Origin: Nitrosomonas marina
GTDB taxonomy: Bacteria > Pseudomonadota > Gammaproteobacteria > Burkholderiales > Nitrosomonadaceae
Length of the DNA: 64,000 bases
Assembly: GCF_900110145.1 (NCBI RefSeq)
Contig: NZ_FOCP01000004.1
Coordinates: 1 to 64,000 of the forward strand
Direction: 5' to 3'
Below the pieces are notes generated by a model. It was not told where the DNA came from. It did no database searches and saw only the letters and a program-made list of their open reading frames with translations. The translations under genes were made by a program, and so were the position numbers. Shown piece by piece: positions 1 through 64,000 of the stretch; the stretch's first letter is position 1; each line of letters begins with the position of its first letter.

Positions 1-578
1 ACGGCTGGTTCTAACCGCTTAGATTATTTTTATACGCCGCTATGATTGCAAGTTCAGCTACAAAAACACAGATTTTGAGTTTTCACACAGTCTGGGTCGA
101 AACCCGAAATGGCACGATTGTAGCCCTGGGTACACGTTTTATCGTCGAACTCAGTGACAATACGACCACGCTGACCATGCTTGAATCCGAGGCAGCTGTT
201 CATCTGGCTGAATCAGACTTCACCCAAAGCGGTGCTACTACCATAACGCAGACACTTAACGCGGGCCAACAGGTAACATTTTCCAACGGATGGATCGGCG
301 ACATTGAAACAATCGACATTCGCGGGATTTCAGATGCCTGGAAATTCCGACATCTTGTCGTTAGCAATATTCCGTTACCGGATGTGCTCGACCAGCTTTC
401 GCGGTACCGCTCCGGTTTTATTCGCTATAACCGCCAGAAACTCGAAAAGATGACGGTCAGCGCTGTGCTGCCGGTTGACGACACCGATAAGGCGTTGCAT
501 CTGTTGACTAAAAGCTTCCCGATACAAACCCACACCATTACACCCTGGTTGGTCGTCGTTGAGCCAAAGGCCAAATAA
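1..578 (+). pseudogene. FecR-type anti-sigma regulator, C-terminal remnant
   Basis: The readable frame matches the second half of the FecR-like protein at 10208-11143: the FecR core (VETRNGTIVALGTRFIV) followed by the C-terminal helper domain (LPDVLDQLSRYRSGFI, then KLEKMTVSAVLP). Homology in this frame reaches back to about base 15 and then meets an in-frame TAA at 12-14, so the N-terminal cytoplasmic domain and the membrane segment are not connected to it. The first ATG (42) has no convincing ribosome binding site. Family members are single-pass membrane proteins that hold a FecI-type sigma factor until a siderophore receptor signals. Here only the periplasmic part remains, so I read it as a decayed gene. 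The decayed receptor at 721-2125 follows and is its likely former partner. An intact gene broken only by the window edge is less likely because of the TAA. Confidence 0.7.
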
Positions 579-720
579 AAGGCGTTTCAACACACTGAAT
601 AAAACCCGAATCGGTTGAGCCCTTCTGGTCTGTTGTCGGCATGAGTTCCGTAATTTCATTTTTTTCATCTAAATAAACAACATATCCAGATTGACAAGAA
701 TGAATAACAGGAACTCACAA

Positions 721-2125
721 TGCCTCGTAGAAAACAATCGAGTAACAAAGCGTTACAATTCCGGGTTTATTTCAACGCGCTGTCTTTACGGTTATTGTAA
801 CTGCAACTTCAATAACAATCGGCGCGCTTATCATGCCTTCCGCTTTGCATGGCCAGGATCAGTCGACTGAAACAGTGCATTACAGCATTCCGCCCGGTCC
901 ACTGGAACAGTCATTAAACCGGTTTACACAGCAGGCCGGTATCACCATTTCAATGGATGCAGATCAAATAAAACACCTGAACACAGGCGGCCTTGAGGGC
1001 AATCACAGTACAGAAACCGGTTTGGCGACACTGTTGAAGAACAGAGGATTTACATTTGAAAAAAACGCTGCTGGTTATGTACTGGTTGACACTCCTGCGC
1101 TAAAACTGAACAAACAGGAAGCGGTTAATTTCCCGAAATTACTGTAACCGGACTGGGTAATTCGGATTCTCCTAATGATACACGTTATCAACGAAATAAT
1201 GCCGCCACCGACACGCCGATCATGGAGAATCCGGTTTCAGTTCAGGTAATACCGCAGCAAGTTCTCAAAGATCAACAGGATTTTGATCTTGCCGATGCTG
1301 TTTAAAAACGTTAGTGGTGTCGTTCCTCAGTTTGGTTTCGGTTACCGGGAAGGATTCCCGAGTCGAGGTTCTCAAGGGCCGGCAGCAATCCTGTAGGCAA
1401 TATCGAGCCTGGCGGTTTGATTATCTAGTGACCAAACGTCCCCAGGCGGAGCGTTACTATGCTCTTTCATAGCAATTCGGATCATACAGCACATTCCGCA
1501 CGCTTATGGATGCAACCGGTGCTGTGACCAGCGACGGTTCACTCAGTTACAGGCTCAATTTCGAATACCTCAACCAGGGCAATTTTCGCGATTTTGTAGG
1601 TGCCGCCCGTATCATGGTCGCGCCATCTTAATGAATCAACGGGTGGCATCGACCGCTGGTCATTTTTTGCACCATTCAAACAGGAAAGTCATTTCGGAAC
1701 ACTGGATTTCAATGGTAAGTTTTCGGCCTGGGGTATCAGACATAATGTGCTCGTAGGTACGGATTATTATTGGTATAAATATCTGGAAAATGATGTTTTT
1801 CTTGATACGCCACCCCACGCCAGCCCAATAAATATTTTCAATCCGGTTTATGGGACAATTACCGATCAGTTCAAAGAGTTGCCACATGATTTCGAATGGG
1901 GCGCCAGGCAAGACTGGTATGGCGTTTTCGTGCAGGACCAAATTTCCTTTCGTAAGCAACTGCATTTACTGGCCGGTTTCCGGTACGACCATGCGACGAC
2001 CAACCAGCTCAGAGGATTTCCTGCAGAAAAGCTGGAGTCGGACAAAGCCGAGAAATTTTCACCACGTGTCGACTGGTGCGACATTATGTCGCATTTCCAT
2101 TTACCGGGTACTCAAGCATAATGCT
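721..2125 (+). pseudogene. TonB-dependent siderophore receptor (FpvA-like), decayed
   Basis: Pieces of one receptor lie in order but in different frames. There is a start at 721 with a broken signal peptide, and a secretin/TonB short N-terminal (STN) domain at 833-1147. A plug fragment (TDTPIMENPVSVQVIPQ) follows around 1205-1260, then stops and deletions across 1300-1600. A barrel fragment lies at about 1690-2090 (GIRHNVLVGTDYYWYKY, WYGVFVQDQISF, LLAGFRYDHA). The same blocks occur collinearly in the intact receptor at 4368-6728. Several frameshifts, internal stops and a missing C-terminal third exclude a functional outer-membrane barrel. Its 3' end runs into the leader of the sigma factor gene at 2172. 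It was probably the uptake component of an older FecIR set. Confidence 0.85.
2079..2096 (+). promoter_or_regulatory. Palindromic element upstream of fecI-like gene (copy 1)
   Basis: The bases GCGACATTATGTCGC (2078-2092) form a perfect dyad with 6-bp arms and a 3-base centre, followed by ATTT. The element ends about 76 bases before the ATG at 2172. Very similar sequences lie upstream of the other two fecI-type genes (7299-7315 and 9578-9594). Its role as operator or promoter element is inferred from this recurrence only. It overlaps the decayed receptor sequence. Confidence 0.5.
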
Positions 2126-2171
2126 GACGACATCACCGATAGTACACTTCAAAGCTTTCTCAACCCGTTGT

Positions 2172-2675
2172 ATGAGTTCCAGCGTTTTTCTCACCCAGAT
2201 ATACCTGAAACATATTTTTGAGTTGCGTGCCTTTCTGGTAAGACGCGTAGGTTGCCGTGAAATTGCTGCAGAACTGGCACAGGAATCTTTTCTCCGGATA
2301 ATGTATTATCAACACACTGATACCTTACACAATATTCGCGCATTACTTTATCAGATTGCCGGCAACCTGGCTGTCGATTATCACCGTATGCAAATCAGGC
2401 AACCTGTCCATACAACCATCAACGAACTGTCCGTACACGAAATCCCAGTCAGCGACGCATCCGACCCCGCCCGAATTGTCTTCGCACGCCAGATCCTTGA
2501 ACAACTGTGCAATGTTATCGAGGAATTACCACCACAATGCCATCGCGCGTTTGTGTTGCACAAATTTGATGGCTTGTCCCATGCAGATATAGCCAGTCAA
2601 TTGGGCATCACCCGTAATGCCGTCGAAAAACTGCTGATCCGTGCGCTTGTCCGGCTACGAAGAGTATTGGCATAA
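2172..2675 (+). CDS. FecI-type ECF RNA polymerase sigma factor
   Basis: This 167-aa protein has the two domains of an ECF sigma factor. Region 2 is at about residues 15-75 (AAELAQESFLRI and a YQIAGNLAVDYHR helix) and region 4 at about 115-160 (LPPQCHRAFVLHKFDGLSHA, then the helix-turn-helix IASQLGITRNAVEKLL). The family redirects RNA polymerase to siderophore-receptor promoters when FecR is signalled. An open frame extends upstream to 2076, but ATG 2172 starts where homology starts. Eight bases after its stop comes its FecR partner (2684), so the two probably form one transcript. The likely target is the intact receptor at 4368. The linker between the domains is ordinary in length. Confidence 0.88.
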   Translation: MSSSVFLTQIYLKHIFELRAFLVRRVGCREIAAELAQESFLRIMYYQHTDTLHNIRALLYQIAGNLAVDYHRMQIRQPVHTTINELSVHEIPVSDASDPARIVFARQILEQLCNVIEELPPQCHRAFVLHKFDGLSHADIASQLGITRNAVEKLLIRALVRLRRVLA

Positions 2676-2683
2676 TTGCTGTA

Positions 2684-3643
2684 ATGTCCAAGCCAAAATT
2701 TGTCGGCCAGTCACAGCATACGCCGAAAGATGACTCACTGACCGAAGAAGCGGCAGCCTGGTTTCTGCGTATGCAGCAAAGTAACCGCAGCGACAGCGAA
2801 CAGCAAGCCCTTGAGGCATGGCTGTCACAAAGCGAGGCGCATCGTGCGGAATATCAGCAGTACGCCCGGCTTTGGCACAACCTTGACTACCTGGAACCGA
2901 AACCCCGAAAAAAATTTCGCGCCACAGTTGCTGGAATACTGGTTCTGGTATTGATATGCGGTATTTTTCAGTGGGTCACCCAGATAGAAGAGATAATCGT
3001 TACCGCCGTTGGGGAGCACAAACGTATTGTTCTGGCTGACGGTACTACCATCGACATCAATACAAATACGAAACTACGATTGGCATTATTCGGATTCACG
3101 CGCACGGTTACCATTGAACACGGCGAAGTATTGTTCAACACAGGCAGCGAACGCCTTCGCGCTTTTGCGGTTAACGCAGGAGGCGGTGTAATACGGGATA
3201 TCGGTACAGAATTTAATGTCCTCACGGAGAATGGCGAAACGACCGTTGCCGTGCTGGAAGGCGCTGTAGAGATTACTCTGGAGGATCAGGACAATGCCAA
3301 GGCGATCGTCCATAGCGGAAAGCAGCTGTCTTACTCTGGGCAAGGCCTATCGGATATCTCCCACACGGACGCAGAAACCGCAACCGCCTGGCGCAAAAAC
3401 AGGCTGATATTCCGGGACACGCCACTGAACGAAGCTATACGCCAGATTAACCGCTATCATACCCGTCCCGTCAGACTCGGCGAACCGCAGCTACATGGCC
3501 ATAAGGTCAGCGGTGAGTTCAATACAACAGATCGCGACGGGCTGATCGTCGCATTAAAAACATTATATGGATTAAATTCCAGCGAACTGGATGATATGAC
3601 AGTACTTTACGCTAAAAAACAGCTTAAAGCCGGAATGCCATAA
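2684..3643 (+). CDS. FecR-like anti-sigma / signal-transducing membrane protein
   Basis: This 319-aa protein has the full FecR layout. A cytoplasmic sigma-binding domain of the DUF4880 type is at about residues 22-66 (AAAWFLRM and ALEAWLSQSEAHRAEY). One membrane helix is at about 79-97, the periplasmic FecR domain at about 108-205 (IVLADGTTIDINTNTKLRL, IRDIGTEFNVL), and a C-terminal domain at 245-310 (FRDTPLNEAIRQINRYH). It would sense the TonB receptor STN domain in the periplasm and control the sigma factor encoded 8 bases upstream. It is full length for the family and has no disruption. The receptor gene follows after a 724-base spacer. Confidence 0.88.
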   Translation: MSKPKFVGQSQHTPKDDSLTEEAAAWFLRMQQSNRSDSEQQALEAWLSQSEAHRAEYQQYARLWHNLDYLEPKPRKKFRATVAGILVLVLICGIFQWVTQIEEIIVTAVGEHKRIVLADGTTIDINTNTKLRLALFGFTRTVTIEHGEVLFNTGSERLRAFAVNAGGGVIRDIGTEFNVLTENGETTVAVLEGAVEITLEDQDNAKAIVHSGKQLSYSGQGLSDISHTDAETATAWRKNRLIFRDTPLNEAIRQINRYHTRPVRLGEPQLHGHKVSGEFNTTDRDGLIVALKTLYGLNSSELDDMTVLYAKKQLKAGMP

Positions 3644-4367
3644 CTCATTACGTATTGCTAAAACAGACACCGTTACCGGTCAAACAAAACCACTGCATCA
3701 ACGAGTCGATTCGCGTTGATGCGACCAAACAGTCAATGTCGTGCACAAATGCCAATTGACTCGCCGAATCGATTTTAAATTCACACTCCGCCATCAGGCT
3801 CTTGGACCCCTTCTCAATTGTTCTGACATGCGGTTAATTCAGACATACTCGTCGTAAATCCAGACCAGCGTGTTCCGTCCCTCGCAACGTCACAATATGA
3901 GCGCAGCCCATTCCGGTTCCTGCAGCAACAATGATTCCGCACCAGCGACCGGGACACCTGGCAAATACCGATAAGCAAGTAGCAGGATATCAGTCCAATC
4001 ATCAGCAATATTCCTATTCAAATCGCTATCGCTGCTTTTAATCCATCATCAGCCTACTGCACCATGCTTTTATGCGTACTTCAATCGTTCTTCGGACGTC
4101 ACCCTGATCAATCGCACTAATGGTTCTGAACATACAATCACTTCGTTTTTAAAATCGTGATAGTTTCAGTGTGCAAACGCCCTGCGTTATCGGTCTACTT
4201 AGTCAAGACTATTTTAAGGGCGACACAGTTTCCTTATGCTACGAATACCCCCTGCCCGTCGTTTGATTTTTTCATCATCTGAATGTCAGGTGATTGATCC
4301 GTTTTTCGTTTTACTCAATATACCGGCCTGACCGGCTCTACTATAAACAGAATAACGGAGAAAAAGA
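3644..4367. other. 724-base intergenic spacer between fecR-like and receptor genes
   Basis: I see no supportable gene here. A 64-codon minus-strand frame at 3814-4008 has no recognisable domain or start signal. The left part holds nested inverted repeats (3695-3771, listed separately). The right end must carry the promoter of the receptor at 4368, and a GGAG ribosome-binding sequence lies just before its ATG. I could not pick out a FecI-type promoter with confidence. Confidence 0.5.
3695..3771. repeat. Nested inverted repeats 3' of the fecI-fecR pair
   Basis: Three dyads lie within 77 bases. GCATCAACG (3695-3703) pairs with CGTTGATGC (3714-3722), giving 9 perfect base pairs and a 10-base loop. 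AGTCAAT (3731-3737) pairs with ATTGACT (3755-3761). CGATTCG (3707-3713) pairs with CGAATCG (3765-3771) and would compete with the first hairpin. There is no strong T-run directly behind any stem. A transcription end or RNA-processing structure is possible; the mutually exclusive pairing is seen in the sequence, the function is not. Confidence 0.5.
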
Positions 4368-6728
4368 ATGAACAATGTATCAAGGGCGCTCGTGTTTTAT
4401 TTTCTGCTAGCCGGGCCAGTACTTGCACAAAGTACAACATTAAATATCCCGGCGCAGACGCTGCAGGATGCCCTGTACAGCCTGTCCAGTCAGACAGGGA
4501 TACAACTGCTGTTTGATGCCGAAAATATGAAAAACCTGCAAAGCCGATCCGTAAAAGGTTCTATGAACCCTGAAACGGCGTTGGACCGCCTGCTTGCAGA
4601 TACGCCCTATACGTATGAGGCAAGCAGCGCAAACACTTATGTTATCAAAGCAGCGCCGACAGAAAAACCACATCTAATGCCGGAAGTCAAGGTGACGGGT
4701 ATGATTGCCCCGGACTCGCCCTACAGTAAACGCTATAACGTACCCAGTGCGACAACCGCCACCAAAACGAATACACCGATCATGGAAACCCCGATGGGCA
4801 TTCAAGTGGTGCCCAAATCGGTACTCAACGACCAACAGGCCATTACGTTAGAGCAATCGTTGAACAATATCAGCGGTGTTTTCCCTGGTCTCGGGTTTAA
4901 CGGCGTCGAAACGTTTAATATCCGGGGGTTTGATACCTTTGATTACTATCGAAACGGCGTGCGGTTTCAATCAGCGCTGACACAAACTGGCAATAGAGAA
5001 ATCGCCAACCTGGAAAGGATTGAAGTCCTGAAAGGCCCCGCGTCCATTTTATTCGGCAGGATTGAACCGGGCGGCATGATCAATCTGGTACCGAAAGCGC
5101 CACAAGCCAACTCATATTATTCGCTGCAACAGCAATTCGGTTCGTACAACCTGTACCGTACTACCCTGGATGCCACCGGTGGCTTGAATCAGGATGATTC
5201 GCTCTTGTATCGCCTGAATTTTGCGTACGAAGACAAAGGCTCATTCCGCCAGTTTGTCAACAATCATCATTTTTTTGTCGCGCCAGTGATTCAATGGCGA
5301 ATATCAAACCGTACGCAGATAACCGCTGAAATGGAATATAAAACAGGAAAATTCACACCGGATTACGGTTTTCCTGCAATCGGCAACCGGCCGGCCAATT
5401 TACCAGTCAACCGGAACCTGGGGGAATCCTTTAGCAAAGGCAGTTATGACGAAATTACAGCGGGTTTCCATTGGTCGCATGCATTGAATGACAACTGGGA
5501 AATTAAACACCGTTTTTATTTGCAACGCACAGACGAAGAGGACAATGCTGTCATACCGTCAGGATTACGTACTGACAATCGAATACTGGACCGGTTTTTC
5601 GCCGGATTCAGAAACAATGATGTCGAAACTTATACAACCAATGTAGACATTACCGGGAATTTTGAAACATTTGGCATTCGGCATACGGTGCTGATGGGGG
5701 GTGATTATTATAATTTTAAAAACAGCGGTCTCTTGATCGATAATTTTAATTTCCCATCCATTGATATTTTAAATCCAATACATGGGGGAACAGCAGCTCG
5801 CGATCCACTCGATGATTTTCTTTTTGCGACACGTGAAGACTGGTTTGGTCTGTATTTTCAAGACCAGATTAAATTACCCTATAACGTTCATATACTGGCA
5901 GGTTTTCGCTACGATAATGCACGGATCGAGGCCGACAATACATTTGGCGGTGTAACGACATTTCTAGACAGCAAGCAAGACAGGATATCGCCGCGTGTCG
6001 GTGTGCTATGGCAGCCGGTACCGTTTGTCTCTTTTTACGGCAATTATGTTGAAAATTTTGGCGCTCCCAATTTATTTGCCACTGGTATAAATGGTCAATC
6101 ACTCAGAGCGGAAACTGCACAACAGTGGGAAGCCGGGATTAAAACAGAATTTTTTGATGGACGCCTGAGTGCGACTGCAGCCTGGTTTCAGTTGACCAAG
6201 CAAAATATGGCTGTTGGCCACCCGGATCCGCAACTGGCCGCACAAGGTTTCTCTGTATTGACCGGTGAAGCGCGAAATGAAGGCGTTGAACTGGACATTA
6301 ACGGCGAATTGCTGCCGGGTTGGAATGTCATAGCCAACTATGCCTATATTGATTCGGACATTACTCGAGCTAATGACGCAACACTGGGCAATCGCTTCCC
6401 CAACGTTCCCAAACACGCCGGAAATATCTGGTCGACCTACGCTTTTCAGAATGAATCCTTGCGCGGCCTGAAAATCGGTGGCGGGGTCACGTTAAGAGGC
6501 AAGCGCGAAGGCAATCTGGATAATGATTTTCAGATGCCCGGTTATGCAGTATTTAACCTGATGACCAGTTATGCGATAAAACTGGGAAAAGCGCGGTTAA
6601 CGGCGCAATTCAATGTCAATAATCTGTTTGATAAAGAATATTTCCCAAGCAGCGGTGGCTTTAACCGCATGCGTATTACAGTAGGCACGCCGCGCGTTTT
6701 CCTCGGATCAATTCGGATAGAATATTAA
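4368..6728 (+). CDS. TonB-dependent siderophore receptor (FpvA-like, with STN domain)
   Basis: The protein has 786 aa and is intact. A signal peptide (about 1-21, ending VLAQ) is followed by a signalling STN domain (about 24-85), a linker, a plug domain (about 130-240, with METPMGIQVVPKSVLNDQQA and RIEVLKGPASILFGR) and a 22-strand-type barrel to the C-terminal RIEY. It should import a ferric siderophore through the outer membrane with TonB energy. The STN domain would report occupancy to a FecR protein, which fits the fecI-fecR pair at 2172-3643 upstream. A GGAG ribosome-binding sequence precedes ATG 4368. The siderophore itself cannot be told from sequence; a xenosiderophore role is plausible since no siderophore synthesis gene is nearby. 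Confidence 0.9.
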   Translation: MNNVSRALVFYFLLAGPVLAQSTTLNIPAQTLQDALYSLSSQTGIQLLFDAENMKNLQSRSVKGSMNPETALDRLLADTPYTYEASSANTYVIKAAPTEKPHLMPEVKVTGMIAPDSPYSKRYNVPSATTATKTNTPIMETPMGIQVVPKSVLNDQQAITLEQSLNNISGVFPGLGFNGVETFNIRGFDTFDYYRNGVRFQSALTQTGNREIANLERIEVLKGPASILFGRIEPGGMINLVPKAPQANSYYSLQQQFGSYNLYRTTLDATGGLNQDDSLLYRLNFAYEDKGSFRQFVNNHHFFVAPVIQWRISNRTQITAEMEYKTGKFTPDYGFPAIGNRPANLPVNRNLGESFSKGSYDEITAGFHWSHALNDNWEIKHRFYLQRTDEEDNAVIPSGLRTDNRILDRFFAGFRNNDVETYTTNVDITGNFETFGIRHTVLMGGDYYNFKNSGLLIDNFNFPSIDILNPIHGGTAARDPLDDFLFATREDWFGLYFQDQIKLPYNVHILAGFRYDNARIEADNTFGGVTTFLDSKQDRISPRVGVLWQPVPFVSFYGNYVENFGAPNLFATGINGQSLRAETAQQWEAGIKTEFFDGRLSATAAWFQLTKQNMAVGHPDPQLAAQGFSVLTGEARNEGVELDINGELLPGWNVIANYAYIDSDITRANDATLGNRFPNVPKHAGNIWSTYAFQNESLRGLKIGGGVTLRGKREGNLDNDFQMPGYAVFNLMTSYAIKLGKARLTAQFNVNNLFDKEYFPSSGGFNRMRITVGTPRVFLGSIRIEY

Positions 6729-6827
6729 CTGAATAAATTGGCGGCGCCACTTGCTTCCCTTCATGCCTGTCTCAAAATACACCTTGACCGTAACCAGCCA
6801 CCCTGAATCTGCTGTGGCCGATCAGGC

Positions 6828-7199
6828 TCACTTAACGATTTGGCGTGCCGTCTCAAGATAGCGCAATCCTTCTGACCGGGTAGCTTCAGTGTCGCCAGTT
6901 TCTGAACCGACATGCACTGCTTCAAGCGTTTCAGCCAGCTCCAGCATTGAGGTATTGATTCTTTCAAGTGCGTTTTCAAGTGTGTATGTCAATTCATGAA
7001 TCTGCTGCATATCAGGCGCACTCAGTGTCTCCTGCTTCAAAACTTCAGAGAGTTTCTGGTTATATTCGGAAAAATTGACCAGCGCCTGCTCAAGCGTCTC
7101 GGACGACTTGCCTTTGAAATGACCTTGTGAATCGTCCGCTACAGCAGCGGATGCGGCCAAAATAAACACAATGATGATCAACATAGTTATTTTCTTCAT
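6828..7199 (-). CDS. Small secreted helical protein, DUF6746-like
   Basis: This 123-aa protein has a clear signal peptide (about 1-21, cleavage after AVA) and a short all-helical body with FSEYNQKL, HELTYTLENALERI and LAETLEAVHV, resembling the DUF6746-type periplasmic proteins as I remember them. Its function is unknown. A very strong ribosome-binding site (AAGGAGGT on the minus strand, just upstream of 7199) fixes the start. It stands alone between a receptor and a decayed sigma-factor gene, on the opposite strand. The family name is less certain than the secretion signal. Confidence 0.65.
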   Translation of the reverse strand: MKKITMLIIIVFILAASAAVADDSQGHFKGKSSETLEQALVNFSEYNQKLSEVLKQETLSAPDMQQIHELTYTLENALERINTSMLELAETLEAVHVGSETGDTEATRSEGLRYLETARQIVK

Positions 7200-7298
7200 G
7201 ACACCTCCTTTTGAAAATTCTTAATTGATCAGCATAGCATAACGAAAACTATAACGCAGACAGTAGCTCACTTTTGTCACTGCATTACTGCGCTGCTA

Positions 7299-7315
7299 CG
7301 ACAATTTGCCACATT
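7299..7315 (+). promoter_or_regulatory. Palindromic element upstream of fecI-like gene (copy 2)
   Basis: CGACAATTTGCCACATT lies 43 bases before the ATG at 7358 of a truncated sigma-factor gene. It differs by one base from the element at 9578-9594 and is related to that at 2079-2096. In this copy the right arm of the dyad is imperfect. Confidence 0.5.
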
Positions 7316-7357
7316 TTATTTTTTATAATTTACCGGGATAATCTGGCGCAATTTGGT

Positions 7358-7592
7358 ATGCGCGCTGCCAAAGCCGCATGGTTTTTCTTGTCATGTTTTC
7401 ACATCGACTCATCCATACTCATAGAACTGTACGCAAAATACCGGTCACAACTCATCTCCAGTATTGCACGTCTGACCGGTTGTCACGAAACAGCTACGGA
7501 ACTGGCCCAGGAAGCGTATATTCGGTTGCTGGTAACCGGCAACCAGACATCCATCAAAACGCCCGAGACATATCTGTTCAGAATCGGACACC
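7358..7592 (+). pseudogene. FecI-type sigma factor, N-terminal stump
   Basis: The frame from ATG 7358 encodes the start of an ECF sigma factor: IELYAKYRSQLISSIARL, then ATELAQEAYIRLLV and TPETYLFRIG, all of region 2. It then passes abruptly, at about 7585-7595, into sequence in another frame that belongs to an RND efflux permease. Region 4, needed for -35 recognition, is absent, and so are a matching fecR and receptor. I read this as the left side of a deletion or recombination joint. The upstream palindromic element of the fecI genes is still present at 7299. Confidence 0.8.
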
Positions 7593-9529
7593 AGACGCGA
7601 TAACGCCCGGTCTTTCAATGAACTGCTGGAGCGGCTGATGACCGTGGGCATCACCGGCTTTGGGTTGGTCATGCTGGTACTCATGCTTTTTCTGCGCACA
7701 CATATCGCATTTTGGACGGCAATGGGTGTTACTGTCGCCTTTTTCGGCGCATTCTGGCTGCTGCCGATGACCGGCGTCAACCTGAACATGCTGACTTTGT
7801 TTGGCTTTGTACTGGCGGTGGGTGTACTCGTGGACGATGCCATCATCGTCAGCGAACGTATCCATGCTGTTCAGACACAAGGCAATCCCGGACTGCCGAG
7901 GGCCATACAGGGTGTGCAAGAAGTTGCCGTTCCCGTTGCCGTTGGCGTATGCATCGCGTTGATCGCATTCCTGCCCGGTTATTTTGTTGAGCCAAGCTGG
8001 GCCACCCGGTTTATGAAACCCGTCGCAACTGTCATGATTCTCACGCTGGCATTTTCACTGTTTGAATCCCTGCTGATCCTGCCTGCCCATTTGACAACGC
8101 TTCATAAACCTCCGACAAATAATTTATTAACCCGAATTCGCATCGCTGTCCAGCTAAAACTGGATATTTTTATCAACCGGGTTTATCGGCCGTTGCTGCA
8201 TCGCCTGATAGACTGGCGCTACACGTCGCTGGCTGCTTTTATCGCAGCGCTGATCATCGGGTACGCCGTCGTCAAGGGCGGTTATATCGGTGTCAATCTG
8301 CAGCCCGCAAACGCTTTCATGTACGCGAAATCGTCACGAGCTGGTATAAGCATATCGGCGATTTTGGGGACTTCCAACCCGATTTCCATACACCGACCGA
8401 GAAGGAGCTGGTCGACCTGGAAATTGAACTGCTGGCGCAGGATCCGGATATACTGAACGCTGCTGCCGACACGGTAAAAACTCACCTGATGCATTACCCG
8501 GGCATTGCCGATATCACCGATTCGCGCAAACCTGGAAAATCCGAACTCAGGTTCAGGCTAAAACCCGAAGGCGAGCGGCTTGGGCTGCGCCTCAAAGATC
8601 TTGCCGAGCAGGTGCGGCACGCTTACCAGGGTGAAGAAGCTCAGCGTTTCATGCGCGGGCGCTTTGAAGTTAAAATCCAGGTGCGACATCCGCGTCTGGA
8701 ACGCGAAGCGATAGAAGATCTACTGACAATGCCCGTACTGCTGCCAAACGGTGGGCAGGCACCGCTTGGCACAGTGGCCGAAATTGATTTTGCGCCAGGT
8801 TTCGGTGCGCTGAAACGAGCCGACCGTATGGGCGTGGTAGCCCTTCACGTACAATTGATAGATTCACCGCCAATCAGTGCTGACAAAATCGATCAGGACC
8901 TGACGTCACAGTTCTTTCCTGCGCTTGAGCGTCAATATCCGGGAATCCAGGTTTCCCGTGGTGAAGCAGCTGAAGAAGCGGATGAAATCATGGATGATCT
9001 GAAACGCAACACATTCATAGCGCTGGCAATTATGTATGCTCTGCTGGCTGTAGCATTCAATTCCTATACACAGCCGCTGCTTTTCCTGCTGGCAGTTCCG
9101 GTTGCATGGCTGGGCGCGATACTGATCCATTGGGCCGCAGGACTGAATTTTTCTTTTCAGTCGCTGATCGGCATGGTGGCAGCTAGCGGTGTTGTCGTCA
9201 ATGACAGCGTCGTTCTGTTACATTTCATACAAAGAAAACGGAGCGAATTCTTAAACCTGGCCGACCTGATCGTCGACGCGTGCGTCTCCCGCTTCCGGCC
9301 GATTCTGTTGGTGGCCCTGACCAGCATTGCCGGGTTCGCGCCAATGCTGTTTGAAACCAGCGAGCAATCACGCTTCCTGGTACCGGTCACATTGTCGCTT
9401 GCAGCAGGACTCAGCTTCGGCATGATTGCAACGCTCATACTGGTACCCACCTGTTATGCGGTGCTTGCCGATATTCAGCAATTTTTTTTACGACACCCCC
9501 GTGCTTTCCTTCGCCCGGGCAAATCCTGA
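7587..9529 (+). pseudogene. RND-family efflux permease, 5'-truncated and frameshifted
   Basis: The frame from about 7587 starts in the middle of an RND permease (NELLERLMTVGITGFGLVML, then the TM4 signature GVLVDDAIIVSERIHAV). It runs to about 8330, where the frame is lost after VNLQPANAF and some sequence of the second periplasmic loop appears missing. A second frame carries on to 9529 (EEADEIMDDLKRNTFIALAI, VAASGVVVNDSVVLLHFIQ). The first periplasmic half and the N-terminal helix are gone. Such proteins pump substrates out of the periplasm with proton drive, but this copy cannot fold normally. It belongs to the group with Asp pairs in TM4 and resembles heavy-metal/lipid-type RND members more than the intact pump at 52019-55198. 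No adaptor gene is adjacent. Confidence 0.85.
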
Positions 9530-9577
9530 CGACACTTTTCGTTATTTTAATATCAGAATCAAACTCGGCACTGACCG

Positions 9578-9594
9578 CGACAATTTGTCACATT
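9578..9594 (+). promoter_or_regulatory. Palindromic element upstream of fecI-like gene (copy 3)
   Basis: CGACAATTTGTCACATT is nearly identical to the element at 7299-7315 (one difference) and close to that at 2079-2096. With the preceding G it reads GCGACA-ATT-TGTCAC, a dyad with one mismatch. It ends 84 bases before the sigma-factor ATG at 9679. Confidence 0.5.
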
Positions 9595-9678
9595 CACAGA
9601 CGCACACATGTTAGCGATAATGACCGGCATGTAATTATCATAACGGCCCTAACGGGTCATAGCATTTTTCCATGCCTT

Positions 9679-10215
9679 ATGTCATCCACTGCAAATAACA
9701 GTCCTGCATTTATCGACGCACTGTACCGCGCACACCATGGCTGGCTAACGGCCTGGCTCAAAAAGAAAATGGCATGCCCGCATCATGCCGCCGATCTGTC
9801 GCACGATACGTTTATTCGCTTATTATTGCAGCCGAAATTGCCCGTTTTAAAAGAACCGCGTGCTTATCTGCTGGTCACCGCCAATCGGCTGATGATCAAT
9901 TTGAATCGCAGGCGTCGTGTTGAAGAAGAAACGCTGTACAGCATGGCAATGCTGATCTCCGGATTATCAAGCCAGGACGTAGCGCATGACTCAGCCGTCC
10001 GACAATTGCTTGAACGTGTGCTGCTTATGCTTGTTGAAGAGCTTGACGGTCGATCCAGAAAAGCTTTTATGTTGTCACGTGTTGACGGGATGACTTACGC
10101 AGAAATTGCACTTGCCATGAATGTTTCCGAGAATCGTGTCAAGCAGTATCTCGTCAAGGCACTGGCATACTGCCATCAGCGGTTACATCAATTCAAGGCT
10201 GAACTGCATGACTGA
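9679..10215 (+). CDS. FecI-type ECF RNA polymerase sigma factor
   Basis: 178 aa. Region 2 is at about residues 12-80 (AADLSHDTFIRLLLQ, EPRAYLLVTANRLMINLNRR) and region 4 at about 115-165 (LDGRSRKAFMLSRVDGMTYA, then IALAMNVSENRVKQYLVKAL). It is an alternative sigma factor for an iron-uptake receptor gene, most likely the frameshifted receptor at 11352. The stop overlaps the start of the FecR gene by 8 bases (ATGACTGA), so translation of the two is coupled. The start at ATG 9679 is where the family alignment begins; the ribosome-binding sequence is weak. Confidence 0.9.
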   Translation: MSSTANNSPAFIDALYRAHHGWLTAWLKKKMACPHHAADLSHDTFIRLLLQPKLPVLKEPRAYLLVTANRLMINLNRRRRVEEETLYSMAMLISGLSSQDVAHDSAVRQLLERVLLMLVEELDGRSRKAFMLSRVDGMTYAEIALAMNVSENRVKQYLVKALAYCHQRLHQFKAELHD

Positions 10216-11143
10216 AACAACACAGACAGATCAGACAGCCGGTTCGAATGTACCCTCGTTGAGCGAACAGGCTGCCGAATGGGCTGTTTGCATGTCAGGC
10301 AAACATGTCAGTCCTCAACAGCAGGCGGATTTCAAGGCCTGGCTGGCGCAGGACTCACGCCATGGGGAAGCATACGCACAGGTCGAGACGCTTTGGCACA
10401 GTATTACCCCCAAAAAACACCGTAACAATTCGACTATCAAGTCGTTGCTGGGCATTGCTTTGCTGCTTGGATGCCTGTATGGTCTGCCGTTTTCCGTATG
10501 GCTGGCAGATGAACGTACCGGTACCGGTGAAATCCGGCACATCACACTGAACGATGGCAGCCGTGTCACACTGGATAGTAACAGCGCGGCAGACATTGCG
10601 TACGATTCACACCAGCGGCGTATCTTCTTACACCGTGGCCGCATACTCGCATATGTAGCACCCGAATCTTCAATCAAACGACCGCCATTTATAGTTGAAA
10701 CCCGCGACGGATCGGCGCAGGCATTGGGAACACGCTTTATCGTGAACCGAACCGGCACAGGCAGTACAGTTACTGTGCTCGAGTCGCAAGTAACTGTTGC
10801 AAATCGTTCCAGGCCGCATCGATTCGTTACCCTTCAGGCCGGTCAAAGCATCCGCTTCGGCAGCGAGGAACTGCAACAACCCGTAGCAGCACCATCATTT
10901 GCTGCAAGCTGGGCGCAGGCGCGACTGATTTACCAGAACACACCGCTCGGTAAAGTCGTTCACGATCTGACACGCTATCGAAGCGGCTACCTGGGCGTGA
11001 ACGAACAGGCTGCACAGCTCCATTTCACTGGTGTTTTACCGGCAGACGCCCCTGAAGAAGCGCTGAATATTCTGAAAAATGCATTGCCGGTCAGCATAAC
11101 CCGATACGGTGATTGGATTGTCCGGATTGAAACTTCAAACTAA
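10208..11143 (+). CDS. FecR-like anti-sigma / signal-transducing membrane protein
   Basis: 311 aa from ATG 10208, which overlaps the sigma gene stop; the open frame extends further up to 10121 but that part is sigma-factor sequence read in another frame. The N-terminal sigma-binding domain (SEQAAEWAVCMSGKHVS, FKAWLAQDSRHGEAY) is followed by a membrane helix (about residues 76-96), the FecR core (ITLNDGSRVTLDSNSAADI, AQALGTRFIV) and the C-terminal domain (LIYQNTPLGKVVHDLTRYRS). The order and length are normal. A strong terminator lies 73 bases after the stop, so the receptor gene must have its own promoter. Confidence 0.9.
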   Translation: MTETTQTDQTAGSNVPSLSEQAAEWAVCMSGKHVSPQQQADFKAWLAQDSRHGEAYAQVETLWHSITPKKHRNNSTIKSLLGIALLLGCLYGLPFSVWLADERTGTGEIRHITLNDGSRVTLDSNSAADIAYDSHQRRIFLHRGRILAYVAPESSIKRPPFIVETRDGSAQALGTRFIVNRTGTGSTVTVLESQVTVANRSRPHRFVTLQAGQSIRFGSEELQQPVAAPSFAASWAQARLIYQNTPLGKVVHDLTRYRSGYLGVNEQAAQLHFTGVLPADAPEEALNILKNALPVSITRYGDWIVRIETSN

Positions 11144-11215
11144 ACCAGTAAAAAATATTCGTATGCACATATCATAACCAGATCCTACCTGACCTCTCTC
11201 AACCTCCTGCCATAT

Positions 11216-11260
11216 ACGCCTGTTCCGCAATGTTCTTTTGCGTGACAGGCGTCTTTTTTT
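11216..11260 (+). terminator. Rho-independent terminator after fecI-fecR pair
   Basis: ACGCCTGT (11216-11223) pairs with ACAGGCGT (11245-11252), an inner CGCAA pairs with TTGCG, and seven T residues follow at 11254-11260. This is a typical intrinsic terminator on the plus strand. It separates transcription of the regulators from the receptor that starts at 11352. Confidence 0.85.
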
Positions 11261-11351
11261 GATTAATTTAATTTGCTTTCGGGACTACCCGATTTTCCGG
11301 CTCGCGTGTCATAGGTAATAAAAGATCTATAACACAACAACAGGAACAAAA

Positions 11352-13759
11352 ATGTTGATAAAAACGATAATGGGCTTTCGCAATATCAGTATGTTAATCG
11401 GCTGCATACTGCCTCTTTGGATCTTGGCAGCAACGCATGCAAGTGCGCAAGCAACACAACAAAGCGTAGATATTTATATCGATACGCAACCGCTCGACCA
11501 GGCGATCACGCAATTGGCCGAACAGGCAGGCATTTTGATCGGCACGGATGCAAGCCTGGTAGCCAACAAGCAGGCGCCACAGATCAATGGACGATATACA
11601 GCGGAGCAAGCGATCATGCAGCTGCTCAAGGGCAGCGGGCTTTCTGCCATTGAAAGCGCACCGGGGCAATACACGCTAATCGCGACATCGGATACCAGCA
11701 GTAACAGCGACCCCGTCAAACTGCCTGAGGCGAGAGTCACCGGCTTCATGGACCCGGACCCGGACGCGTCGGGCAACCCGAGTTATACGCGCACCAATGC
11801 GTCAACCGCGACCAGAGTCGATTTGCCGCTGATGATCACGCCGGCTTCCGTTCAAGTCGTTCCGCAAGCAGTATTAGAGGATCAACAAGCCATTCAGATC
11901 GAAGATGCAGTCAAAAATGTCAGCGGCGTTTCTCCCGGGTTTACTTTCGGGGGGATGAGCCAGTCATTCATGATCCGGGGTTTTGAAATGGGTTTCGCCA
12001 GTTTCCGCGACGGATTCAGGTTTCCGCTCGCTACAAGTTTTTCATTGGCGAACATCGCGCGGGTGGAAGTATTGAAAGGCGCCACGACAAATTTATACGG
12101 CCGGATCGAACCGGGCGGCATGGTCAATCTGGTTACCAAGCGGCCGCAGGCGGAACGCTATTACGCGTTAAATCAGCAGTTCGGGTCGTACGGCCAGTTC
12201 CAGACACTGGCTGACGCCACCGGTGCGATCAACGACAGCGGCACGCTGCTGTACCGCCTGAATTTCGAATACCTCAACCAGAATTCATTCCGCGATTTCG
12301 GCTTCAGCGACCGGATTTTCGTCGCACCGTCGGTCACCTGGAAAATGCACCGAGCACCCAGTTTGATGTGGATTTTACGTATAAGGATCTGGAGACGCGT
12401 GAAGATTATGGTATTGTCGCGCTCGGAAACCGCCCGGCCAGGGTGCCGCGATCGCGCTTCCTGGGTGAGCCGGCGGATAAGACGCATGAAAACATTTACA
12501 ATACCGCCGCGACATTAACGCATGCGTTTAACGACGACTGGCGGGCGCGGGCGCGCTTCAGTTATTTTCACCGGGATGTTAGAGATCCGCAAACCACTGG
12601 GTTCGATCTCGATGAAATGACGGGCGTATTGCAACGGGGATACTATAGAGGCGATGCGTCCACCATTGCCTATCAGGGTACGGTTGACGTCACGGGGCGT
12701 TTCAATACCTACGGCATCGAGCATAACGTGCTGGCGGGATGGGAATACTACGGGTCATTTGGCGGGGTTCAATCAATTTCGGCCGATGCCAGCCCGATCA
12801 ATATATTCCGTCCGCAGTACAGCCGTGAGAATCTGGGGTCATTACCCAGAAATTTTTTCATCGATCAGACGAACGAGTGGAACGGCGTGTTTTTTCAGGA
12901 TCAAATTACGTTGTTTGACAAGCTGCATCTGATGGGCGGCGGGCGATATGACTGGGCTACCAATGCAGTAGGTTTGGCTTTCGGTGAGGATCAATCGCTG
13001 GCCGATGCCGAAGCGGCGGCGCGGAAAGTCAATAACGCACGCTTCAGCCCGCGCGCGGGGATTGTGTATCAGCCATGGGAATGGCTGTCGTTTTACGGTA
13101 ACTACGTGCAATCGCTGGGTTCCGCCAATAGGGCCTTCGGTATTGACGGTAACGTACTCAAACCGCAAATCGGCGAGCAGTTCGAGGGCGGATTCAAGAC
13201 TACGCTGTTTGGCGGCCGGCTGAATTCCAACGTGGCGTATTATCATCTGACCCGGCAAAACCTCGCGGTGAGCGTTCCCGGACAACCCTTTTCAGTTGCG
13301 GTCGGCGAAGCGCGCAGTCAGGGTGTGGAAGTAGACGTTTCGGGGCAGGTCACCGATGGACTGAGCCTGATTCTGACCTATGCGTATACCGACGCCGAAG
13401 TACTGGAGGGCGATAACAAGGGCAACCGGCTGTGGAACGTACCCAAACACTCGGGAAGTATATGGGCGCGTTACGATGTGCCGGTTGAACCGCTGCACGG
13501 CCTCAGTTTCGGCGCCGGTGTTTTCGTACAGGACAAGCGTCCGGGCGATCCGGCGAATACCTTCATTCTGCCATCGCAGGCGCGTGTCGACGCCATGGTG
13601 CGCTACCGTTCCAAGCTGATGAAATCACGCTTGAGCGTGCAGCTCAATGCGTACAATCTGGCGGACAGCACGCTTTTTGGCGGCACGCTGGGTGACCGGA
13701 ATTCTATTAATGTCGGCATCCCACGCATGTTTGTCGGCTCGATTAATTATGCAATGTGA
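11352..13759 (+). pseudogene. TonB-dependent siderophore receptor (FpvA-like), split by one frameshift
   Basis: The first frame (11352-12518) gives a signal peptide (ending ASAQ), STN domain, plug (RVDLPLMITPASVQVVPQ, RVEVLKGATTNLYGRIEPGG) and first barrel strands. The second frame continues the barrel from about 12348 to the stop at 13759. Adding one A after base 12347 restores TWKM-TPSTQFDVDF across the joint, so a single-base deletion explains everything and about 800 aa of receptor are otherwise intact. It is either a recent inactivating mutation, a phase-variable site or a sequencing error; the site is not in a long homopolymer (AAAATG). The fecI-fecR pair upstream (9679-11143) is the likely regulator. 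Upstream of the ATG is AACAGGAACAAAA, similar to the leader of the decayed receptor at 721. Confidence 0.88.
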
Positions 13760-13816
13760 CGAGTTAAATACTATTTTAGAAGATAACTACTGTTTCAATT
13801 TCATGTTGTAGTGCCT

Positions 13817-15100
13817 ATGCGTCGATTACTTACCATTGTTCACCGCTATACCGGTCTGCTGCTGGCGCCGTTTCTGCTGATTGTGGGACTCACCGGCAGC
13901 GTTCTGGCGTTTTACCATGAACTGGACCGTTGGCTGAATCCATCGATGCTGACGGTACCGGTTCCCCAATCGTCATCGGTTTTGCCATTTGATCCGTTTG
14001 CACTGCACGAGCGTGCGGAAAATCAGACGCCGCATGCGCAAGTTGACTGGTTCGATCTGACGTTTGAACCGGGGCAGGCTTATCGGTTATTTCTGCTGCC
14101 GCGAATCAATCCGCACAGTGGCTTGCCTTACGATCTTCCCTATAATGAAATCTATTTCAATCCGTATACGGGAGAACAAACAGGGGCGCGCACCTGGGGT
14201 GAAGTATCACTCGCAAAAGAAAATATTCTCTCATTTCTGTATCGGCTGCATTATGCGCTGGCACTGCCCGAGCATCTCGCGATGTTTGGCATGACCATTC
14301 TGGGTGTGATTGCGCTGCTCTGGTTTCTGGATAGCTTCGTTGGATTCTATTTGACTGTTCCGCAGCAACGAATGAAGCAGTCCTTACCGTACAAACAGTA
14401 CTGGCAACGCTGGAAACCCGCGTGGCACATCAAACCAAGCCGGTTTAACTACGATCTGCACCGTGCCTGTGGCTTGTGGTTGTGGCCTGTACTACTGGCG
14501 CTGGCTTGGTCGGGGGTGGCGTTCAATCTGAAAGAAGTATATCAACCAGTAATGAGCTCTGTGTTGAATATGCGTGACCTGGATGCATTACCCAGACTGG
14601 ATAAGCCGCTTAAGACACCCGGGCTCGATTGGCGAGCTGCACATCAATTCGGACACGAGTATATCCAGCGGGCATCTGAAGAATACGGATTTGTAGTAGA
14701 GCGCGAGCTGTCGCTGTTTCTTGATCGGGTGCACGGTGTGTATCACTACAGGGTTAAAACCGATCATGACTACGGAAAAAATGGCGCAACAATTGTGGTG
14801 CTGAATGCTGGTACTGGCAAGTTAGTCACGCTAACCACACCTGTTACCGATTCCATCGGCGATGTCGTTCATCGCTGGATAACCTGGTTGCACACCGCGC
14901 GCGTTTTCGGCTTGCCGATACAAATTTTGATCTGTATGGCAGGTTTAATCGTAGCAATACTGTCTGTAACCGGTACCGTCATCTGGTCGAGAAAACACCG
15001 TATTCAAAAGGCTAAAGTCATTACCTGGGAAAGCGTAGCGCTATTGCGTGAACAACGTTTGGCATCGCTACGAAGCGTATTACATCACAGCCAGAAATAA
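13817..15100 (+). CDS. PepSY-type membrane protein (PiuB-like, iron-uptake associated)
   Basis: 427 aa from ATG 13817 (a GTG two codons earlier is also possible). It begins LTIVHRYTGLLLAPFLLIVG, the first of about four membrane helices; others lie near residues 150-175, 215-235 and 370-395. PepSY-type periplasmic regions lie between them (YNEIYFNPYTGEQ; DRVHGVYHYRVKT). Conserved His residues near helices (HRYTG, HELDR, HRWITWLHTARVFG) resemble the heme- or metal-reducing members of this family. Proteins of this kind often sit beside siderophore receptors and are thought to help release or reduce iron at the inner membrane. It starts 57 bases after the receptor at 11352-13759, probably in the same transcript. 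Confidence 0.8.
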   Translation: MRRLLTIVHRYTGLLLAPFLLIVGLTGSVLAFYHELDRWLNPSMLTVPVPQSSSVLPFDPFALHERAENQTPHAQVDWFDLTFEPGQAYRLFLLPRINPHSGLPYDLPYNEIYFNPYTGEQTGARTWGEVSLAKENILSFLYRLHYALALPEHLAMFGMTILGVIALLWFLDSFVGFYLTVPQQRMKQSLPYKQYWQRWKPAWHIKPSRFNYDLHRACGLWLWPVLLALAWSGVAFNLKEVYQPVMSSVLNMRDLDALPRLDKPLKTPGLDWRAAHQFGHEYIQRASEEYGFVVERELSLFLDRVHGVYHYRVKTDHDYGKNGATIVVLNAGTGKLVTLTTPVTDSIGDVVHRWITWLHTARVFGLPIQILICMAGLIVAILSVTGTVIWSRKHRIQKAKVITWESVALLREQRLASLRSVLHHSQK

Positions 15101-15308
15101 GCTTTATGCCAGCATGTACAGAGCTGCCACCGTGTGTCGAGTTCGCAGGACCACAACATTATGCTGTTCCCGACGCTAATCAGCCGTACGCTTTTAAGTC
15201 TGGCTCTTATGGTAAAACCTTACATGAACATTTGATCGTAATATAACCAGACCTGCTAGTAATCATGTGGAGCGTCCTGTTGATATCCATTCAACCCTTG
15301 ATTTCAAA

Positions 15309-17945
15309 TTATGCAGCTACTCTACGTATCGGTCTGGAGGGTTTCCTGGCGGCTGATTGCTGCCTTCTATATACAATAATACTGAGCAAAACGCCAAGCA
15401 ATATCACCGTGATCAGCGGAATGTTGCCTTCTGCAATCGTTTCGAGATTGGGGTCGAACAGCAACAGCAATAACGCAATAGCCAAAGTCGGAATAATCGT
15501 CACAAACAGGCTGATAATAAAAATCTTTTTGTGCTTTCCGTGAAAACGGCACGAATTCAAATAACTGATCAGCAAAATCAACGACAACACGCCCAACACA
15601 ATCAGGGCAACCCAGAAAAAGCTCCGATTTTCGCAGACAAACCGGTCAAGTGCGGTGTCCGGCTGACCGTTGCGGTCGGGGTGTTGAAAATGTCTGACCA
15701 GGCAACTGCTGATGCCCTTTATCTCCTCGCACCGTCCGGACATTTCCGTTTTCAGCACCGGTTCATTCAGCGGTAACGGCCAGAAACCCACGCCGCCAAA
15801 ATTGTCCTTGAAATAAACAATATCATCTTCCAGCTGTTCCCAGTTTCGGCCGTCAAATTCGATAACCGGAATGATATTGCGCAAAAACAGGCCGCGTAAA
15901 ATACCATACAACCCGCTATTTTCAATATCTAGCCTCAGTCCTTTCTTGGCCTTTGTCGTCGGTTCTTCAAGTAGCACCAGAATTTTGGCATTAAGATCGT
16001 CGCGGATATCAACCTGCTGATACGAGCTGGCAGCATCATTAGCTTGAATACCCGAAATACGTTCAAGCAGATTAAAATACTGATAAAACCCATCTCCCAG
16101 CTCGGACTGCGACACCATAATGTTGACAAAATAATTATCACCCGTTGCCTGTAGCCGTTTTGTCAACGTATCATAAAAACTGTTAAACAGGTCGATCGAC
16201 ACTGCATCGTTCGGGAATCCTCTGAAATCGAGCGTGACGCCATCGCCTTGCGTTGCCAGGTGAACTGCGCCAAATGTCAGTCTGGCATATAGATCATTCA
16301 ACGGTTGCGTGAGTAATTGATAAATGTCATCAGCAAGTGTGGCAAAGATATTCGCCTTCTGGTTTGAATCGAGTGACTGCCATTCTTTTGCCCAGTATGA
16401 CTGATCTTTGTATATAACCCAGTCCACTTTACTGTTGTGTCGGCGGGCCGTCTGGATAAATGAATTTTTATCAAGAAACTGTTTCAGGTCGAATGTATTA
16501 TTATCATCATTGACATGGTTAATCGCCCCGCCGGCATCAAAAGACAATCCATGATAAGCCACCCGTGACAAAACACTGAAATTGACTATTTGCCGGGTAT
16601 CACTTGCCAGCCAGTAAGGATAAAGACCGTAAACCGTACCAGACAGTTCATCCAGCACACATCCACAGCCATCGCCGTCCCAATCCAGTATAGCGGAAGC
16701 ATCAAAAACCGGTCTTTTTTTATATAGCAACGCAACTGCCGGACGCACAACATGCTCATAAAGACTGCTGATAAATGCATCGACATCGCGCTTCTCTGTT
16801 TCGTTGCATGTTCCGGATCGCTCACGTAACGCATTTATTAATTTCAGATGTTTGCGAATCTCGGGCATTCCATGGTACATCTGATTGTTGAGCAGATCGG
16901 TTTCCAGCGCCAAAAACGCTTCATCGCTGATTTTGATGCCCAGCGTGTACTGGTTATGCAAGAGTGCTTCCTGACAAACTCCAATGCCCGCAAAAATTTT
17001 AGCCTGCGCCGCTTTGTCAAAAAGTTCCGGACGTGGATAAACTGTACCGGCAAATTCATTTTCAAGCAATTCAGCAAGAACAGGATTCAGGGAAGCCATG
17101 AAAGGATCGCCGATCATTGCCTGGTCAAGAAATTTTATAAAATCCTGTGTAATCACCGGCGTTCTGTTACGGTAGTAACGTTTTACCAATGGGGACAATC
17201 GCTGAAACAGATCCGGATAGGCTGCCAGGACGTTAGAGACAGCCGTTTCGAGTAATGCGTAATTCTCGTACTGTTTGTTTTCCAGCTTAAGCAGCGCAGC
17301 CATTATCTGTTCCTTGCTCTGCAACAGCACGAAATCATCGGCTGTTAACTGATAATAGTACATGGGCGATGCAGAGTAATCGGGATTGACCCCGATAGAA
17401 AATGGCTCACTTAATGATCGATAGCGATACACAAGGTCCAGCAATGCCTGGTGAGAGCCCTGTCGCCTGATGTAATAATCCAGATCTCTTTGATAACCGG
17501 GCAGCCTGTCGTTCCAGTCGGCGAATTCAGCACTCAGAAGAATCGCCGTTTCTTGTGGAAACAAGTTGGCAAATTCAGCAATGCTTTCAATCCGGACAAT
17601 CAGTTCATCGGCGTAATCACCGATCGGTTCGATTTTAAAATCGTGGGTAAACCGTTGCAGCCAGAACAAAGTCACCGGACCCAGGAGACCGTCTGTCAGC
17701 GGCTGGTTACTTAACTGGACATCTCTTTTCCAGTTCAGGTCCTGTTGATAAATAACAGCGAGGTTCTGTTGAATGCTATAAATGGCGGAATGCTCGAGCT
17801 GGTTGAATCTGGATCGATCCAGCAGCCGGTCGAAGTGCTGATCGCGATCCAGCACATAGGGTACATCATAAGCATAAAGCGTGACGCTGCTGCCGGTTAT
17901 CAACAGTAACCAGAGGAGCAAGATTCTGAAGAATTGCAATCTCAT
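15309..17945 (-). CDS. Secreted membrane-anchored protein with degenerate GH18-like domain, last eCIS gene
   Basis: 878 aa. A signal peptide (about 1-26) is followed by a segment like a peptidoglycan-binding domain (DGLLGPVTLFWLQRF, about residues 86-100), a long helical region, a Cys-containing stretch (DWDGDGCGCVLDEL), then a TIM-barrel-like GH18 pattern. Strand 1 is VYGLYPYWLAS, strand 2 VLSRVAYHGLSFD, strand 4 GDGVTLDFRGF. In GH18 enzymes strand 4 reads DGxDxDxE; here the second Asp is Thr and the catalytic Glu is Arg, so chitinase activity is unlikely. Three hydrophobic segments and a basic tail close the protein (about 765-860). Its start overlaps the stop of the AAA ATPase gene by 4 bases (ATGA), tying it to the injection-system operon. 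The role is unknown: anchoring the particle at the envelope, glycan binding or release are options. I recognise no named family over the full length. Confidence 0.7.
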   Translation of the reverse strand: MRLQFFRILLLWLLLITGSSVTLYAYDVPYVLDRDQHFDRLLDRSRFNQLEHSAIYSIQQNLAVIYQQDLNWKRDVQLSNQPLTDGLLGPVTLFWLQRFTHDFKIEPIGDYADELIVRIESIAEFANLFPQETAILLSAEFADWNDRLPGYQRDLDYYIRRQGSHQALLDLVYRYRSLSEPFSIGVNPDYSASPMYYYQLTADDFVLLQSKEQIMAALLKLENKQYENYALLETAVSNVLAAYPDLFQRLSPLVKRYYRNRTPVITQDFIKFLDQAMIGDPFMASLNPVLAELLENEFAGTVYPRPELFDKAAQAKIFAGIGVCQEALLHNQYTLGIKISDEAFLALETDLLNNQMYHGMPEIRKHLKLINALRERSGTCNETEKRDVDAFISSLYEHVVRPAVALLYKKRPVFDASAILDWDGDGCGCVLDELSGTVYGLYPYWLASDTRQIVNFSVLSRVAYHGLSFDAGGAINHVNDDNNTFDLKQFLDKNSFIQTARRHNSKVDWVIYKDQSYWAKEWQSLDSNQKANIFATLADDIYQLLTQPLNDLYARLTFGAVHLATQGDGVTLDFRGFPNDAVSIDLFNSFYDTLTKRLQATGDNYFVNIMVSQSELGDGFYQYFNLLERISGIQANDAASSYQQVDIRDDLNAKILVLLEEPTTKAKKGLRLDIENSGLYGILRGLFLRNIIPVIEFDGRNWEQLEDDIVYFKDNFGGVGFWPLPLNEPVLKTEMSGRCEEIKGISSCLVRHFQHPDRNGQPDTALDRFVCENRSFFWVALIVLGVLSLILLISYLNSCRFHGKHKKIFIISLFVTIIPTLAIALLLLLFDPNLETIAEGNIPLITVILLGVLLSIIVYRRQQSAARKPSRPIRRVAA

Positions 17946-19303
17946 TGCGTCCTTCCTTCTTTTAACAGTTCTTTTCTGACGCCGTTTACCAGATCATCAT
18001 GGAAAATTGTTTCCCGGTTCATTCGTACCGCCTGAATTGCGGCGTACCGTACCGCATTGGTGATACCTCCCCCGGAAAGTACGTATTTATCCGCCAGTTC
18101 ATTTAAATTAACATTTTCCAATAAGCGGCTGTTCCCTGTAAACATACCCTGCCACAATCGCAGGCGCTGTTCTGCATCAGGCAACGCAAAATGAACAGAA
18201 GTCTGGAAACGGCGCGCAAAGGCTTCGTCCATATTCGTTTTTTGATTGGTTGCCAGAATCACAATGCCCGGATAATCTTCTATACGCTGTAACAGATAAG
18301 CGATTTCCTGATTGGCATAACGGTCGTTCGCGCTACTGGTTTGCGTCCGCTTTCCAAACAGCGCATCTGCCTCATCAAAAAACAGAATCCAGCGCTTGTT
18401 ACCTGCCTGGTCAAATACATTCGCCAGATTTTTCTCTGTCTCACCGATATATTTGGAGACGACCATTGACAGATCGATCCGGTACACATCGATATCCGCC
18501 GCTTTACCGATAAGTGTTGCAGTCAACGTTTTCCCGGTTCCCGGCGGACCGTAAAACAATACGCGATAACCTGGTCTGATATTTTTCCCAAGGTCCCACT
18601 GCTGCAATATCTTTGCTGAATGCTGCAGCCAGGCGTTAATATTTTCGATTTCATCCATCACTTCTGCACTTAAAACCAGATCCTGCCAGGTCAATGAGGT
18701 GGTAATCAATTTCGCCGGAAAATGCATTGTATAATCGGGCTTCTGATTTTTTCCGGTTGTCATGCGCCCAAGGTATTCTGCCGTGATTGTTAGCGATGCA
18801 CTTAAAAAAGGCTCCCCATTCGCCACCTGGGCAACTTTGATAATTCCATTTTTTGACAAACTGTGATCGGCCTGAAACAGTTGCAAGACATCAAACCGTC
18901 TTGACAGATCCTCACCAGCCAGTAAAAAAACTGCGGTTTCACACGTTGGGAGAAAACCACTGTGAAACTTGCCACGCCATCCTCCAAATTCTGTAAAACC
19001 GCGCGCAAGATCCTGATTATTCATCATAAAAAAATCCAGCGCCTGCGGCTGCAGATGCGGCAGCAATGCCAGAATCACAATCAGTCGTTCCTCGAAGCCC
19101 ATACCGGTTTCCCGGATAATTTGCGCAAACTCGGACTGATCTGACAACAAGTCAGGGGCGCTGATCGCGTATATTTCATCGATGTCGGTTTCACGACCGA
19201 AATAAAGATCGAAGCGTGCTTTAACTATGGCCTTGAACCATTTGACCTCCCTTTCTAACGATTCAGCGTTTAATTTATTCGACATTGACAAAGACGCTTC
19301 CAT
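17942..19303 (-). CDS. eCIS AAA+ ATPase (Afp15-like)
   Basis: About 453 aa. A N-terminal helical region precedes one AAA+ module: Walker A GPPGTGKT (about residues 253-260), Walker B ILFFDEAD (about 306-313), sensor-1-like IVILATNQ and an arginine finger region (DEAFARRFQ). Homologues are a constant part of eCIS gene clusters (Afp15/Pvc15) and are thought to help assembly or cargo loading. The frame is open further upstream but overlaps the tape-measure gene; ATG 19303 lies 2 bases after that gene's stop, and ATG 19285 with GGAAG in front is an alternative. It overlaps the next gene by 4 bases. Confidence 0.92.
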   Translation of the reverse strand: MEASLSMSNKLNAESLEREVKWFKAIVKARFDLYFGRETDIDEIYAISAPDLLSDQSEFAQIIRETGMGFEERLIVILALLPHLQPQALDFFMMNNQDLARGFTEFGGWRGKFHSGFLPTCETAVFLLAGEDLSRRFDVLQLFQADHSLSKNGIIKVAQVANGEPFLSASLTITAEYLGRMTTGKNQKPDYTMHFPAKLITTSLTWQDLVLSAEVMDEIENINAWLQHSAKILQQWDLGKNIRPGYRVLFYGPPGTGKTLTATLIGKAADIDVYRIDLSMVVSKYIGETEKNLANVFDQAGNKRWILFFDEADALFGKRTQTSSANDRYANQEIAYLLQRIEDYPGIVILATNQKTNMDEAFARRFQTSVHFALPDAEQRLRLWQGMFTGNSRLLENVNLNELADKYVLSGGGITNAVRYAAIQAVRMNRETIFHDDLVNGVRKELLKEGRTQ

Positions 19304-19305
19304 GC

Positions 19306-22300
19306 TTATCGCCAGGCAACCTGAATCGCCCGTGTCATCCATTTGTACTTAATAACCGAAAAACTCCATGGTAATTGATCAAGCAGCATATCAAAAGGCC
19401 CGGGCTCAATCGTCAGGGACCACATATCCTCCTGCAGCAGCAACCGCCCTCTTCGCTGCAGAAAAGTTTCGCGTAGACCGCTCATCGAAGTTTTTCCCAG
19501 TACCTTCCAGTTCTGGATGATACCGTTCAGCAGACTTTCTGCTGTTTCCCGTTCCTGTGTGTTCAACTGAATGTTACGGCTGACAGGCATGACCACAGGA
19601 AGACCACATAAAATCTTGTTCAGAATCAGTTGATATTCAGGAAACTGCGATGCCTCATTGACTATGAACTGCAACAGATGTACGGCGCGTTCTATTGCAG
19701 GCGCATTAATTAGCCCATCATTGTCAAGCCATCCCAGTCTTCCAAAAAGATGCGGCAGATACGGTGCCGCCAGCACAAGTCCGGCATTCTGAATAAAGTA
19801 TTCATCGCCGCACTCATCTTTTAATTTACCGCTATTCGAATCGAACACAGCAGGTCGCTTGAATTGAACATCCTGAGCGAGGTTTGGTGATAAAAGGGGG
19901 GAATTTTCGGGTTTCTTGACTTGATTACCCGAAACGCTGCCGTACTGAATCAAAACACCCTGTAATAAATGCTGCAGTACGCTAGTGTGCTGTATTTTCC
20001 TTACTGTATCTTTCTGCTCATATCCCTGCTGTTCGATTAACAGCGCCTGATTCCATATTCGTGCCAGTCCTAGCGCATCTCCGTCGCCAGCCAGATCCTG
20101 TAACAAGGCATATACAAACTCAAAAGTGACCGTCGTTTCTTCAACCGTTTCATCAGATTTACCGGCATGCGAAATTTCAGATAACGCCTTCAGCCCGCTA
20201 TCCCATATTTGCTGCCTCCATACATCAGGCCCTGGCTGTTTAATATTTTTCGTATATTGTCGGAAAAATTCCGCATGCGATAACCAGTCAGCCAGAATGA
20301 AGACTGATTGCGGCGAGACGGTATATGCGACATCGATCAGGATAGATTCAGGTAGCTTTTCAATTAGTTTTTGACGCGACACTGCATTGTGCACCAATGC
20401 CAGTAGCTGTTCGCGCAGTGCCAGTGTTGCATCGCTTTTACTTAAACCTATGAATTGCCCGGCATACTGTTCCGTTCCAGCGATGCCCGCCTGTTGAAGT
20501 GCCGAACGAATCCGTTTATTGATTGGTTCGATGACATGTTCTTTCGCAGTTGTAGCTACCGTCTCGACAGATATGACACTATTTGTGGTTTCGGACTGTG
20601 TGACAACGGCTTCCAGATCGACCGTATCGTCAAATAACAGTTTTTGAAGTATGAGCTGAAAATATACAGCGCTGTTTCCAGATTCTGGCAAATGCGACTC
20701 GATTGCTTTAATGAACAGTCGGCGGTCTTCATCCTTCAACTCAGAACTGCATTCCAGCAATTCCTGTACCAACGCTCTGGCCCTGGTCTCCGTCAATGCG
20801 GCAATCACGAGCCGACCGTCTTCCAGGGCCAACCTCAAGTCTCGCTTCAAAGTATGGGGATCAGTCGTCTGCAATTGCTGAATCAGATCAATCTGTTCAT
20901 CTGTCGGGAAGTTACACTGTTCTGGCGATCGAAGCGAAAATATCGCATCCTGCACAAAGTTATAAAACACATTTGTTGCATACGCATACCGCTCATCCTG
21001 CAGTTTATTTAACGTCTCACTCCAGGAACACAATATCGTTACTGCATCTTGGCCTTCCGACTGACCTAGCGCCAGCGCCCGAAAAAAAAGATTCGTCTTA
21101 AAATTTCTATGTAACGACGTGTCTGCCAAATAACGTAACGCGTGATTCCATAGCTGATTCAACCACGCTGCGTCCGGCCTGTATTGCACATTTTCATCAT
21201 ACAGCAGTAGCGTATCAGCGTGACGAATCAGTTGCGCAAGGATGAAAGCAGCCTGGGGTGACAATACATAGCTTATGTCCAGAAGCGTAGATTCGGGTAA
21301 ACGGGCAATCAGCTTTTGCCGCTCATCCTGTTCGAGCAATAAATCGACTAGCTGCTGTCTGGCGAATGCGATCTGGTTTGCCTCAAACCGATTTAAATCC
21401 AGCCTGTTAATTCCGGCTTGTCGCAGCGTTATCAGCAGACGGCTCAACAGGATCTCTTCACACGGCTTTTGTATAAATAATTCATTTTCAGTAAACAGTT
21501 TTGGAATCTCGGGCTGAATTTCCGGTTCTTTCTCTGCAGCTGAAGAAACCAGAGCTTCCAGATCGATATCTTCGTCATACACAAGCTTTTTCAGCACCTG
21601 AAAATAATAACCGGCACTATTATCGATATGTCGCGCATGGCTGTCGATAGCTTCGGCGAGTGCAATACGGTCTGCACGGTCAGATCCCGGATACAGATTC
21701 AGTATTCCGTGTATCATAGATTTAAGATCGACTTCAGGTACTGTTCCCGTATGCAAACGGCCGTACTCAAACAATGTCCTAAGTCGCCGCAGTTGTTGCG
21801 TATAATCATCTTTAAGAAGCACCGCTATCTGGCGTATTTCCGCAATTACCTTGATTGCCGGCCGCTCAGTCGATGCGGCGAACAGAATATCAATCAGGCT
21901 GTTATCAGGGTCCATTTCTACAATACATTCACCTTGCTGTTCGCGTTGACGGCGCAATCCGTATTGCCAGAACGTCAATATCGCTGCGCCGTTACTATCT
22001 TGCGACATTCCCTGTGTCATTGCCAGGCAGAAGTCTACAGCATCAAAATCGCTGTCCGGGAAATCAAAGTTCTGTGTACGCTGTATAAAATCCAGAACAT
22101 TGTCGAACAATCGTTGTCTCCAGGCTGAAATATCAGCATCCCGAGGATTAACGGTCGATTGGTAAAGCGTATTCGCATATGTCAGTGTCTGTGCCAGGAT
22201 TTGTGCGGCGTACGGCGATATTCTGTAAACCATATCAATCAGAGCGGGCTCAGGCAGCTCAGCAACTATTCGGGCACGGGCCAACTGATCGGAAAGCAGT

Positions 22301-24246
22301 GTCAGCAACCATTCCCGGTTTGCCAGCACATCCGCGAAACGGAATTGCGCAACAGACGGTTCTTTTTCGACGATTGCTGCGGACTTCAGGGCTGAAACAA
22401 TTCCACTGGTAACGGGATCACTTGCATCGCCTGCCCAATTAGAATCTACGGAGCCCAGGTCTGCTGATGTTGACACATGATTGTAAGCGCTCGTTGAAAT
22501 TTGAGCCTGTCTCGACTGCTGTTTACCGTGCAAATGATGTACCGCCTGGCCGTCTGGCAAGAAATGTTTCTCAAATGCCGAATACGCCATGGCATCAGCA
22601 ACGATAATCTGCAGAATACGTAAAGAATATCTGTCTTCGCTGGAATGGGTCAGTTCCAGCGCTTGATACCAGGTTTGCAGGATTGTTGTATTGTCTGGCT
22701 CGTCGTACAAACACTGCGTCAGTGCGCGCGCAATACCGGCTGCAGCCAGCGTATCTGTTGAAGTGCCTGCCAAAGACACCGTGGTCACAAAACGCAGTAC
22801 ACTCTTCCAAAAGCAGTTTATCCAGTCGTCAAACGAAACAGAGATACTGTGCCTTTGATTCTGGGCATATCGATAAAACCGTTCGGCTTTGAGAACAAAC
22901 TGCCCGACGATAAATGCAATTTGCGGAGACTGCGCAAATAAGATATCCATCAAAACTGTCTGAGGCAGTCTGGCTATTATCTGATCACGAGCCCTGGTAT
23001 CCTGCAAAATGGTTCGCAATCGTTGTTGCAGGCCCGATATATCCAGCGGTTGTTCATTTGCCGAATCACTAAACGGTGCACTTATGCCGGCATGCTGCAT
23101 CGCTGTGAAAATACGGCGATATAACCACCTAGACAGTGACAGGCTTCCGGCGACTGATGTATCTTTTTCGTTGCCGGATCCGTATATTTCATCCTGACCA
23201 TTGCCTGTATGTGTTGCTTTGATCTGTTCGGATTCAGTCAAATGTTCAATTGTCGCACGTTGTATTGCAGACGGACAGTCCTCCTGGAAACCGTGATCTG
23301 CAGCTTGCGACAGAATCACCGACAGCTGTTCAGAATCGTCATGAACACGTGCGGTCTCGATCAGTCTGTCTAGCAGGAGGCCTGCTTCTTCATGTAACAT
23401 TGGTACAACGATCATTTTCAGATATTGCCGAATCAACCGCGAGAAACGCGTTGATCCAGGCAGAGGCGACTGACTTGTAACATCATCAATGATCCACGCC
23501 CACAGTGCCGTCATTACTTTGTTGTATCGCTCAGCGGGCAATGCTGATTTAGACAGCATCGTTTGGATTGATTCAATCAGACCGAGCTGCAACCTGTGAT
23601 GTTGCGGGTCCATTTGATACAACACAGACCTGAGCACTGCCGGAGAAAACTGCTGAACCATTCGCCATACAAACAATGTGCGATCTTGCTGTGGCATTTG
23701 CATCAGCATCTCTCGCAACGCGCTTGTTGACACAGCTTCCTTCAGCACGCGTTCCATGAGTTTTTCATGCCAATGTACATCGTTCGTATCGATATACCAG
23801 GGAAGACTTCCGGTCAGCATAAATTGTTTCAATTCCTCAAAGCCAGACTGGATCAAACTGACAGGGATTACATTATCTGTTTTACCTGATACTGATGTGG
23901 TGGGTATGTGCAATAAAGGTAGCGTCACTAAGTGGTGATAACTGGATTCCCTGGCCTGTTTCAGCTGCAGACCGAATTGTTCCTGAAGTATTTGTACAAT
24001 CTGGTCTGGAAAATTGGCTTCGGAAATCGCCCCGAGGTCAAGAGTCACCTGATTAATTCGCAGCACCTTGTCTGCCTCATCATGCTCGTTCAACACGACT
24101 TCCATGGCCGGCAGTAATGTACGTACGATCCAGTCGCTCAATTGCGATTCATGTTCGGGCTCTACGGTATCGGCAGCAAACGAAAAATCGAAAATAACCT
24201 GTTCAATAACATGTACTGAAGCACTGTCATAACCAATAGTCGCCAT
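19306..24246 (-). CDS. eCIS tape measure protein (Afp14-like), very long, with four internal repeats
   Basis: 1646 aa. The N-terminal domain (HVIEQVIFDFSFA, LRINQVTLDLGAISEANFP) and the C-terminal domain (AIERAVHLLQFIVNE, PEYQLILNKILCGLP, ESLLNGIIQNWKVLG, WSLTIEPGPFDMLLDQLPW) are those of contractile injection system tape measure proteins. Between them one block recurs four times, centred near residues 425, 669, 992 and 1305: LPQTVLMDILFAQSPQIAF, LPEPALIDMVYRISPYAAQ, LPESTLLDISYVLSPQAAF, LPESILIDVAYTVSPQSVF, each followed by a helical stretch. In the family this protein sets particle length, so the repeats could have changed it. It overlaps the upstream gene by 20 bases. The low-complexity acidic linkers (for example EKEPEIQPEIPK) separate the units. 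Confidence 0.9.
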   Translation of the reverse strand: MATIGYDSASVHVIEQVIFDFSFAADTVEPEHESQLSDWIVRTLLPAMEVVLNEHDEADKVLRINQVTLDLGAISEANFPDQIVQILQEQFGLQLKQARESSYHHLVTLPLLHIPTTSVSGKTDNVIPVSLIQSGFEELKQFMLTGSLPWYIDTNDVHWHEKLMERVLKEAVSTSALREMLMQMPQQDRTLFVWRMVQQFSPAVLRSVLYQMDPQHHRLQLGLIESIQTMLSKSALPAERYNKVMTALWAWIIDDVTSQSPLPGSTRFSRLIRQYLKMIVVPMLHEEAGLLLDRLIETARVHDDSEQLSVILSQAADHGFQEDCPSAIQRATIEHLTESEQIKATHTGNGQDEIYGSGNEKDTSVAGSLSLSRWLYRRIFTAMQHAGISAPFSDSANEQPLDISGLQQRLRTILQDTRARDQIIARLPQTVLMDILFAQSPQIAFIVGQFVLKAERFYRYAQNQRHSISVSFDDWINCFWKSVLRFVTTVSLAGTSTDTLAAAGIARALTQCLYDEPDNTTILQTWYQALELTHSSEDRYSLRILQIIVADAMAYSAFEKHFLPDGQAVHHLHGKQQSRQAQISTSAYNHVSTSADLGSVDSNWAGDASDPVTSGIVSALKSAAIVEKEPSVAQFRFADVLANREWLLTLLSDQLARARIVAELPEPALIDMVYRISPYAAQILAQTLTYANTLYQSTVNPRDADISAWRQRLFDNVLDFIQRTQNFDFPDSDFDAVDFCLAMTQGMSQDSNGAAILTFWQYGLRRQREQQGECIVEMDPDNSLIDILFAASTERPAIKVIAEIRQIAVLLKDDYTQQLRRLRTLFEYGRLHTGTVPEVDLKSMIHGILNLYPGSDRADRIALAEAIDSHARHIDNSAGYYFQVLKKLVYDEDIDLEALVSSAAEKEPEIQPEIPKLFTENELFIQKPCEEILLSRLLITLRQAGINRLDLNRFEANQIAFARQQLVDLLLEQDERQKLIARLPESTLLDISYVLSPQAAFILAQLIRHADTLLLYDENVQYRPDAAWLNQLWNHALRYLADTSLHRNFKTNLFFRALALGQSEGQDAVTILCSWSETLNKLQDERYAYATNVFYNFVQDAIFSLRSPEQCNFPTDEQIDLIQQLQTTDPHTLKRDLRLALEDGRLVIAALTETRARALVQELLECSSELKDEDRRLFIKAIESHLPESGNSAVYFQLILQKLLFDDTVDLEAVVTQSETTNSVISVETVATTAKEHVIEPINKRIRSALQQAGIAGTEQYAGQFIGLSKSDATLALREQLLALVHNAVSRQKLIEKLPESILIDVAYTVSPQSVFILADWLSHAEFFRQYTKNIKQPGPDVWRQQIWDSGLKALSEISHAGKSDETVEETTVTFEFVYALLQDLAGDGDALGLARIWNQALLIEQQGYEQKDTVRKIQHTSVLQHLLQGVLIQYGSVSGNQVKKPENSPLLSPNLAQDVQFKRPAVFDSNSGKLKDECGDEYFIQNAGLVLAAPYLPHLFGRLGWLDNDGLINAPAIERAVHLLQFIVNEASQFPEYQLILNKILCGLPVVMPVSRNIQLNTQERETAESLLNGIIQNWKVLGKTSMSGLRETFLQRRGRLLLQEDMWSLTIEPGPFDMLLDQLPWSFSVIKYKWMTRAIQVAWR

Positions 24247-27200
24247 CTTTTTCCTGTTTGTATTTCAGTAGAAAAGCAATCAACGAATCCGATGCCTGGT
24301 CAAGCCTGGGCAGAATTTTGTCATCCTGGTCACGACTATACTGCTGGAGACATTGCAGCCAGATTCTGTAGCGTTCCTCGAAACTCCGTATGTTCAGAAA
24401 ATTTAACCAGTAAAAATCTGCAAAGACATGTGCAGGCAAATTTTTTTGTATGATTTCCTCGGCAAAATACCTGAATGCGGTATCAGAAAAACACGCTGTC
24501 CAGGATGGTAAAACAATGCTGACACGACAATTAAAGAAAGTGGCATCGACACCCGGTCGGGTCAATGACTGGTTTTTACGCGGGCGCAGCAGTATATGCT
24601 CGATGATATGAAAATTTTCGCACTGCCGATTCAGTACCCGCATGATGTTGCAAAACCGGTGAACATAAATCACAGCTTCTTCAAAAGAAGGTTCCTTGGT
24701 CAATATCCAAAGCCGGGCATCGTGACCGGATTTGAAACACACAGCCGTCCTGCCCTGCTCCAGGCGAAGCAACCGGTAATTTTCCAGTTGTATGCCTTCT
24801 TTGAAAATTGAATAACTGAAAATGGGCAACTGTGACGGCAGTGCCGGATCGGGTAATTCTTCAGGATAATCGCTTGTCTTATCGGGAACGGCCTCGCTTT
24901 GTCCGGTATCGCTTACCGATTTGATTTTGTCAGCCATAATTTGATCGGCTACCAGGCGACTCTTTCTATCAACCAGAATATCGGATATCCATACTGGACT
25001 CTTGGCAAGCTGCAGCCCTAACAACAAGCCAATTTTTAAATGCAAAGCGGGTGAATTTTCCAACATATCGGCTGTGTAATCCCTTGAGCCGGAATGTGAA
25101 TAATCAAATCCGACGCATCTGTCCTTACTGATACGGTCAATCGATTTCAGATAGCTTATTTTCAATTCAAGAATCCAGCTGGATGAATCTTCCTGACGGT
25201 AATAATTGAAACGAAGCAACTGCTGGTGTTCATAGACTTCGCCATAAAGTGCCAGCAGAATATCAAGTATGCGGTTTTTGCGTTCGACGGGGTCATCATA
25301 TTGACTTTGAATATCATTTATGATCATCGGTAGAGATACACCGCCGGTGGCTGTTTTCCCGGTGTAAAGCGGTTCGATATCAGGCACTTTGCTATTGTCA
25401 AGAAACTGAGAAAAATAAGTCTTCGGGACACGCTGGTCGGGGGAAAACAAAACCGGGATCTGCTGCAGACCCTCCAGGTAATTTGCCATGAGCTGTTCGA
25501 ACGGAAACAAATAGGCTTTCAGTTGCTTGGCTTTTGCACGAACGTCCGCCGGTTGCGAACGTGGCACGCCTTCTTTGTTAATTCCGTAAATGGCCGGAAA
25601 CTGATGCTGTATCGAATAATAGTGGTTAAGTGGCCTTGACCGGCCATTTGGCTGTGGAATAAATTGTTTAACAGATTGAGCGTTGCGCCTGAATGCCTGG
25701 TATTCAAAGACCAGTTTTTTCAGTTCTCGCTGAAACTCATCAAAAAAAACAGTATCTTTCCAGTGAACGGCCGTCTTGAATGTGCTCGCCGACGCTAATT
25801 GACCGGCGGTCTCATCGTACGGCAGCGCAAGATACATGATCTGATTGTTGACGTTTGCGTGGGAATAATACAGAACCGGAAAAACATGTTGCGACAACTG
25901 GTCATTCAGATCTGTTAACTGGTTCCCGGCTTCATCTGACAGGCCAAGATTGCGGATTTGCACAACACCGCTAATTTCACGAATACATGTCATCAAATCA
26001 ACTACTGTGATGATATTGCGTGGTATTGTCATTGACGCATCACGGATATAACCATGCTGTGTCAATGGCCCGGAAAAAATTGTTTCATAATGTTCATTTC
26101 TGGCTAACACATCACCGTAATGTTCGATCTGTATACTCGATGAAATGTAACGCGAACATCTGAAAAAAATTTCAGCATAAATTTTAGCCGGATGCTGCTG
26201 TGGGCGGACTTCGATTTCTCCCGTTAAAAAAAAAGGTTTTGTTTCGACCATCCGGATTTTATGTATGTCCTCACAAAGGCTGCGTTGCGCGCAATACACT
26301 GCATGTATTTTTTTCATCACACCCGCTTCAAAAAAACCCTTGATGTCGTTCTGCACTTTTTTAAGGCAATTCGTCACATCGCACAGGATACGTTCTGTTT
26401 CAGCAAGCGTAACAGTCAGTCGTGGCAACACGTTTTGCATTACGGAAATCAAATCGTCCGGTTTATTGAGCGGCATATCCAGTATTGCATATATCTGCTC
26501 ATATTCCAGGCGCGGCAACGGTGCTTCGAAATATTTTTGAAGCTCAGACAATTGCGAATCAAGCTGTTTGATGCCTTCCAGACTGAAGACCTGTCTGTAC
26601 AAGAGTCCGTGAACTAAACCGAGTTCCTCATGAATAACCAGGCAACTTGTCAGTTGCGTTTCCAGTCGCAACAATAATTCACTGGATTGAACAAGATAGC
26701 CCTTGATTGACTCACTCTGACCGTGATGGAATGTATCACCGGTACGGCTCAGCCGCTTACGCCACCGCTTCAACAGGTTTAACCTTGTCTGCAGGCCTGT
26801 ACCGATCTGTTTATTCAGACTGTGCCAGTGCATTACGCTAACCTTCAGCCTAGTAATCTGTTCTACGATCGGTTCAAGCTTCTTTAATGATTGTTGAACA
26901 ACACCTTCGCTACTGACCTGCAATATTGCAGGATCAATTTTCACATATACAGTATAAAGCCCTGCCAATCCGGATATCGGATCTTGTTCGTATTGTGCAG
27001 GTTTGAACCAGATGCGGTCGATTTCGGGTACCGCGTCATACAAGACTTTTTCAAAATCATTTTCGGTTACAGCTGAACTGGGAAAAATCTCATACGGTGG
27101 AAAAAGTGACTGCCGTGCATAATCAATCGAACCGTCACGACCTGTCAGATAGTCCGAGACAGGAAATTCAGAACGGTAGGATAAATCGGTCAGCGCATAA

Positions 27201-27364
27201 CACAGCTGTTCCAGAATAGTTACGCCTGGATCGTGAAGATTATAATCGGTCCAGTTGTCGCCACATAAATTCTGAATAATTGTAAGCGCGTCTTTTCTGA
27301 ACGTTTCAAAATCAAGCGCATCCGGGTCGCTTTGATTACGATTAATCTGCTCAGCGGTCTGCAT
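24227..27364 (-). CDS. eCIS large baseplate protein, J-like (Afp12-like)
   Basis: 1045 aa. The N-terminus has the signature shared by baseplate J-like proteins of eCIS: NWTDYNLHDPGVTILEQLCY, about residues 37-56, followed by ALTDLSYRSEFPVSDYL. The middle is long and partly coiled-coil-like (residues 180-360). The C-terminal part carries HIIEHILLRPR (about 920) and FFNCRVSIVLPSWTACF, also seen in such baseplate wedge proteins. It would form part of the hexagonal baseplate with the 1300-aa protein at 28490. It overlaps the upstream 115-aa gene by 14 bases and the tape measure by 20. The Afp12 equivalence is by position and signature and not by full alignment. Confidence 0.8.
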   Translation of the reverse strand: MQTAEQINRNQSDPDALDFETFRKDALTIIQNLCGDNWTDYNLHDPGVTILEQLCYALTDLSYRSEFPVSDYLTGRDGSIDYARQSLFPPYEIFPSSAVTENDFEKVLYDAVPEIDRIWFKPAQYEQDPISGLAGLYTVYVKIDPAILQVSSEGVVQQSLKKLEPIVEQITRLKVSVMHWHSLNKQIGTGLQTRLNLLKRWRKRLSRTGDTFHHGQSESIKGYLVQSSELLLRLETQLTSCLVIHEELGLVHGLLYRQVFSLEGIKQLDSQLSELQKYFEAPLPRLEYEQIYAILDMPLNKPDDLISVMQNVLPRLTVTLAETERILCDVTNCLKKVQNDIKGFFEAGVMKKIHAVYCAQRSLCEDIHKIRMVETKPFFLTGEIEVRPQQHPAKIYAEIFFRCSRYISSSIQIEHYGDVLARNEHYETIFSGPLTQHGYIRDASMTIPRNIITVVDLMTCIREISGVVQIRNLGLSDEAGNQLTDLNDQLSQHVFPVLYYSHANVNNQIMYLALPYDETAGQLASASTFKTAVHWKDTVFFDEFQRELKKLVFEYQAFRRNAQSVKQFIPQPNGRSRPLNHYYSIQHQFPAIYGINKEGVPRSQPADVRAKAKQLKAYLFPFEQLMANYLEGLQQIPVLFSPDQRVPKTYFSQFLDNSKVPDIEPLYTGKTATGGVSLPMIINDIQSQYDDPVERKNRILDILLALYGEVYEHQQLLRFNYYRQEDSSSWILELKISYLKSIDRISKDRCVGFDYSHSGSRDYTADMLENSPALHLKIGLLLGLQLAKSPVWISDILVDRKSRLVADQIMADKIKSVSDTGQSEAVPDKTSDYPEELPDPALPSQLPIFSYSIFKEGIQLENYRLLRLEQGRTAVCFKSGHDARLWILTKEPSFEEAVIYVHRFCNIMRVLNRQCENFHIIEHILLRPRKNQSLTRPGVDATFFNCRVSIVLPSWTACFSDTAFRYFAEEIIQKNLPAHVFADFYWLNFLNIRSFEERYRIWLQCLQQYSRDQDDKILPRLDQASDSLIAFLLKYKQEKDGDYWL

Positions 27365-27698
27365 AGCTATGTGAAACAGAGCCCGCTTTGTCGTTGTGTG
27401 TCCGATGCTGGTGTTCCATTTCCGTATTCAGTTTGTCCAGCAGTTGGTGAACGTGTTCGTAAGGCAGCTTTCCAAGCGCTTTGATTGTCAAGAGCAACTC
27501 CTGCTCGGTGAACATAAACGGTTTTTGCGCTGTTTTATCCGTAGCCTCAGCGAATTGATGATGCGCCTGCTGATTCAGCTTACCGATTAATTCGAATACC
27601 GTTTTGAACGGACATTCTGCCAATGCCGTCAGTATCAGATTACCCTCTTCCATAGTAATTTTTACCGACACAATCCGGTCTGACATCCTGCTCTTCAT
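27351..27698 (-). CDS. Small eCIS-cluster protein with two internal repeats, unknown function
   Basis: 115 aa, not recognised. Two halves resemble each other: EEGNLILTALAECPFKTVFE followed by LIGKLNQQ (about residues 17-44) and EQELLLTIKALGKLPYEHVH followed by QLLDKLNTE (about 65-93). Each would be a helix-turn-helix unit of about 28 residues. No signal peptide or membrane segment is visible; the tail is polar. Another start at codon 5 (MSDR) is possible. It begins 1 base after the fibre-like gene's stop and overlaps the J-like gene by 14 bases, so it is a true member of the operon. A baseplate adaptor or a fibre/cargo chaperone is a guess only. Confidence 0.75.
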   Translation of the reverse strand: MKSRMSDRIVSVKITMEEGNLILTALAECPFKTVFELIGKLNQQAHHQFAEATDKTAQKPFMFTEQELLLTIKALGKLPYEHVHQLLDKLNTEMEHQHRTHNDKAGSVSHSYADR

Positions 27699-27699
27699 T

Positions 27700-28518
27700 T
27701 TATGGTTTCTTTCTCGAAGTCGATACAGGCATTGTTTCGGGTTTCACTTCACTTTCGAACATTGCTGTATCTTCCCAAAGCCGGGTTAAATGATATCTGA
27801 CCCAAATACCGTTGCCGTAGGAAATACCTGTACGCAATTGCAAAACGAATTCAAAGTTGTCACTCTCAGTAGAAACAGGCTCCCAACGCAGCTCCAGTTG
27901 ATTGCATTTGGCGCCGTAATGCGCCTGATGATAACTGATATGATTTCTGGCATGGTACGTACACAGCGCAAATGCGTGCATCAGGGCGTATTTTCCATCT
28001 GCATCACGACCACCGACGCCCGCAACAACCTCAAATGCCTGACAGCCTGTCAACACACCGCTGATATCGTACCATTCACTGTCAGCAGGCACTGCAAATT
28101 CGTCCTTTTTCCCTACTCTGCCATGGGCAGCAACTGTACCGGCCACATCCAGCTCATATCGAGGACGCTCTGTATTAATGCCGACGCCTACGCGCACCGC
28201 CTCGGAGTTTTCTTCCGTTTCTCCAATGCTGTGCAACGTCAGCACATTCGGATTGAACTGATTGCCAATTCTGAGATTGGATGTTGCTTTATCAAGTCCC
28301 ACAAACCATAACGGGCTGAGCGTCTCCATTTTCTGATAGAAACTCATTAATTTTCCGTCTCCAAGCTGAAAAATTCTCAACCCGTCTTTGACTGTTTTAT
28401 CAAAACCGTCATCAATTAAATTAAGTGTCGAATCAATCAAGTCGGCAAACGCAGTCTCTGAAGGCATGCTGCCGTTCTTGAATTTGGCTTCAAGTGTTTT
28501 TCTGTTTTGTTTTGCCAT
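27700..28518 (-). CDS. eCIS tail-fibre or receptor-binding-like protein
   Basis: 272 aa. The N-terminus (GSMPSETAFADLIDSTLNLI, about residues 16-35) resembles the attachment segment of proteins encoded with Bacteroidetes-type eCIS. A beta-rich middle follows, with a fibre-type turn VGVGINTERPRYELDVAGTV (about 111-130), then a compact beta domain (about 140-250). No signal peptide. By place, between the two large baseplate genes, and by this pattern it is the best candidate for target recognition. It overlaps the 3' end of the 1300-aa gene by 29 bases. A cargo protein is an alternative reading. Confidence 0.65.
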   Translation of the reverse strand: MAKQNRKTLEAKFKNGSMPSETAFADLIDSTLNLIDDGFDKTVKDGLRIFQLGDGKLMSFYQKMETLSPLWFVGLDKATSNLRIGNQFNPNVLTLHSIGETEENSEAVRVGVGINTERPRYELDVAGTVAAHGRVGKKDEFAVPADSEWYDISGVLTGCQAFEVVAGVGGRDADGKYALMHAFALCTYHARNHISYHQAHYGAKCNQLELRWEPVSTESDNFEFVLQLRTGISYGNGIWVRYHLTRLWEDTAMFESEVKPETMPVSTSRKKP

Positions 28519-31500
28519 TTCTGTTCAGAACTATGAATGTACTGCCGATTTCCAGTTCACCAATACCGGTAACCTCCGGTTCTATAGTCGCAAAGCTGTC
28601 ATCGACCTCGATATAATGCTGTCGCATCGGCTCGGCAATACTCCAGGGATATTTCGGCACAATACCTCCAGACGTATCCTGCGGCGCAGGCTTTGCCGCA
28701 CTATCGAACAAATCAAATAATGCATCGCCATCAGGTGTAATCCGTAACATGGAAAAATTCGTAACCCGGTCAATGTATTCAAGCTGCTGTATATAAGATT
28801 GCATATCATTCTTGCCGATACACCACCCAAAATGCTTGGTATATCCGACTGTATCATGCCATGGAGATATATAATCAGAAATTGCTTCATTCAATTTTGC
28901 AAGATGCAGACCACTTGCGTGACCGTCTCTGAATTTGACCGTACACCGAACCTGTATGGTTTCGTATACAGGATTGACATAATGAATGCTGGCAAATGGC
29001 GGCACATACTGCTGAATAAACCGTTTCATTTCATTAACCCGGTGACCGCTCAGCCATAACTGCCTGCCATAATGCACCTGTTTGACCGGAAAAGGGAGCG
29101 CTACAATCGTCAGGTGTCCCGCTTTCAGACAGGGTCGGATTTGGCGATATCGGGAATCGTATTCAGGCATCAAATTAGCAAAACATTTCACTTTGAAAAT
29201 CTGTGGAAAATTCGCCAGTATCAGTTGTTCATAATCTTTTGGCAGCAACGCACGGTTCTTGTGACGCAACCGTTCACTCAGGCGCGTTCGCATATCAGTT
29301 TTACTTTCTGCCGAGCGTCCGTTAACTGAAGATTGCAGTTGCCAGACACGTTCAAGTCCTGGAATAGACTGTTTGGTCTGTTGAATGCTGTCGACAGGCA
29401 GCGGGCTGAACGTCATCATTTCCCGGAAAACAGCGGAATCAACCTGCCGGTTTACCTGGATTGCCTGCGCATGTATCGAATACAGGCTGCAGAATTTTTC
29501 CATATCGTGATCCGCTGAAACGCGTAGCCAGCACACACCAGCTGGCAGAACAGTATTGTTCGTATTGATCTCTGCAGGTACATTTAAGGTAACGATACCG
29601 GAGGTCATAAATCCGAAAGTCGTATCCGACACAACATCCCGGACCGTTAACGGGAGCCATTGATTTGAGGACAGAGCGTACCATTGCAGCTGTTCGATTG
29701 AATTGTTTCCTGATGGTAACGAGTTTTCACGCAAATGAAAATAAAGTGTCAGCAGGCCGCCCTGCTCAAATGCGTCCAATCCGATTAGCAGGTTACCGGA
29801 ATAGACATACTGCGGTAACAGTGAGACAAATCGCATCGGTATAGCGTCTGAATCCTCCCAGCCCAGTGGATGCAGATGAATCAGCTTATCCTGGTGCACC
29901 GGCAAAGCACCGTCATCCGGATTGCCAATGGTCAGCCGCGTTGTCGCCTTATAATTGACCAGTATGGATGTAATCACAGGCGTATAAGGTGCATTGGGCT
30001 CTTTTTTAAGCAGTTTGGGAACGCGCTGCCGGGTGTTGTGTGTCAATACACGTGCCAGCAGCTGCGGGTATTTCTTATGACCGAAAGCATCGGCAGGTGA
30101 AACCAGCGTAAATTTAAAAAATCCCTTTTTACTGGAAGGTGTATAACTGAACTGGGTTAACACCTGACGGTAATCCATCGGGCTCCAGTAAGGTATCAAC
30201 GAATCACAGACAATCTGTCTGGAATCATCAAGCGCATTTGATGCCTGACGCGCTTCCTGAGCCCTGAAAAGGGTATCGGTAATAACAGGTACCCTGTTGC
30301 CCGGAAGCCATTGACCATCAGTCAAGACAGTCATGCCTACAAGGAAATCAGTGTGCTTGTCCGGTCCGTCATAGCCTTGGTAGTATGACTCAAACCCGCC
30401 GATACCAGCGGGTAGCCCTCCCCATTTGAATTCGATGTTGAAATGTGTCAACTGCTTGATAGAAGCCTCGGCGCAACCAACCAGCCAGTAAGAACCAACC
30501 TCTGGCAGCGGACCAAAGGGATTGAAAGATGCCTGTGCTGACAGCTGACCAAGCTGGTTATGCAATGTCAGGGTACGGTGACCACTGACAGATACATCAA
30601 TATCGATCCAGTCTACCGACAGCTTATTAAGGATACTGTATGGATACAGATAACCTCGCGGATTGAGCAGCAACCTGATCACAGGCAGCTCCGTGTCATA
30701 ATTCTCGCCATGCACCACTGAAGAATAAGGCGACACGGCCGGCATATCCGCTGTCAGCGTGAAGATAATCCGCAGACTGTTTTCATTCATTGTGCTGTCA
30801 ACGCCTGCATAGACCGGAATATACTCATCAACCGGTAACCAGCCTTCCTCACCGGATACGGCAACAACAAAGAGATTTCCAAATACTTTAAAAAAAATAT
30901 CCTGTATTTCTGCGTCGCTGTAATCAGTATCGGCCTCTTGGATACCTGATGATTTCAAGGTCTTTGCAATATTGCCGATCCAGTGCCTGAGTGTGTTTTG
31001 TTCCATTCCAGCATCCGGTTCGGTAAAATTGAACGTGATGCAAACCGTTCTTTTTCCTTCCTTGAGCAACAGTATTTTACTTGCAAGTGCACAACCGATA
31101 CGCGCATGTGTTGCAGAAAAAGTTTCTGTTTCGGTTATTTTGGATGCGCCCAGTATAGGATAAGCAAGTTTGTCGCCGAACGATATGGCAGTCTCTTCAC
31201 AGCTTGCAGGAATTGCATTCAGCCAGCATGCCGTTGCCAATTGTCTGGTTTTTTGTTTGCGCTTATGGGGTAAAACAACGACTTCCTGCAGAACGTTCTC
31301 CGGTGAACTGAGTAAGTCGCGCTCGAAAAACAAAGTATGAATAGCGCTGACCCGGGCACCGTGAATGCGGACATCATGATTGCTGGCATACTGTATTTGC
31401 CGTTTATCCTGGTCGAGACCAGCGAGAAAAACAGTATTTTTGGGAATAAATACTGTATGTCTGGGATTATTCAAACGGGCGACGACGTAGGTGAGGTCTG

Positions 31501-32392
31501 GCACAAACGGATGCGTCTGTGCGCCAAGGATCTGCTCATAATAAAAATCGATAAAGTTCGATGTAAACCGGTTGATTTTTTTTTGCAGCCTTTGAAATAA
31601 CTGCAAAAATGTTATCAGCAGACCTGCACCCGGATCGTGACGCTGGCTGTGCAGCGAAACTGACAGCAAAGCGGCCGCTCTATCCTGAACCATTTCTATG
31701 GCTTTCACTATTGAAAAGAAACCTGAACGCAGCCGGACTGGTACTGACGACTCATCAATCATATAGTTCGAGTCCGAACTATATTGATCGGCATCTGAAT
31801 TATTCACCAGGTTGATCAAATCACTGGAGAAGTATTGATCAAGTGGTTCTTCGGGCAATGAATAAGCAATATGCCGTATCAATAATTGCAAGTCAGTTTT
31901 GAGCCCGGCGACTATTCCTTCAACCAGTTGATACAGTTCATGACCTATACGGCTTTGCGCCGATTTGAGTGAGATCAGCCAACGATCCAGCAATCCAGTG
32001 GCGTAATGGGCCATTATAAACTGATACCGATATGCTGCAGGCAATGCCGTATAAAGAGAATTTATCACATGATTCTGCATCATTTTAGCTGGAAACTGAC
32101 TCGGTCTGTACATTGACCCCAGCCTGTTCGTATCGGTTGACAGAATCATCGCAATAATCACAGTCTCATCGGCTGTGAAAAAAGTTTTCCAGTTATCGTC
32201 CGGTTCATTATTCAAATGATAAAATTTCATCATTTCGGCGTAATCGACAGCCATAGCCAGCAACGCATGAAAACGCAAATCAAATAGCTGGAAATAATCC
32301 TGATCCAGCGCCTGCAACAGGCGACAGGATTGACTTGTTCCGTCCCGGATACGCAGACGAATGTCGGCCACCAGATCAGAACGATATTTCAT
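28490..32392 (-). CDS. eCIS large baseplate J-like protein (Afp11-like)
   Basis: 1300 aa. The N-terminal 300 residues are helical. The centre has beta-rich repeats, and the last 300 residues have the baseplate J/gp47 pattern: TRLSERLRHKNRALLPKDYE, LANFPQIFKVKCF, HLTIVALPFP, MKRFIQQYVPPFASIHYVNP, VYETIQVRCTVKFRDG, WHDTVGYTKHFGWCIGKND. It would be the main wedge of the baseplate, connecting hub and sheath. The length exceeds that of a phage J protein several-fold, which is usual for eCIS. Its ATG overlaps the stop of a possible 47-codon ORF (ATGA at 32389-32392). Confidence 0.85.
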   Translation of the reverse strand: MKYRSDLVADIRLRIRDGTSQSCRLLQALDQDYFQLFDLRFHALLAMAVDYAEMMKFYHLNNEPDDNWKTFFTADETVIIAMILSTDTNRLGSMYRPSQFPAKMMQNHVINSLYTALPAAYRYQFIMAHYATGLLDRWLISLKSAQSRIGHELYQLVEGIVAGLKTDLQLLIRHIAYSLPEEPLDQYFSSDLINLVNNSDADQYSSDSNYMIDESSVPVRLRSGFFSIVKAIEMVQDRAAALLSVSLHSQRHDPGAGLLITFLQLFQRLQKKINRFTSNFIDFYYEQILGAQTHPFVPDLTYVVARLNNPRHTVFIPKNTVFLAGLDQDKRQIQYASNHDVRIHGARVSAIHTLFFERDLLSSPENVLQEVVVLPHKRKQKTRQLATACWLNAIPASCEETAISFGDKLAYPILGASKITETETFSATHARIGCALASKILLLKEGKRTVCITFNFTEPDAGMEQNTLRHWIGNIAKTLKSSGIQEADTDYSDAEIQDIFFKVFGNLFVVAVSGEEGWLPVDEYIPVYAGVDSTMNENSLRIIFTLTADMPAVSPYSSVVHGENYDTELPVIRLLLNPRGYLYPYSILNKLSVDWIDIDVSVSGHRTLTLHNQLGQLSAQASFNPFGPLPEVGSYWLVGCAEASIKQLTHFNIEFKWGGLPAGIGGFESYYQGYDGPDKHTDFLVGMTVLTDGQWLPGNRVPVITDTLFRAQEARQASNALDDSRQIVCDSLIPYWSPMDYRQVLTQFSYTPSSKKGFFKFTLVSPADAFGHKKYPQLLARVLTHNTRQRVPKLLKKEPNAPYTPVITSILVNYKATTRLTIGNPDDGALPVHQDKLIHLHPLGWEDSDAIPMRFVSLLPQYVYSGNLLIGLDAFEQGGLLTLYFHLRENSLPSGNNSIEQLQWYALSSNQWLPLTVRDVVSDTTFGFMTSGIVTLNVPAEINTNNTVLPAGVCWLRVSADHDMEKFCSLYSIHAQAIQVNRQVDSAVFREMMTFSPLPVDSIQQTKQSIPGLERVWQLQSSVNGRSAESKTDMRTRLSERLRHKNRALLPKDYEQLILANFPQIFKVKCFANLMPEYDSRYRQIRPCLKAGHLTIVALPFPVKQVHYGRQLWLSGHRVNEMKRFIQQYVPPFASIHYVNPVYETIQVRCTVKFRDGHASGLHLAKLNEAISDYISPWHDTVGYTKHFGWCIGKNDMQSYIQQLEYIDRVTNFSMLRITPDGDALFDLFDSAAKPAPQDTSGGIVPKYPWSIAEPMRQHYIEVDDSFATIEPEVTGIGELEIGSTFIVLNRNGKTKQKNT

Positions 32393-32532
32393 TGATACAA
32401 TGAACCATGTGTCTTCAGATTGATAAAACCGGGCCAGGACAGGCCGCTAAGCACAAGATACAGCCTGTCGGCATATTGGTCGATTGCCATTTGGTCAATA
32501 ATGCCTGTAGCCTTGTACCTAGATACGTACAT
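32389..32532 (-). CDS. Possible small ORF (47 aa) between gp25-like and J-like genes
   Basis: The minus strand has an open frame from ATG 32532 to a TGA that overlaps the next gene's ATG (ATGA). It starts MYVSRYKATGIIDQMAIDQ and ends FINLKTHGSLYQ. Its start overlaps the end of the gp25 gene by 14 bases. The exact stop-start coupling and the fill of an otherwise empty 126-base gap support it; the lack of any known family and of a clear ribosome-binding site speaks against it. An internal ATG at 32490 would give 33 aa. Confidence 0.35.
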   Translation of the reverse strand: MYVSRYKATGIIDQMAIDQYADRLYLVLSGLSWPGFINLKTHGSLYQ

Positions 32533-32941
32533 TGGTACCTTCGGTAAAATAGAACGGATACACGATATTGTGCCGGTTATTGGTGGATCGAACGATATAG
32601 GTTATATAAATCTGAATCAGACCATTCGCGCGATCGTTCTCATTTTCACTATCCACGTCTATATGCTCAACAATGACGCGTGGTTCAAAAAATAAAATCG
32701 CTCTTCTGACAAGGTCGGTTATCACGGTAATTTCCGTCTCGTCGATTTCCTCAAACACATGTGCTTTTAACCCGCAACCGTAAGTGGGCTGCATGATGCG
32801 TTCGCCTGGATGCGTTGATAATAAAATATACAGGCTTTCACGAATGTCCTCTTCTGCAGACACCCGTTTGACGCTACCATTGATATTGAACTGCGGAGGA
32901 AAAGCCCATCCTGTACCTAGAAAGGATTTGTCTGTCGCCAT
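32519..32941 (-). CDS. eCIS baseplate gp25/GPW-like protein (Afp9-like)
   Basis: 140 aa from ATG 32941; the longer open frame to 33220 covers the PAAR gene in another frame and is not used. The sequence has the gp25 pattern: FLGTGWAFPPQF at the start, EEDIRESLYILLSTHPGER, then MQPTYGCGLKAHVFEEID and a final beta hairpin. In contractile systems gp25 joins the baseplate wedge to the first sheath ring; the Glu-Ile-Arg (here DIRES) region corresponds to its conserved EIR-type motif. It follows the PAAR gene by 77 bases. Confidence 0.92.
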   Translation of the reverse strand: MATDKSFLGTGWAFPPQFNINGSVKRVSAEEDIRESLYILLSTHPGERIMQPTYGCGLKAHVFEEIDETEITVITDLVRRAILFFEPRVIVEHIDVDSENENDRANGLIQIYITYIVRSTNNRHNIVYPFYFTEGTNVRI

Positions 32942-33018
32942 GTTTGTTCTCGCTACATTACGTTGTTCAGGCACTAACAAACCTGAACAATGGTGTTGTA
33001 TCGCGTTAAGCCGGCAAG

Positions 33019-33318
33019 CTAACCGCCGATCATTACAGTTGGAAGGCCTGTTACGATACTGCCTCCATGGGCTGTCGTGTCCCCCATCCTGGCAGCGGGC
33101 CTGCCGCTGATCATTACGGTTGCTGACCCTTTGACTATACTGTCCGGCGGACCAACGCAAACACACATATCGCCCGTCACCGCCGCCGGCAAATTGCCAA
33201 TCAATACAGTTGCAACACAAGGGCCGCTGATCGGTCCGCCCACATGTGGAATGGGCGGCACACCCGGTGTTTGCATCGGACAGGTATGCATATCTGTAAT
33301 TCTTGCAGCCGGTGGCAT
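33019..33318 (-). CDS. PAAR-domain spike tip protein (Afp10-like)
   Basis: 99 aa, made almost entirely of the PAAR fold: PPAARITDMHTC, then PHVGGPI, and a second PAAR-type repeat RPAARMGDTTAHGG. The His and Cys residues (HTC, HV, TAHGG, with CVCVGP) fit the metal site at the tip of the cone. It would cap the VgrG-like spike encoded 24 bases upstream and pierce the target membrane. No C-terminal toxin extension is present. Confidence 0.93.
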   Translation of the reverse strand: MPPAARITDMHTCPMQTPGVPPIPHVGGPISGPCVATVLIGNLPAAVTGDMCVCVGPPDSIVKGSATVMISGRPAARMGDTTAHGGSIVTGLPTVMIGG

Positions 33319-33342
33319 TTCAGTTGACCTTATTATTTTGTT

Positions 33343-35133
33343 TCAGTTAATCATCACCATGGCCCCCTTAACCGTTGTTTGACCACTTGCCGACAATTCT
33401 GCCGTTGCATTGCCTTTAGCAACAAGACCGACATTGGCCTGATGGTTAATGTTAAGCCCTGTGTTGTTAATATCTGCCTGTGCAGTCACTTCGACATTGT
33501 TGACGGCATCAATAGTTACCTTGCCTTTCGCACTGATTTTTATGTCTTTGGGACTGTCGAGAGTGATACCGCCGGTATTCAACTCCACTTTGTTACTGTT
33601 CTGGTCCTGTAGCAGTATTGATTTCTGCTCATCACTGATCACTATCTGGTTATTATTCGGTGTAATCAGCGTAATTATTTTCTTTTCTTCATCAAATTCG
33701 ATTTTTAGCTTGCTGCGTGTAACAACTGCCTTAATATTGTTTTCCGCCGTTACCTCATAGGGCGGTTTTCGATTGCTGCTATACATACTGCCTAAAATAA
33801 CCGGATACGCCGGGTCATTGTTCAGATAACCAAGTATGACTTCATCGCCAATCTCAGGTATGAAGAAAGCGCCAAAACCTGTGGAGCTGTAGTAACCGGC
33901 CAATCGTGCCCACACACCTTCATTCTCAGCCTGCATTACGGGTATCGATACCTGTATTCTGTATTGACCTTCCGGGTCGGTATCCAGCTTTTTCACAACA
34001 CCTACCTGCAAACCACGAACACCCGGCACAAGCCCTGCGGCCAATGGCGCCTCGACAGAATATTGCTCGGTGAACCATTTTTCAGAAAGACCAAACTGTA
34101 TTTCGCTGACCCAGTTTCCACTGACAATCCTGTGCCTGACCTGTGTCACAAGCACATTACCATTAAACCGGTCATTTATGCCCTTGATTTCGATCAGTGT
34201 GCCAATTTTTGCTTTGGCACTGCCCTGAAATGAGGCGCTACCCTGAATTCTGGCAAGCCCGGATTTGATCTGCTGACCATTGGCCCAATCTGAAAGCGCA
34301 GTATTGTCAAGCGGTGTATCGGTCTGTAAACGGAAATACTCCGGTCCGACAATTTTGGCCAGTTCTGCGCTGTCGATATTTCCCTGGCTGTTCAGGCTGA
34401 CCGGGCCGGACTGTGCTTCCGTAACTGCCTGCGTAGCAGGATCCCATGCGGTTGCCTTAACCGTACCGTATTGCGCAAAAGCATCGAGGTCGGCATCAAA
34501 TGCCATCAAATCGATTCCATAAGTCAGTGTCAATTGGGCTTCCCCTGTCACCTGTGGCGCTTTGACACTGATGGTGCCAGCATCGACTGCCACCAGACAG
34601 CCGTTTACTTCCGCCCGCGTCAGTAAAAAATCCCAGTCAGTACAGTAAAACTGCACTACCTCCTTGAACTGTGTGCTGGTTGCAGAAACATCTGCCGACA
34701 CATCTTGATGACCATTAATCATCTGTGTCATGATATCGCTATCTTTGGCATTGACATAGTTAGCATTCTTTCGACCAACTGTCATCGCTACGGCCTGATC
34801 CTTACAGTATACGATCAGTCGAGAATAGTTATTGCCATCGATCTTGATACTGTGCCTGATGACAATACCTTTGAAGATCCTGGTCTCCTTGTTGTCATAA
34901 CCACAGGCCAGCTCAACGACAGCACCTGGTTTGAATACGTCCTGGCTACTGACCGGAAATTCATTATTCGGCATGTCTCCATCGAGAATAACAATTCTGG
35001 CCGATGGGATTTTATTAACGCAATACTCAATTTCTACCGAAACAATCTGGATTGTATCTGCAACCGCTTTCCCGTTGCTGGTCAGCGAGAGAGAAACTAT
35101 ACCCGTACTATCTTTCAATGGAGAGTCGGCCAT
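33343..35133 (-). CDS. VgrG-like central spike protein (Afp8-like)
   Basis: 596 aa. The N-terminal two thirds are gp27-like (IEYCVNKIPSARIVILDGDM, FKGIVIRHSIKI, FYCTDWDFLLTRAEVNGCLV). Then comes an OB-fold (GVVKKLDTDPEGQYRIQVSI, FFIPEIGDEVILGYLNNDPA, PVILGSMYSS) and a gp5-type beta-helix with regular repeats (NKVELNTGGITLDSPKDI, AKGKVTIDAVNNVEV) ending GAMVMIN. It forms the trimeric hub and spike. No lysozyme domain as in phage T4 gp5 and no effector domain at the C-terminus. It starts 8 bases after the LysM gene's stop. Confidence 0.93.
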   Translation of the reverse strand: MADSPLKDSTGIVSLSLTSNGKAVADTIQIVSVEIEYCVNKIPSARIVILDGDMPNNEFPVSSQDVFKPGAVVELACGYDNKETRIFKGIVIRHSIKIDGNNYSRLIVYCKDQAVAMTVGRKNANYVNAKDSDIMTQMINGHQDVSADVSATSTQFKEVVQFYCTDWDFLLTRAEVNGCLVAVDAGTISVKAPQVTGEAQLTLTYGIDLMAFDADLDAFAQYGTVKATAWDPATQAVTEAQSGPVSLNSQGNIDSAELAKIVGPEYFRLQTDTPLDNTALSDWANGQQIKSGLARIQGSASFQGSAKAKIGTLIEIKGINDRFNGNVLVTQVRHRIVSGNWVSEIQFGLSEKWFTEQYSVEAPLAAGLVPGVRGLQVGVVKKLDTDPEGQYRIQVSIPVMQAENEGVWARLAGYYSSTGFGAFFIPEIGDEVILGYLNNDPAYPVILGSMYSSNRKPPYEVTAENNIKAVVTRSKLKIEFDEEKKIITLITPNNNQIVISDEQKSILLQDQNSNKVELNTGGITLDSPKDIKISAKGKVTIDAVNNVEVTAQADINNTGLNINHQANVGLVAKGNATAELSASGQTTVKGAMVMIN

Positions 35134-35141
35134 GGCGGATT

Positions 35142-35831
35142 TTAATTAAGTGGCGGAAACCGTAACAGCGTTCCCGGCTTTAGGTCTCGAAAATGAGTCA
35201 GATTATTGACACGCGCGACTTCCGGGTAATAAGCACTGTTCTGATAAATCCGATAACAGAGCAGTGGCAGCGTATCACCTGCCTTGACTTCTACCTGGTG
35301 CGTCAGATCCGGTGACTGATTATCAGCTTCCTTGGCAATTTCTTCACTGCTTTGGTACTCGATAAACGTCAATGTCACCTTGGCGCGCAGCGGAACGCCA
35401 TTGGGTTTGAAAAGCGTATAATCAAACTTCAAAGATTCTACCCGACCATAAAACAGAAAACTGCCCCATTTCAACTGAACAATCGGCGCTTCGTGTTTGC
35501 TGCCGTCATAGGTATAGATCACATTACGTAACAGCTCTATCTGGTTTTTAACCGAAACAGGCTGATTATCCGATGACCTGATAACACCGGTACCGTCAAG
35601 TATCAATTCCCTTAGAACAATTTTTTCCGGATGACTGACATCATATTTCGTTTCAGTTCCTGGCTGGCCCAGTACTTTGTTCTTTGCGTATCTCAGACTT
35701 AAAACATGTTCATAGCCGGACGGATTAATCATTGCTTCAAACTTTTTTTTGGAGCTGTCAACACTGATCCTGCCGTCTGAACTGACTGTACAACGCGATA
35801 TCGTCAACAGCGCTTTTTTCTGATTCGCCAT
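35142..35831 (-). CDS. LysM-domain baseplate/tube-hub protein (Afp7-like)
   Basis: 229 aa. The first 160 residues are a beta-rich domain (FEAMINPSGYEHVLSLRYAK, YDVSHPEKIVLRELILDGTG, RVESLKFDYTLFKPNGVPLR). A LysM domain follows at about 178-228 (HQVEVKAGDTLPLLCYRIYQ, VARVNNLTHFRDLKPGTLL). In related systems this protein links the inner tube to the spike. The ATG follows directly after the TAA of the 54-aa gene upstream. Confidence 0.92.
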   Translation of the reverse strand: MANQKKALLTISRCTVSSDGRISVDSSKKKFEAMINPSGYEHVLSLRYAKNKVLGQPGTETKYDVSHPEKIVLRELILDGTGVIRSSDNQPVSVKNQIELLRNVIYTYDGSKHEAPIVQLKWGSFLFYGRVESLKFDYTLFKPNGVPLRAKVTLTFIEYQSSEEIAKEADNQSPDLTHQVEVKAGDTLPLLCYRIYQNSAYYPEVARVNNLTHFRDLKPGTLLRFPPLN

Positions 35832-35996
35832 TTAGCGCTCCTCTCTTTCGCGCATGATATCCTGAATCAAATGACGGCATTCAACCATCAATTCTTCCTT
35901 TAATGCATTGCGTTCCTCGTCAAAATCCTGCGATGTGTCTACAGTACGTTGCACGATATTCGATTTAATAAGTAATTGTTTGATTTCTATTGGCAT
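35832..35996 (-). CDS. 54-aa DUF5908-like eCIS protein (Afp6-like position)
   Basis: A short minus-strand gene, ATG at 35996 and TAA at 35832-35834, directly abutting the LysM gene. It starts MPIEIKQLLIKSNIV, which matches the N-terminal pattern (MPIEI-x-L-x-IK) of the small DUF5908 proteins found in eCIS clusters, and ends in a charged helix (VECRHLIQDIMREREER). Function unknown; the N-terminal strand plus helix could be a structural linker. Placement between tube and LysM genes is the conserved place of Afp6-type small proteins. Confidence 0.75.
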   Translation of the reverse strand: MPIEIKQLLIKSNIVQRTVDTSQDFDEERNALKEELMVECRHLIQDIMREREER

Positions 35997-36010
35997 CTTT
36001 ATGGCTCACA

Positions 36011-36478
36011 TCAGACAATTCGTTTTAAAAAATTATAGTTCAATACTATCTTTTCGATAGCCACCTCGTTTTTGGTCGAACCAAAGTTTTCAATTTCCCA
36101 TTTCACGGGAAAAGCTGAATCAAAAAGCCAGCCGCGTATCGGTGTCTTGTCCTCGTTCATTAAAAATACACGGATAACCTGCGTTTCAATTGCCGACACG
36201 AAATCACCCTCCAAAACAGCGATACACCATTTCACCAGTGGTGAATCTTTTGGCGCAATGCCACGCTTTAATTCCAGATTGGGATGTTTGATTCCTTTCG
36301 GCAATTTATAGGCAAAGCGGTTTTCACCACCTTCTACTACTGTTTCCAAATCAATTTCCGTAGTTATACCGGACACTTCCTGAAAAGAAGTATCTGCGTT
36401 CTCATGCGTGCCACCGAACATAACCTTGAAATAAAACGCAGAAGGCGGATAAATTGTATTCGAAGATGCATCCTGCAT
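36011..36478 (-). CDS. eCIS inner tube protein 2 (Afp5-like, tube initiator type)
   Basis: 155 aa with the T4 gp19-like tube fold: AFYFKVMFGG, TSFQEVSGITTEIDLETVVE, KHPNLELKRGIAPKDSPLVK, then FPVKWEIENFGSTKNEVAIE and IVLNYNFLKRI. It is related to the tube protein at 36534 but clearly divergent. In AFP-type particles the second tube protein forms the first layers on the baseplate. No signal peptide. The gap to the first tube gene is 55 bases. Confidence 0.9.
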   Translation of the reverse strand: MQDASSNTIYPPSAFYFKVMFGGTHENADTSFQEVSGITTEIDLETVVEGGENRFAYKLPKGIKHPNLELKRGIAPKDSPLVKWCIAVLEGDFVSAIETQVIRVFLMNEDKTPIRGWLFDSAFPVKWEIENFGSTKNEVAIEKIVLNYNFLKRIV

Positions 36479-36533
36479 TTTTCAGTTCATCCGCCTTGCC
36501 ATGCGTAAAACAGGTAAGCGCGCTGTCGATTGA

Positions 36534-36992
36534 TCAGCCATTGGCAATTGTCAGTCCTTCATGAACAATCTCAATGGTTTCAATCGCCACTTCGTTACCT
36601 TCCGATTTCAAATCAGTACCAGTGATTTTGGTAGGCCAAGCATTCGTCAGTGTCCACACCATTGTGGCATTGCCACCCTCATCCAGCAAACTGATGGTTA
36701 CCGGTAGCCGTTTGATGGTATTCATTTTAATCTGTGTAAACCAGTCCCAGAATTTATTATCACCCTTGAATACACCCTTCTTCATGGTGATATTGCCAAC
36801 TTTTTTCATACCGGGCATCTTAATGACTGAAAATTCAGGGCTGTCGCCATGCCGGTATTTGATCTCCTCGGATTGAATATCAAGACCGCTTACTTCCTGA
36901 AATGACATGACCTGCGAATCCCATTTAACCTGAAAATAAAATTTTGGCATGGGCCAAACTGATGTTGACTGACTTGATCCATCATCTGCCAT
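36534..36992 (-). CDS. eCIS major inner tube protein (Afp1-like)
   Basis: 152 aa. The gp19-like signature is complete: KFYFQVKWDSQVMSFQEVSG, IKYRHGDSPEFSVIKMPGMK, NITMKKGVFKGDNKFWDWF, VWTLTNAWPTKITGTDLKSE, NEVAIETIEIVHEGL. It should stack in hexameric rings to make the tube that carries cargo. A good ribosome-binding sequence (AGAGGTG on the minus strand) precedes the ATG. It lies 71 bases behind the sheath gene, so an extra promoter there is possible but not seen. Confidence 0.93.
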   Translation of the reverse strand: MADDGSSQSTSVWPMPKFYFQVKWDSQVMSFQEVSGLDIQSEEIKYRHGDSPEFSVIKMPGMKKVGNITMKKGVFKGDNKFWDWFTQIKMNTIKRLPVTISLLDEGGNATMVWTLTNAWPTKITGTDLKSEGNEVAIETIEIVHEGLTIANG

Positions 36993-37063
36993 AGTTCACC
37001 TCTGTCTTTAAAATATAAAAATAATGTACGTTGCTATTTAATCAATTTTTGTGAATACACATC

Positions 37064-38566
37064 TCATGATTTCTGCATTTGCTGCTGGAACGTAATCTCA
37101 ATAAACTCAGCCGGGCGGCTCAAAGCAACCAGCACTGTAACACGCAGCATACCATCGAGAATATCCTGCGGCGTCATGGTTTCTCCAAGACCAACATAAA
37201 CACCGAATGCGTCATCGGGTGTTGCGCCGGCCAATCCACCGCGTTTCCAGATACTGATTAAAAAATTGTTAATCATGCTCTTGATCGTTACCCAGGTATT
37301 GGAAACATTTGGTTCGAATACATAAGCCTTGGTGGCCAGTTTGATCGATTCTTCCAGCATGATCATGGTCCTGCGCACGTTGATATACCGCCAATCCAGG
37401 CTATTGCCATCCAGTGTCCGCGCTCCCCAAACCAGTGTTCCTTCACCGATAAACGAGCGTATGGCATTGATCGATTTACCAGCCGTGGTAACGTTCAAAT
37501 CTTCCTGTTCGTCATGAGTAATCTCCACCGATGGTGAAACCACGCTGTTTATACTGACATTCGCCGGTGCCTTCCAGACGCCGCGGGAATTGTCTACCAT
37601 TGAATAAATACCCGCCATGGCAGCAGCAGGAGGCAGCAAATTCAAACGGCTTCTGACGGCCTGCAGGATTGTTCCGTAAATCGGACTAACAACATTCAGG
37701 GTCTTGTGTAATTCTGGATCGTCTGCAGTTGATATTTTTTTGATTTCCGCCTTGATTTCGGTTTTTTTTGCGTCGATCAACTGACTGTTGTCGACTTCAG
37801 CATCCAGGAGTTCTTTTAGCGCATCCGGATTGGCAATATTAGTAAAACTTAATTCGCCAGGCTGGACAATTGATGTATTCAACCAGGGATAGTAAGCCGC
37901 GGCAAAATCCAGAAAACTGGTCCCGAGCTTATTACGAAAATTATCGATGCAGTTGCCGTCAGGATCCTGTTGGTCCCTGTAACCATTATAGACATCGAGT
38001 ATTCCGAATCGATTCTTCATCGCGTAACCGCAGTGTTTAAGAACCGCCTGCTGCAATGCTATACAATCATCTTCCTTGTCGATTGACATGGCGTCTGGAA
38101 TGACCACCATGGTAGGTTCCTGCTCTTTTAGCAGTACCTTGACACCGCCCTCAAGCTTGGCCTTATCGATGGCACCTTCCCCATACTTGCCAACTGAAAT
38201 GATATAGCATGCCCCACCGCCATTCTGAAAGAAAAGTATCATGCTGTAGTACAGCAAAAACCTTTGTTTCTGATGCACCAGGTAATATTCCTTTTCATTA
38301 CTGGAAAAATCCGCCTCTGCCGATGTTTCATCCTCGGGTTTTTCTTCCTGAATTTCAAACTGCGATTTGGGTGCACCGCCGAAATAACTGATGAACTCCG
38401 ACATTGAAGAAATACGCCATGCTTTGTTTAACAACGATTTTCCCTGGTTGTCAGCACGCTCCGTATACCCGATAAATGCAGGCACCGCAGTCGCAACTTC
38501 CACTACGGAATTAGGAAACGCATTCTTTTCAACAATGTAAACACCTGGTGTCTTGTACTGCCCCAT
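37064..38566 (-). CDS. eCIS contractile sheath protein (Afp2-like)
   Basis: 500 aa. The start GQYKTPGVYIVEKNAFPNSV and AVPAFIGYTERA, the LFFQNGGGACYIISVG strand, the DFAAAYYPWL region and the C-terminal block WGARTLDGNSLDWRYINVRR with TMIMLEESIKLA are all typical of contractile tail sheaths. It is the only sheath gene of the cluster, whereas AFP and PVC have three, so one protein probably builds the whole sheath. An acidic insert (EEKPEDETSAEAD, about residues 73-86) lies near the N-terminus. GAGGAG just upstream of the ATG is a strong ribosome-binding site. Confidence 0.95.
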   Translation of the reverse strand: MGQYKTPGVYIVEKNAFPNSVVEVATAVPAFIGYTERADNQGKSLLNKAWRISSMSEFISYFGGAPKSQFEIQEEKPEDETSAEADFSSNEKEYYLVHQKQRFLLYYSMILFFQNGGGACYIISVGKYGEGAIDKAKLEGGVKVLLKEQEPTMVVIPDAMSIDKEDDCIALQQAVLKHCGYAMKNRFGILDVYNGYRDQQDPDGNCIDNFRNKLGTSFLDFAAAYYPWLNTSIVQPGELSFTNIANPDALKELLDAEVDNSQLIDAKKTEIKAEIKKISTADDPELHKTLNVVSPIYGTILQAVRSRLNLLPPAAAMAGIYSMVDNSRGVWKAPANVSINSVVSPSVEITHDEQEDLNVTTAGKSINAIRSFIGEGTLVWGARTLDGNSLDWRYINVRRTMIMLEESIKLATKAYVFEPNVSNTWVTIKSMINNFLISIWKRGGLAGATPDDAFGVYVGLGETMTPQDILDGMLRVTVLVALSRPAEFIEITFQQQMQKS

Positions 38567-38679
38567 GATTTGCTCCTCTAGTTTGAATAACTGCGCCTTT
38601 GTCTACGTCTTACATTGATTAACCTGGACTGATTTCAAAAAACAGCATGCAGCCGAGAATCCGGTCATTACCATGTTAT

Positions 38680-39540
38680 TTAATGTACGTAAATTTCTGA
38701 AATATGATGCATTTTTCCGTTCACCGTGTCGCCATGCAAATGATTGACTGAAGCGTTCGGCAATCTATTAATCAGTATCTTGTCCCCTCGATTCTGCGAC
38801 TCTCTGAGTTGCAATCGCTGTTGCGGCAGTTCGTGCATCTGTATTGCTCGTGTTGATTGAAGCATTCTGGCCGGGTGATTGCCGGGCAATATGATTTTTC
38901 CGATTTCTTCAAACATTAACTTACTGTCCAGATCCCGAATATACAGACTGCGTCGGGACAAGTCCCCCATCAGATAATATTTCCAGAGTGTCTTGCTGCT
39001 TGTAAACGAAATAACAAAATTACGCACGGCCTCGGAGCCCTGACCCGGTGTTAGTAATAAACTTTCGGTGAGCATGGTGAACTGAACGATGAAGCAGGGG
39101 GGCACATGATAGTCTCGCGATTCAAGGCATTGTCTTATCCGGTCCGAACCTGAATCTTGATAATCACGCTCGGACACAAAGCGTTCACGATGTAACAGTT
39201 GTTTTCCATCCGTTTTTATAGCGGACTGCTGATTGTCAAAAAACAATAACGCGTTCGAGGATGGCCTGGCGGGTGCTGTATACCAAAAAAAACTTGGATC
39301 TCTCGAAAATACCTTGAAGGTAAATGACAATTCGTCTTCAGCGTACAAATGCAGGCGATCGATTTTGTCTGTTTCAAAAAAAACAGAAAGACGATTGGCA
39401 ACTGTTTTTAACAGAAACCCGGGGCGGTTGAGAAGGTGGACCGTTTTCACCGTTGGAACAAAATTAAGTGACTTGCAGACATGATCGGTGAAATACATAT
39501 GCTCTACAGAAACATTAAAAAGCAACTGGTAGGCATTCAT
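38680..39540 (-). CDS. Unknown 286-aa eCIS-cluster protein
   Basis: Not recognised as a named family. It starts MNAYQLLFNVSVEHMYFTDH, a beta strand pattern that I associate with an otherwise undescribed protein next to the sheath in several eCIS clusters. The rest is mixed, with an acidic-aromatic segment (FSRDPSFFWYTAPARPSSN, about residues 77-96) and a beta-rich second half (NFVISFTSSKTLWKYYLMGD). The last 60 residues are polar. There is no signal peptide or membrane helix. It sits between cap and sheath genes, 84 bases after the former and 113 before the latter. A cap, adaptor or cargo role is open. Confidence 0.7.
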   Translation of the reverse strand: MNAYQLLFNVSVEHMYFTDHVCKSLNFVPTVKTVHLLNRPGFLLKTVANRLSVFFETDKIDRLHLYAEDELSFTFKVFSRDPSFFWYTAPARPSSNALLFFDNQQSAIKTDGKQLLHRERFVSERDYQDSGSDRIRQCLESRDYHVPPCFIVQFTMLTESLLLTPGQGSEAVRNFVISFTSSKTLWKYYLMGDLSRRSLYIRDLDSKLMFEEIGKIILPGNHPARMLQSTRAIQMHELPQQRLQLRESQNRGDKILINRLPNASVNHLHGDTVNGKMHHISEIYVH

Positions 39541-39624
39541 CGGTTTGATTCACGCTCCATTGTAACTTTGGCTCACCCTCTGAGATTCTTTTGGCCACAC
39601 TGTAAATGCAAATGTTGCCAGCTG

Positions 39625-40209
39625 TCAATTATTACCCATAGGCGGGACCGAAGATTCCGGAACAGTCACAACTGGCTGGCGGCCGATGATGTCTTCCGAA
39701 TCGAATGTAACCATGCGCACGCGGTACAATATCGAAGGCATATATTTCCCGCCTAAAGTGCTCCATAAATTGCTCTGATCCTGTACTGACAAATTTTCTA
39801 TATCCAAGACCAGTTTCTCGATTCGTTTGTCCATCTCTGGCACCGTATGATGGCTAAACATCGGGTTTCGCTGAAAAAAACTGATCGTACTGGATAAAAA
39901 CTTTAAGGCCTCGGCGTAATTGTTGCCGGTGAAGTTTGCAGTCATCATGACATACAGATTGAAATGCAGTGCGGTGTTGCGTTGCAGGGCCCTTTCGCCA
40001 AAGCCCTGGTTTCCCCCCAGTGAGGCCGACACAGCATCTTTTTCAATATTAGTTAAAAAGATTACAAGTTTGTTATGTATATTTGGCGCAACGCTGCCAT
40101 CCATTTCTAACAGATTGGAAACAATCGCCACATCTTCATTAACTGCATAGGTTCGTTTCAAATGCTGATTGAGTTGTCCCGCCAGCAGCTGTATTGCCAG
40201 GTTAATCAT
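39625..40209 (-). CDS. DUF4255 (Pvc16-type) tail terminator/cap protein (Afp16-like)
   Basis: 194 aa with the DUF4255 pattern: helical start INLAIQLLAGQLNQHLKR, strand IHNKLVIFLTNIEKD, LHFNLYVMMTANFTGNNYAE, ALKFLSSTISFFQRNPMFS and IEKLVLDIENLSVQDQSNLW. The family caps the distal end of sheath and tube and stops growth. A clear ribosome-binding site (AAGGAA, 6 bases before ATG 40209) marks the start. This is the first gene of the injection-system cluster and lies only 34 bases behind dacB, on the same strand. Confidence 0.93.
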   Translation of the reverse strand: MINLAIQLLAGQLNQHLKRTYAVNEDVAIVSNLLEMDGSVAPNIHNKLVIFLTNIEKDAVSASLGGNQGFGERALQRNTALHFNLYVMMTANFTGNNYAEALKFLSSTISFFQRNPMFSHHTVPEMDKRIEKLVLDIENLSVQDQSNLWSTLGGKYMPSILYRVRMVTFDSEDIIGRQPVVTVPESSVPPMGNN

Positions 40210-40243
40210 TTAATTTCCTTATTTGACGGTATCTTGACACACG

Positions 40244-41719
40244 CTATCGGTCAAAAACCCACTGCAGCAGTGCATCCATTGCATCGCGAGAATTTACAGC
40301 TTGCGGGTGATTAACAAAAACGACGACAACGATACGCTGTCCGGATTGATCGAGCATATAACCGGCCAGCGCCCGGACGTTATTCAGTGTCCCGGTTTTC
40401 ATATGCGCAAGACCACTGACCACCGTACCGGCAAGTCGGCCTCTCATGGTACCGTCAACCGCTGCAATCGGTAAAGATGCAATAAATTCAGGCATCACCG
40501 GACTGTTAAAAGCGGTTAACAGCAATTCTCCCATGTGCCTTGCGCTAATCCGTTCAATTCGCGATAACCCAGAACCGTTTTCGATAACCAGTTCGGGGAA
40601 AAACAGCTGTTTGGATGCCAGCCACTGTTTCAGGGCGTGCTCGGATTTGTCGAGTGTAGCCGGGGAGCGTGTGCGATTTGTCGAACCGGCCGTTCCAAGT
40701 GTCAAAAATAACTGGCGTGCAGCAATATTGTTACTGAATTTGTTAATGCCGCGTATCACCTCAGCCAGAGGCGGTGAATAATAGGTCTTGATATGCAACA
40801 AATCTGCAGGCGCTTCTGCCATAATGACTTCGCCATCAAAAACGCCGCCCTGCTGCGACCAGAAACGCTTGAACAAATCCCGTGTGTATGTTGCGCTGTC
40901 ATGCAGGCCCAGCATGATAGATTGCCTGCCACAGCGCGCAGAAAAACTGCCATTTAGTATTATTTGCAGTGAATTGTTGACTGTTTCACCATGCTGAATT
41001 TCAACGTCAAGATAATTGCGCCAGCCGCCCCCACACGCTTTGTCGGTGAGCTTCAAATTGTTCACAACGTGCAACGAATCGGGTATCGGATCAGCAACCA
41101 CTCTGACTCCTTTCTTTTCGATATCCGGCATGAGATGAAGCGCCGTGGAACGATAATTGACCAGCAGTGCTTCAGGCAGAATGTTATATGTTCGGTATGG
41201 CTCACCGTCAAACGCACCGGGATCACTTTGTGGAATATCGTAATAGCTATGATCCAGAACCAGATTGCCAGTAATCTGTGCCAACCCGGTCTGGCGCAGA
41301 CGGTGAATCAACAGCCAGAAATGCTCCAGGTCCAGCTTTGGATCGCCATATCCCTTGATAATTAGATCGCCATGCAGGGTGCCATCGGATATTTCACCGT
41401 GCGCAGACAAAACAGTTTGCCAGGCATATGCGGGCCCAAGAATTTCGAGCCCGGCATAAGTCGTGATCAGTTTCATAACAGACGCCGGATTCATGACGGC
41501 ATCAGCATTCAATGCAAGAACGGGGTGCGGCGCTCCAATTTTATGCACATAAATGCCGACAGCTGATAGCGGGATACCGGCTTTGCCCAGTTTTTGCTGG
41601 ATTGTTACAGGAAGTTGTTCTATCGCTGCGGGATCAGCTTGCTGTTCGGCGGCCAGCGATAACGGCATACAGATCAACAACAAGACTCCCGTCAATATGC
41701 CCAATTGCATGTATTTCAT
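40244..41719 (-). CDS. dacB: D-alanyl-D-alanine carboxypeptidase/endopeptidase (PBP4, peptidase S13)
   Basis: 491 aa, close to the length of E. coli DacB. A signal peptide (about 1-23, ending SLA) is followed by the three penicillin-binding motifs: SxxK as ASVMK (NPASVMKLITTYAGL), SxN as FSNN (NKFSNNIAARQL) and KTG as MKTGTLNNVRALAGY. It removes terminal D-Ala and cuts peptide cross-links in the periplasm. Start ATG 41719 is used; the fourth codon is also ATG. The injection-system cap gene follows after 34 bases on the same strand with no terminator visible between, so read-through is likely. Confidence 0.92.
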   Translation of the reverse strand: MKYMQLGILTGVLLLICMPLSLAAEQQADPAAIEQLPVTIQQKLGKAGIPLSAVGIYVHKIGAPHPVLALNADAVMNPASVMKLITTYAGLEILGPAYAWQTVLSAHGEISDGTLHGDLIIKGYGDPKLDLEHFWLLIHRLRQTGLAQITGNLVLDHSYYDIPQSDPGAFDGEPYRTYNILPEALLVNYRSTALHLMPDIEKKGVRVVADPIPDSLHVVNNLKLTDKACGGGWRNYLDVEIQHGETVNNSLQIILNGSFSARCGRQSIMLGLHDSATYTRDLFKRFWSQQGGVFDGEVIMAEAPADLLHIKTYYSPPLAEVIRGINKFSNNIAARQLFLTLGTAGSTNRTRSPATLDKSEHALKQWLASKQLFFPELVIENGSGLSRIERISARHMGELLLTAFNSPVMPEFIASLPIAAVDGTMRGRLAGTVVSGLAHMKTGTLNNVRALAGYMLDQSGQRIVVVVFVNHPQAVNSRDAMDALLQWVFDR

Positions 41720-41754
41720 AGAAACAGCTTCAATCCGTCAATACGTTTTGACAA

Positions 41755-42093
41755 TTATTTCTTTTTACCGCATATAGCATAGCCGTCATCCCAGCCGGTC
41801 CGGTATTGACCATCGCTTTCATACCGCTCACGGTCTTTAAAGCCCCACTTGGAGCCTTTGGCGCTTTCGCAACCGTCTATATAACCCTCTTGAGAACCGG
41901 GTGGATAACCCATCAGATTATAGGTTGGCCGGGTACTTGGCGGCAATGGACCTGCCGGACGTTCTATAGACGGTTTGGCGGCCGGTTTGGGTGGTTTCGG
42001 GGTTTGCAAGACCGGTTCCAGCAGAGCGCAGCCTGACACCGTTAAAAAAACATACGCAGCAACACAATATTTAAAATGGATCTTTGTTTGCAT
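41755..42093 (-). CDS. Small outer-membrane-type lipoprotein, unknown function
   Basis: 112 aa. The signal peptide ends in a lipobox (LTVSGC, Cys at about residue 22). A Pro-rich linker (PKPPKPAAKPSIERPAGPLP) leads to a compact C-terminal domain with GSQEGYIDGCESAKGSKWG and RTGWDDGYAICGKKK. Two Cys residues in this domain may form a disulphide. This GY-x-DGC / GWxDGY pattern occurs in short proteobacterial lipoproteins whose role is not known to me. It ends 35 bases before dacB starts, on the same strand. Confidence 0.75.
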   Translation of the reverse strand: MQTKIHFKYCVAAYVFLTVSGCALLEPVLQTPKPPKPAAKPSIERPAGPLPPSTRPTYNLMGYPPGSQEGYIDGCESAKGSKWGFKDRERYESDGQYRTGWDDGYAICGKKK

Positions 42094-42276
42094 CTACTAT
42101 CCCCGTACGCGAAACAGATAAAAATGAATCTAGAACTCTATCCATGTGTTATTGTCAGGTACAACGTTACTACGCTGTCATGCCGGAAGATACAGCACGG
42201 CACGAGAGATGCTTTCCTTTTTAAGGTACTGCTTACCGAACCCGACAAAATCACATGGATAAAGTACTCACCGCAA

Positions 42277-43155
42277 TCAACCCAGCGCAGACTTCAGCAA
42301 TTTTCCCATCTCAGCGGGATTGCGCGTTACCTGTATTCCACATTCTTCCATAACCGCAAGCTTTTCCTGCGCCGTGCCCTTGCCTCCCGAAATGATCGCG
42401 CCGGCATGCCCCATCCGCTTTCCCGGCGGTGCCGTAACACCGGCAATAAACCCAACGACAGGTTTGCGCATATTGTCCTTGATCCAGCGCGCGCTTTCTT
42501 CTTCATCAGTACCACCTATTTCACCGACCATAAGCACTGCATCGGTTTCATCGTCATCATTGAATAACCGCATCACATCGAGATGTTTCAATCCATTGAC
42601 CGGATCACCACCGATGCCGATACAGGTTGATTGTCCGAGCCCCTGCTCCATCAGCTGGGCAACCGCTTCATAGGTCAGTGTGCCCGATCGCGATACCACA
42701 CCGATACGCCCTTTTTTATGAATATACCCGGGCATAATGCCAATCTTGATTTCATCAGGTGTGATGATACCGGGACAATTCGGACCGATCAGACGGGTTT
42801 TTTTGCCTCGCATTTTATAGCGCGTACGGATCATGTCACGTACCGGGATACCTTCGGTGATACAGATTACCAGATCAAGTTCCGCTTCGACCGCTTCATC
42901 AATCGCTGCAGCGGCATACGGCGGTGGCACATATATCACCGAGACAGTAGCGCCCGTGGCTTCCCTGGCTTCCCTGACTGTACCGTAAACCGGTATGCCC
43001 TCGAAGTTTTCGCCCGGCTTGCGCGGATTGACACCTGCCACAAAGCATGACTGACCATTCGCGTATTCACGGCACATTCGGGTATGGAACTGACCTGTTT
43101 TACCGGTTATTCCCTGAGTCATTACACGGCTGTTCTGATTGATAAGGATGGACAT
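42277..43155 (-). CDS. sucD: Succinate-CoA ligase (ADP-forming) alpha subunit
   Basis: 292 aa, normal length. The CoA-binding domain ([37 protein letters not shown]) precedes the ligase domain ([34 protein letters not shown]). The phosphohistidine region is [18 protein letters not shown]. With SucC it makes ATP from succinyl-CoA in the TCA cycle. The gene follows sucC after 42 bases. Its sequence is ordinary. Confidence 0.97.
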
Positions 43156-43197
43156 GAATCACAGCTCCTTCACTAGATTAATCGAATACATGACAAA

Positions 43198-44364
43198 TCA
43201 GGCGTTTTCAGCCGCCCTGACAACTTTCTGCGCTGCATCGGCCATATTCCCGGCAGCAATAACGGAAAGACCTGAATCTGCAAGTATCTGTTTGCCAAGC
43301 TTCACATTAGTCCCTTCCAGACGGACTACCAGCGGTACTGTCAACCGAACCTCACGCGCCGCCTGCACCACACCTTCCGCGATCACGTCACAACGCATAA
43401 TGCCACCGAAAATATTGACTAGAATCGCTTCAAGCTTTGGGTTTTTTAACATCAACTTGAATGCCTCGGTCACTTTCTCCGCTGTTGCACCGCCACCAAC
43501 ATCCAGAAAATTGGCCGGATTACCGCCATAAAGTTTTATGATATCCATCGTTGCCATCGCAAGTCCGGCGCCGTTAACCAGGCAACCGATATTACCGTCG
43601 AGCGGAATATACGACAAATCGTGTTCAGAAGCCTCGATTTCGAGCGGTTCCTCTTCATCGAGATCACGCAAAGAGGCGATTTCTGGATGACGAAACAGCG
43701 CATTATCGTCAAAGTTCATTTTTGCATCGAGTGCGAGTATGTGGTTGTCTGCCGTCAACACCAGCGGATTAATCTCGGCAAGCGATGCGTCCTTGTCGTC
43801 AAATGCCTTATACAGTCCTTTCAGCAACGTTGCAGCTGCACCACGACTCGCATCAGGAATACCGGTTTTTGCCGCCATGTCCAACGCCTCATCGTCCGAT
43901 ATCCCGGCAATTGGATCAATCATCAGCTTGTGGATTTTTTCCGGCGTTTCCGCCGCCACCTGTTCAATATCCATACCGCCTTCAGCGCTCGTCATCATGC
44001 ATACACGCTGGCTGTCACGGTCGACTACCATACCGACATAATATTCAGTGACGATACTCACGCCTTCCTCGATAAACAACCGGTGAACAGTCTGCCCATC
44101 CGGACCGGTCTGATGCGTTACCAGCTGCATGCCAAACATGTTACCGGCCAATTCTCGGACTTCCTCAATCGATTGTGCGATCTTGACGCCACCGCCCTTG
44201 CCTCGCCCACCGGCATATATCTGCGCCTTTACAACCCAGGTATCGCCACCGAGTTGCTGCGCGGCGTTTACAGCCTCATCGACGTTGAAACAGGCAATAC
44301 CGCGTGGCGTTGCCACTCCATATTGCCGCAGAATTTCCTTGGCCTGATATTCATGAATTTTCAT
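43198..44364 (-). CDS. sucC: Succinate-CoA ligase (ADP-forming) beta subunit
   Basis: 388 aa from ATG 44364 ([20 protein letters not shown]); a longer open frame to 44421 adds 19 residues that do not belong to the family. ATP-grasp domain ([40 protein letters not shown]) and CoA-ligase domain ([34 protein letters not shown]). It pairs with SucD encoded next. The order sucC-sucD is the usual one. Confidence 0.97.
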
Positions 44365-44553
44365 AACACGGATTCTGATAGAAGATTGGAAATATGAATA
44401 ATGCCAGCCAGTATAACGCAAATTTTCGTACTCGCCATGTAAGCCGGAGACTCATCTACCTGGCCCGATCCATTTAGCCTATACTCGAAAAACCGGTTTA
44501 TGCCCGTGCCACGAACGGGGCTGTGGCTCTATCAACAGTATTCCAACTACCCG

Positions 44554-45555
44554 TCAGAACGGCCACTGTTGAGTGACACAATGGATACCTCCTCCTCCGA
44601 CAACCAGATTGCTTGCGTCAAACGGAACAATTTTTCTGTCTGGAAGAGCCCGTTTGATAGCATCGACGGCGGCGATATCGTTTTTTTGTCCAAAAACCGG
44701 AAACAACAGCGCATCGTTGACAAAATAAAAATTGATGTATGAAGCTGCAAGCCGTCTTTCACCAGCGTACATCGGTGATGGCTGATTAATTGGCACCACT
44801 TGCAGGCTGCGCCCCCGCGCATCCGTCTCCCGATTCAGAATAGCCAGATTTTCTTTCAAAATCTCGTAATTCCGGTCGGTAACGTCATCACTGCATAAAG
44901 CTGCGATCATGCCCGGCTGAATGAACGCTGCGACATTATCACTATGACCATCCGTTTCATCGTCGCAAAGACCCCACGGCAGCCAGATCACTTTTGTCAC
45001 GCCAAGCAAATCCTGAAAATACGATTCTGCTTCAACCTTATCCAAACCCGGGTTGCGATTAGTATTTAGCACGACGCTTTCGGTTGTCAGCAATGTTCCT
45101 TCGCCGTCAACGCTAAAAGCGCCTCCCTCGAGATATAGCGGCGCTTCAATCAGACCCATGTTATCCAGCTGTGAAATATAGTCAGGAAGTCGGGCGTCGT
45201 TATGATAAGGGGTGTACTTCTCGCCCCACGCATTGAACTTCCATTTCAGGATTTTCTGTGCATTGTCGTTATCATCGCTGACATAGATCGGCCCGCTGTC
45301 CCGTACCCAGCCGTCGTCAATCTGTACCGGAATAACGGTAACATTCGGTTCCTGCACATCCAGCCGATTAACAATTGATTTATAATCCGCCGGTGGCACC
45401 AGCAGGCGCACCGGTTCAAAACACGCTATCTCTCTGACCAGTGCCATATAAGTTTCTATCGCATCATTGTACTTGTCTTGCCAGATACCGGATCTGGCAG
45501 GCCAGGCAATATACGTTAATCGATGCTTCGTCCATTCTGCCCTCATTGTATACAT
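44554..45555 (-). CDS. aguA: Agmatine deiminase (peptidylarginine deiminase family)
   Basis: 333 aa from ATG 45555; ATG 45546 and a GTG at 45558 are alternatives and no clear ribosome-binding site decides. The family landmarks are all present: ERCD-type start TYIAWPARSGIW, DDGWVRDSGPIYV, FNAWGEKYTPYHND, EGGAFSVDGEGTLLTTESVV, CDDETDGHSDNVAAFI with the catalytic His, and the nucleophile Cys in GGGGIHCVTQQWP at the C-terminus. The enzyme turns agmatine into N-carbamoylputrescine and ammonia on the way to putrescine. No N-carbamoylputrescine amidase gene is next to it. Confidence 0.9.
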   Translation of the reverse strand: MYTMRAEWTKHRLTYIAWPARSGIWQDKYNDAIETYMALVREIACFEPVRLLVPPADYKSIVNRLDVQEPNVTVIPVQIDDGWVRDSGPIYVSDDNDNAQKILKWKFNAWGEKYTPYHNDARLPDYISQLDNMGLIEAPLYLEGGAFSVDGEGTLLTTESVVLNTNRNPGLDKVEAESYFQDLLGVTKVIWLPWGLCDDETDGHSDNVAAFIQPGMIAALCSDDVTDRNYEILKENLAILNRETDARGRSLQVVPINQPSPMYAGERRLAASYINFYFVNDALLFPVFGQKNDIAAVDAIKRALPDRKIVPFDASNLVVGGGGIHCVTQQWPF

Positions 45556-45670
45556 CACAAACTCATTGCCGGATAATTACGAACGCGCATTCTGCTGTCT
45601 TTTCAATATTTAATGTGGGCGATAAACAAAATCGCTGTCGGTATTTTCCTGCAACAATATCTCAGTCGAA

Positions 45671-46042
45671 TTATTCACACACATACGCGTTTCCCGTAAA
45701 CATAATCCTTTGTTCGACTCCAGGGATTGCATAACGCGCAGTATTATAGGCCTGTAGTATATGCACTGTATTACCGCCCAGCTTTGCTGTTTCTGCACGC
45801 AGCCTGTCGCGGGCGATAATCAGACGTTCCGGATAGGTCATATCGCTGTCCTCGGCCTCTGATGCACCTGTGACTTTGCCAAGCGGATTGCAACCTGTCA
45901 GATCCTGTTCCTTGCCAAGCAATAGCAAAATCGGCCCGGCCTTTTTGGAATCGGGCGCGTCAGCCACCACTGGCTGACCGGCCAGCAGAAAAACCAATCC
46001 AGCGACCGGAACCAGCAAACGCATTTTCAATTGAACAAACAT
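45671..46042 (-). CDS. Small secreted protein, RcsF/DUF4156-like
   Basis: 123 aa from ATG 46042, chosen because GGAGG lies 5 bases before it; longer starts up to 46078 exist. A signal peptide (about 1-26, ending VVADA) precedes a short domain with GCNPLGKVTGASE, LIIARDRLRAETAKLGGNT and VHILQAYNTAR, the layout of RcsF or DUF4156-type envelope proteins, with two Cys residues (GCNP and YVCE) able to pair. The usual lipobox is missing. Function unknown. Confidence 0.65.
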   Translation of the reverse strand: MFVQLKMRLLVPVAGLVFLLAGQPVVADAPDSKKAGPILLLLGKEQDLTGCNPLGKVTGASEAEDSDMTYPERLIIARDRLRAETAKLGGNTVHILQAYNTARYAIPGVEQRIMFTGNAYVCE

Positions 46043-46341
46043 CATAGCCTCCACAAACATTTGATTGCTTGATTTCATTGATATTCAATAAAACTGTTAT
46101 AACTAGCGTAATATTTTAACACCCGTTAACGCTGTTGTTTCAGTCTCACCAATAAACCGCCTCCTGCATTGCGCCGGATGCAAAACCAGTACACACAGGC
46201 GCCGTGCAAAGCGGTTTCAAAAGAACAAATTGATTGGCATTTTTTGTGTTAACGTGAGATTTATATTTTTTTTCACAAAAACTAAAAAATTCAAAAAATT
46301 ATCAAAACAAACCTGTGTATGGAAAGAAAAGACAAACCATT

Positions 46342-47850
46342 ATGAACCATGACATTTGCACACATCACCAGCTTCGGTTAAGAAATCTGTTACGTTTTTT
46401 AACCGCATTAATGGTAGTTACCACTTGCACACCACTGCATGCCGTCGCATTGCTCTCCGACAAACTGGAACTCTATCTGCCCTGGACGCACTATCACGGA
46501 CTGACCTATTCCGTACAAATGAATCCAGCGACCGAAAATGCACAGGCATTCCGACTGAACAGTACGACAGCGCGCGACGTCAGTACGTTTGAATCCGTGC
46601 TTGCAATTGTCGACGACGACCTGACCATAGCAATTCCGCTGGTCGGGTTTCGTGGCGAACTATACCGCGCAACGCTGAATCATGACGGTGGCGATGTATT
46701 CCGGGTTACGAATGCCACGCCCGTATCCGCCACGGCAGGCAGAGGGGCTCTGCTTTCGGCGACACTGATGGAGACCAGAACAGTCGAACAGATTGCGCTG
46801 GAATACCCGATAGCCGCCTTCGCCGGACTAGAATTGCGCTATGATGTTACCGTATACCGGATCGGATACCAGACACAGGATGCATTTGGCAATCTTGTTT
46901 CTGCGTCCGGCGTTGTCGGCATGCCGGTGGGTATACCGGCGGGTGCGCCGCTGCTGAGCTTCCAGCATGGCACCATTACCCGCAGCGACCAGGCGCCAAG
47001 CATCAACCCTGAGGAAACAGGCGCCGACCTGGCGCTGTATCTGATGGCCGCACGTGGTTATGCAGTCTTGGTGCCGGACTATCTGGGATTTGGCGACAAT
47101 ACCGGCCTGCACCCGTTCATGCACGCCAAAACACTGGCCTGGTCGACGATCGACCTGATCCGCGCCGTGCGCTCCCTGGCGGCAGATAGCGGTTTTCCGT
47201 TGAACGGGCAACTGTTTCTGGCTGGTTATTCCGAAGGCGGCTATGCCACCATGGCAGCACAGCGCGAAATCGAAACCCACCATGCCGACGAGCTTATCAT
47301 CACCGCTTCAGCACCAATGGCGGGTGCCTACGATTTGTCCGGCACCATGCTCCAGCAGGCATTGTCGGGCGGTCCCTTGCCCAAGCCGATGTATTTTCCT
47401 TACGTGCTGCTCGCTTACAACCAGATTTACGGATTTGAAGATGACCTTGAAAATCTTTTCAATGAAAACATTGCCTCTGCAGTGCCCGGCCTGTTTGACG
47501 GCTCAAACGACGGCGACATGATCGATGACGCGCTGCCAGCAACGGCACAAGAACTGTTTTCGCCCGTTCTGCTTGCCGCGCTGGAGAACGGCGGTAACCA
47601 CCCGCTCAGAGTAGCGCTGGCGCACAACGACGTGTATCGCTGGACGCCGGTTTCACCAATGCGCCTGTATCATTGCCAGGATGATGAACATGTGCCCTAC
47701 GCCAACGCTCTGGTCGCCATGGATTACTTTATCGCCGTGAGCGCTGATGTCAGCCTGGAAACGCTGTTTTTCGGAGGGCACTCGGACTGTGCAATTCCGG
47801 CGCTGCTCAGCGGTAACGCCTGGTTTGATTCGCTGGTCGTGCTGCCGTAA
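46342..47850 (+). CDS. Secreted alpha/beta hydrolase, secretory-lipase-like
   Basis: 502 aa from ATG 46342; the frame is open to 46315. After a signal peptide (about 1-34, ending LHA) and an N-terminal beta-rich part, the alpha/beta-hydrolase fold starts with VTVYRIGYQTQDAFGN. The nucleophile is in AGYSEGGYATMAAQ (GxSxGG), the acid in HCQDDEHVPYANA and the His in FFGGHSDCAI, so the triad is complete. The lid region is Asp- and Asn-rich (FDGSNDGDMIDDA). It resembles the LIP/secretory-lipase group that cleaves esters of extracellular lipids or polymers. It stands alone on the plus strand, preceded by a 236-base AT-rich leader, and ends 3 bases before the convergent acylphosphatase gene. Confidence 0.8.
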   Translation: MNHDICTHHQLRLRNLLRFLTALMVVTTCTPLHAVALLSDKLELYLPWTHYHGLTYSVQMNPATENAQAFRLNSTTARDVSTFESVLAIVDDDLTIAIPLVGFRGELYRATLNHDGGDVFRVTNATPVSATAGRGALLSATLMETRTVEQIALEYPIAAFAGLELRYDVTVYRIGYQTQDAFGNLVSASGVVGMPVGIPAGAPLLSFQHGTITRSDQAPSINPEETGADLALYLMAARGYAVLVPDYLGFGDNTGLHPFMHAKTLAWSTIDLIRAVRSLAADSGFPLNGQLFLAGYSEGGYATMAAQREIETHHADELIITASAPMAGAYDLSGTMLQQALSGGPLPKPMYFPYVLLAYNQIYGFEDDLENLFNENIASAVPGLFDGSNDGDMIDDALPATAQELFSPVLLAALENGGNHPLRVALAHNDVYRWTPVSPMRLYHCQDDEHVPYANALVAMDYFIAVSADVSLETLFFGGHSDCAIPALLSGNAWFDSLVVLP

Positions 47851-47853
47851 GCA

Positions 47854-48186
47854 TCACAGATAAAATTCGACATTGGGCGACCAGTTAAACCGGCTGACAT
47901 TATCGGTGGTCACCTGATGTTCGAATAACTCGATAAAATGGTCGCAGACATGCAGCGATTCAACGCGGGCCTGCCACGAGTTGATGGGTTTACCAGCCTG
48001 CAGTTTCCCGATCATTTCATCGATCGCAGCTGCATCGCCCACAAGCGAGCAATGCACACGGTTCGTATCTGCAGCATCGTTTGAGGCGCCACCTTCGAGT
48101 TTGCGCTGTTGTGCGCCGCGAATAAACGTCTGCCTGAACATGACATTCTGGACATTGCCGGTCACATAAAAGCTGATCTTCTTCAC
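47854..48186 (-). CDS. Acylphosphatase-like protein
   Basis: 110 aa. It starts SFYVTGNVQNVMFRQTFIRG, the acylphosphatase signature with the phosphate-binding Arg in MFR. The catalytic Asn is retained in EGGASNDAADTNRVHCSLVG, though the usual GWVRN reads GGASN. The C-terminus is about 15 residues longer than in the usual 90-aa enzyme. It would hydrolyse acyl phosphates in the cytoplasm. The tail-to-tail gap to the lipase gene is just 3 bases. Confidence 0.8.
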   Translation of the reverse strand: MKKISFYVTGNVQNVMFRQTFIRGAQQRKLEGGASNDAADTNRVHCSLVGDAAAIDEMIGKLQAGKPINSWQARVESLHVCDHFIELFEHQVTTDNVSRFNWSPNVEFYL

Positions 48187-48247
48187 CGATGATTCACAGT
48201 TAAATATTGAACAAATTTATGCTTATCAAGGTCCCGCCCATTGACAG

Positions 48248-48976
48248 TCATTCAGACAGGAATGTGATTTTCTTGATAAACGCTTCCGATGCACCCTGTG
48301 TTTTACTGGTATTCTTCTGGAAAGCGAACGCGGTAATAGGCGGTGTTTTCTTCTGGTTAAAGACCGTTTTAAATCGCTCGTCTACTTCAAAATCCGTGGT
48401 AATGGTTTTGCCCGACTGATCACCCGAAGCCACACAAAAATAGCGGCCACCTTCGCGCCAGAGTTTACCGATGTACATTTTACCTGGCTCTTCTTCCTTG
48501 CCGATAAACGGACTCAGAAAGTAAGGCGCGGACTTGAGACCCAATGGTAATCCACTTGACAGCTTCTTCGTACCAAACGACAACATGACCGCAATCGGCA
48601 CGCCGTTGACACCATTATTCCAGTCTGCACCCTCGGGATATTGATTGACTCCCCACACAATTTCCACACGTTTAACGTTGTGAATAAAATCCTGCTCTGC
48701 AAATCTCAGGCCAAATAAACCCGCCGTCTCCGTCTGCGTGCTGATGACCAGAGCATCGTTTTCAAATCGTGGTGCCAGCGCTTTGGCGTCCAGTTCGAAT
48801 TCGAACCCCTGTTGTTCAAGCCAGGCAAGCGCACTGCCTTCACCCTTTCCGGTAAAATCTATTTCGTGAATCACCCGCTCTGCGGCATGTGCAGTTGTTG
48901 TATAAACGAAAAAAACCAGACAGGCTATCACTACAGTCCATCCATGTTTTATGGTATGAAGTGATGTATCTCGCAT
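48248..48976 (-). CDS. Secreted DUF3047-like protein
   Basis: 242 aa. A signal peptide (about 1-31, ending AHA) is followed by a beta-sandwich-like domain with RVEIVWGVNQYPEGADW, VMLSFGTKKL, MYIGKLWREGGRYFCVAS and DFEVDERFKTVF, the pattern of DUF3047 proteins. Function unknown; this fold is often likened to carbohydrate-binding modules. It lies alone, 148 bases before the dgt 3' end. Confidence 0.7.
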   Translation of the reverse strand: MRDTSLHTIKHGWTVVIACLVFFVYTTTAHAAERVIHEIDFTGKGEGSALAWLEQQGFEFELDAKALAPRFENDALVISTQTETAGLFGLRFAEQDFIHNVKRVEIVWGVNQYPEGADWNNGVNGVPIAVMLSFGTKKLSSGLPLGLKSAPYFLSPFIGKEEEPGKMYIGKLWREGGRYFCVASGDQSGKTITTDFEVDERFKTVFNQKKTPPITAFAFQKNTSKTQGASEAFIKKITFLSE

Positions 48977-49124
48977 TGTATTTACCTCAAAAACGACTCA
49001 ATTGGTAGTCACATGTCATAAAAACAACATTGTCTTTTTCAGTTTTGGAACATATTTTAGCGAATAGGTTGCCGGTTCTCTACCCGATTTAAGCGCACAG
49101 GACTTCAAATTTTTATACCAATTA

Positions 49125-50246
49125 TTAATCCTGTGTGATCGCAAACAACCGCTGATACTCGCGAATGGCGTAGCGGTCGGTCATGCCCGCGATATAATCA
49201 GCGATGGCCTGATGGCCTTCCTGCTCGAATTTGTGTTGATATTTGACGGGAAGCAGGCGTACATTGGAACTGAACGCTTCAAACAGCCGCCTGATCGTAT
49301 GCGACGCTTTATTGCTCATCCGCATTACACGATAATGCAGGTACAGGTTGTCATACAGGAATTTTTTCAGCTGTTGCTGCTCTTTTTTGACGGGATCGCT
49401 GAAACCGATCAGCGGCGGCGCCAGATACACATCATCCAGACCGTGCAATTGCGCCCTGGCTATATTCTGTCTGCTTTGTGTCGTTAAATCGATAGCCAGA
49501 GTGTTAATCATGCTGCGCACGGTCTCATAAACCAACCGTCGTTCTGTGAGCCCGGGATAGGTTTTCCTGACTTCATTCAGATGCCGGGAAAAAATACTGA
49601 CCTCCATTAGCTGCTCAAGTGAAATCAGTCCTGAACGCAGCCCGTCATCAACATCGTGATTGTTATAAGCAATTTCGTCGGCAAAGTTAGCCAGCTGCGC
49701 TTCTAGTGACGGCCTTGTATTCTGAATAAAACGCTCTCCCACAGCGCCCAGCTTGCGGGCATTATTTTTTGACGCACGTTTCAGGATGCCCGCACGGGTC
49801 TCAAAACACAGATTCAACCCGTCAAACGCGGCGTAACGCTCTTCCAGAATATCGACCACCCGCAATGACTGCAAATTATGTTCAAAACCACCATATTCCT
49901 TCATACACACGTTCAATGCGTCCTGTCCGGCGTGACCGAACGGAGTATGCCCAAGATCATGCGCAAGCGTGATCGCTTCCACCAAGTCTTCGTTCAGATA
50001 CAAATTGCGCGCGATCGAACGTCCAATTTGAGCCACTTCCAGGCTGTGCGTCAAGCGCGTGCGAAACAGGTCTCCTTCATGGTTGACAAATACCTGGGTT
50101 TTATATTCGAGTCGCCGAAAAGCTTTTGAATGAATTATTCGGTCGCGGTCGCGCTGGAACTCACCACGACCCACAGGTGGTGATTCGCCAAACGTTCGGC
50201 CACGGGAGTTTTTTTCGGATACAGCATACGGTGCAAGTTCACTCAT
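49125..50246 (-). CDS. dgt: Deoxyguanosinetriphosphate triphosphohydrolase-like protein
   Basis: 373 aa. HD-domain metal ligands are in [14 protein letters not shown] and [18 protein letters not shown], with the later Asp in [19 protein letters not shown]. The N-terminal block [20 protein letters not shown] and the C-terminal [20 protein letters not shown] fit the type-2 dGTPase-like subfamily. It hydrolyses dNTPs to nucleoside and triphosphate. Its ATG overlaps the aroKB stop by 8 bases (ATGAGTGA), so the two are coupled. Confidence 0.93.
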
Positions 50247-51939
50247 GCGTCATACAGGTATTCAGTGTATCAATAATCAGCTCGGGTGGAATATCCGCGC
50301 GCATCACGGCTTCGCCAATACGGTTGAGCAGAATAAAACGGGTTTTTCCGGCGGATACCTTTTTATCCAGCGCCATCAACTCAAGATATCTTTCCGGTTT
50401 GAGCCTGGGAGCTTTAACCGGCAAACCAGCCTGCTGAAAAATAGCATGAATACGCGCCACATCAGCTTCGTTGATTAATTTCATGCGCCGTGACAGATCT
50501 GCAGCCAGCACGGTTCCAGCCGCAACGGCCTCACCATGCAGCCAGACACCATAACCCATGCCATTCTCGATCGCATGACCGAATGTGTGGCCGAGATTCA
50601 GCAGAGCGCGCACCCCGCTCTCCTTTTCGTCTGCTGCGACAATTTCAGCCTTGTTTTCGCAACTGCGTTGAATTGCCTCATTCAGAATTGCTGGATCGCG
50701 TGAAAGCAACCGCTGCATGTTTTTTTCAAGCCATTCAAAAAATGCAGGATCGCGAATCAAGCCATATTTTATGATCTCCGCAATGCCCGCCCGCAATTCC
50801 CTGTCCGGCAACGTATCCAGCGTAGCGCTGTCGGCAAGTACCATGCGCGGCTGATAAAATGCGCCGATCATGTTTTTTCCCAGCGCATGATTAATCCCGG
50901 TTTTGCCGCCAACAGAGGAATCGACCTGCGCCAGCAATGTGGTCGGTATCTGGATAAACGGCACACCGCGCAGGTAGGTAGCTGCGGCAAACCCGGTCAG
51001 GTCGCCAATCACTCCGCCGCCAAGTGCCAGGATGGTTGTAGTACGTTCACAATGATTCTTTAACAGGGCATCGAAGATTTGATTCAACGTTTCCCAGTTC
51101 TTGTAGGCCTCACCATCGGGCAAAATGATGGGAATCGACTGTACGCCTTTTTGCTCAAGCGCAGCAGAGAGACTATCCAGATACAAGGGCGCGACTGTGG
51201 TATTGCTGACAATGGCCACACGCTTCTGTTTGAGACAGGACGCAACAAGCTCCGACTGACCCAGAATACCGTTACCGATGTGGATTGGATAATTCCGTGT
51301 CTCTGAAGATGAGGAGAATTCGACCGTTATGGTTCGCATAGATTGATCTGTATATGAAATGGATTGAGTTAATTGGAAAGCTGCCAGCCGCTTGACCAGT
51401 TCCTTGACCAGAAAACGGATATTCTGCCTTGCTGTGTCAATGATAATATGAGCCGTTTGTTGATAGAACCTGTCCCGTTGCTGATACAGTTGAGTCAGTT
51501 TATCGCGCAGATTGCTTGTCTGCAGTAATGGCCGGTTTTTATCATGCCGCGTCCGGCGATATAAATCATTAATCGATGCTCTTAAATACACCACGATTCC
51601 GCTTTGTTTCAGCACATCCCGGTTTTCCTGGCTGAGTACAGCGCCACCGCCGGTTGCCAAAACAACATTGTTTTTGCAGACTAGTTTTTTCAATGCCTGC
51701 GATTCCCGTCTGCGAAAGCCCTCTTCTCCTTCGATTTCGAATATGACCGGAATCTTTACGCCGGTGCATTTTTGAATTTCATGATCGCAATCGAAAAACT
51801 GCTTGCCTGTATAGCTGGCCAGCGCTTTTCCTATGGTCGTTTTTCCAGCCCCCATCATACCAACCAGAATGATATTACGGTTGTTCAGAGACTGCACGAG
51901 CTTTCTGTCCGAACCAGCAGCTTTATTACGTGTATTCAT
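50239..51939 (-). CDS. aroKB: Bifunctional shikimate kinase / 3-dehydroquinate synthase fusion
   Basis: 566 aa in one uninterrupted frame. Residues about 20-185 are shikimate kinase: Walker [42 protein letters not shown] region [11 protein letters not shown] 14-residue linker leads to a complete 3-dehydroquinate synthase that begins at Met 201 (MRTITVEF) with [59 protein letters not shown] and [14 protein letters not shown]. The internal Met codon (51337-51339) has no ribosome-binding sequence before it, which supports a true fusion. The two steps are the second and fifth of the shikimate pathway. In many proteobacteria aroK and aroB are adjacent but separate. Confidence 0.93.
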
Positions 51940-52018
51940 AGCCTGATTATATCAAGCCCGCCACGGAAAACTGTCGGCAACTCAAACATTGGAGTTAAAC
52001 GAAAAATTCAACGTCAGC

Positions 52019-55000
52019 CTATTCAGTTTTTCCATATCCAGTTGACGTCCGAAGGGTGTTATAGCGCAAACCATTTGCATTATCCGATTCATACTTTTTC
52101 CAGCGCATGTTTGATCGTGGCGGTTCATGCTTTGAAACAAACCACGAAAAAAACAATGGCACAAACACAGTAGCGACAAACGCTGCCAGAATCATGCCTC
52201 CAAAAACGCCTGTGCCCATGGATTGACGTGCGGCCGAACCCGCGCCGGTCGCAATGACCAATGGCACCACACCCAGAATAAACGCCATTGAGGTCATCAC
52301 AATGGGTCGGAAACGCAGATGAGCGGACTCTATCGCCGCACGCTTGGCGTCCATGCCCGCTTTCATTTTCTGGTTGGCGAATTCAACTAATAATATCGCA
52401 TTTTTCGCCGCCAATCCGATTAACGTTACCATGCCGATTTGAAAATAAATATCATTCGGCATATCCCGTAACAGCACGGCTATCAGCGCACCCGCCATGG
52501 CAAAAGGCACCGCCATGATCACTGCCAGCGGCAGCGCCCAGGTTTCAAACTGAGCCGCCAGAATCAAGAACACCATGATTATCGCCAGACTGAACGCAAA
52601 CACAGCAGCCTCTCCTGTTCTTTTTTCCTGAAAATCCTTACCGGTCCATGCGACCTGGTAGCCGTCAGGCAAAACCCGTTCTGCCACCTGTTCGACTAAT
52701 GTAATTGCATCCCCCGAACTTAAGCCTGGCACACCGCTGCCTATAACCTTGGCTGACAGCAAACCGTTAAAGCGCTCCAGTTGTTCGGCCCCAACGATAT
52801 GTTTGACCTGCACCAGTGCAGACAACGGTATCATAAGACCCGAGTTTGAACGCACATACACCTTACCGATATCTTCGGGTTTCATGCGATAGGCAGCTTC
52901 GGCCTGTAACTGCACACGGTAGGTTCGGCCGGCACGATTAAAATCGTTCACATAAAGCGACCCCATCGTGCTTTGCAGCGTCTCGTAAATGTGTGCTATG
53001 GGTACGCCCTGTGAAACCGCCTTGGCTTCGTCGACCGACACAAAAAACTGCGGCACCTTGGATCGATAGAAAGTATTGGCAGTTGCCAGTTTGGGTTCCT
53101 GTTTCAATGCCTGCATAAAGTCATCCACAACCCTGGCAAGCTGCTGCGGATCAGTGTTTGTACGGCTTTGCACGTAAAGCTCAAAGCCCCCGGTGCTACC
53201 GAGTCCACGGATTGCAGGCGGATTGAATGCCACGGCCAGGCCGTCGGTTTGCTGCGCGCCCACGGCAAATAACTGATTCACCAGATCATCGGCAGTCGTT
53301 TCCCGATCCGACCAGTCTGTCATTCGTGTAAAAACCGTCGCCACATTGGTCTTGTTGCCGCCACCGATAAAATCCAGACCATTTACGGCGAATTGAAAAG
53401 CAACATCCGGGTTTTTCGCAATTTCGGTACGAATTGCATCACTGGTCGCAATCGTGCGTGACAACGACGCACTGTCAGGAAGAATAACCGCAGTAATCAC
53501 ATAACCCTGATCCTCAGATGGGACAAGGCTGCCCGGTATGATTTTCAACAGTAAACTCACGCCACCGATAAACGCGGCAAATATCAATACGCTGACCAGA
53601 ACATGTCGTATTGCTGCATCGACCATGCTGACGTAAAAATTGCGCAGCCGATTGAACGTGCGGTTGAACCAATCAAAAAAAACCGCACGCCGTTGAGTGG
53701 CATGTAGCAGCATGGCGCACAGGGTTGGGGTCAGTGTCAACGCTACAACTCCGGAAATCACACCCGCCACCGCAACCGTTACGGCAAACTGACGGTATAA
53801 CTCGCCAGCCATGCCGCCCAGAAACGCGACCGGAACAAAAACCGCCACCAGAACCAGCGTCATTGCAACCACGGCGCTGGACACCTGCTGCATGGCCTTG
53901 ATGGCAGCATTTATCGGCGCGAGTTTTTCCTCGGAAATCAGCCGCTCAATATTCTCCAGGACCACGATCGCATCATCCACGACAATACCGATAGACAGCA
54001 CCATGGCAAACAGCGTCATGGTGTTAATTGAATAACCCAACAGCCATAATCCAGCAAACGTCCCGATAAGAGAAATCGGTACGGCTATGATCGGAATGAT
54101 CGTCGCACGCCAGCTTTGCAAAAAGATGTAGACAACCAGCACAACCAGCACCATCGCTTCCAGCAGTGTTTTGACAACTTCCCATATCGACGCCTTGACG
54201 AATTCGCTGGTGTCATACGGCAAAACATAGTGCATGCCTTCCGGGAACGTCGGCTGTAGCGCTGCCATTTTGGCCTTGATCGCGGCAGCCGTATCCAGCG
54301 CATTTGAGCCGGTTTGTAAAAAAATACCGATACCGACGCCCGGCTTGCCATTTAACAGATTTTGAATGTTGTACTCCTGCGCACCCAGTTCGATGCGCGC
54401 AACATCCTTAAGGAACAAAATACCACGCTGCCCGTCTGCACGCAGAATAATATTGCCGAATTCCTCCGTTTCTAAAAGTCTGCCTTTAGCGGTCACAGTA
54501 TAAACCAGCTGCTGATCTGCAAGAGCTGGCTCCTGGCCGATTTTACCCGCTGCATATTGCGCGTTTTGGGTACGAATCGCTGCTGCAATATCGCTGGTGG
54601 TGATCCCCAGTTGCGCCATTTTGTCCGGTTGCAACCAGATGCGCATAGAGTAGTCCTGCGATCCAAAAATTCGCGCTTCGCCGACGCCAGCTGTACGTTT
54701 GAGCTCATCAAGAAAATGATTGGTGATATAGTTACTCAAAAACAGCGGTGTATGGGCTTCGTCAGTCGAGGTAACTGCAAATACGAGCAGTAAATCATTG
54801 GCGCGCTTCTGAATAGTGATACCTGACCGCCTGACTTCATCGGGCAGGCGTGGCAACGCGATATTGACCCGGTTGCTGATGTTGAAAGTCGCAAGATCAA
54901 TATCTGTCCCGATCTCAAACGTTACAGTGATGGTCAACTGACCACTCGAATCAGCGCTCGAATTGAAATACAGCAAGTCATCGACACCACTCAGCTGTTC

Positions 55001-55198
55001 CTCTATCGGTGCGGCAACTGTTTTTATCAGCGTCTCTGCGCTGGCACCGGGAAATCTCGCTGTTACCTGAACAACGGGCGGTGTAATCTGAGGATATTGT
55101 GCGATGGGCAATTGAAATGCTGCTGCGATACCGGCAAGTACGATAATTATCGACAGCACAGACGCAAAAATGGGACGTGTTATAAAAAACTTGGTCAT
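52019..55198 (-). CDS. RND multidrug efflux permease (AcrB/MexB-like, HAE1)
   Basis: 1059 aa, full length. It begins KFFITRPIFASVLSIIIVLA and has twelve membrane segments in the RND order. The proton relay Asp pair is in SIGIVVDDAIVVLENIERLI (TM4), porter loops contain RFPGASAETLIKTVAAPIEE, and the second half repeats the fold (IGLAAKNAILLVEFANQ). It pumps hydrophobic compounds from the periplasm and inner membrane outward through a TolC channel. The adaptor gene is 43 bases upstream. No outer-membrane channel gene is adjacent, so a shared TolC is likely. The C-terminal tail (about 30 residues) is polar and slightly long. Confidence 0.95.
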   Translation of the reverse strand: MTKFFITRPIFASVLSIIIVLAGIAAAFQLPIAQYPQITPPVVQVTARFPGASAETLIKTVAAPIEEQLSGVDDLLYFNSSADSSGQLTITVTFEIGTDIDLATFNISNRVNIALPRLPDEVRRSGITIQKRANDLLLVFAVTSTDEAHTPLFLSNYITNHFLDELKRTAGVGEARIFGSQDYSMRIWLQPDKMAQLGITTSDIAAAIRTQNAQYAAGKIGQEPALADQQLVYTVTAKGRLLETEEFGNIILRADGQRGILFLKDVARIELGAQEYNIQNLLNGKPGVGIGIFLQTGSNALDTAAAIKAKMAALQPTFPEGMHYVLPYDTSEFVKASIWEVVKTLLEAMVLVVLVVYIFLQSWRATIIPIIAVPISLIGTFAGLWLLGYSINTMTLFAMVLSIGIVVDDAIVVLENIERLISEEKLAPINAAIKAMQQVSSAVVAMTLVLVAVFVPVAFLGGMAGELYRQFAVTVAVAGVISGVVALTLTPTLCAMLLHATQRRAVFFDWFNRTFNRLRNFYVSMVDAAIRHVLVSVLIFAAFIGGVSLLLKIIPGSLVPSEDQGYVITAVILPDSASLSRTIATSDAIRTEIAKNPDVAFQFAVNGLDFIGGGNKTNVATVFTRMTDWSDRETTADDLVNQLFAVGAQQTDGLAVAFNPPAIRGLGSTGGFELYVQSRTNTDPQQLARVVDDFMQALKQEPKLATANTFYRSKVPQFFVSVDEAKAVSQGVPIAHIYETLQSTMGSLYVNDFNRAGRTYRVQLQAEAAYRMKPEDIGKVYVRSNSGLMIPLSALVQVKHIVGAEQLERFNGLLSAKVIGSGVPGLSSGDAITLVEQVAERVLPDGYQVAWTGKDFQEKRTGEAAVFAFSLAIIMVFLILAAQFETWALPLAVIMAVPFAMAGALIAVLLRDMPNDIYFQIGMVTLIGLAAKNAILLVEFANQKMKAGMDAKRAAIESAHLRFRPIVMTSMAFILGVVPLVIATGAGSAARQSMGTGVFGGMILAAFVATVFVPLFFSWFVSKHEPPRSNMRWKKYESDNANGLRYNTLRTSTGYGKTE

Positions 55199-55241
55199 TT
55201 TGTCTTAAGATCGTTTATGCGTACATACCAGGTAGCTGCTT

Positions 55242-56375
55242 TCAATAGCGCCCGGAAGACAACACCTTTGAGGCGTCGAGCCGCTCGGGGCTGACAACCA
55301 TCCCCGGACTCAGCCGTATCAGATTGTTGACGACAACCTGATCACCTGCATACAAACCATCCAAAATGATCCAGTCTTTGCCAATCCATTCGCCAACGGT
55401 TATCTGGCGCGCAGCGACGACATTGTCATTGCCGATCACGTAAACGTACCGCCCCAGATCGGATGTCATAACCGCCATTTGGGGCAACAGAAATACGTCG
55501 TCTGTTTTTCCCGAAATGACGCGAACACGGACAAACTGGCCTGGCAATAGCCGACGGTCCGGGTTTTCAAATGTTGCCCTGAGCTGCTGCGTCCCAATCA
55601 ACGGATCGATTTCACTCGCGGCAAAATTGATAGCACCGCTAATGGGATATTCGGTACCATCAGGCAAGATTAAAATCACTTCCTCAACATTATCTTCGCT
55701 AAGTCGGCCGTTAAAGCGGGCAAGCTCATTATCGGAAAAACTGAATCGCACCCATATCGGTGATATCTGCGTCATCGTTGTCAGCACACTGCTGTTTGCA
55801 GCCACCAGCGCCCCCTCGGAAATCAGGGAGCGCCCTGTAATACCGTCAATAGGCGCTTTGACCGTAGTATATGACAAATCCAGCTCAGCCTGCTGCACAC
55901 GTGCCTTCAGCGCGTGCAGTGCGGCTTCGGTAATCATCAGGTCGGCTACCGCATTATCGTACGACCGCTCACTGACAAAATTTTCGGCAACCAGCTTTTC
56001 CTGCCGCTCCTTTTCGGTTTTGGCTTTCATGGCTCGAATACTCTGTTCAAGAAATTCCGCTTGTACCTCGGCCAGGTTTTTTCGGAACGGATCCGGATCG
56101 ATCAAGTACAACGGCTCATTAGCTCTAACCGCAGCTCCTTCATGGTAGTGGCGTTTAAGTACAATACCGCCGACTCTGGGGCGAATTTCAATCTCTTTTG
56201 CACCTTCCGTCTGGGCGATTGTTTCTGCACTCAAACGCATATTGACTGGCTGCATATGCAACACCCCGACTGCCAGGGGCTCAGAGGATGATTCAGGATC
56301 GGCGGTATCACTACTGCAGGCAGAAAATAACAGCGATACAGTCGCCACAATTAAAGAAACAAAAACAATTCTCAT
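55242..56375 (-). CDS. RND efflux periplasmic adaptor (membrane fusion lipoprotein)
   Basis: 377 aa from ATG 56375, giving a 19-residue lipoprotein signal ending LLFSAC; a start at 56411 would add 12 residues. The hairpin and lipoyl halves are seen in IEIRPRVGGIVLKRHYHEGA and TTVKAPIDGITGRSLISEGA, the beta-barrel in GAINFAASEIDPLIGTQQLR with RATFENPDRRLLPGQFVRVR. It connects the permease encoded next to the outer-membrane channel. No TetR-type regulator lies beside it. Confidence 0.93.
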   Translation of the reverse strand: MRIVFVSLIVATVSLLFSACSSDTADPESSSEPLAVGVLHMQPVNMRLSAETIAQTEGAKEIEIRPRVGGIVLKRHYHEGAAVRANEPLYLIDPDPFRKNLAEVQAEFLEQSIRAMKAKTEKERQEKLVAENFVSERSYDNAVADLMITEAALHALKARVQQAELDLSYTTVKAPIDGITGRSLISEGALVAANSSVLTTMTQISPIWVRFSFSDNELARFNGRLSEDNVEEVILILPDGTEYPISGAINFAASEIDPLIGTQQLRATFENPDRRLLPGQFVRVRVISGKTDDVFLLPQMAVMTSDLGRYVYVIGNDNVVAARQITVGEWIGKDWIILDGLYAGDQVVVNNLIRLSPGMVVSPERLDASKVLSSGRY

Positions 56376-56857
56376 TATCAATATTTTATTGTTCAATTCT
56401 TGTTTGATCAATACATCTTAAAAGCTGATTCTGAATTGGCACGCCGAATTAGCGACAAGAGTCTATCAGTGGCAAATGGCATTCCAAGAAAAGCTTACAT
56501 GGCCGAATGGGTACTGGTACTGTATAATTAAAAAATTTGCATCGGCAGGGACGCTTCTCTTGCATGCACGGATGCACACAATATCAAATTTCTGCAGCAA
56601 ACTGAATAAAACAAATTAAACATAAATCACAATTCAAAATAATTCTTAAAAAACCTTTTGACGAATAAGGTATCTAAAATTAATTATAAGGAAGTATGGG
56701 GAAATTTTAATCAATCGGTAAGTCCCGGTAAAACATCGCGACAACTATCAACAAAAATTGTGCCGCGTTAAATTCGGGACGAGGCAGATTGAAAGTTTCA
56801 ATAAACGTAATACGCTTGTTAGATAAAATCAATTCAAAAGAAAAGGTGCTTAAAAAA
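56376..56857. other. Intergenic region between divergent efflux and multicopper-oxidase operons
   Basis: The 482 bases are AT-rich and hold the promoters of two divergent operons. A sigma70-like pair is seen at 56658-56686 (listed separately). A tiny 4-codon frame follows AAGGAAGT at 56695. I see no other gene or RNA. An alternative TTG start for the oxidase lies at 56789 behind GAGG. Confidence 0.5.
56658..56686 (+). promoter_or_regulatory. Possible sigma70 promoter of the multicopper oxidase operon
   Basis: TTGACG (56658-56663) and TAATTA (56681-56686) are separated by 17 bases, the ideal spacing, in an AT-rich context. Transcription would start near 56693, giving a leader of about 165 bases before ATG 56858. 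Judged from the consensus only. Confidence 0.45.
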
Positions 56858-58582
56858 ATGCCAATCCGTAATTTGATGGCCGTTCTGGCAGCCTGCTGCA
56901 TCGTTTTACCGATGAATGTGCTGGCTTCACTGAAGTTGCCTGAAACCATAAAAGTCAACCCTGCAGCATTGAATGCAGAACCCATGTGCGACCCGAAAAT
57001 TTCACCGTCCTGGCGCAAGGCACAGGTCATAGAGGGCGTCAAAATCGAGGCCTCTGAAATTTGCAGTCCGGACAATCCACATCTGATTGCGGCGGCTGTC
57101 AAGGGAACCAACAATATTTCCATGGCCACATTAATGGAAACCGGTTTATCACCCGACACGATCATTAAAACCGATGACATCGATGGCGACGGAGACCCGG
57201 ACCGTATTATTATCAAACTCGAAGTAATTGAGTTGAACGGGCGCACGCCTGATTTTGAAGGCGTCATCCCAACATTCGATATTGCACCGGGCATTCAGCC
57301 GGGCGCCTGGGTGTTCGCTCCCAAGACCAGCGGTATGTCAACGGAAAATTTTGAAAGCATCAGAGCCAATTCGTTGCTGCGGCTGCCCTCTCCGGTGATA
57401 CGCGTCGAAGTTGGCGATATCGTTCAAATTGTTTTGGAGAATACGCACTATTTCCCACATACTATTCATCTGCATGGCGTGGACCACCCGTTCTCCCACC
57501 ATGAATACGGCAGCGGCAAACAGGGCAATGACGGTGTAACGCAAACCAGCGAAATCAATCTGATGCCCGGCGAAAGGCGAGTTTATGAATTTCAGCCGCG
57601 CCAGGCCGGCACAATGTTCTACCATTGTCATGTTCAAACCCATACGCACCTGGCCATGGGACTGGCCGGCATGATTATCGTAGAGGAGAATCGACCGAAT
57701 AACTGGCTGCAAACGCTGAATGTCGGCGGAGGCCATGTAAGACATCCATCCGTGGCTGTGAAAGAGCAATACGATATAGAATATGACTTGCATTACCATG
57801 CCATGGATAAGGAATTGACCAGCATTATTCAAAAATATAACGATCCCCGGCTGATAGCGCGCGAAATGAACAGACGCTATGATCTGACCGACTCTAGCGA
57901 GGACTACTACACACTGAACGGGCTGTCTTTTCCGTATACCTTGCGTGAATCAATGATCGTTGTCGAACCCGATCAGAAAATCAAGCTGCGCATGCTCAAT
58001 AGCGGCGGCGAATTCATGGCGGTACATACGCATGGGCACAAAGCAACCATCACCCACTATGATGGCATCGAGCAGAATCCGGCAGCCCGGATAACACGCG
58101 ATGTTTTTGACATGGCACCCGCCCAGCGCCTTGATCTGCTACTGAACACAACGAACGACGGACTGCACAGTTACGGTGCCGGTGCATGGCTTTTTCACGA
58201 TCATCGTGAAAAAGGCATTACAACCGACGGCATGAGCGAAGGCGGCAGCATGAGTATGATTGCATACAAATCCTATCTTGACGACACCGGATTGCCCAAA
58301 GTCGCACACGGGATCGATTTATCAGTTTTCTTTACCAAGGAATATTACGAGAGGAGACTTCCTATCTGGCAGGATCTAGATGAAGCAGGCAGCCTGGGCG
58401 CACCCGGCGTACGTTCAGGTATTGATGCCGACACACAGGAGACCGTCACAAACCTGATAATTGGATTCATTATTGGACTGTTGATTTATACAGCCTTAGC
58501 CAGAAAGCAACACATCAAAGGAGCCGCAGCAGCTATCGTATCGAAGCTAAAAGGCTCTAAAGGGAGTAAAACCAATGAATAA
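56858..58582 (+). CDS. Membrane-anchored multicopper oxidase
   Basis: 574 aa from ATG 56858 (AAGGTG in front); TTG 56789 is an alternative. A signal peptide (about 1-24) is followed by a short segment with a Ca-binding-like loop DDIDGDGDPDR (about 108). Two cupredoxin blocks come next. The first has HLHGVDH (about residue 205) and HCHVQTHTHLAMGL (about 255), which contains the type-1 Cys-His-Met set. The second has HTHGHK (about 390) and WLFHDHRE (about 446), the trinuclear-site His pairs. Having the type-1 site in the first domain is unlike three-domain laccases and recalls two-domain oxidases or NirK-like proteins. A C-terminal helix (IIGFIIGLLIYTALA) anchors it, facing the periplasm. The start of the His-rich cupredoxin gene overlaps its stop by 8 bases. 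The substrate is unknown; Cu(I), metal or N-oxide chemistry are possible. Confidence 0.85.
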   Translation: MPIRNLMAVLAACCIVLPMNVLASLKLPETIKVNPAALNAEPMCDPKISPSWRKAQVIEGVKIEASEICSPDNPHLIAAAVKGTNNISMATLMETGLSPDTIIKTDDIDGDGDPDRIIIKLEVIELNGRTPDFEGVIPTFDIAPGIQPGAWVFAPKTSGMSTENFESIRANSLLRLPSPVIRVEVGDIVQIVLENTHYFPHTIHLHGVDHPFSHHEYGSGKQGNDGVTQTSEINLMPGERRVYEFQPRQAGTMFYHCHVQTHTHLAMGLAGMIIVEENRPNNWLQTLNVGGGHVRHPSVAVKEQYDIEYDLHYHAMDKELTSIIQKYNDPRLIAREMNRRYDLTDSSEDYYTLNGLSFPYTLRESMIVVEPDQKIKLRMLNSGGEFMAVHTHGHKATITHYDGIEQNPAARITRDVFDMAPAQRLDLLLNTTNDGLHSYGAGAWLFHDHREKGITTDGMSEGGSMSMIAYKSYLDDTGLPKVAHGIDLSVFFTKEYYERRLPIWQDLDEAGSLGAPGVRSGIDADTQETVTNLIIGFIIGLLIYTALARKQHIKGAAAAIVSKLKGSKGSKTNE

Positions 58583-59702
58583 GCAGTTTCTTACCATACT
58601 AGCCTGTATGATTGCGTTCTCTTCTCACGCGTATGCACAGCAGGATGAAACCGATCACAGTCAGCATGAACATGAGCAACAGAATGATCACAGTGGTCAC
58701 AGCGATCAAGAAATGGACCATAGTGCTCATGAACACGATCACAGCGATCATGATGAAATGGACCATAGCGCTCACGAACACGATCACAGCGACCATGATG
58801 AAATGGACCATAGCGCTCATGACCATAGCGCCCAGGATCACAGTGGTCATGACATGGATCACAGTGCACATGATCACGGCGGGCACGATCACATGGGAGA
58901 CCATAGCGGCATGACGCATGGGGATGATCATATGATGGATGCTCCCGGCGACCATTCGGAGCTTCATGGCGAAGGTGACGGACATGGGGGACATCACGGC
59001 GACCATCACCACCATCATGACGGCCATATCATGGACCATGAAGGCACCCATATTATGGGGCAGAATTTTGACAAATTGCCCAGCAGTTGTACCAGCATTT
59101 CGGAAGAAATCGAAATTACCGTGCGTGCAGGAACCAAATATGCCAAGAAATTCCCGGGAACCGCATTCGCTTTCGACCAGCAGGAATGGCACGTCGAACC
59201 CTGCTCCAAGATCACCTGGCATTTTGTCAACGAAGACAATATCCGCCATCAGTTCATGATGCACGGGTTGCCCCGGTATCTATACCCGCTTGGTATGTTT
59301 CACCTAGAAAATACAGGGCCAAGAAAAGTCTCTGGCACCATGATTGTGCCCGCAGCGGATGAAACCTACCTGGTGCATTGCGACATCGCACAGCACATGG
59401 AAAAAGGCATGAAAGCGCAACTCGTCGTCGGAAAAGGCGGAGAGGATATACCAAGTATTCCCGGGCTGACACCTTATATCATCAACGACAAGTACGAAGC
59501 GGAAGATTTGCCTCAAGTCTCGGACGAGGATAATGGCAAAAAGAAAGATTCCTTTACAAAACAGGTTACCGATTTTTACAACGATAACGTTCCGCTTTCA
59601 GGGATGTCACTCATTGGCTTGCTATTCGGTCTAGTCTGTGCGCCGTTATTTATCAGAATGATCGCGCTGGGAAAAAGAAAAACAAAGGAAGAAAACGTTT
59701 AA
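58575..59702 (+). CDS. His-rich membrane-anchored cupredoxin protein
   Basis: 375 aa. After a signal peptide (ending AYAQ) comes a stretch of about 130 residues rich in His, Asp, Glu and Met (repeat unit EMDHSAHEHDHSDHD), then a cupredoxin domain (about 165-300). Its ligands appear in NIRHQFMMHG and YLVHCDIAQHMEKGM (type-1 Cu Cys-x4-His-x4-Met pattern). One helix (MSLIGLLFGLVCAPLFI, about 345-362) anchors the C-terminus. The coupled start (ATGAATAA) and common anchoring suggest it delivers copper or electrons to the oxidase encoded before it. The His-rich part likely stores or buffers metal ions. The role is inferred. Confidence 0.82.
   Translation: MNKQFLTILACMIAFSSHAYAQQDETDHSQHEHEQQNDHSGHSDQEMDHSAHEHDHSDHDEMDHSAHEHDHSDHDEMDHSAHDHSAQDHSGHDMDHSAHDHGGHDHMGDHSGMTHGDDHMMDAPGDHSELHGEGDGHGGHHGDHHHHHDGHIMDHEGTHIMGQNFDKLPSSCTSISEEIEITVRAGTKYAKKFPGTAFAFDQQEWHVEPCSKITWHFVNEDNIRHQFMMHGLPRYLYPLGMFHLENTGPRKVSGTMIVPAADETYLVHCDIAQHMEKGMKAQLVVGKGGEDIPSIPGLTPYIINDKYEAEDLPQVSDEDNGKKKDSFTKQVTDFYNDNVPLSGMSLIGLLFGLVCAPLFIRMIALGKRKTKEENV
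58710..58820 (+). repeat. 45-bp tandem repeat in the His-rich coding region
   Basis: Units start at 58710, 58755 and 58800 (GAAATGGACCATAG...), two complete and one partial, with 3 synonymous-type differences between the first two. Each encodes EMDHSAHEHDHSDHD. The period of 45 bases keeps the frame, so copy number can vary without breaking the protein. Confidence 0.85.
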
Positions 59703-60309
59703 TGCACTGAAAACGCATGCCTTTCGTAACTGCTAAATTGCGGAAGATGAACCGCGCAAACCTGTGCACTTAGCCGCAACCAGTGGTATCGCAACAAAAA
59801 TTGCCGTACCGCTGGTCTGTAACCGAAATCTCTCATCAATACACGCTCTCCTGCCCTTGCTGATTCAGCAATAAACAGCCTGAACAGCTTATGAATTTAT
59901 TTTCAGGAGTTATATGCCGGCCAAGGCACTAACATACCCGTAAAAACAAATCTGATGCATATTGCGCGTGCCGAACCATCAGTACTGGGGGGGTGAATGT
60001 TCAAGATACCGGACTGATAAAACGGCATTGCAACCCGATATCCGGTAGAATGAATTGCGGTTAAAGACACGAAAAACATCCCGTGTCACCGTGATTTTTC
60101 CGACTGTAATTCGAGCTCGCGACTGGCTCCACAAGCTCATAAATATCGAATTTTATGCAAATATAATCGATTGATAATTAACAGGTTTAACAAAACGTTA
60201 ACATTCAGTTTGCATTGCCTTAACGTTATCTATGTTAATAGTTGGTTAAAAGTTGATTGCTTGAATAAAGCAATTTTCAATCTTTACCAAACTGGAGAAA
60301 GAGTCAAAA
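59703..60309. other. 607-base intergenic region before the SulP gene
   Basis: I find no gene here. A 9-codon frame with a ribosome-binding-like CAGGAG starts near 59913 but ends at once. A 7-base G run lies at about 59990. The right end carries a dyad (60194-60227, listed separately) and GGAG before ATG 60310. Confidence 0.5.
60194..60227. promoter_or_regulatory. Operator-like inverted repeat upstream of SulP gene
   Basis: AACGTTAA (60194-60201) and TTAACGTT (60220-60227) are exact reverse complements separated by 18 bases, 26 bases start to start (2.5 helical turns), in AT-rich sequence ending 82 bases before ATG 60310. This is the layout of a dimer binding site for a regulator of unknown kind. 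A weak -10-like TATGTT follows at 60231. Confidence 0.4.
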
Positions 60310-61653
60310 ATGAATACGCAAACTGAAAGCAGGCCATCTGCGAGTGGCCAACAAGTACCTGAGGCTGCACCTGTAACATCAAAAGGTTCAGCTGCTTTTC
60401 AAGCACAATATTTTCTGCGCGATACCGCCGCCGGTCTGATTACCGGCGCCATGGCAATACCACTGTCTATCGGTATTGCCATCATGTCCGATTATCCGAT
60501 CAAGGTTGGCCTGGCGACCGTCGCCTTTGCCTGCCTTGTTGGCTGGATCAATGCATGGTTCAAACCAGGGAATTTTATCGGCGCTCCCGGAATCGCAGCC
60601 GGCCTGGCACCCGTACTGGCGTTGGGTGTTGCAACTTTTGGCTGGGAAAACATGGCATTCTGTATTTTCCTGACGGCCTTCATGCAGGCCATTATCTGGA
60701 AATTCAACTGGCAGCGATATCTGCTTATTGCCGTACCCGTTTACCTGGTTGAAGGCTTACTGGCCGGCGTGGGTTTGAAAATCCTGTTGAAGTTTTCTGA
60801 ATTCACCTACGAAATACCCGAAGAAGCTGTTGCAGCGGAATTCTGGAATGGTGCGCGAATTCAGATGGTCATGATTTCAGCTGTTGGATTGGGTCTGTTC
60901 CTGTATCTCTTCTCAAAATTCAAGGATACCCAACCGGCAATTCCTTACTTTGTATTGATTATCGGCGGCGTGTTGCTGGCCCAGTTTGTCAATGTACCGA
61001 TGATATTCGTAGAAGATATCGATCTGCATATCAAGCTGCCACTGCCTGAATCGGACGTCACGATAACGCTGTTGATCATGATGTTTTTATTTTGCGCGAT
61101 GCTGGCCATCGTTGACGTCATCGAACAGGTAATGAGCAATGCTGCAATCGAAAAAATTGATCCGCTCAATCGCAAAACCAATAGTAACAACAGCCTGCTT
61201 GCTATATGGATCGCGAATATGGGTTCCAGCTTTTTTCATGGCATGACCAATCTGGACGGTTTGGCAAAAAGCACAACCAATAAACTGGCTGGCGCCATGA
61301 CGAAATTTTCTGTGCTGGTTATTGGTTTTGTGGTGTGCTTTTTTACATTCAATACGCAGTACCTGGATTTTCTACCTAAATTCGCGCTTGCAGCGATCAT
61401 GATGTTTACCGGGTACAAAATGGTAGCCGGGCTGGCCCATGTCACGCATTATGGTCCATACGCGTTAATGCTTTCGTTTATTACCGCAGGGCTGGTATAT
61501 CTGGTGGGTATTTTCGAAGGTCTGCTGATCGCTATGGCTGTCCATGGCGGCGTTCATTTCATGGTCTATACCAAGCATGACAAGATGCCAGGCAGAGCGG
61601 TTGTCAAACGTTATTTTGATAACCTGAAGAATGACAGCAGCAACCTGCAATAG
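60310..61653 (+). CDS. SulP-type inorganic anion transporter without STAS domain
   Basis: 447 aa with about 11 to 12 hydrophobic helices. The N-terminal signature DTAAGLITGAMAIPLSIGIA and GAPGIAAGLAPVLALGVATF match the SulP/SLC26 family, as does NMGSSFFHGMTNLDGLAKST. The usual cytoplasmic STAS domain at the C-terminus is absent, and a short polar tail ends the protein. Substrate may be bicarbonate, sulphate or molybdate; it cannot be told here. No carbonic anhydrase or sulphur gene is adjacent. The universal stress protein gene lies 296 bases downstream. Confidence 0.8.
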   Translation: MNTQTESRPSASGQQVPEAAPVTSKGSAAFQAQYFLRDTAAGLITGAMAIPLSIGIAIMSDYPIKVGLATVAFACLVGWINAWFKPGNFIGAPGIAAGLAPVLALGVATFGWENMAFCIFLTAFMQAIIWKFNWQRYLLIAVPVYLVEGLLAGVGLKILLKFSEFTYEIPEEAVAAEFWNGARIQMVMISAVGLGLFLYLFSKFKDTQPAIPYFVLIIGGVLLAQFVNVPMIFVEDIDLHIKLPLPESDVTITLLIMMFLFCAMLAIVDVIEQVMSNAAIEKIDPLNRKTNSNNSLLAIWIANMGSSFFHGMTNLDGLAKSTTNKLAGAMTKFSVLVIGFVVCFFTFNTQYLDFLPKFALAAIMMFTGYKMVAGLAHVTHYGPYALMLSFITAGLVYLVGIFEGLLIAMAVHGGVHFMVYTKHDKMPGRAVVKRYFDNLKNDSSNLQ

Positions 61654-61949
61654 AAGTTGCTGCACTCTTTCCAGACTATGTCATATGTAGCTGTTGTTTA
61701 CTCCTGACCGGTGGAACTGACCAGTACAATGCACTGTGAGAAAGCGTACCAAAATTATAAGAATACGCAGATACTCAGTTAAAATTGCCTGATCAGCCCA
61801 TCGGTTAACAATCCCCAATTCCGATTCAACTGCAAACTGCTGACATAGTCTTTTTTTTCCTCCATTATCCATTACCGGTTATTGTTTTGCACGTAAATTT
61901 TTGATAGCTTAGATTTCGGTGATTTCATTTCGCGTTTAGGAGTTCAGAT

Positions 61950-62360
61950 ATGTACAAAAAAGTTATGGTAGCAGTCGACGGCAGTGAAACGGCCAGTCAG
62001 GCGCTGACAGAAGCAGAAAATATTGCCAATACGTATGATGCTATACTTTGTATTGCCCATGCAGTCCAGGGAGATACGGAAGCGGACAAACAAACCGGTA
62101 CAGACATCCTTGAAAAAGCCAAATCATCAGCTGGCGCACAGAAAATAGAAACCCGTCTGGTACAAGCTAATATTGAATATGGTTTGAATGGCATTGCCGA
62201 AGCTATTGCCGATGCTGCAGCCGACTGGGAAGCGGATTTACTGGTCGTCGGTACAGCCAATCGTCGCGGACTGGAACGCTTTTTTGTGGGTTCTGTCGCA
62301 GAACAGCTTGTTGCCAAAGTCAGCGCATCCATACTTCTGGTGCGTCCCCAGTCTACATAA
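61950..62360 (+). CDS. Universal stress protein (UspA family)
   Basis: 136 aa. The Rossmann-like UspA fold starts KVMVAVDGSETASQALTEAE and has the ATP-binding motif VVGTANRRGLERFFVGSVAE (G-x2-G-x9-G-S type, here with GTANRRGLERFFVGS) and a C-terminal ILLVRPQ. TAGGAG lies 8 bases before the ATG. Members bind ATP and modulate stress tolerance. Its place beside an anion transporter may reflect joint control of transport. Confidence 0.9.
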   Translation: MYKKVMVAVDGSETASQALTEAENIANTYDAILCIAHAVQGDTEADKQTGTDILEKAKSSAGAQKIETRLVQANIEYGLNGIAEAIADAAADWEADLLVVGTANRRGLERFFVGSVAEQLVAKVSASILLVRPQST

Positions 62361-62402
62361 AAAAACCAGACGCGATTTGTGCTCCGTATATAATCCACTC
62401 CA

Positions 62403-62422
62403 CCAGTCTCAAAGGAGACTGG
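62403..62422. terminator. Hairpin between convergent uspA and kinase genes
   Basis: CCAGTCTC (62403-62410) pairs perfectly with GAGACTGG (62415-62422) around AAAG. It lies in the 70 bases between convergent genes, as a bidirectional terminator would, but neither side has a T-run. Confidence 0.45.
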
Positions 62423-62430
62423 ACGGCTTC

Positions 62431-63711
62431 TCAATCTGAGAAAGTGACCGTGAACTGAGAACCCTGGTTTTTCTTGCTTTGAAAGGAAACGCGCCAATTA
62501 TAACGTTCACAGATACGCTGTACAATCGCCAGCCCTAATCCGATTCTGTCAGTCTTTCCTGTATTGCTTATTACCCGTCCCTTGAAAATTTGCGCTTGCG
62601 TAGGCAAGTCGATGCCAACACCGGTATCGCTGACTGTAAGCTGTTTTTTTGTCAATACCACTTCTATCATACCCTGATCGGTATAACGAAATGCGTTCCG
62701 TACCAGATTGGCCACCAGCACGCTAAGAATCCCCGGATGCGCCACCACATTCAATGCTTCCTTCGCTTTCACGATGACATCTACCGGTTTATTTCCCAGC
62801 CAAACGCGTTGTTGTTCAATTACCTTGTCAACTATCGGGGCCATGTCACAGCTGATGTGCGATTTTGTCGAGTCATCATTGATTTGTGCAAGTATCAGAA
62901 ACGTATCGATCAATTCTGAAATTTCGCCGACAGCGCGCTGGATCCGTTGAATTCTGGCATTTTCCGGTGCCGACAATCCTGTTTTACTGGCCAGTACTTC
63001 TGCCGCCATGCTGATACTGGTAATGGGTGTTCTCAATTCGTGACTGACGTTGCTCGCAAACTCTTTCTCCCGAACCAGCAATTGCTGCAATTGTTCATGA
63101 TAATGCTGCAGCTTGCGCGCCAGCACACCGACTTCGTCATCTCCAAACTCAGTCATATCCAAAGACTCGCCGGGTTGATTTTTGAACGCCATCACCTGAT
63201 AAGCAAGCTTCTTGATAGGCTGGAACACATGATTGGCGACTCCCAGCCCTATCACAAACGCAATGATCAATGTGATCAAAGCACACAACCATACCAGTCG
63301 AATAAAATCCCGCTCGCGTTGATGGATACTGGTATCGTCGAATTGCACGATATAGCGCAGGTTATCAGCATGCGCGATCAAAACCCGGTAATCTCTGTTG
63401 TTGTAGGTGACGTCATGTATACCTGGCGGTAGACCGCGCACATGCGCCGGCATACCAGACAGATGATCATCCCGTGACACTGTATGAATCATAATTGTTG
63501 AGTGCGAGCGAAATGAATCGGATACATGTTCGCTGCTATCAGTTTGCTGTCGAAAGCCGAAATATTCGGAATACAATATATCGTCGAGCACATTCGTTTC
63601 GACAGATTTCAGGGCAATCACCAGACTCACACCGAACATCAGCGTTATGGTCGCGCCAAAAAATAAAAAAGCAAACATGATGCGATGCCTGAGTCGCTTA
63701 GTCTTCTGCAT
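62431..63711 (-). CDS. Two-component sensor histidine kinase
   Basis: 426 aa. Two membrane helices (about 9-31 and 134-158) flank a periplasmic sensor of about 100 residues. A HAMP-like linker follows (NHVFQPIKKLAYQVMAF), then the H-box FASNVSHELRTPITSISMAA, and the ATPase with LVRNAFRYTDQG (N), VSDTGVGID (G1) and GLGLAIVQRI (G2). The F box is weak. It would phosphorylate the response regulator encoded just before it, whose gene it overlaps by 14 bases. The signal is unknown. Confidence 0.92.
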   Translation of the reverse strand: MQKTKRLRHRIMFAFLFFGATITLMFGVSLVIALKSVETNVLDDILYSEYFGFRQQTDSSEHVSDSFRSHSTIMIHTVSRDDHLSGMPAHVRGLPPGIHDVTYNNRDYRVLIAHADNLRYIVQFDDTSIHQRERDFIRLVWLCALITLIIAFVIGLGVANHVFQPIKKLAYQVMAFKNQPGESLDMTEFGDDEVGVLARKLQHYHEQLQQLLVREKEFASNVSHELRTPITSISMAAEVLASKTGLSAPENARIQRIQRAVGEISELIDTFLILAQINDDSTKSHISCDMAPIVDKVIEQQRVWLGNKPVDVIVKAKEALNVVAHPGILSVLVANLVRNAFRYTDQGMIEVVLTKKQLTVSDTGVGIDLPTQAQIFKGRVISNTGKTDRIGLGLAIVQRICERYNWRVSFQSKKNQGSQFTVTFSD

Positions 63712-64000
63712 ACCGGTCCGTTAGCCTGTAACCAAAACCGCGCACTGTGTGTATGAGCGAGTAACCAAACGGTTTGTCGATCATCTGGCGCAAATTCGAC
63801 AAATGTGTGCGCAAAGCATCACTGTCCGGTGGATTTTCGTGCCAGACAGCGTGCTCCAATTCTTCCCGTTTAATCACCCGATGCGGGTTCTGCATCAGAA
63901 ACGCAAGTAACCGGAACAACGTTGGATTCAGCGATATATACTTGCCGGCCCGTGACACTTCGTGTGTTTCCAGATCCAGGCACAAATCCCCAACCTGCAA
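63698..64000 (-). CDS. OmpR/PhoB-type response regulator, C-terminal part (runs off the window)
   Basis: The last 100 residues only, with the winged-helix DNA-binding domain: GDLCLDLETHEVSRAGKYIS, LTPTEF-equivalent LNPTLFRLLAFLMQNPHRVI, then TLHSHLSNLRQ-equivalent LRTHLSNLRQMIDKPFGYS and IHTVRGFGYRL. The receiver domain lies beyond base 64000. It forms an operon with the histidine kinase (14-base overlap). Confidence 0.9.
   Translation of the reverse strand: MQVGDLCLDLETHEVSRAGKYISLNPTLFRLLAFLMQNPHRVIKREELEHAVWHENPPDSDALRTHLSNLRQMIDKPFGYSLIHTVRGFGYRLTDRYAED

Follow-up and report, generated by a model that had tools for sequence, protein, structure and literature searches.

A clade Ib contractile injection operon in Nitrosomonas marina and the putative docking protein encoded by its last gene

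Gene content of the operon

The window, that is, the whole 64,000-nucleotide stretch of the Nitrosomonas marina genome analysed here, contains a complete minus-strand contractile injection system (CIS) operon at 15309-40209, in which comparison with Pfam and PDB distinguishes the following 17 genes, against the 18 counted by an earlier sequence-only reading:

39625..40209, minus, cap (Pvc16_N/DUF4255; Cis16A): PF14065 1.7e-36; PDB 9r9n_B 4.9e-32; AlgoCIS cap 4.2e-16
38680..39540, minus, 286-aa probable cap adaptor (Cis16B-like): no Pfam match; PDB 9r9n_C "SalCis16b - cap" 4.6e-5 over residues 3-88, a modest match
37064..38566, minus, contractile sheath, single: PF17482 1.3e-9, PF04984 1.2e-7; PDB 9r9h 711 bits, AlgoCIS 388, tCIS 330, PVC/AFP <200
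36534..36992, minus, inner tube 1 (gp19-type): PF06841 1.4e-47
36011..36478, minus, inner tube 2/tube initiator (gp19-type): PF06841 1.2e-35
35832..35996, minus, 54-aa DUF5908 protein, a Cis6-type plug by its place: PF19265 7.1e-12
35142..35831, minus, CIS_tube hub (Cis7 type): PF19266 2.8e-40
33343..35133, minus, VgrG-like spike (Cis8): Phage_base_V PF04717 2.8e-20; PDB 9rce_F 604 bits, tCIS 534, AlgoCIS 435, PVC 151
33019..33318, minus, PAAR tip (Cis10): PF05488 3.4e-23
32519..32941, minus, gp25 sheath initiator (Cis9): PF04965 3.2e-26
28490..32392, minus, J-like baseplate protein 1 (Cis11 type): PF04865 5.4e-4, under cut-off; PDB 9rce_A 1.1e-111, AlgoCIS 5.4e-86, tCIS 1.7e-72, Afp11 2.4e-9
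27700..28518, minus, 272-aa Cis13-type fibre/adaptor: PDB 7b5h_AE (All3316, Anabaena Cis13) 7.5e-5, residues 4-55
27351..27698, minus, 115-aa protein: no family above cut-off; same place in four same-genus genomes
24227..27364, minus, baseplate protein 2 (Cis12 type): no Pfam match; PDB 7aeb_A 3e-62, SalCis12 9.5e-58, tCIS 6.7e-52
19306..24246, minus, tape measure protein (CIS_TMP): PF19268 4.9e-99
17942..19342, minus, AAA+ ATPase (Cis15): PF00004 5.4e-29; placed in an ATPase tree
15309..17945, minus, 878-aa putative docking protein (last gene): PDB 9r9a_B E 2.7e-97 with profile A4

The count of 17 includes the 54-aa DUF5908 gene, and genes for a plug and a probable cap adaptor are both present. 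Together the genes hold the complete eCIS/T6SSiv clade Ib set of cap, sheath, tubes, CIS_tube hub, VgrG-like spike, PAAR, gp25, J, CIS_TMP and AAA+ ATPase, with J scoring under its cut-off and backed by a PDB match. Pfam profiles bear out the earlier assignment of cap, sheath, two tubes, hub, spike, PAAR, gp25, tape measure and ATPase to the minus strand, and there is one sheath gene, as had been stated. Of the two giant J-like baseplate proteins that had been named, both exist; the first reaches 19.8 bits with Baseplate_J (curated threshold 21.1), and the second resembles solved Cis12 proteins. The tape measure had been called repeat-rich, a description that is faintly borne out by a loose motif occurring four times in the window protein and zero to three times in seven relatives. 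The gp25 start should be the ATG at 32941, within a long TTG frame (32519-33220), since the same-genus frames align from there.

The operon order is kept in four same-genus genomes over the stretch fetched, with gene adjacency taken from script-called frames. One block in G026 holds every window gene tested, and in G046 and G044 an insertion of about 9 kb separates the 286-aa gene from the sheath. The 286-aa gene adjoins the cap in six genomes (G026, G046, G044, G124, G377 and G302), and DUF5908 genes occupy the same place in two further loci (L240 and L241). The operon had been described as unusually built; in the sense of unique this does not hold, because the same sheath and last gene are each found in 20 of 61 same-genus genomes, similar clusters exist in other phyla, and structures of a close relative are available in the PDB. 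The gene dacB, just upstream of the cap, was considered as a part of the system and left out because, although it is there in G026, nothing in the 2.8 kb that precedes the cap in G044 matches it and the G046 stretch is too short. A promoter consensus gave five matches against 6.4 expected. The same genome has two further CIS clusters elsewhere, and it carries amoA.

Sequence comparison places the operon in clade Ib of the eCIS superfamily. That it might be a remnant prophage tail or a tailocin was considered, since phages have members of its tube, sheath, gp25 and J families. However, the AAA+ ATPase, CIS_TMP, Pvc16 cap and CIS_tube are all present, the sheath scores 711 bits against SalCIS and less than 30 against pyocin or T4-type sheaths, and no capsid, terminase or integrase was found among 20 flanking proteins scanned; profile placement refutes this origin in practice, and its probability is negligible. 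Among the same 20 proteins there is also no lysis family and no T6SS membrane family, in agreement with the sequence-only reading. The profile searches likewise speak against a canonical T6SS: PF06761 (TssM) is absent from the whole genome (E. coli control positive), and neither TssJ nor TssL is among the 20 flanking proteins.

Architecture and occurrence of the last gene

The product of the last gene is predicted to consist of a signal peptide, a degenerate GH18 domain, three C-terminal transmembrane helices near residues 770, 810 and 840 (called with a hydropathy window) and a basic cytosolic tail with the motif KPSRP, which contains a conserved proline; it is the sole operon product with several helices. 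The prediction upholds the earlier view of an envelope-anchored last gene. Exactly three C-terminal helices are found in 25 of 28 family members. The loop between helices 1 and 2 and the tail are basic and the loop between helices 2 and 3 is acidic, a charge pattern that fits the positive-inside rule. The parts facing the cytoplasm are predicted to be small, with only about 10-15 loop residues and about 20 tail residues. The tail proline is an invariant column in all 21 aligned members and the very last residue in 17 of them; the Nitrosomonas proteins have a short extension beyond it, and two members (L195 and L200) end in a residue other than proline. A homologue of 864 aa has been solved (PDB 9r9a) and deposited as "Uncharacterized protein", with no published description found among the literature matches listed.

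In Pfam, PHROGs and NCBIfam nothing scores above cut-off for the last gene, and its GH18 origin is visible only via Bacteroidota relatives; PF00704 matches 12 of the 21 members of a wider profile, A6. A peptidoglycan-binding-like region can be made out by eye. The Pfam peptidoglycan-binding domain was found in one of 8 and one of 21 members in two scans, the window protein being without it. The catalytic glutamate of GH18 enzymes lies in a DxxDxDxE motif, and the window protein has GDGVTLDFRG near residue 568, where arginine replaces this residue. The glutamate is kept in 9 of the 21 aligned A6 members, all from Bacteroidota; every A6 member from Proteobacteria, Fibrobacter, Nitrospirota and Bacteroides/Paludibacteraceae is without it. 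This distribution bears on the reading that the operon encodes an ordinary eCIS freed by lysis, with the last gene as a GH18-derived release factor that opens or weakens the producer's wall. Conservation of the glutamate and of PF00704 in part of the family speaks for such a role, clade Ib includes the free eCIS AlgoCIS and MAC in the account of PMC8894135, and some release route would be needed, no lysis family having been found among the 20 flanking proteins scanned. The arginine in the window protein and the loss in the other groups argue against it, and we reason that three helices and a conserved cytosolic tail end would be superfluous for a wall hydrolase; we therefore regard a release factor as unlikely.

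The last gene travels with the sheath within the genus: among 61 genomes both occur in 19, one alone in 2 and neither in 40 (sheath E <= 1e-100, last gene E <= 1e-3; Fisher 1.3e-13, uncorrected for kinship). In two closed genomes the two genes are widely separated, by about 57 kb in G006 and by more than 1 Mb in G028, where the last gene is in two pieces. Outside the genus, a search of 398 genomes gave three matches, all within CIS clusters. A broader sample, the genomes behind the best 80 of the ATPase loci listed and thus biased toward the window's ATPase, contains relatives in 43 genomes from five phylum-level groups (Pseudomonadota, Bacteroidota, Fibrobacterota, Nitrospirota and SAR324), 40 of them near CIS genes. 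Seventeen follow the ATPase directly. A whole-genome search of 47 others added 14, of which 7 adjoin the cap, 4 follow the ATPase, 1 follows the tape measure and 2 lie apart from CIS genes; profile A6 added 12 from 48 genomes, 11 of them on fetched stretches that also carry CIS genes. For the three exceptions (L145, L148 and L193) the sequence fetched is free of CIS genes. In 36 of the 80 genomes (one was left out) no relative is detected at the profile's sensitivity, so such a protein is dispensable for the core machine.

Profile A6 also attracts plain GH18 enzymes and matched 20 of the 48 genomes. In 20 matched stretches from 18 genomes, the three C-terminal helices are present in 11 proteins, 9 of which lie with CIS genes, and missing from 9, of which 2 (L192 and L200) lie with CIS genes; the matches in G489 and G516, both short loci, have neither a C-terminal helix nor a CIS gene. 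L192 and L200 lie beside the cap, show a partial helix pattern and were counted as relatives, the total being 41 rather than 43 without both; L196, a 1134-aa protein with three helices and no CIS gene, was excluded. Bacteroidales members align by profile (probability 96.5, E 1e-9, 131 columns), and three Bacteroidales loci (L099, L125 and L098) encode a related three-helix protein after the ATPase. No accepted relative was found in the B. timonensis, B. oleiciplenus, Alistipes and Cryptobacteroides genomes. A Cytophagales search matched 105 of 341 genomes, many by short matches taken for plain GH18; the small genomes among those listed gave no match. No relative is present in an AFP-type Serratia plasmid cluster or in a plasmid cluster of Azospirillum whose core genes are similar, and tblastn with the window protein found none in plasmid and phage collections, unlike the spike, which matches 132 plasmid records. 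Co-inheritance of the last gene with the Cis13-type adaptor was also considered (both, last gene only, adaptor only and neither in 29, 9, 7 and 21 of 66 loci, the 7 including L111, from a genome outside the search; crude Fisher 5e-5), and is not claimed because it is insignificant after kinship correction (5 independent pairs on the ATPase tree, a tree of the quick kind; median p 0.5).

Should the last gene be a chance neighbour of the CIS, its absence from 36 of the 80 genomes and its distance from the sheath in G006 and G028 would be explained. Such an accident is very improbable given that both genes are present in 19 of the 21 carriers within the genus and that 40 of 43 relatives lie near CIS genes, at three positions (after the ATPase, beside the cap and after the tape measure).

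A putative docking protein

It had been concluded from the absence of phage and T6SS genes that the operon is an eCIS. This does not follow: clade Ib, which holds its nearest relatives, comprises free eCIS as well as the membrane-anchored T6SSiv and tCIS, as described in PMC8894135 and PMC8894136, so that "extracellular" cannot be carried over to the operon, and the last gene favours a membrane-attached machine. We propose, with a probability of roughly 0.6, that the last gene encodes a docking protein of the inner membrane and cell wall, which would make the machine cell-attached in the manner of T6SSiv. The operon builds a clade Ib machine from the components set out above, with a single sheath, two tubes and two large baseplate proteins. 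Directed by the signal peptide, the large N-terminal part of the docking protein would lie in the periplasm and may grip the cell wall through its GH18-derived domain, in some members together with a PG_binding module; the three C-terminal helices would hold the protein in the inner membrane, and the short basic loop and tail would stay in the cytoplasm and receive the baseplate. We infer that a machine docked in this way could fire outward through its own envelope in T6SSiv-like fashion, at whatever target it has and without release by lysis. The occurrence of relatives beside CIS genes in many bacteria suggests that these machines, too, may work cell-attached.

By analogy, precedents for a membrane-linked CIS are the transmembrane helix of Cis13 in tCIS and CisA in Streptomyces, the latter a membrane protein needed for firing according to PMC12237407. 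CisA also raises the prospect of a cytoplasmic CIS firing at its own membrane, with the last gene as a CisA-like trigger of self-killing or of a stress response. The requirement of CisA for contraction lends this some weight, as do a hybrid histidine kinase, a response regulator and a GGDEF/EAL protein recognized by eye in the clusters of G044 and G046. On the other hand, CisA belongs to type IId systems (PMC12237407) and is likened to the last gene by function only, and a periplasmic GH18-derived domain would, we reason, point outward; self-firing appears quite improbable.

Extending the docking reading beyond the window, we tentatively suggest, as a possibility somewhat short of even odds, that a protein of GH18 descent, spanning inner membrane and cell wall and bearing a near-invariant C-terminal proline, serves in Pseudomonadota, Bacteroidota, Fibrobacterota, Nitrospirota and SAR324 as the docking receptor by which otherwise "extracellular" clade Ib systems become cell-attached, and that its presence or absence may tell from the genome which CIS act from within a living cell and which are released. 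Within clade Ib, some systems are released and close relatives of theirs are anchored to a membrane; the AlgoCIS paper calls the co-existence of both modes intriguing and names spike-cage sites for a switch (PMC8894135). If the proposal is true, a distinct membrane gene, easily recognised and present in some clusters but not in others, would allow the mode to be tested through a single deletion and through gene content, many loci catalogued as "extracellular" CIS would be misnamed, and a candidate function would be added for an ammonia oxidiser living in mixed communities.

Comparison with known systems

SalCIS (PDB 9r9h, 9r9i, 9r9n and 9rce) is the top PDB match for the operon's sheath, VgrG, first baseplate protein and cap, and its counterpart of the last gene is apparently 9r9a, which probably comes from the same work, judging by the neighbouring PDB codes; no paper on SalCIS was found among the literature matches listed. 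By score, the sheath and spike are nearer to AlgoCIS and tCIS than to AFP and PVC. The difference from AFP and PVC noted earlier stands, with the sheath below 200 bits to both against 711 to SalCIS and the spike at 151 to PVC against 604. AFP and PVC, clade Ia eCIS, have core CIS parts in common with the operon; the AFP-type Serratia plasmid cluster has several sheath genes against one in the operon, and a short match to the 272-aa Cis13-type protein (6e-4).

AlgoCIS, a clade Ib eCIS from Algoriphagus, has a homologous cap, long Cis11 and Cis12, sheath and spike, and its Alg12 slightly outscores SalCis12 for the operon's second baseplate protein. It is described in PMC8894135 as free in the cytoplasm, with Alg19 fibres and local cargo, and "Transmembrane" has no occurrence in the main text of that paper. 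The tCIS of Anabaena has a homologous sheath, VgrG and baseplate, and the N-terminus of its Cis13 resembles the operon's 272-aa protein. In tCIS a transmembrane helix in Cis13 itself anchors the machine to thylakoids, as stated in PMC8894136, whereas the 272-aa protein has no transmembrane helix by hydropathy and anchoring in the operon would be by a separate protein. T6SSiv of Amoebophilus and the Bacteroidales injection systems belong to the same clade as the operon; membrane attachment of T6SSiv is reported in PMC8894135, and the fibre-type protein Aasi_0556 is proposed as the Amoebophilus anchor in PMC12210884.

Gene content and type of the operon

It is proposed that the last gene of the contractile injection system (CIS) operon encodes a docking protein, a reading inferred from linkage and topology and given a probability of about 0.6. 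The operon and its surroundings are as follows.

15309-40209 (-), CIS operon
15309-17945 (-), last gene, directly after the AAA+ ATPase gene, encoding the 878-aa putative docking protein
19306-24246, tape measure gene
between the tube and hub genes, DUF5908 gene (54 aa)
left flank, proteins scanned: FecR/TonB receptor genes, AcrB pieces, PepSY protein
right flank, proteins scanned: D-Ala-D-Ala carboxypeptidase, a small family-less protein, PAD_porph deiminase, dehydroquinate synthase, AcrB, multicopper oxidase, sulfate permease, histidine kinase
between the flanking genes, sucD and sucC, identified by eye

The sequence-only reading had claimed a complete CIS operon, which is borne out by the Pfam families found (Pvc16_N, sheath, two tubes, CIS_tube, Phage_base_V, PAAR, gp25, CIS_TMP and AAA, with Baseplate_J slightly below the Pfam cut-off); its count of 18 genes becomes 17, the DUF5908 gene being counted in. 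Its statement that no capsid, terminase, lysis-cassette or T6SS membrane-complex gene is present holds among the 20 flanking proteins scanned, none of which matched a phage or T6SS family, and TssM (PF06761) was not found in the whole genome. The tape measure has 1646 aa here vs 1944 aa in the same-genus genome G044, with the C-terminus aligning, indicating that tube length may vary among species. In the flanks, the TonB receptor at 11352-13759 is split into two overlapping frames (plug and barrel) and is therefore probably disrupted, as is probably the AcrB gene in pieces at 7638-9529; tandem 45-base repeats at 58697-58853, in a frame adjoining the multicopper oxidase, look like a histidine-rich metal-binding stretch.

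Compared with solved structures, the sheath is nearest to SalCIS (9r9h; 711 bits), followed by AlgoCIS (388) and Anabaena tCIS (330), with PVC and AFP below 200; the spike gives 604 bits against SalCIS, 534 against tCIS, 435 against AlgoCIS and 151 against PVC. The first baseplate protein is closest to SalCIS, then to AlgoCIS and tCIS; the second is closest to AlgoCIS, then to SalCIS and tCIS. The cap-adjacent 286-aa gene product is probably a cap adaptor. The operon is a clade Ib CIS as PMC8894135 defines that clade, and its type is already known. The authors of that paper include eCIS and T6SS modes alike in clade Ib, so the gene set is proof of family membership only, not of a mode of action: the earlier designation as an eCIS stands as to CIS family, while an extracellular mode does not follow.

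Further CIS genes of the host genome

The host genome (3.50 Mb, 99.87% complete, 69 contigs, of which the window lies on one) carries amoA (PF02461); the window's neighbours in the ATPase tree are a Nitrosomonas MAG and, at 84% identity, Nitrosomonas sp. Nm51. Two further CIS clusters lie on its contigs C20 and C31, the former of a different type from the window's; six eCIS_core (DUF4157) proteins are encoded in the genome and none in the window.

C20:228-246 kb, second CIS cluster (L020): sheath, Pvc16_N cap, ATPase, gp25, Baseplate_J, Tail_P2_I
C31:23-36 kb, third, CIS-like cluster (L022): Pvc16_N, sheath, tube, CIS_tube, VgrG-like, gp25, Baseplate_J; no ATPase match within the fetched stretch
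C20 near 58, 69, 203, 220 and 224 kb, and C42, eCIS_core genes (L233-L238), five and one respectively

The eCIS_core proteins at C20:69 kb and on C42 have a leader resembling that of a cargo-like protein within the operon of the same-genus genome G046. There (L027-L028) and in G044 (L029-L030), about 9 kb separates the cap adaptor from the sheath, an insert that the window does not have; read by eye, it encodes a hybrid histidine kinase, a response regulator, a GGDEF/EAL protein and a cargo-like frame, and possibly provides signal control of the CIS.

Linkage of the last gene to CIS genes

Of 61 genomes of the genus, 20 have the last gene (E <= 1e-3) and 20 the sheath (E <= 1e-100); 19 carry the two together and 40 carry neither, while only G057 has the last gene without the sheath and only G004 (75% complete) the reverse. 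The ATPase adjoins the last gene in all five genomes read (G006, G026, G029, G044 and G046). Counting against tight linkage, sheath and last gene are about 57 kb apart in G006 and more than 1 Mb apart in G028, where the last gene is in two pieces.

A phylum sample of 398 genomes gave five with a match. Two belong to the genus (the host genome and G006); the other three come from outside it, each with its match inside a CIS cluster. An ATPase-profile scan of named genomes, from which the best 80 of at least 574 confirmed loci were kept, placed the last gene immediately after the ATPase in 17 of these 80. Loci from Bacteroides fragilis, Paludibacteraceae and Parabacteroides have a post-ATPase gene of similar layout (without the N-terminal part in Parabacteroides), and the three proteins align to the last-gene family by profile (prob 96.5, E 1e-9). 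Whole-genome searches covered 49 genomes (47 then lacked a relative; locus L111 was left out) and yielded 14 more with one: seven beside the cap, four after the ATPase, one after the tape measure, and two with no CIS gene within the fetched stretch. A wider profile run on 48 genomes (33 negatives and 15 others) matched in 20, of which 12 were accepted, 11 having CIS genes within the fetched stretch; matches in the other eight resemble plain GH18 enzymes with no CIS genes alongside and were rejected. The total is 43 of the 80 genomes (best 80 of at least 574 loci), 40 of the 43 relatives being near CIS genes; none was found in 36, and L111 was outside the search. Two Aureispira loci (L150, L154) carry two unlike relatives in tandem, adjoining the cap. 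No relative was found in the plasmid clusters of Serratia (AFP-type), Azospirillum and Parabacteroides distasonis (incomplete). On an 84-row ATPase tree built by a quick method, the trait takes 13 changes, at least six of them on starred branches, against 27.1 after shuffling, where none of 500 runs came out as low; it is clustered on the tree, yet gained or lost several times.

The putative docking protein

The last-gene protein comprises a signal peptide, a core resembling GH18 and, towards the C-terminus, three helices, with a peptidoglycan-binding-repeat-like region (LQ..L...DG..GP.T) recognized by eye; Pfam PG_binding_1 matches relatives only, 1/8 in one set and 1/21 in A6, a wide alignment of the family. 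GH18 (PF00704) matches 12 of the 21 A6 members and its glutamate is kept in nine of the 21, all Bacteroidota; the window protein has arginine in its place. Alternatively, the protein might be a release or envelope-breaching factor of a CIS freed by lysis, a reading that we hold less likely than docking. Helices 1 and 2 are joined by a basic loop and helices 2 and 3 by an acidic one, and the tail is basic, so the positive-inside rule predicts a periplasmic large domain and a cytoplasmic tail. Only one glycine and a tail proline are invariant in A6; the proline is the final residue in 17/21 A6 members, in 18/28 of an earlier set (18/21 outside Nitrosomonas) and in 10/12 relatives accepted from the wider-profile search. 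The deposited structure of a homologue (9r9a_B, 864 aa, titled 'Uncharacterized protein') indicates that at least one group is working on it. Among the matches listed, preprints aside, titles and abstract openings from the literature on CIS with peptidoglycan-binding, transmembrane or membrane-anchored parts, and from general CIS literature since 2025, describe no such component; SalCIS, and since 2023 Salinivibrio or membrane-attached CIS, gave no matches.

The CisA paper (PMC12237407) states that membrane binding precedes firing in all CIS studied before. A CisA-like membrane trigger of a cytoplasmic CIS is an improbable role for the last gene, more so than release. As a docking protein, it could bind the membrane for the CIS as a separate component, with its wall-facing domain outside and the inner membrane spanned by its three helices; its short conserved cytoplasmic tail could contact the cage of the baseplate or else the Cis13-type adaptor. 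This 272-aa adaptor has an N-terminal domain in common with Anabaena tCIS Cis13 but lacks the TM helix of the latter, a helix that, according to PMC8894136, provides membrane binding. The tCIS anchors through a helix in Cis13, whereas the window system could anchor through a separate protein.
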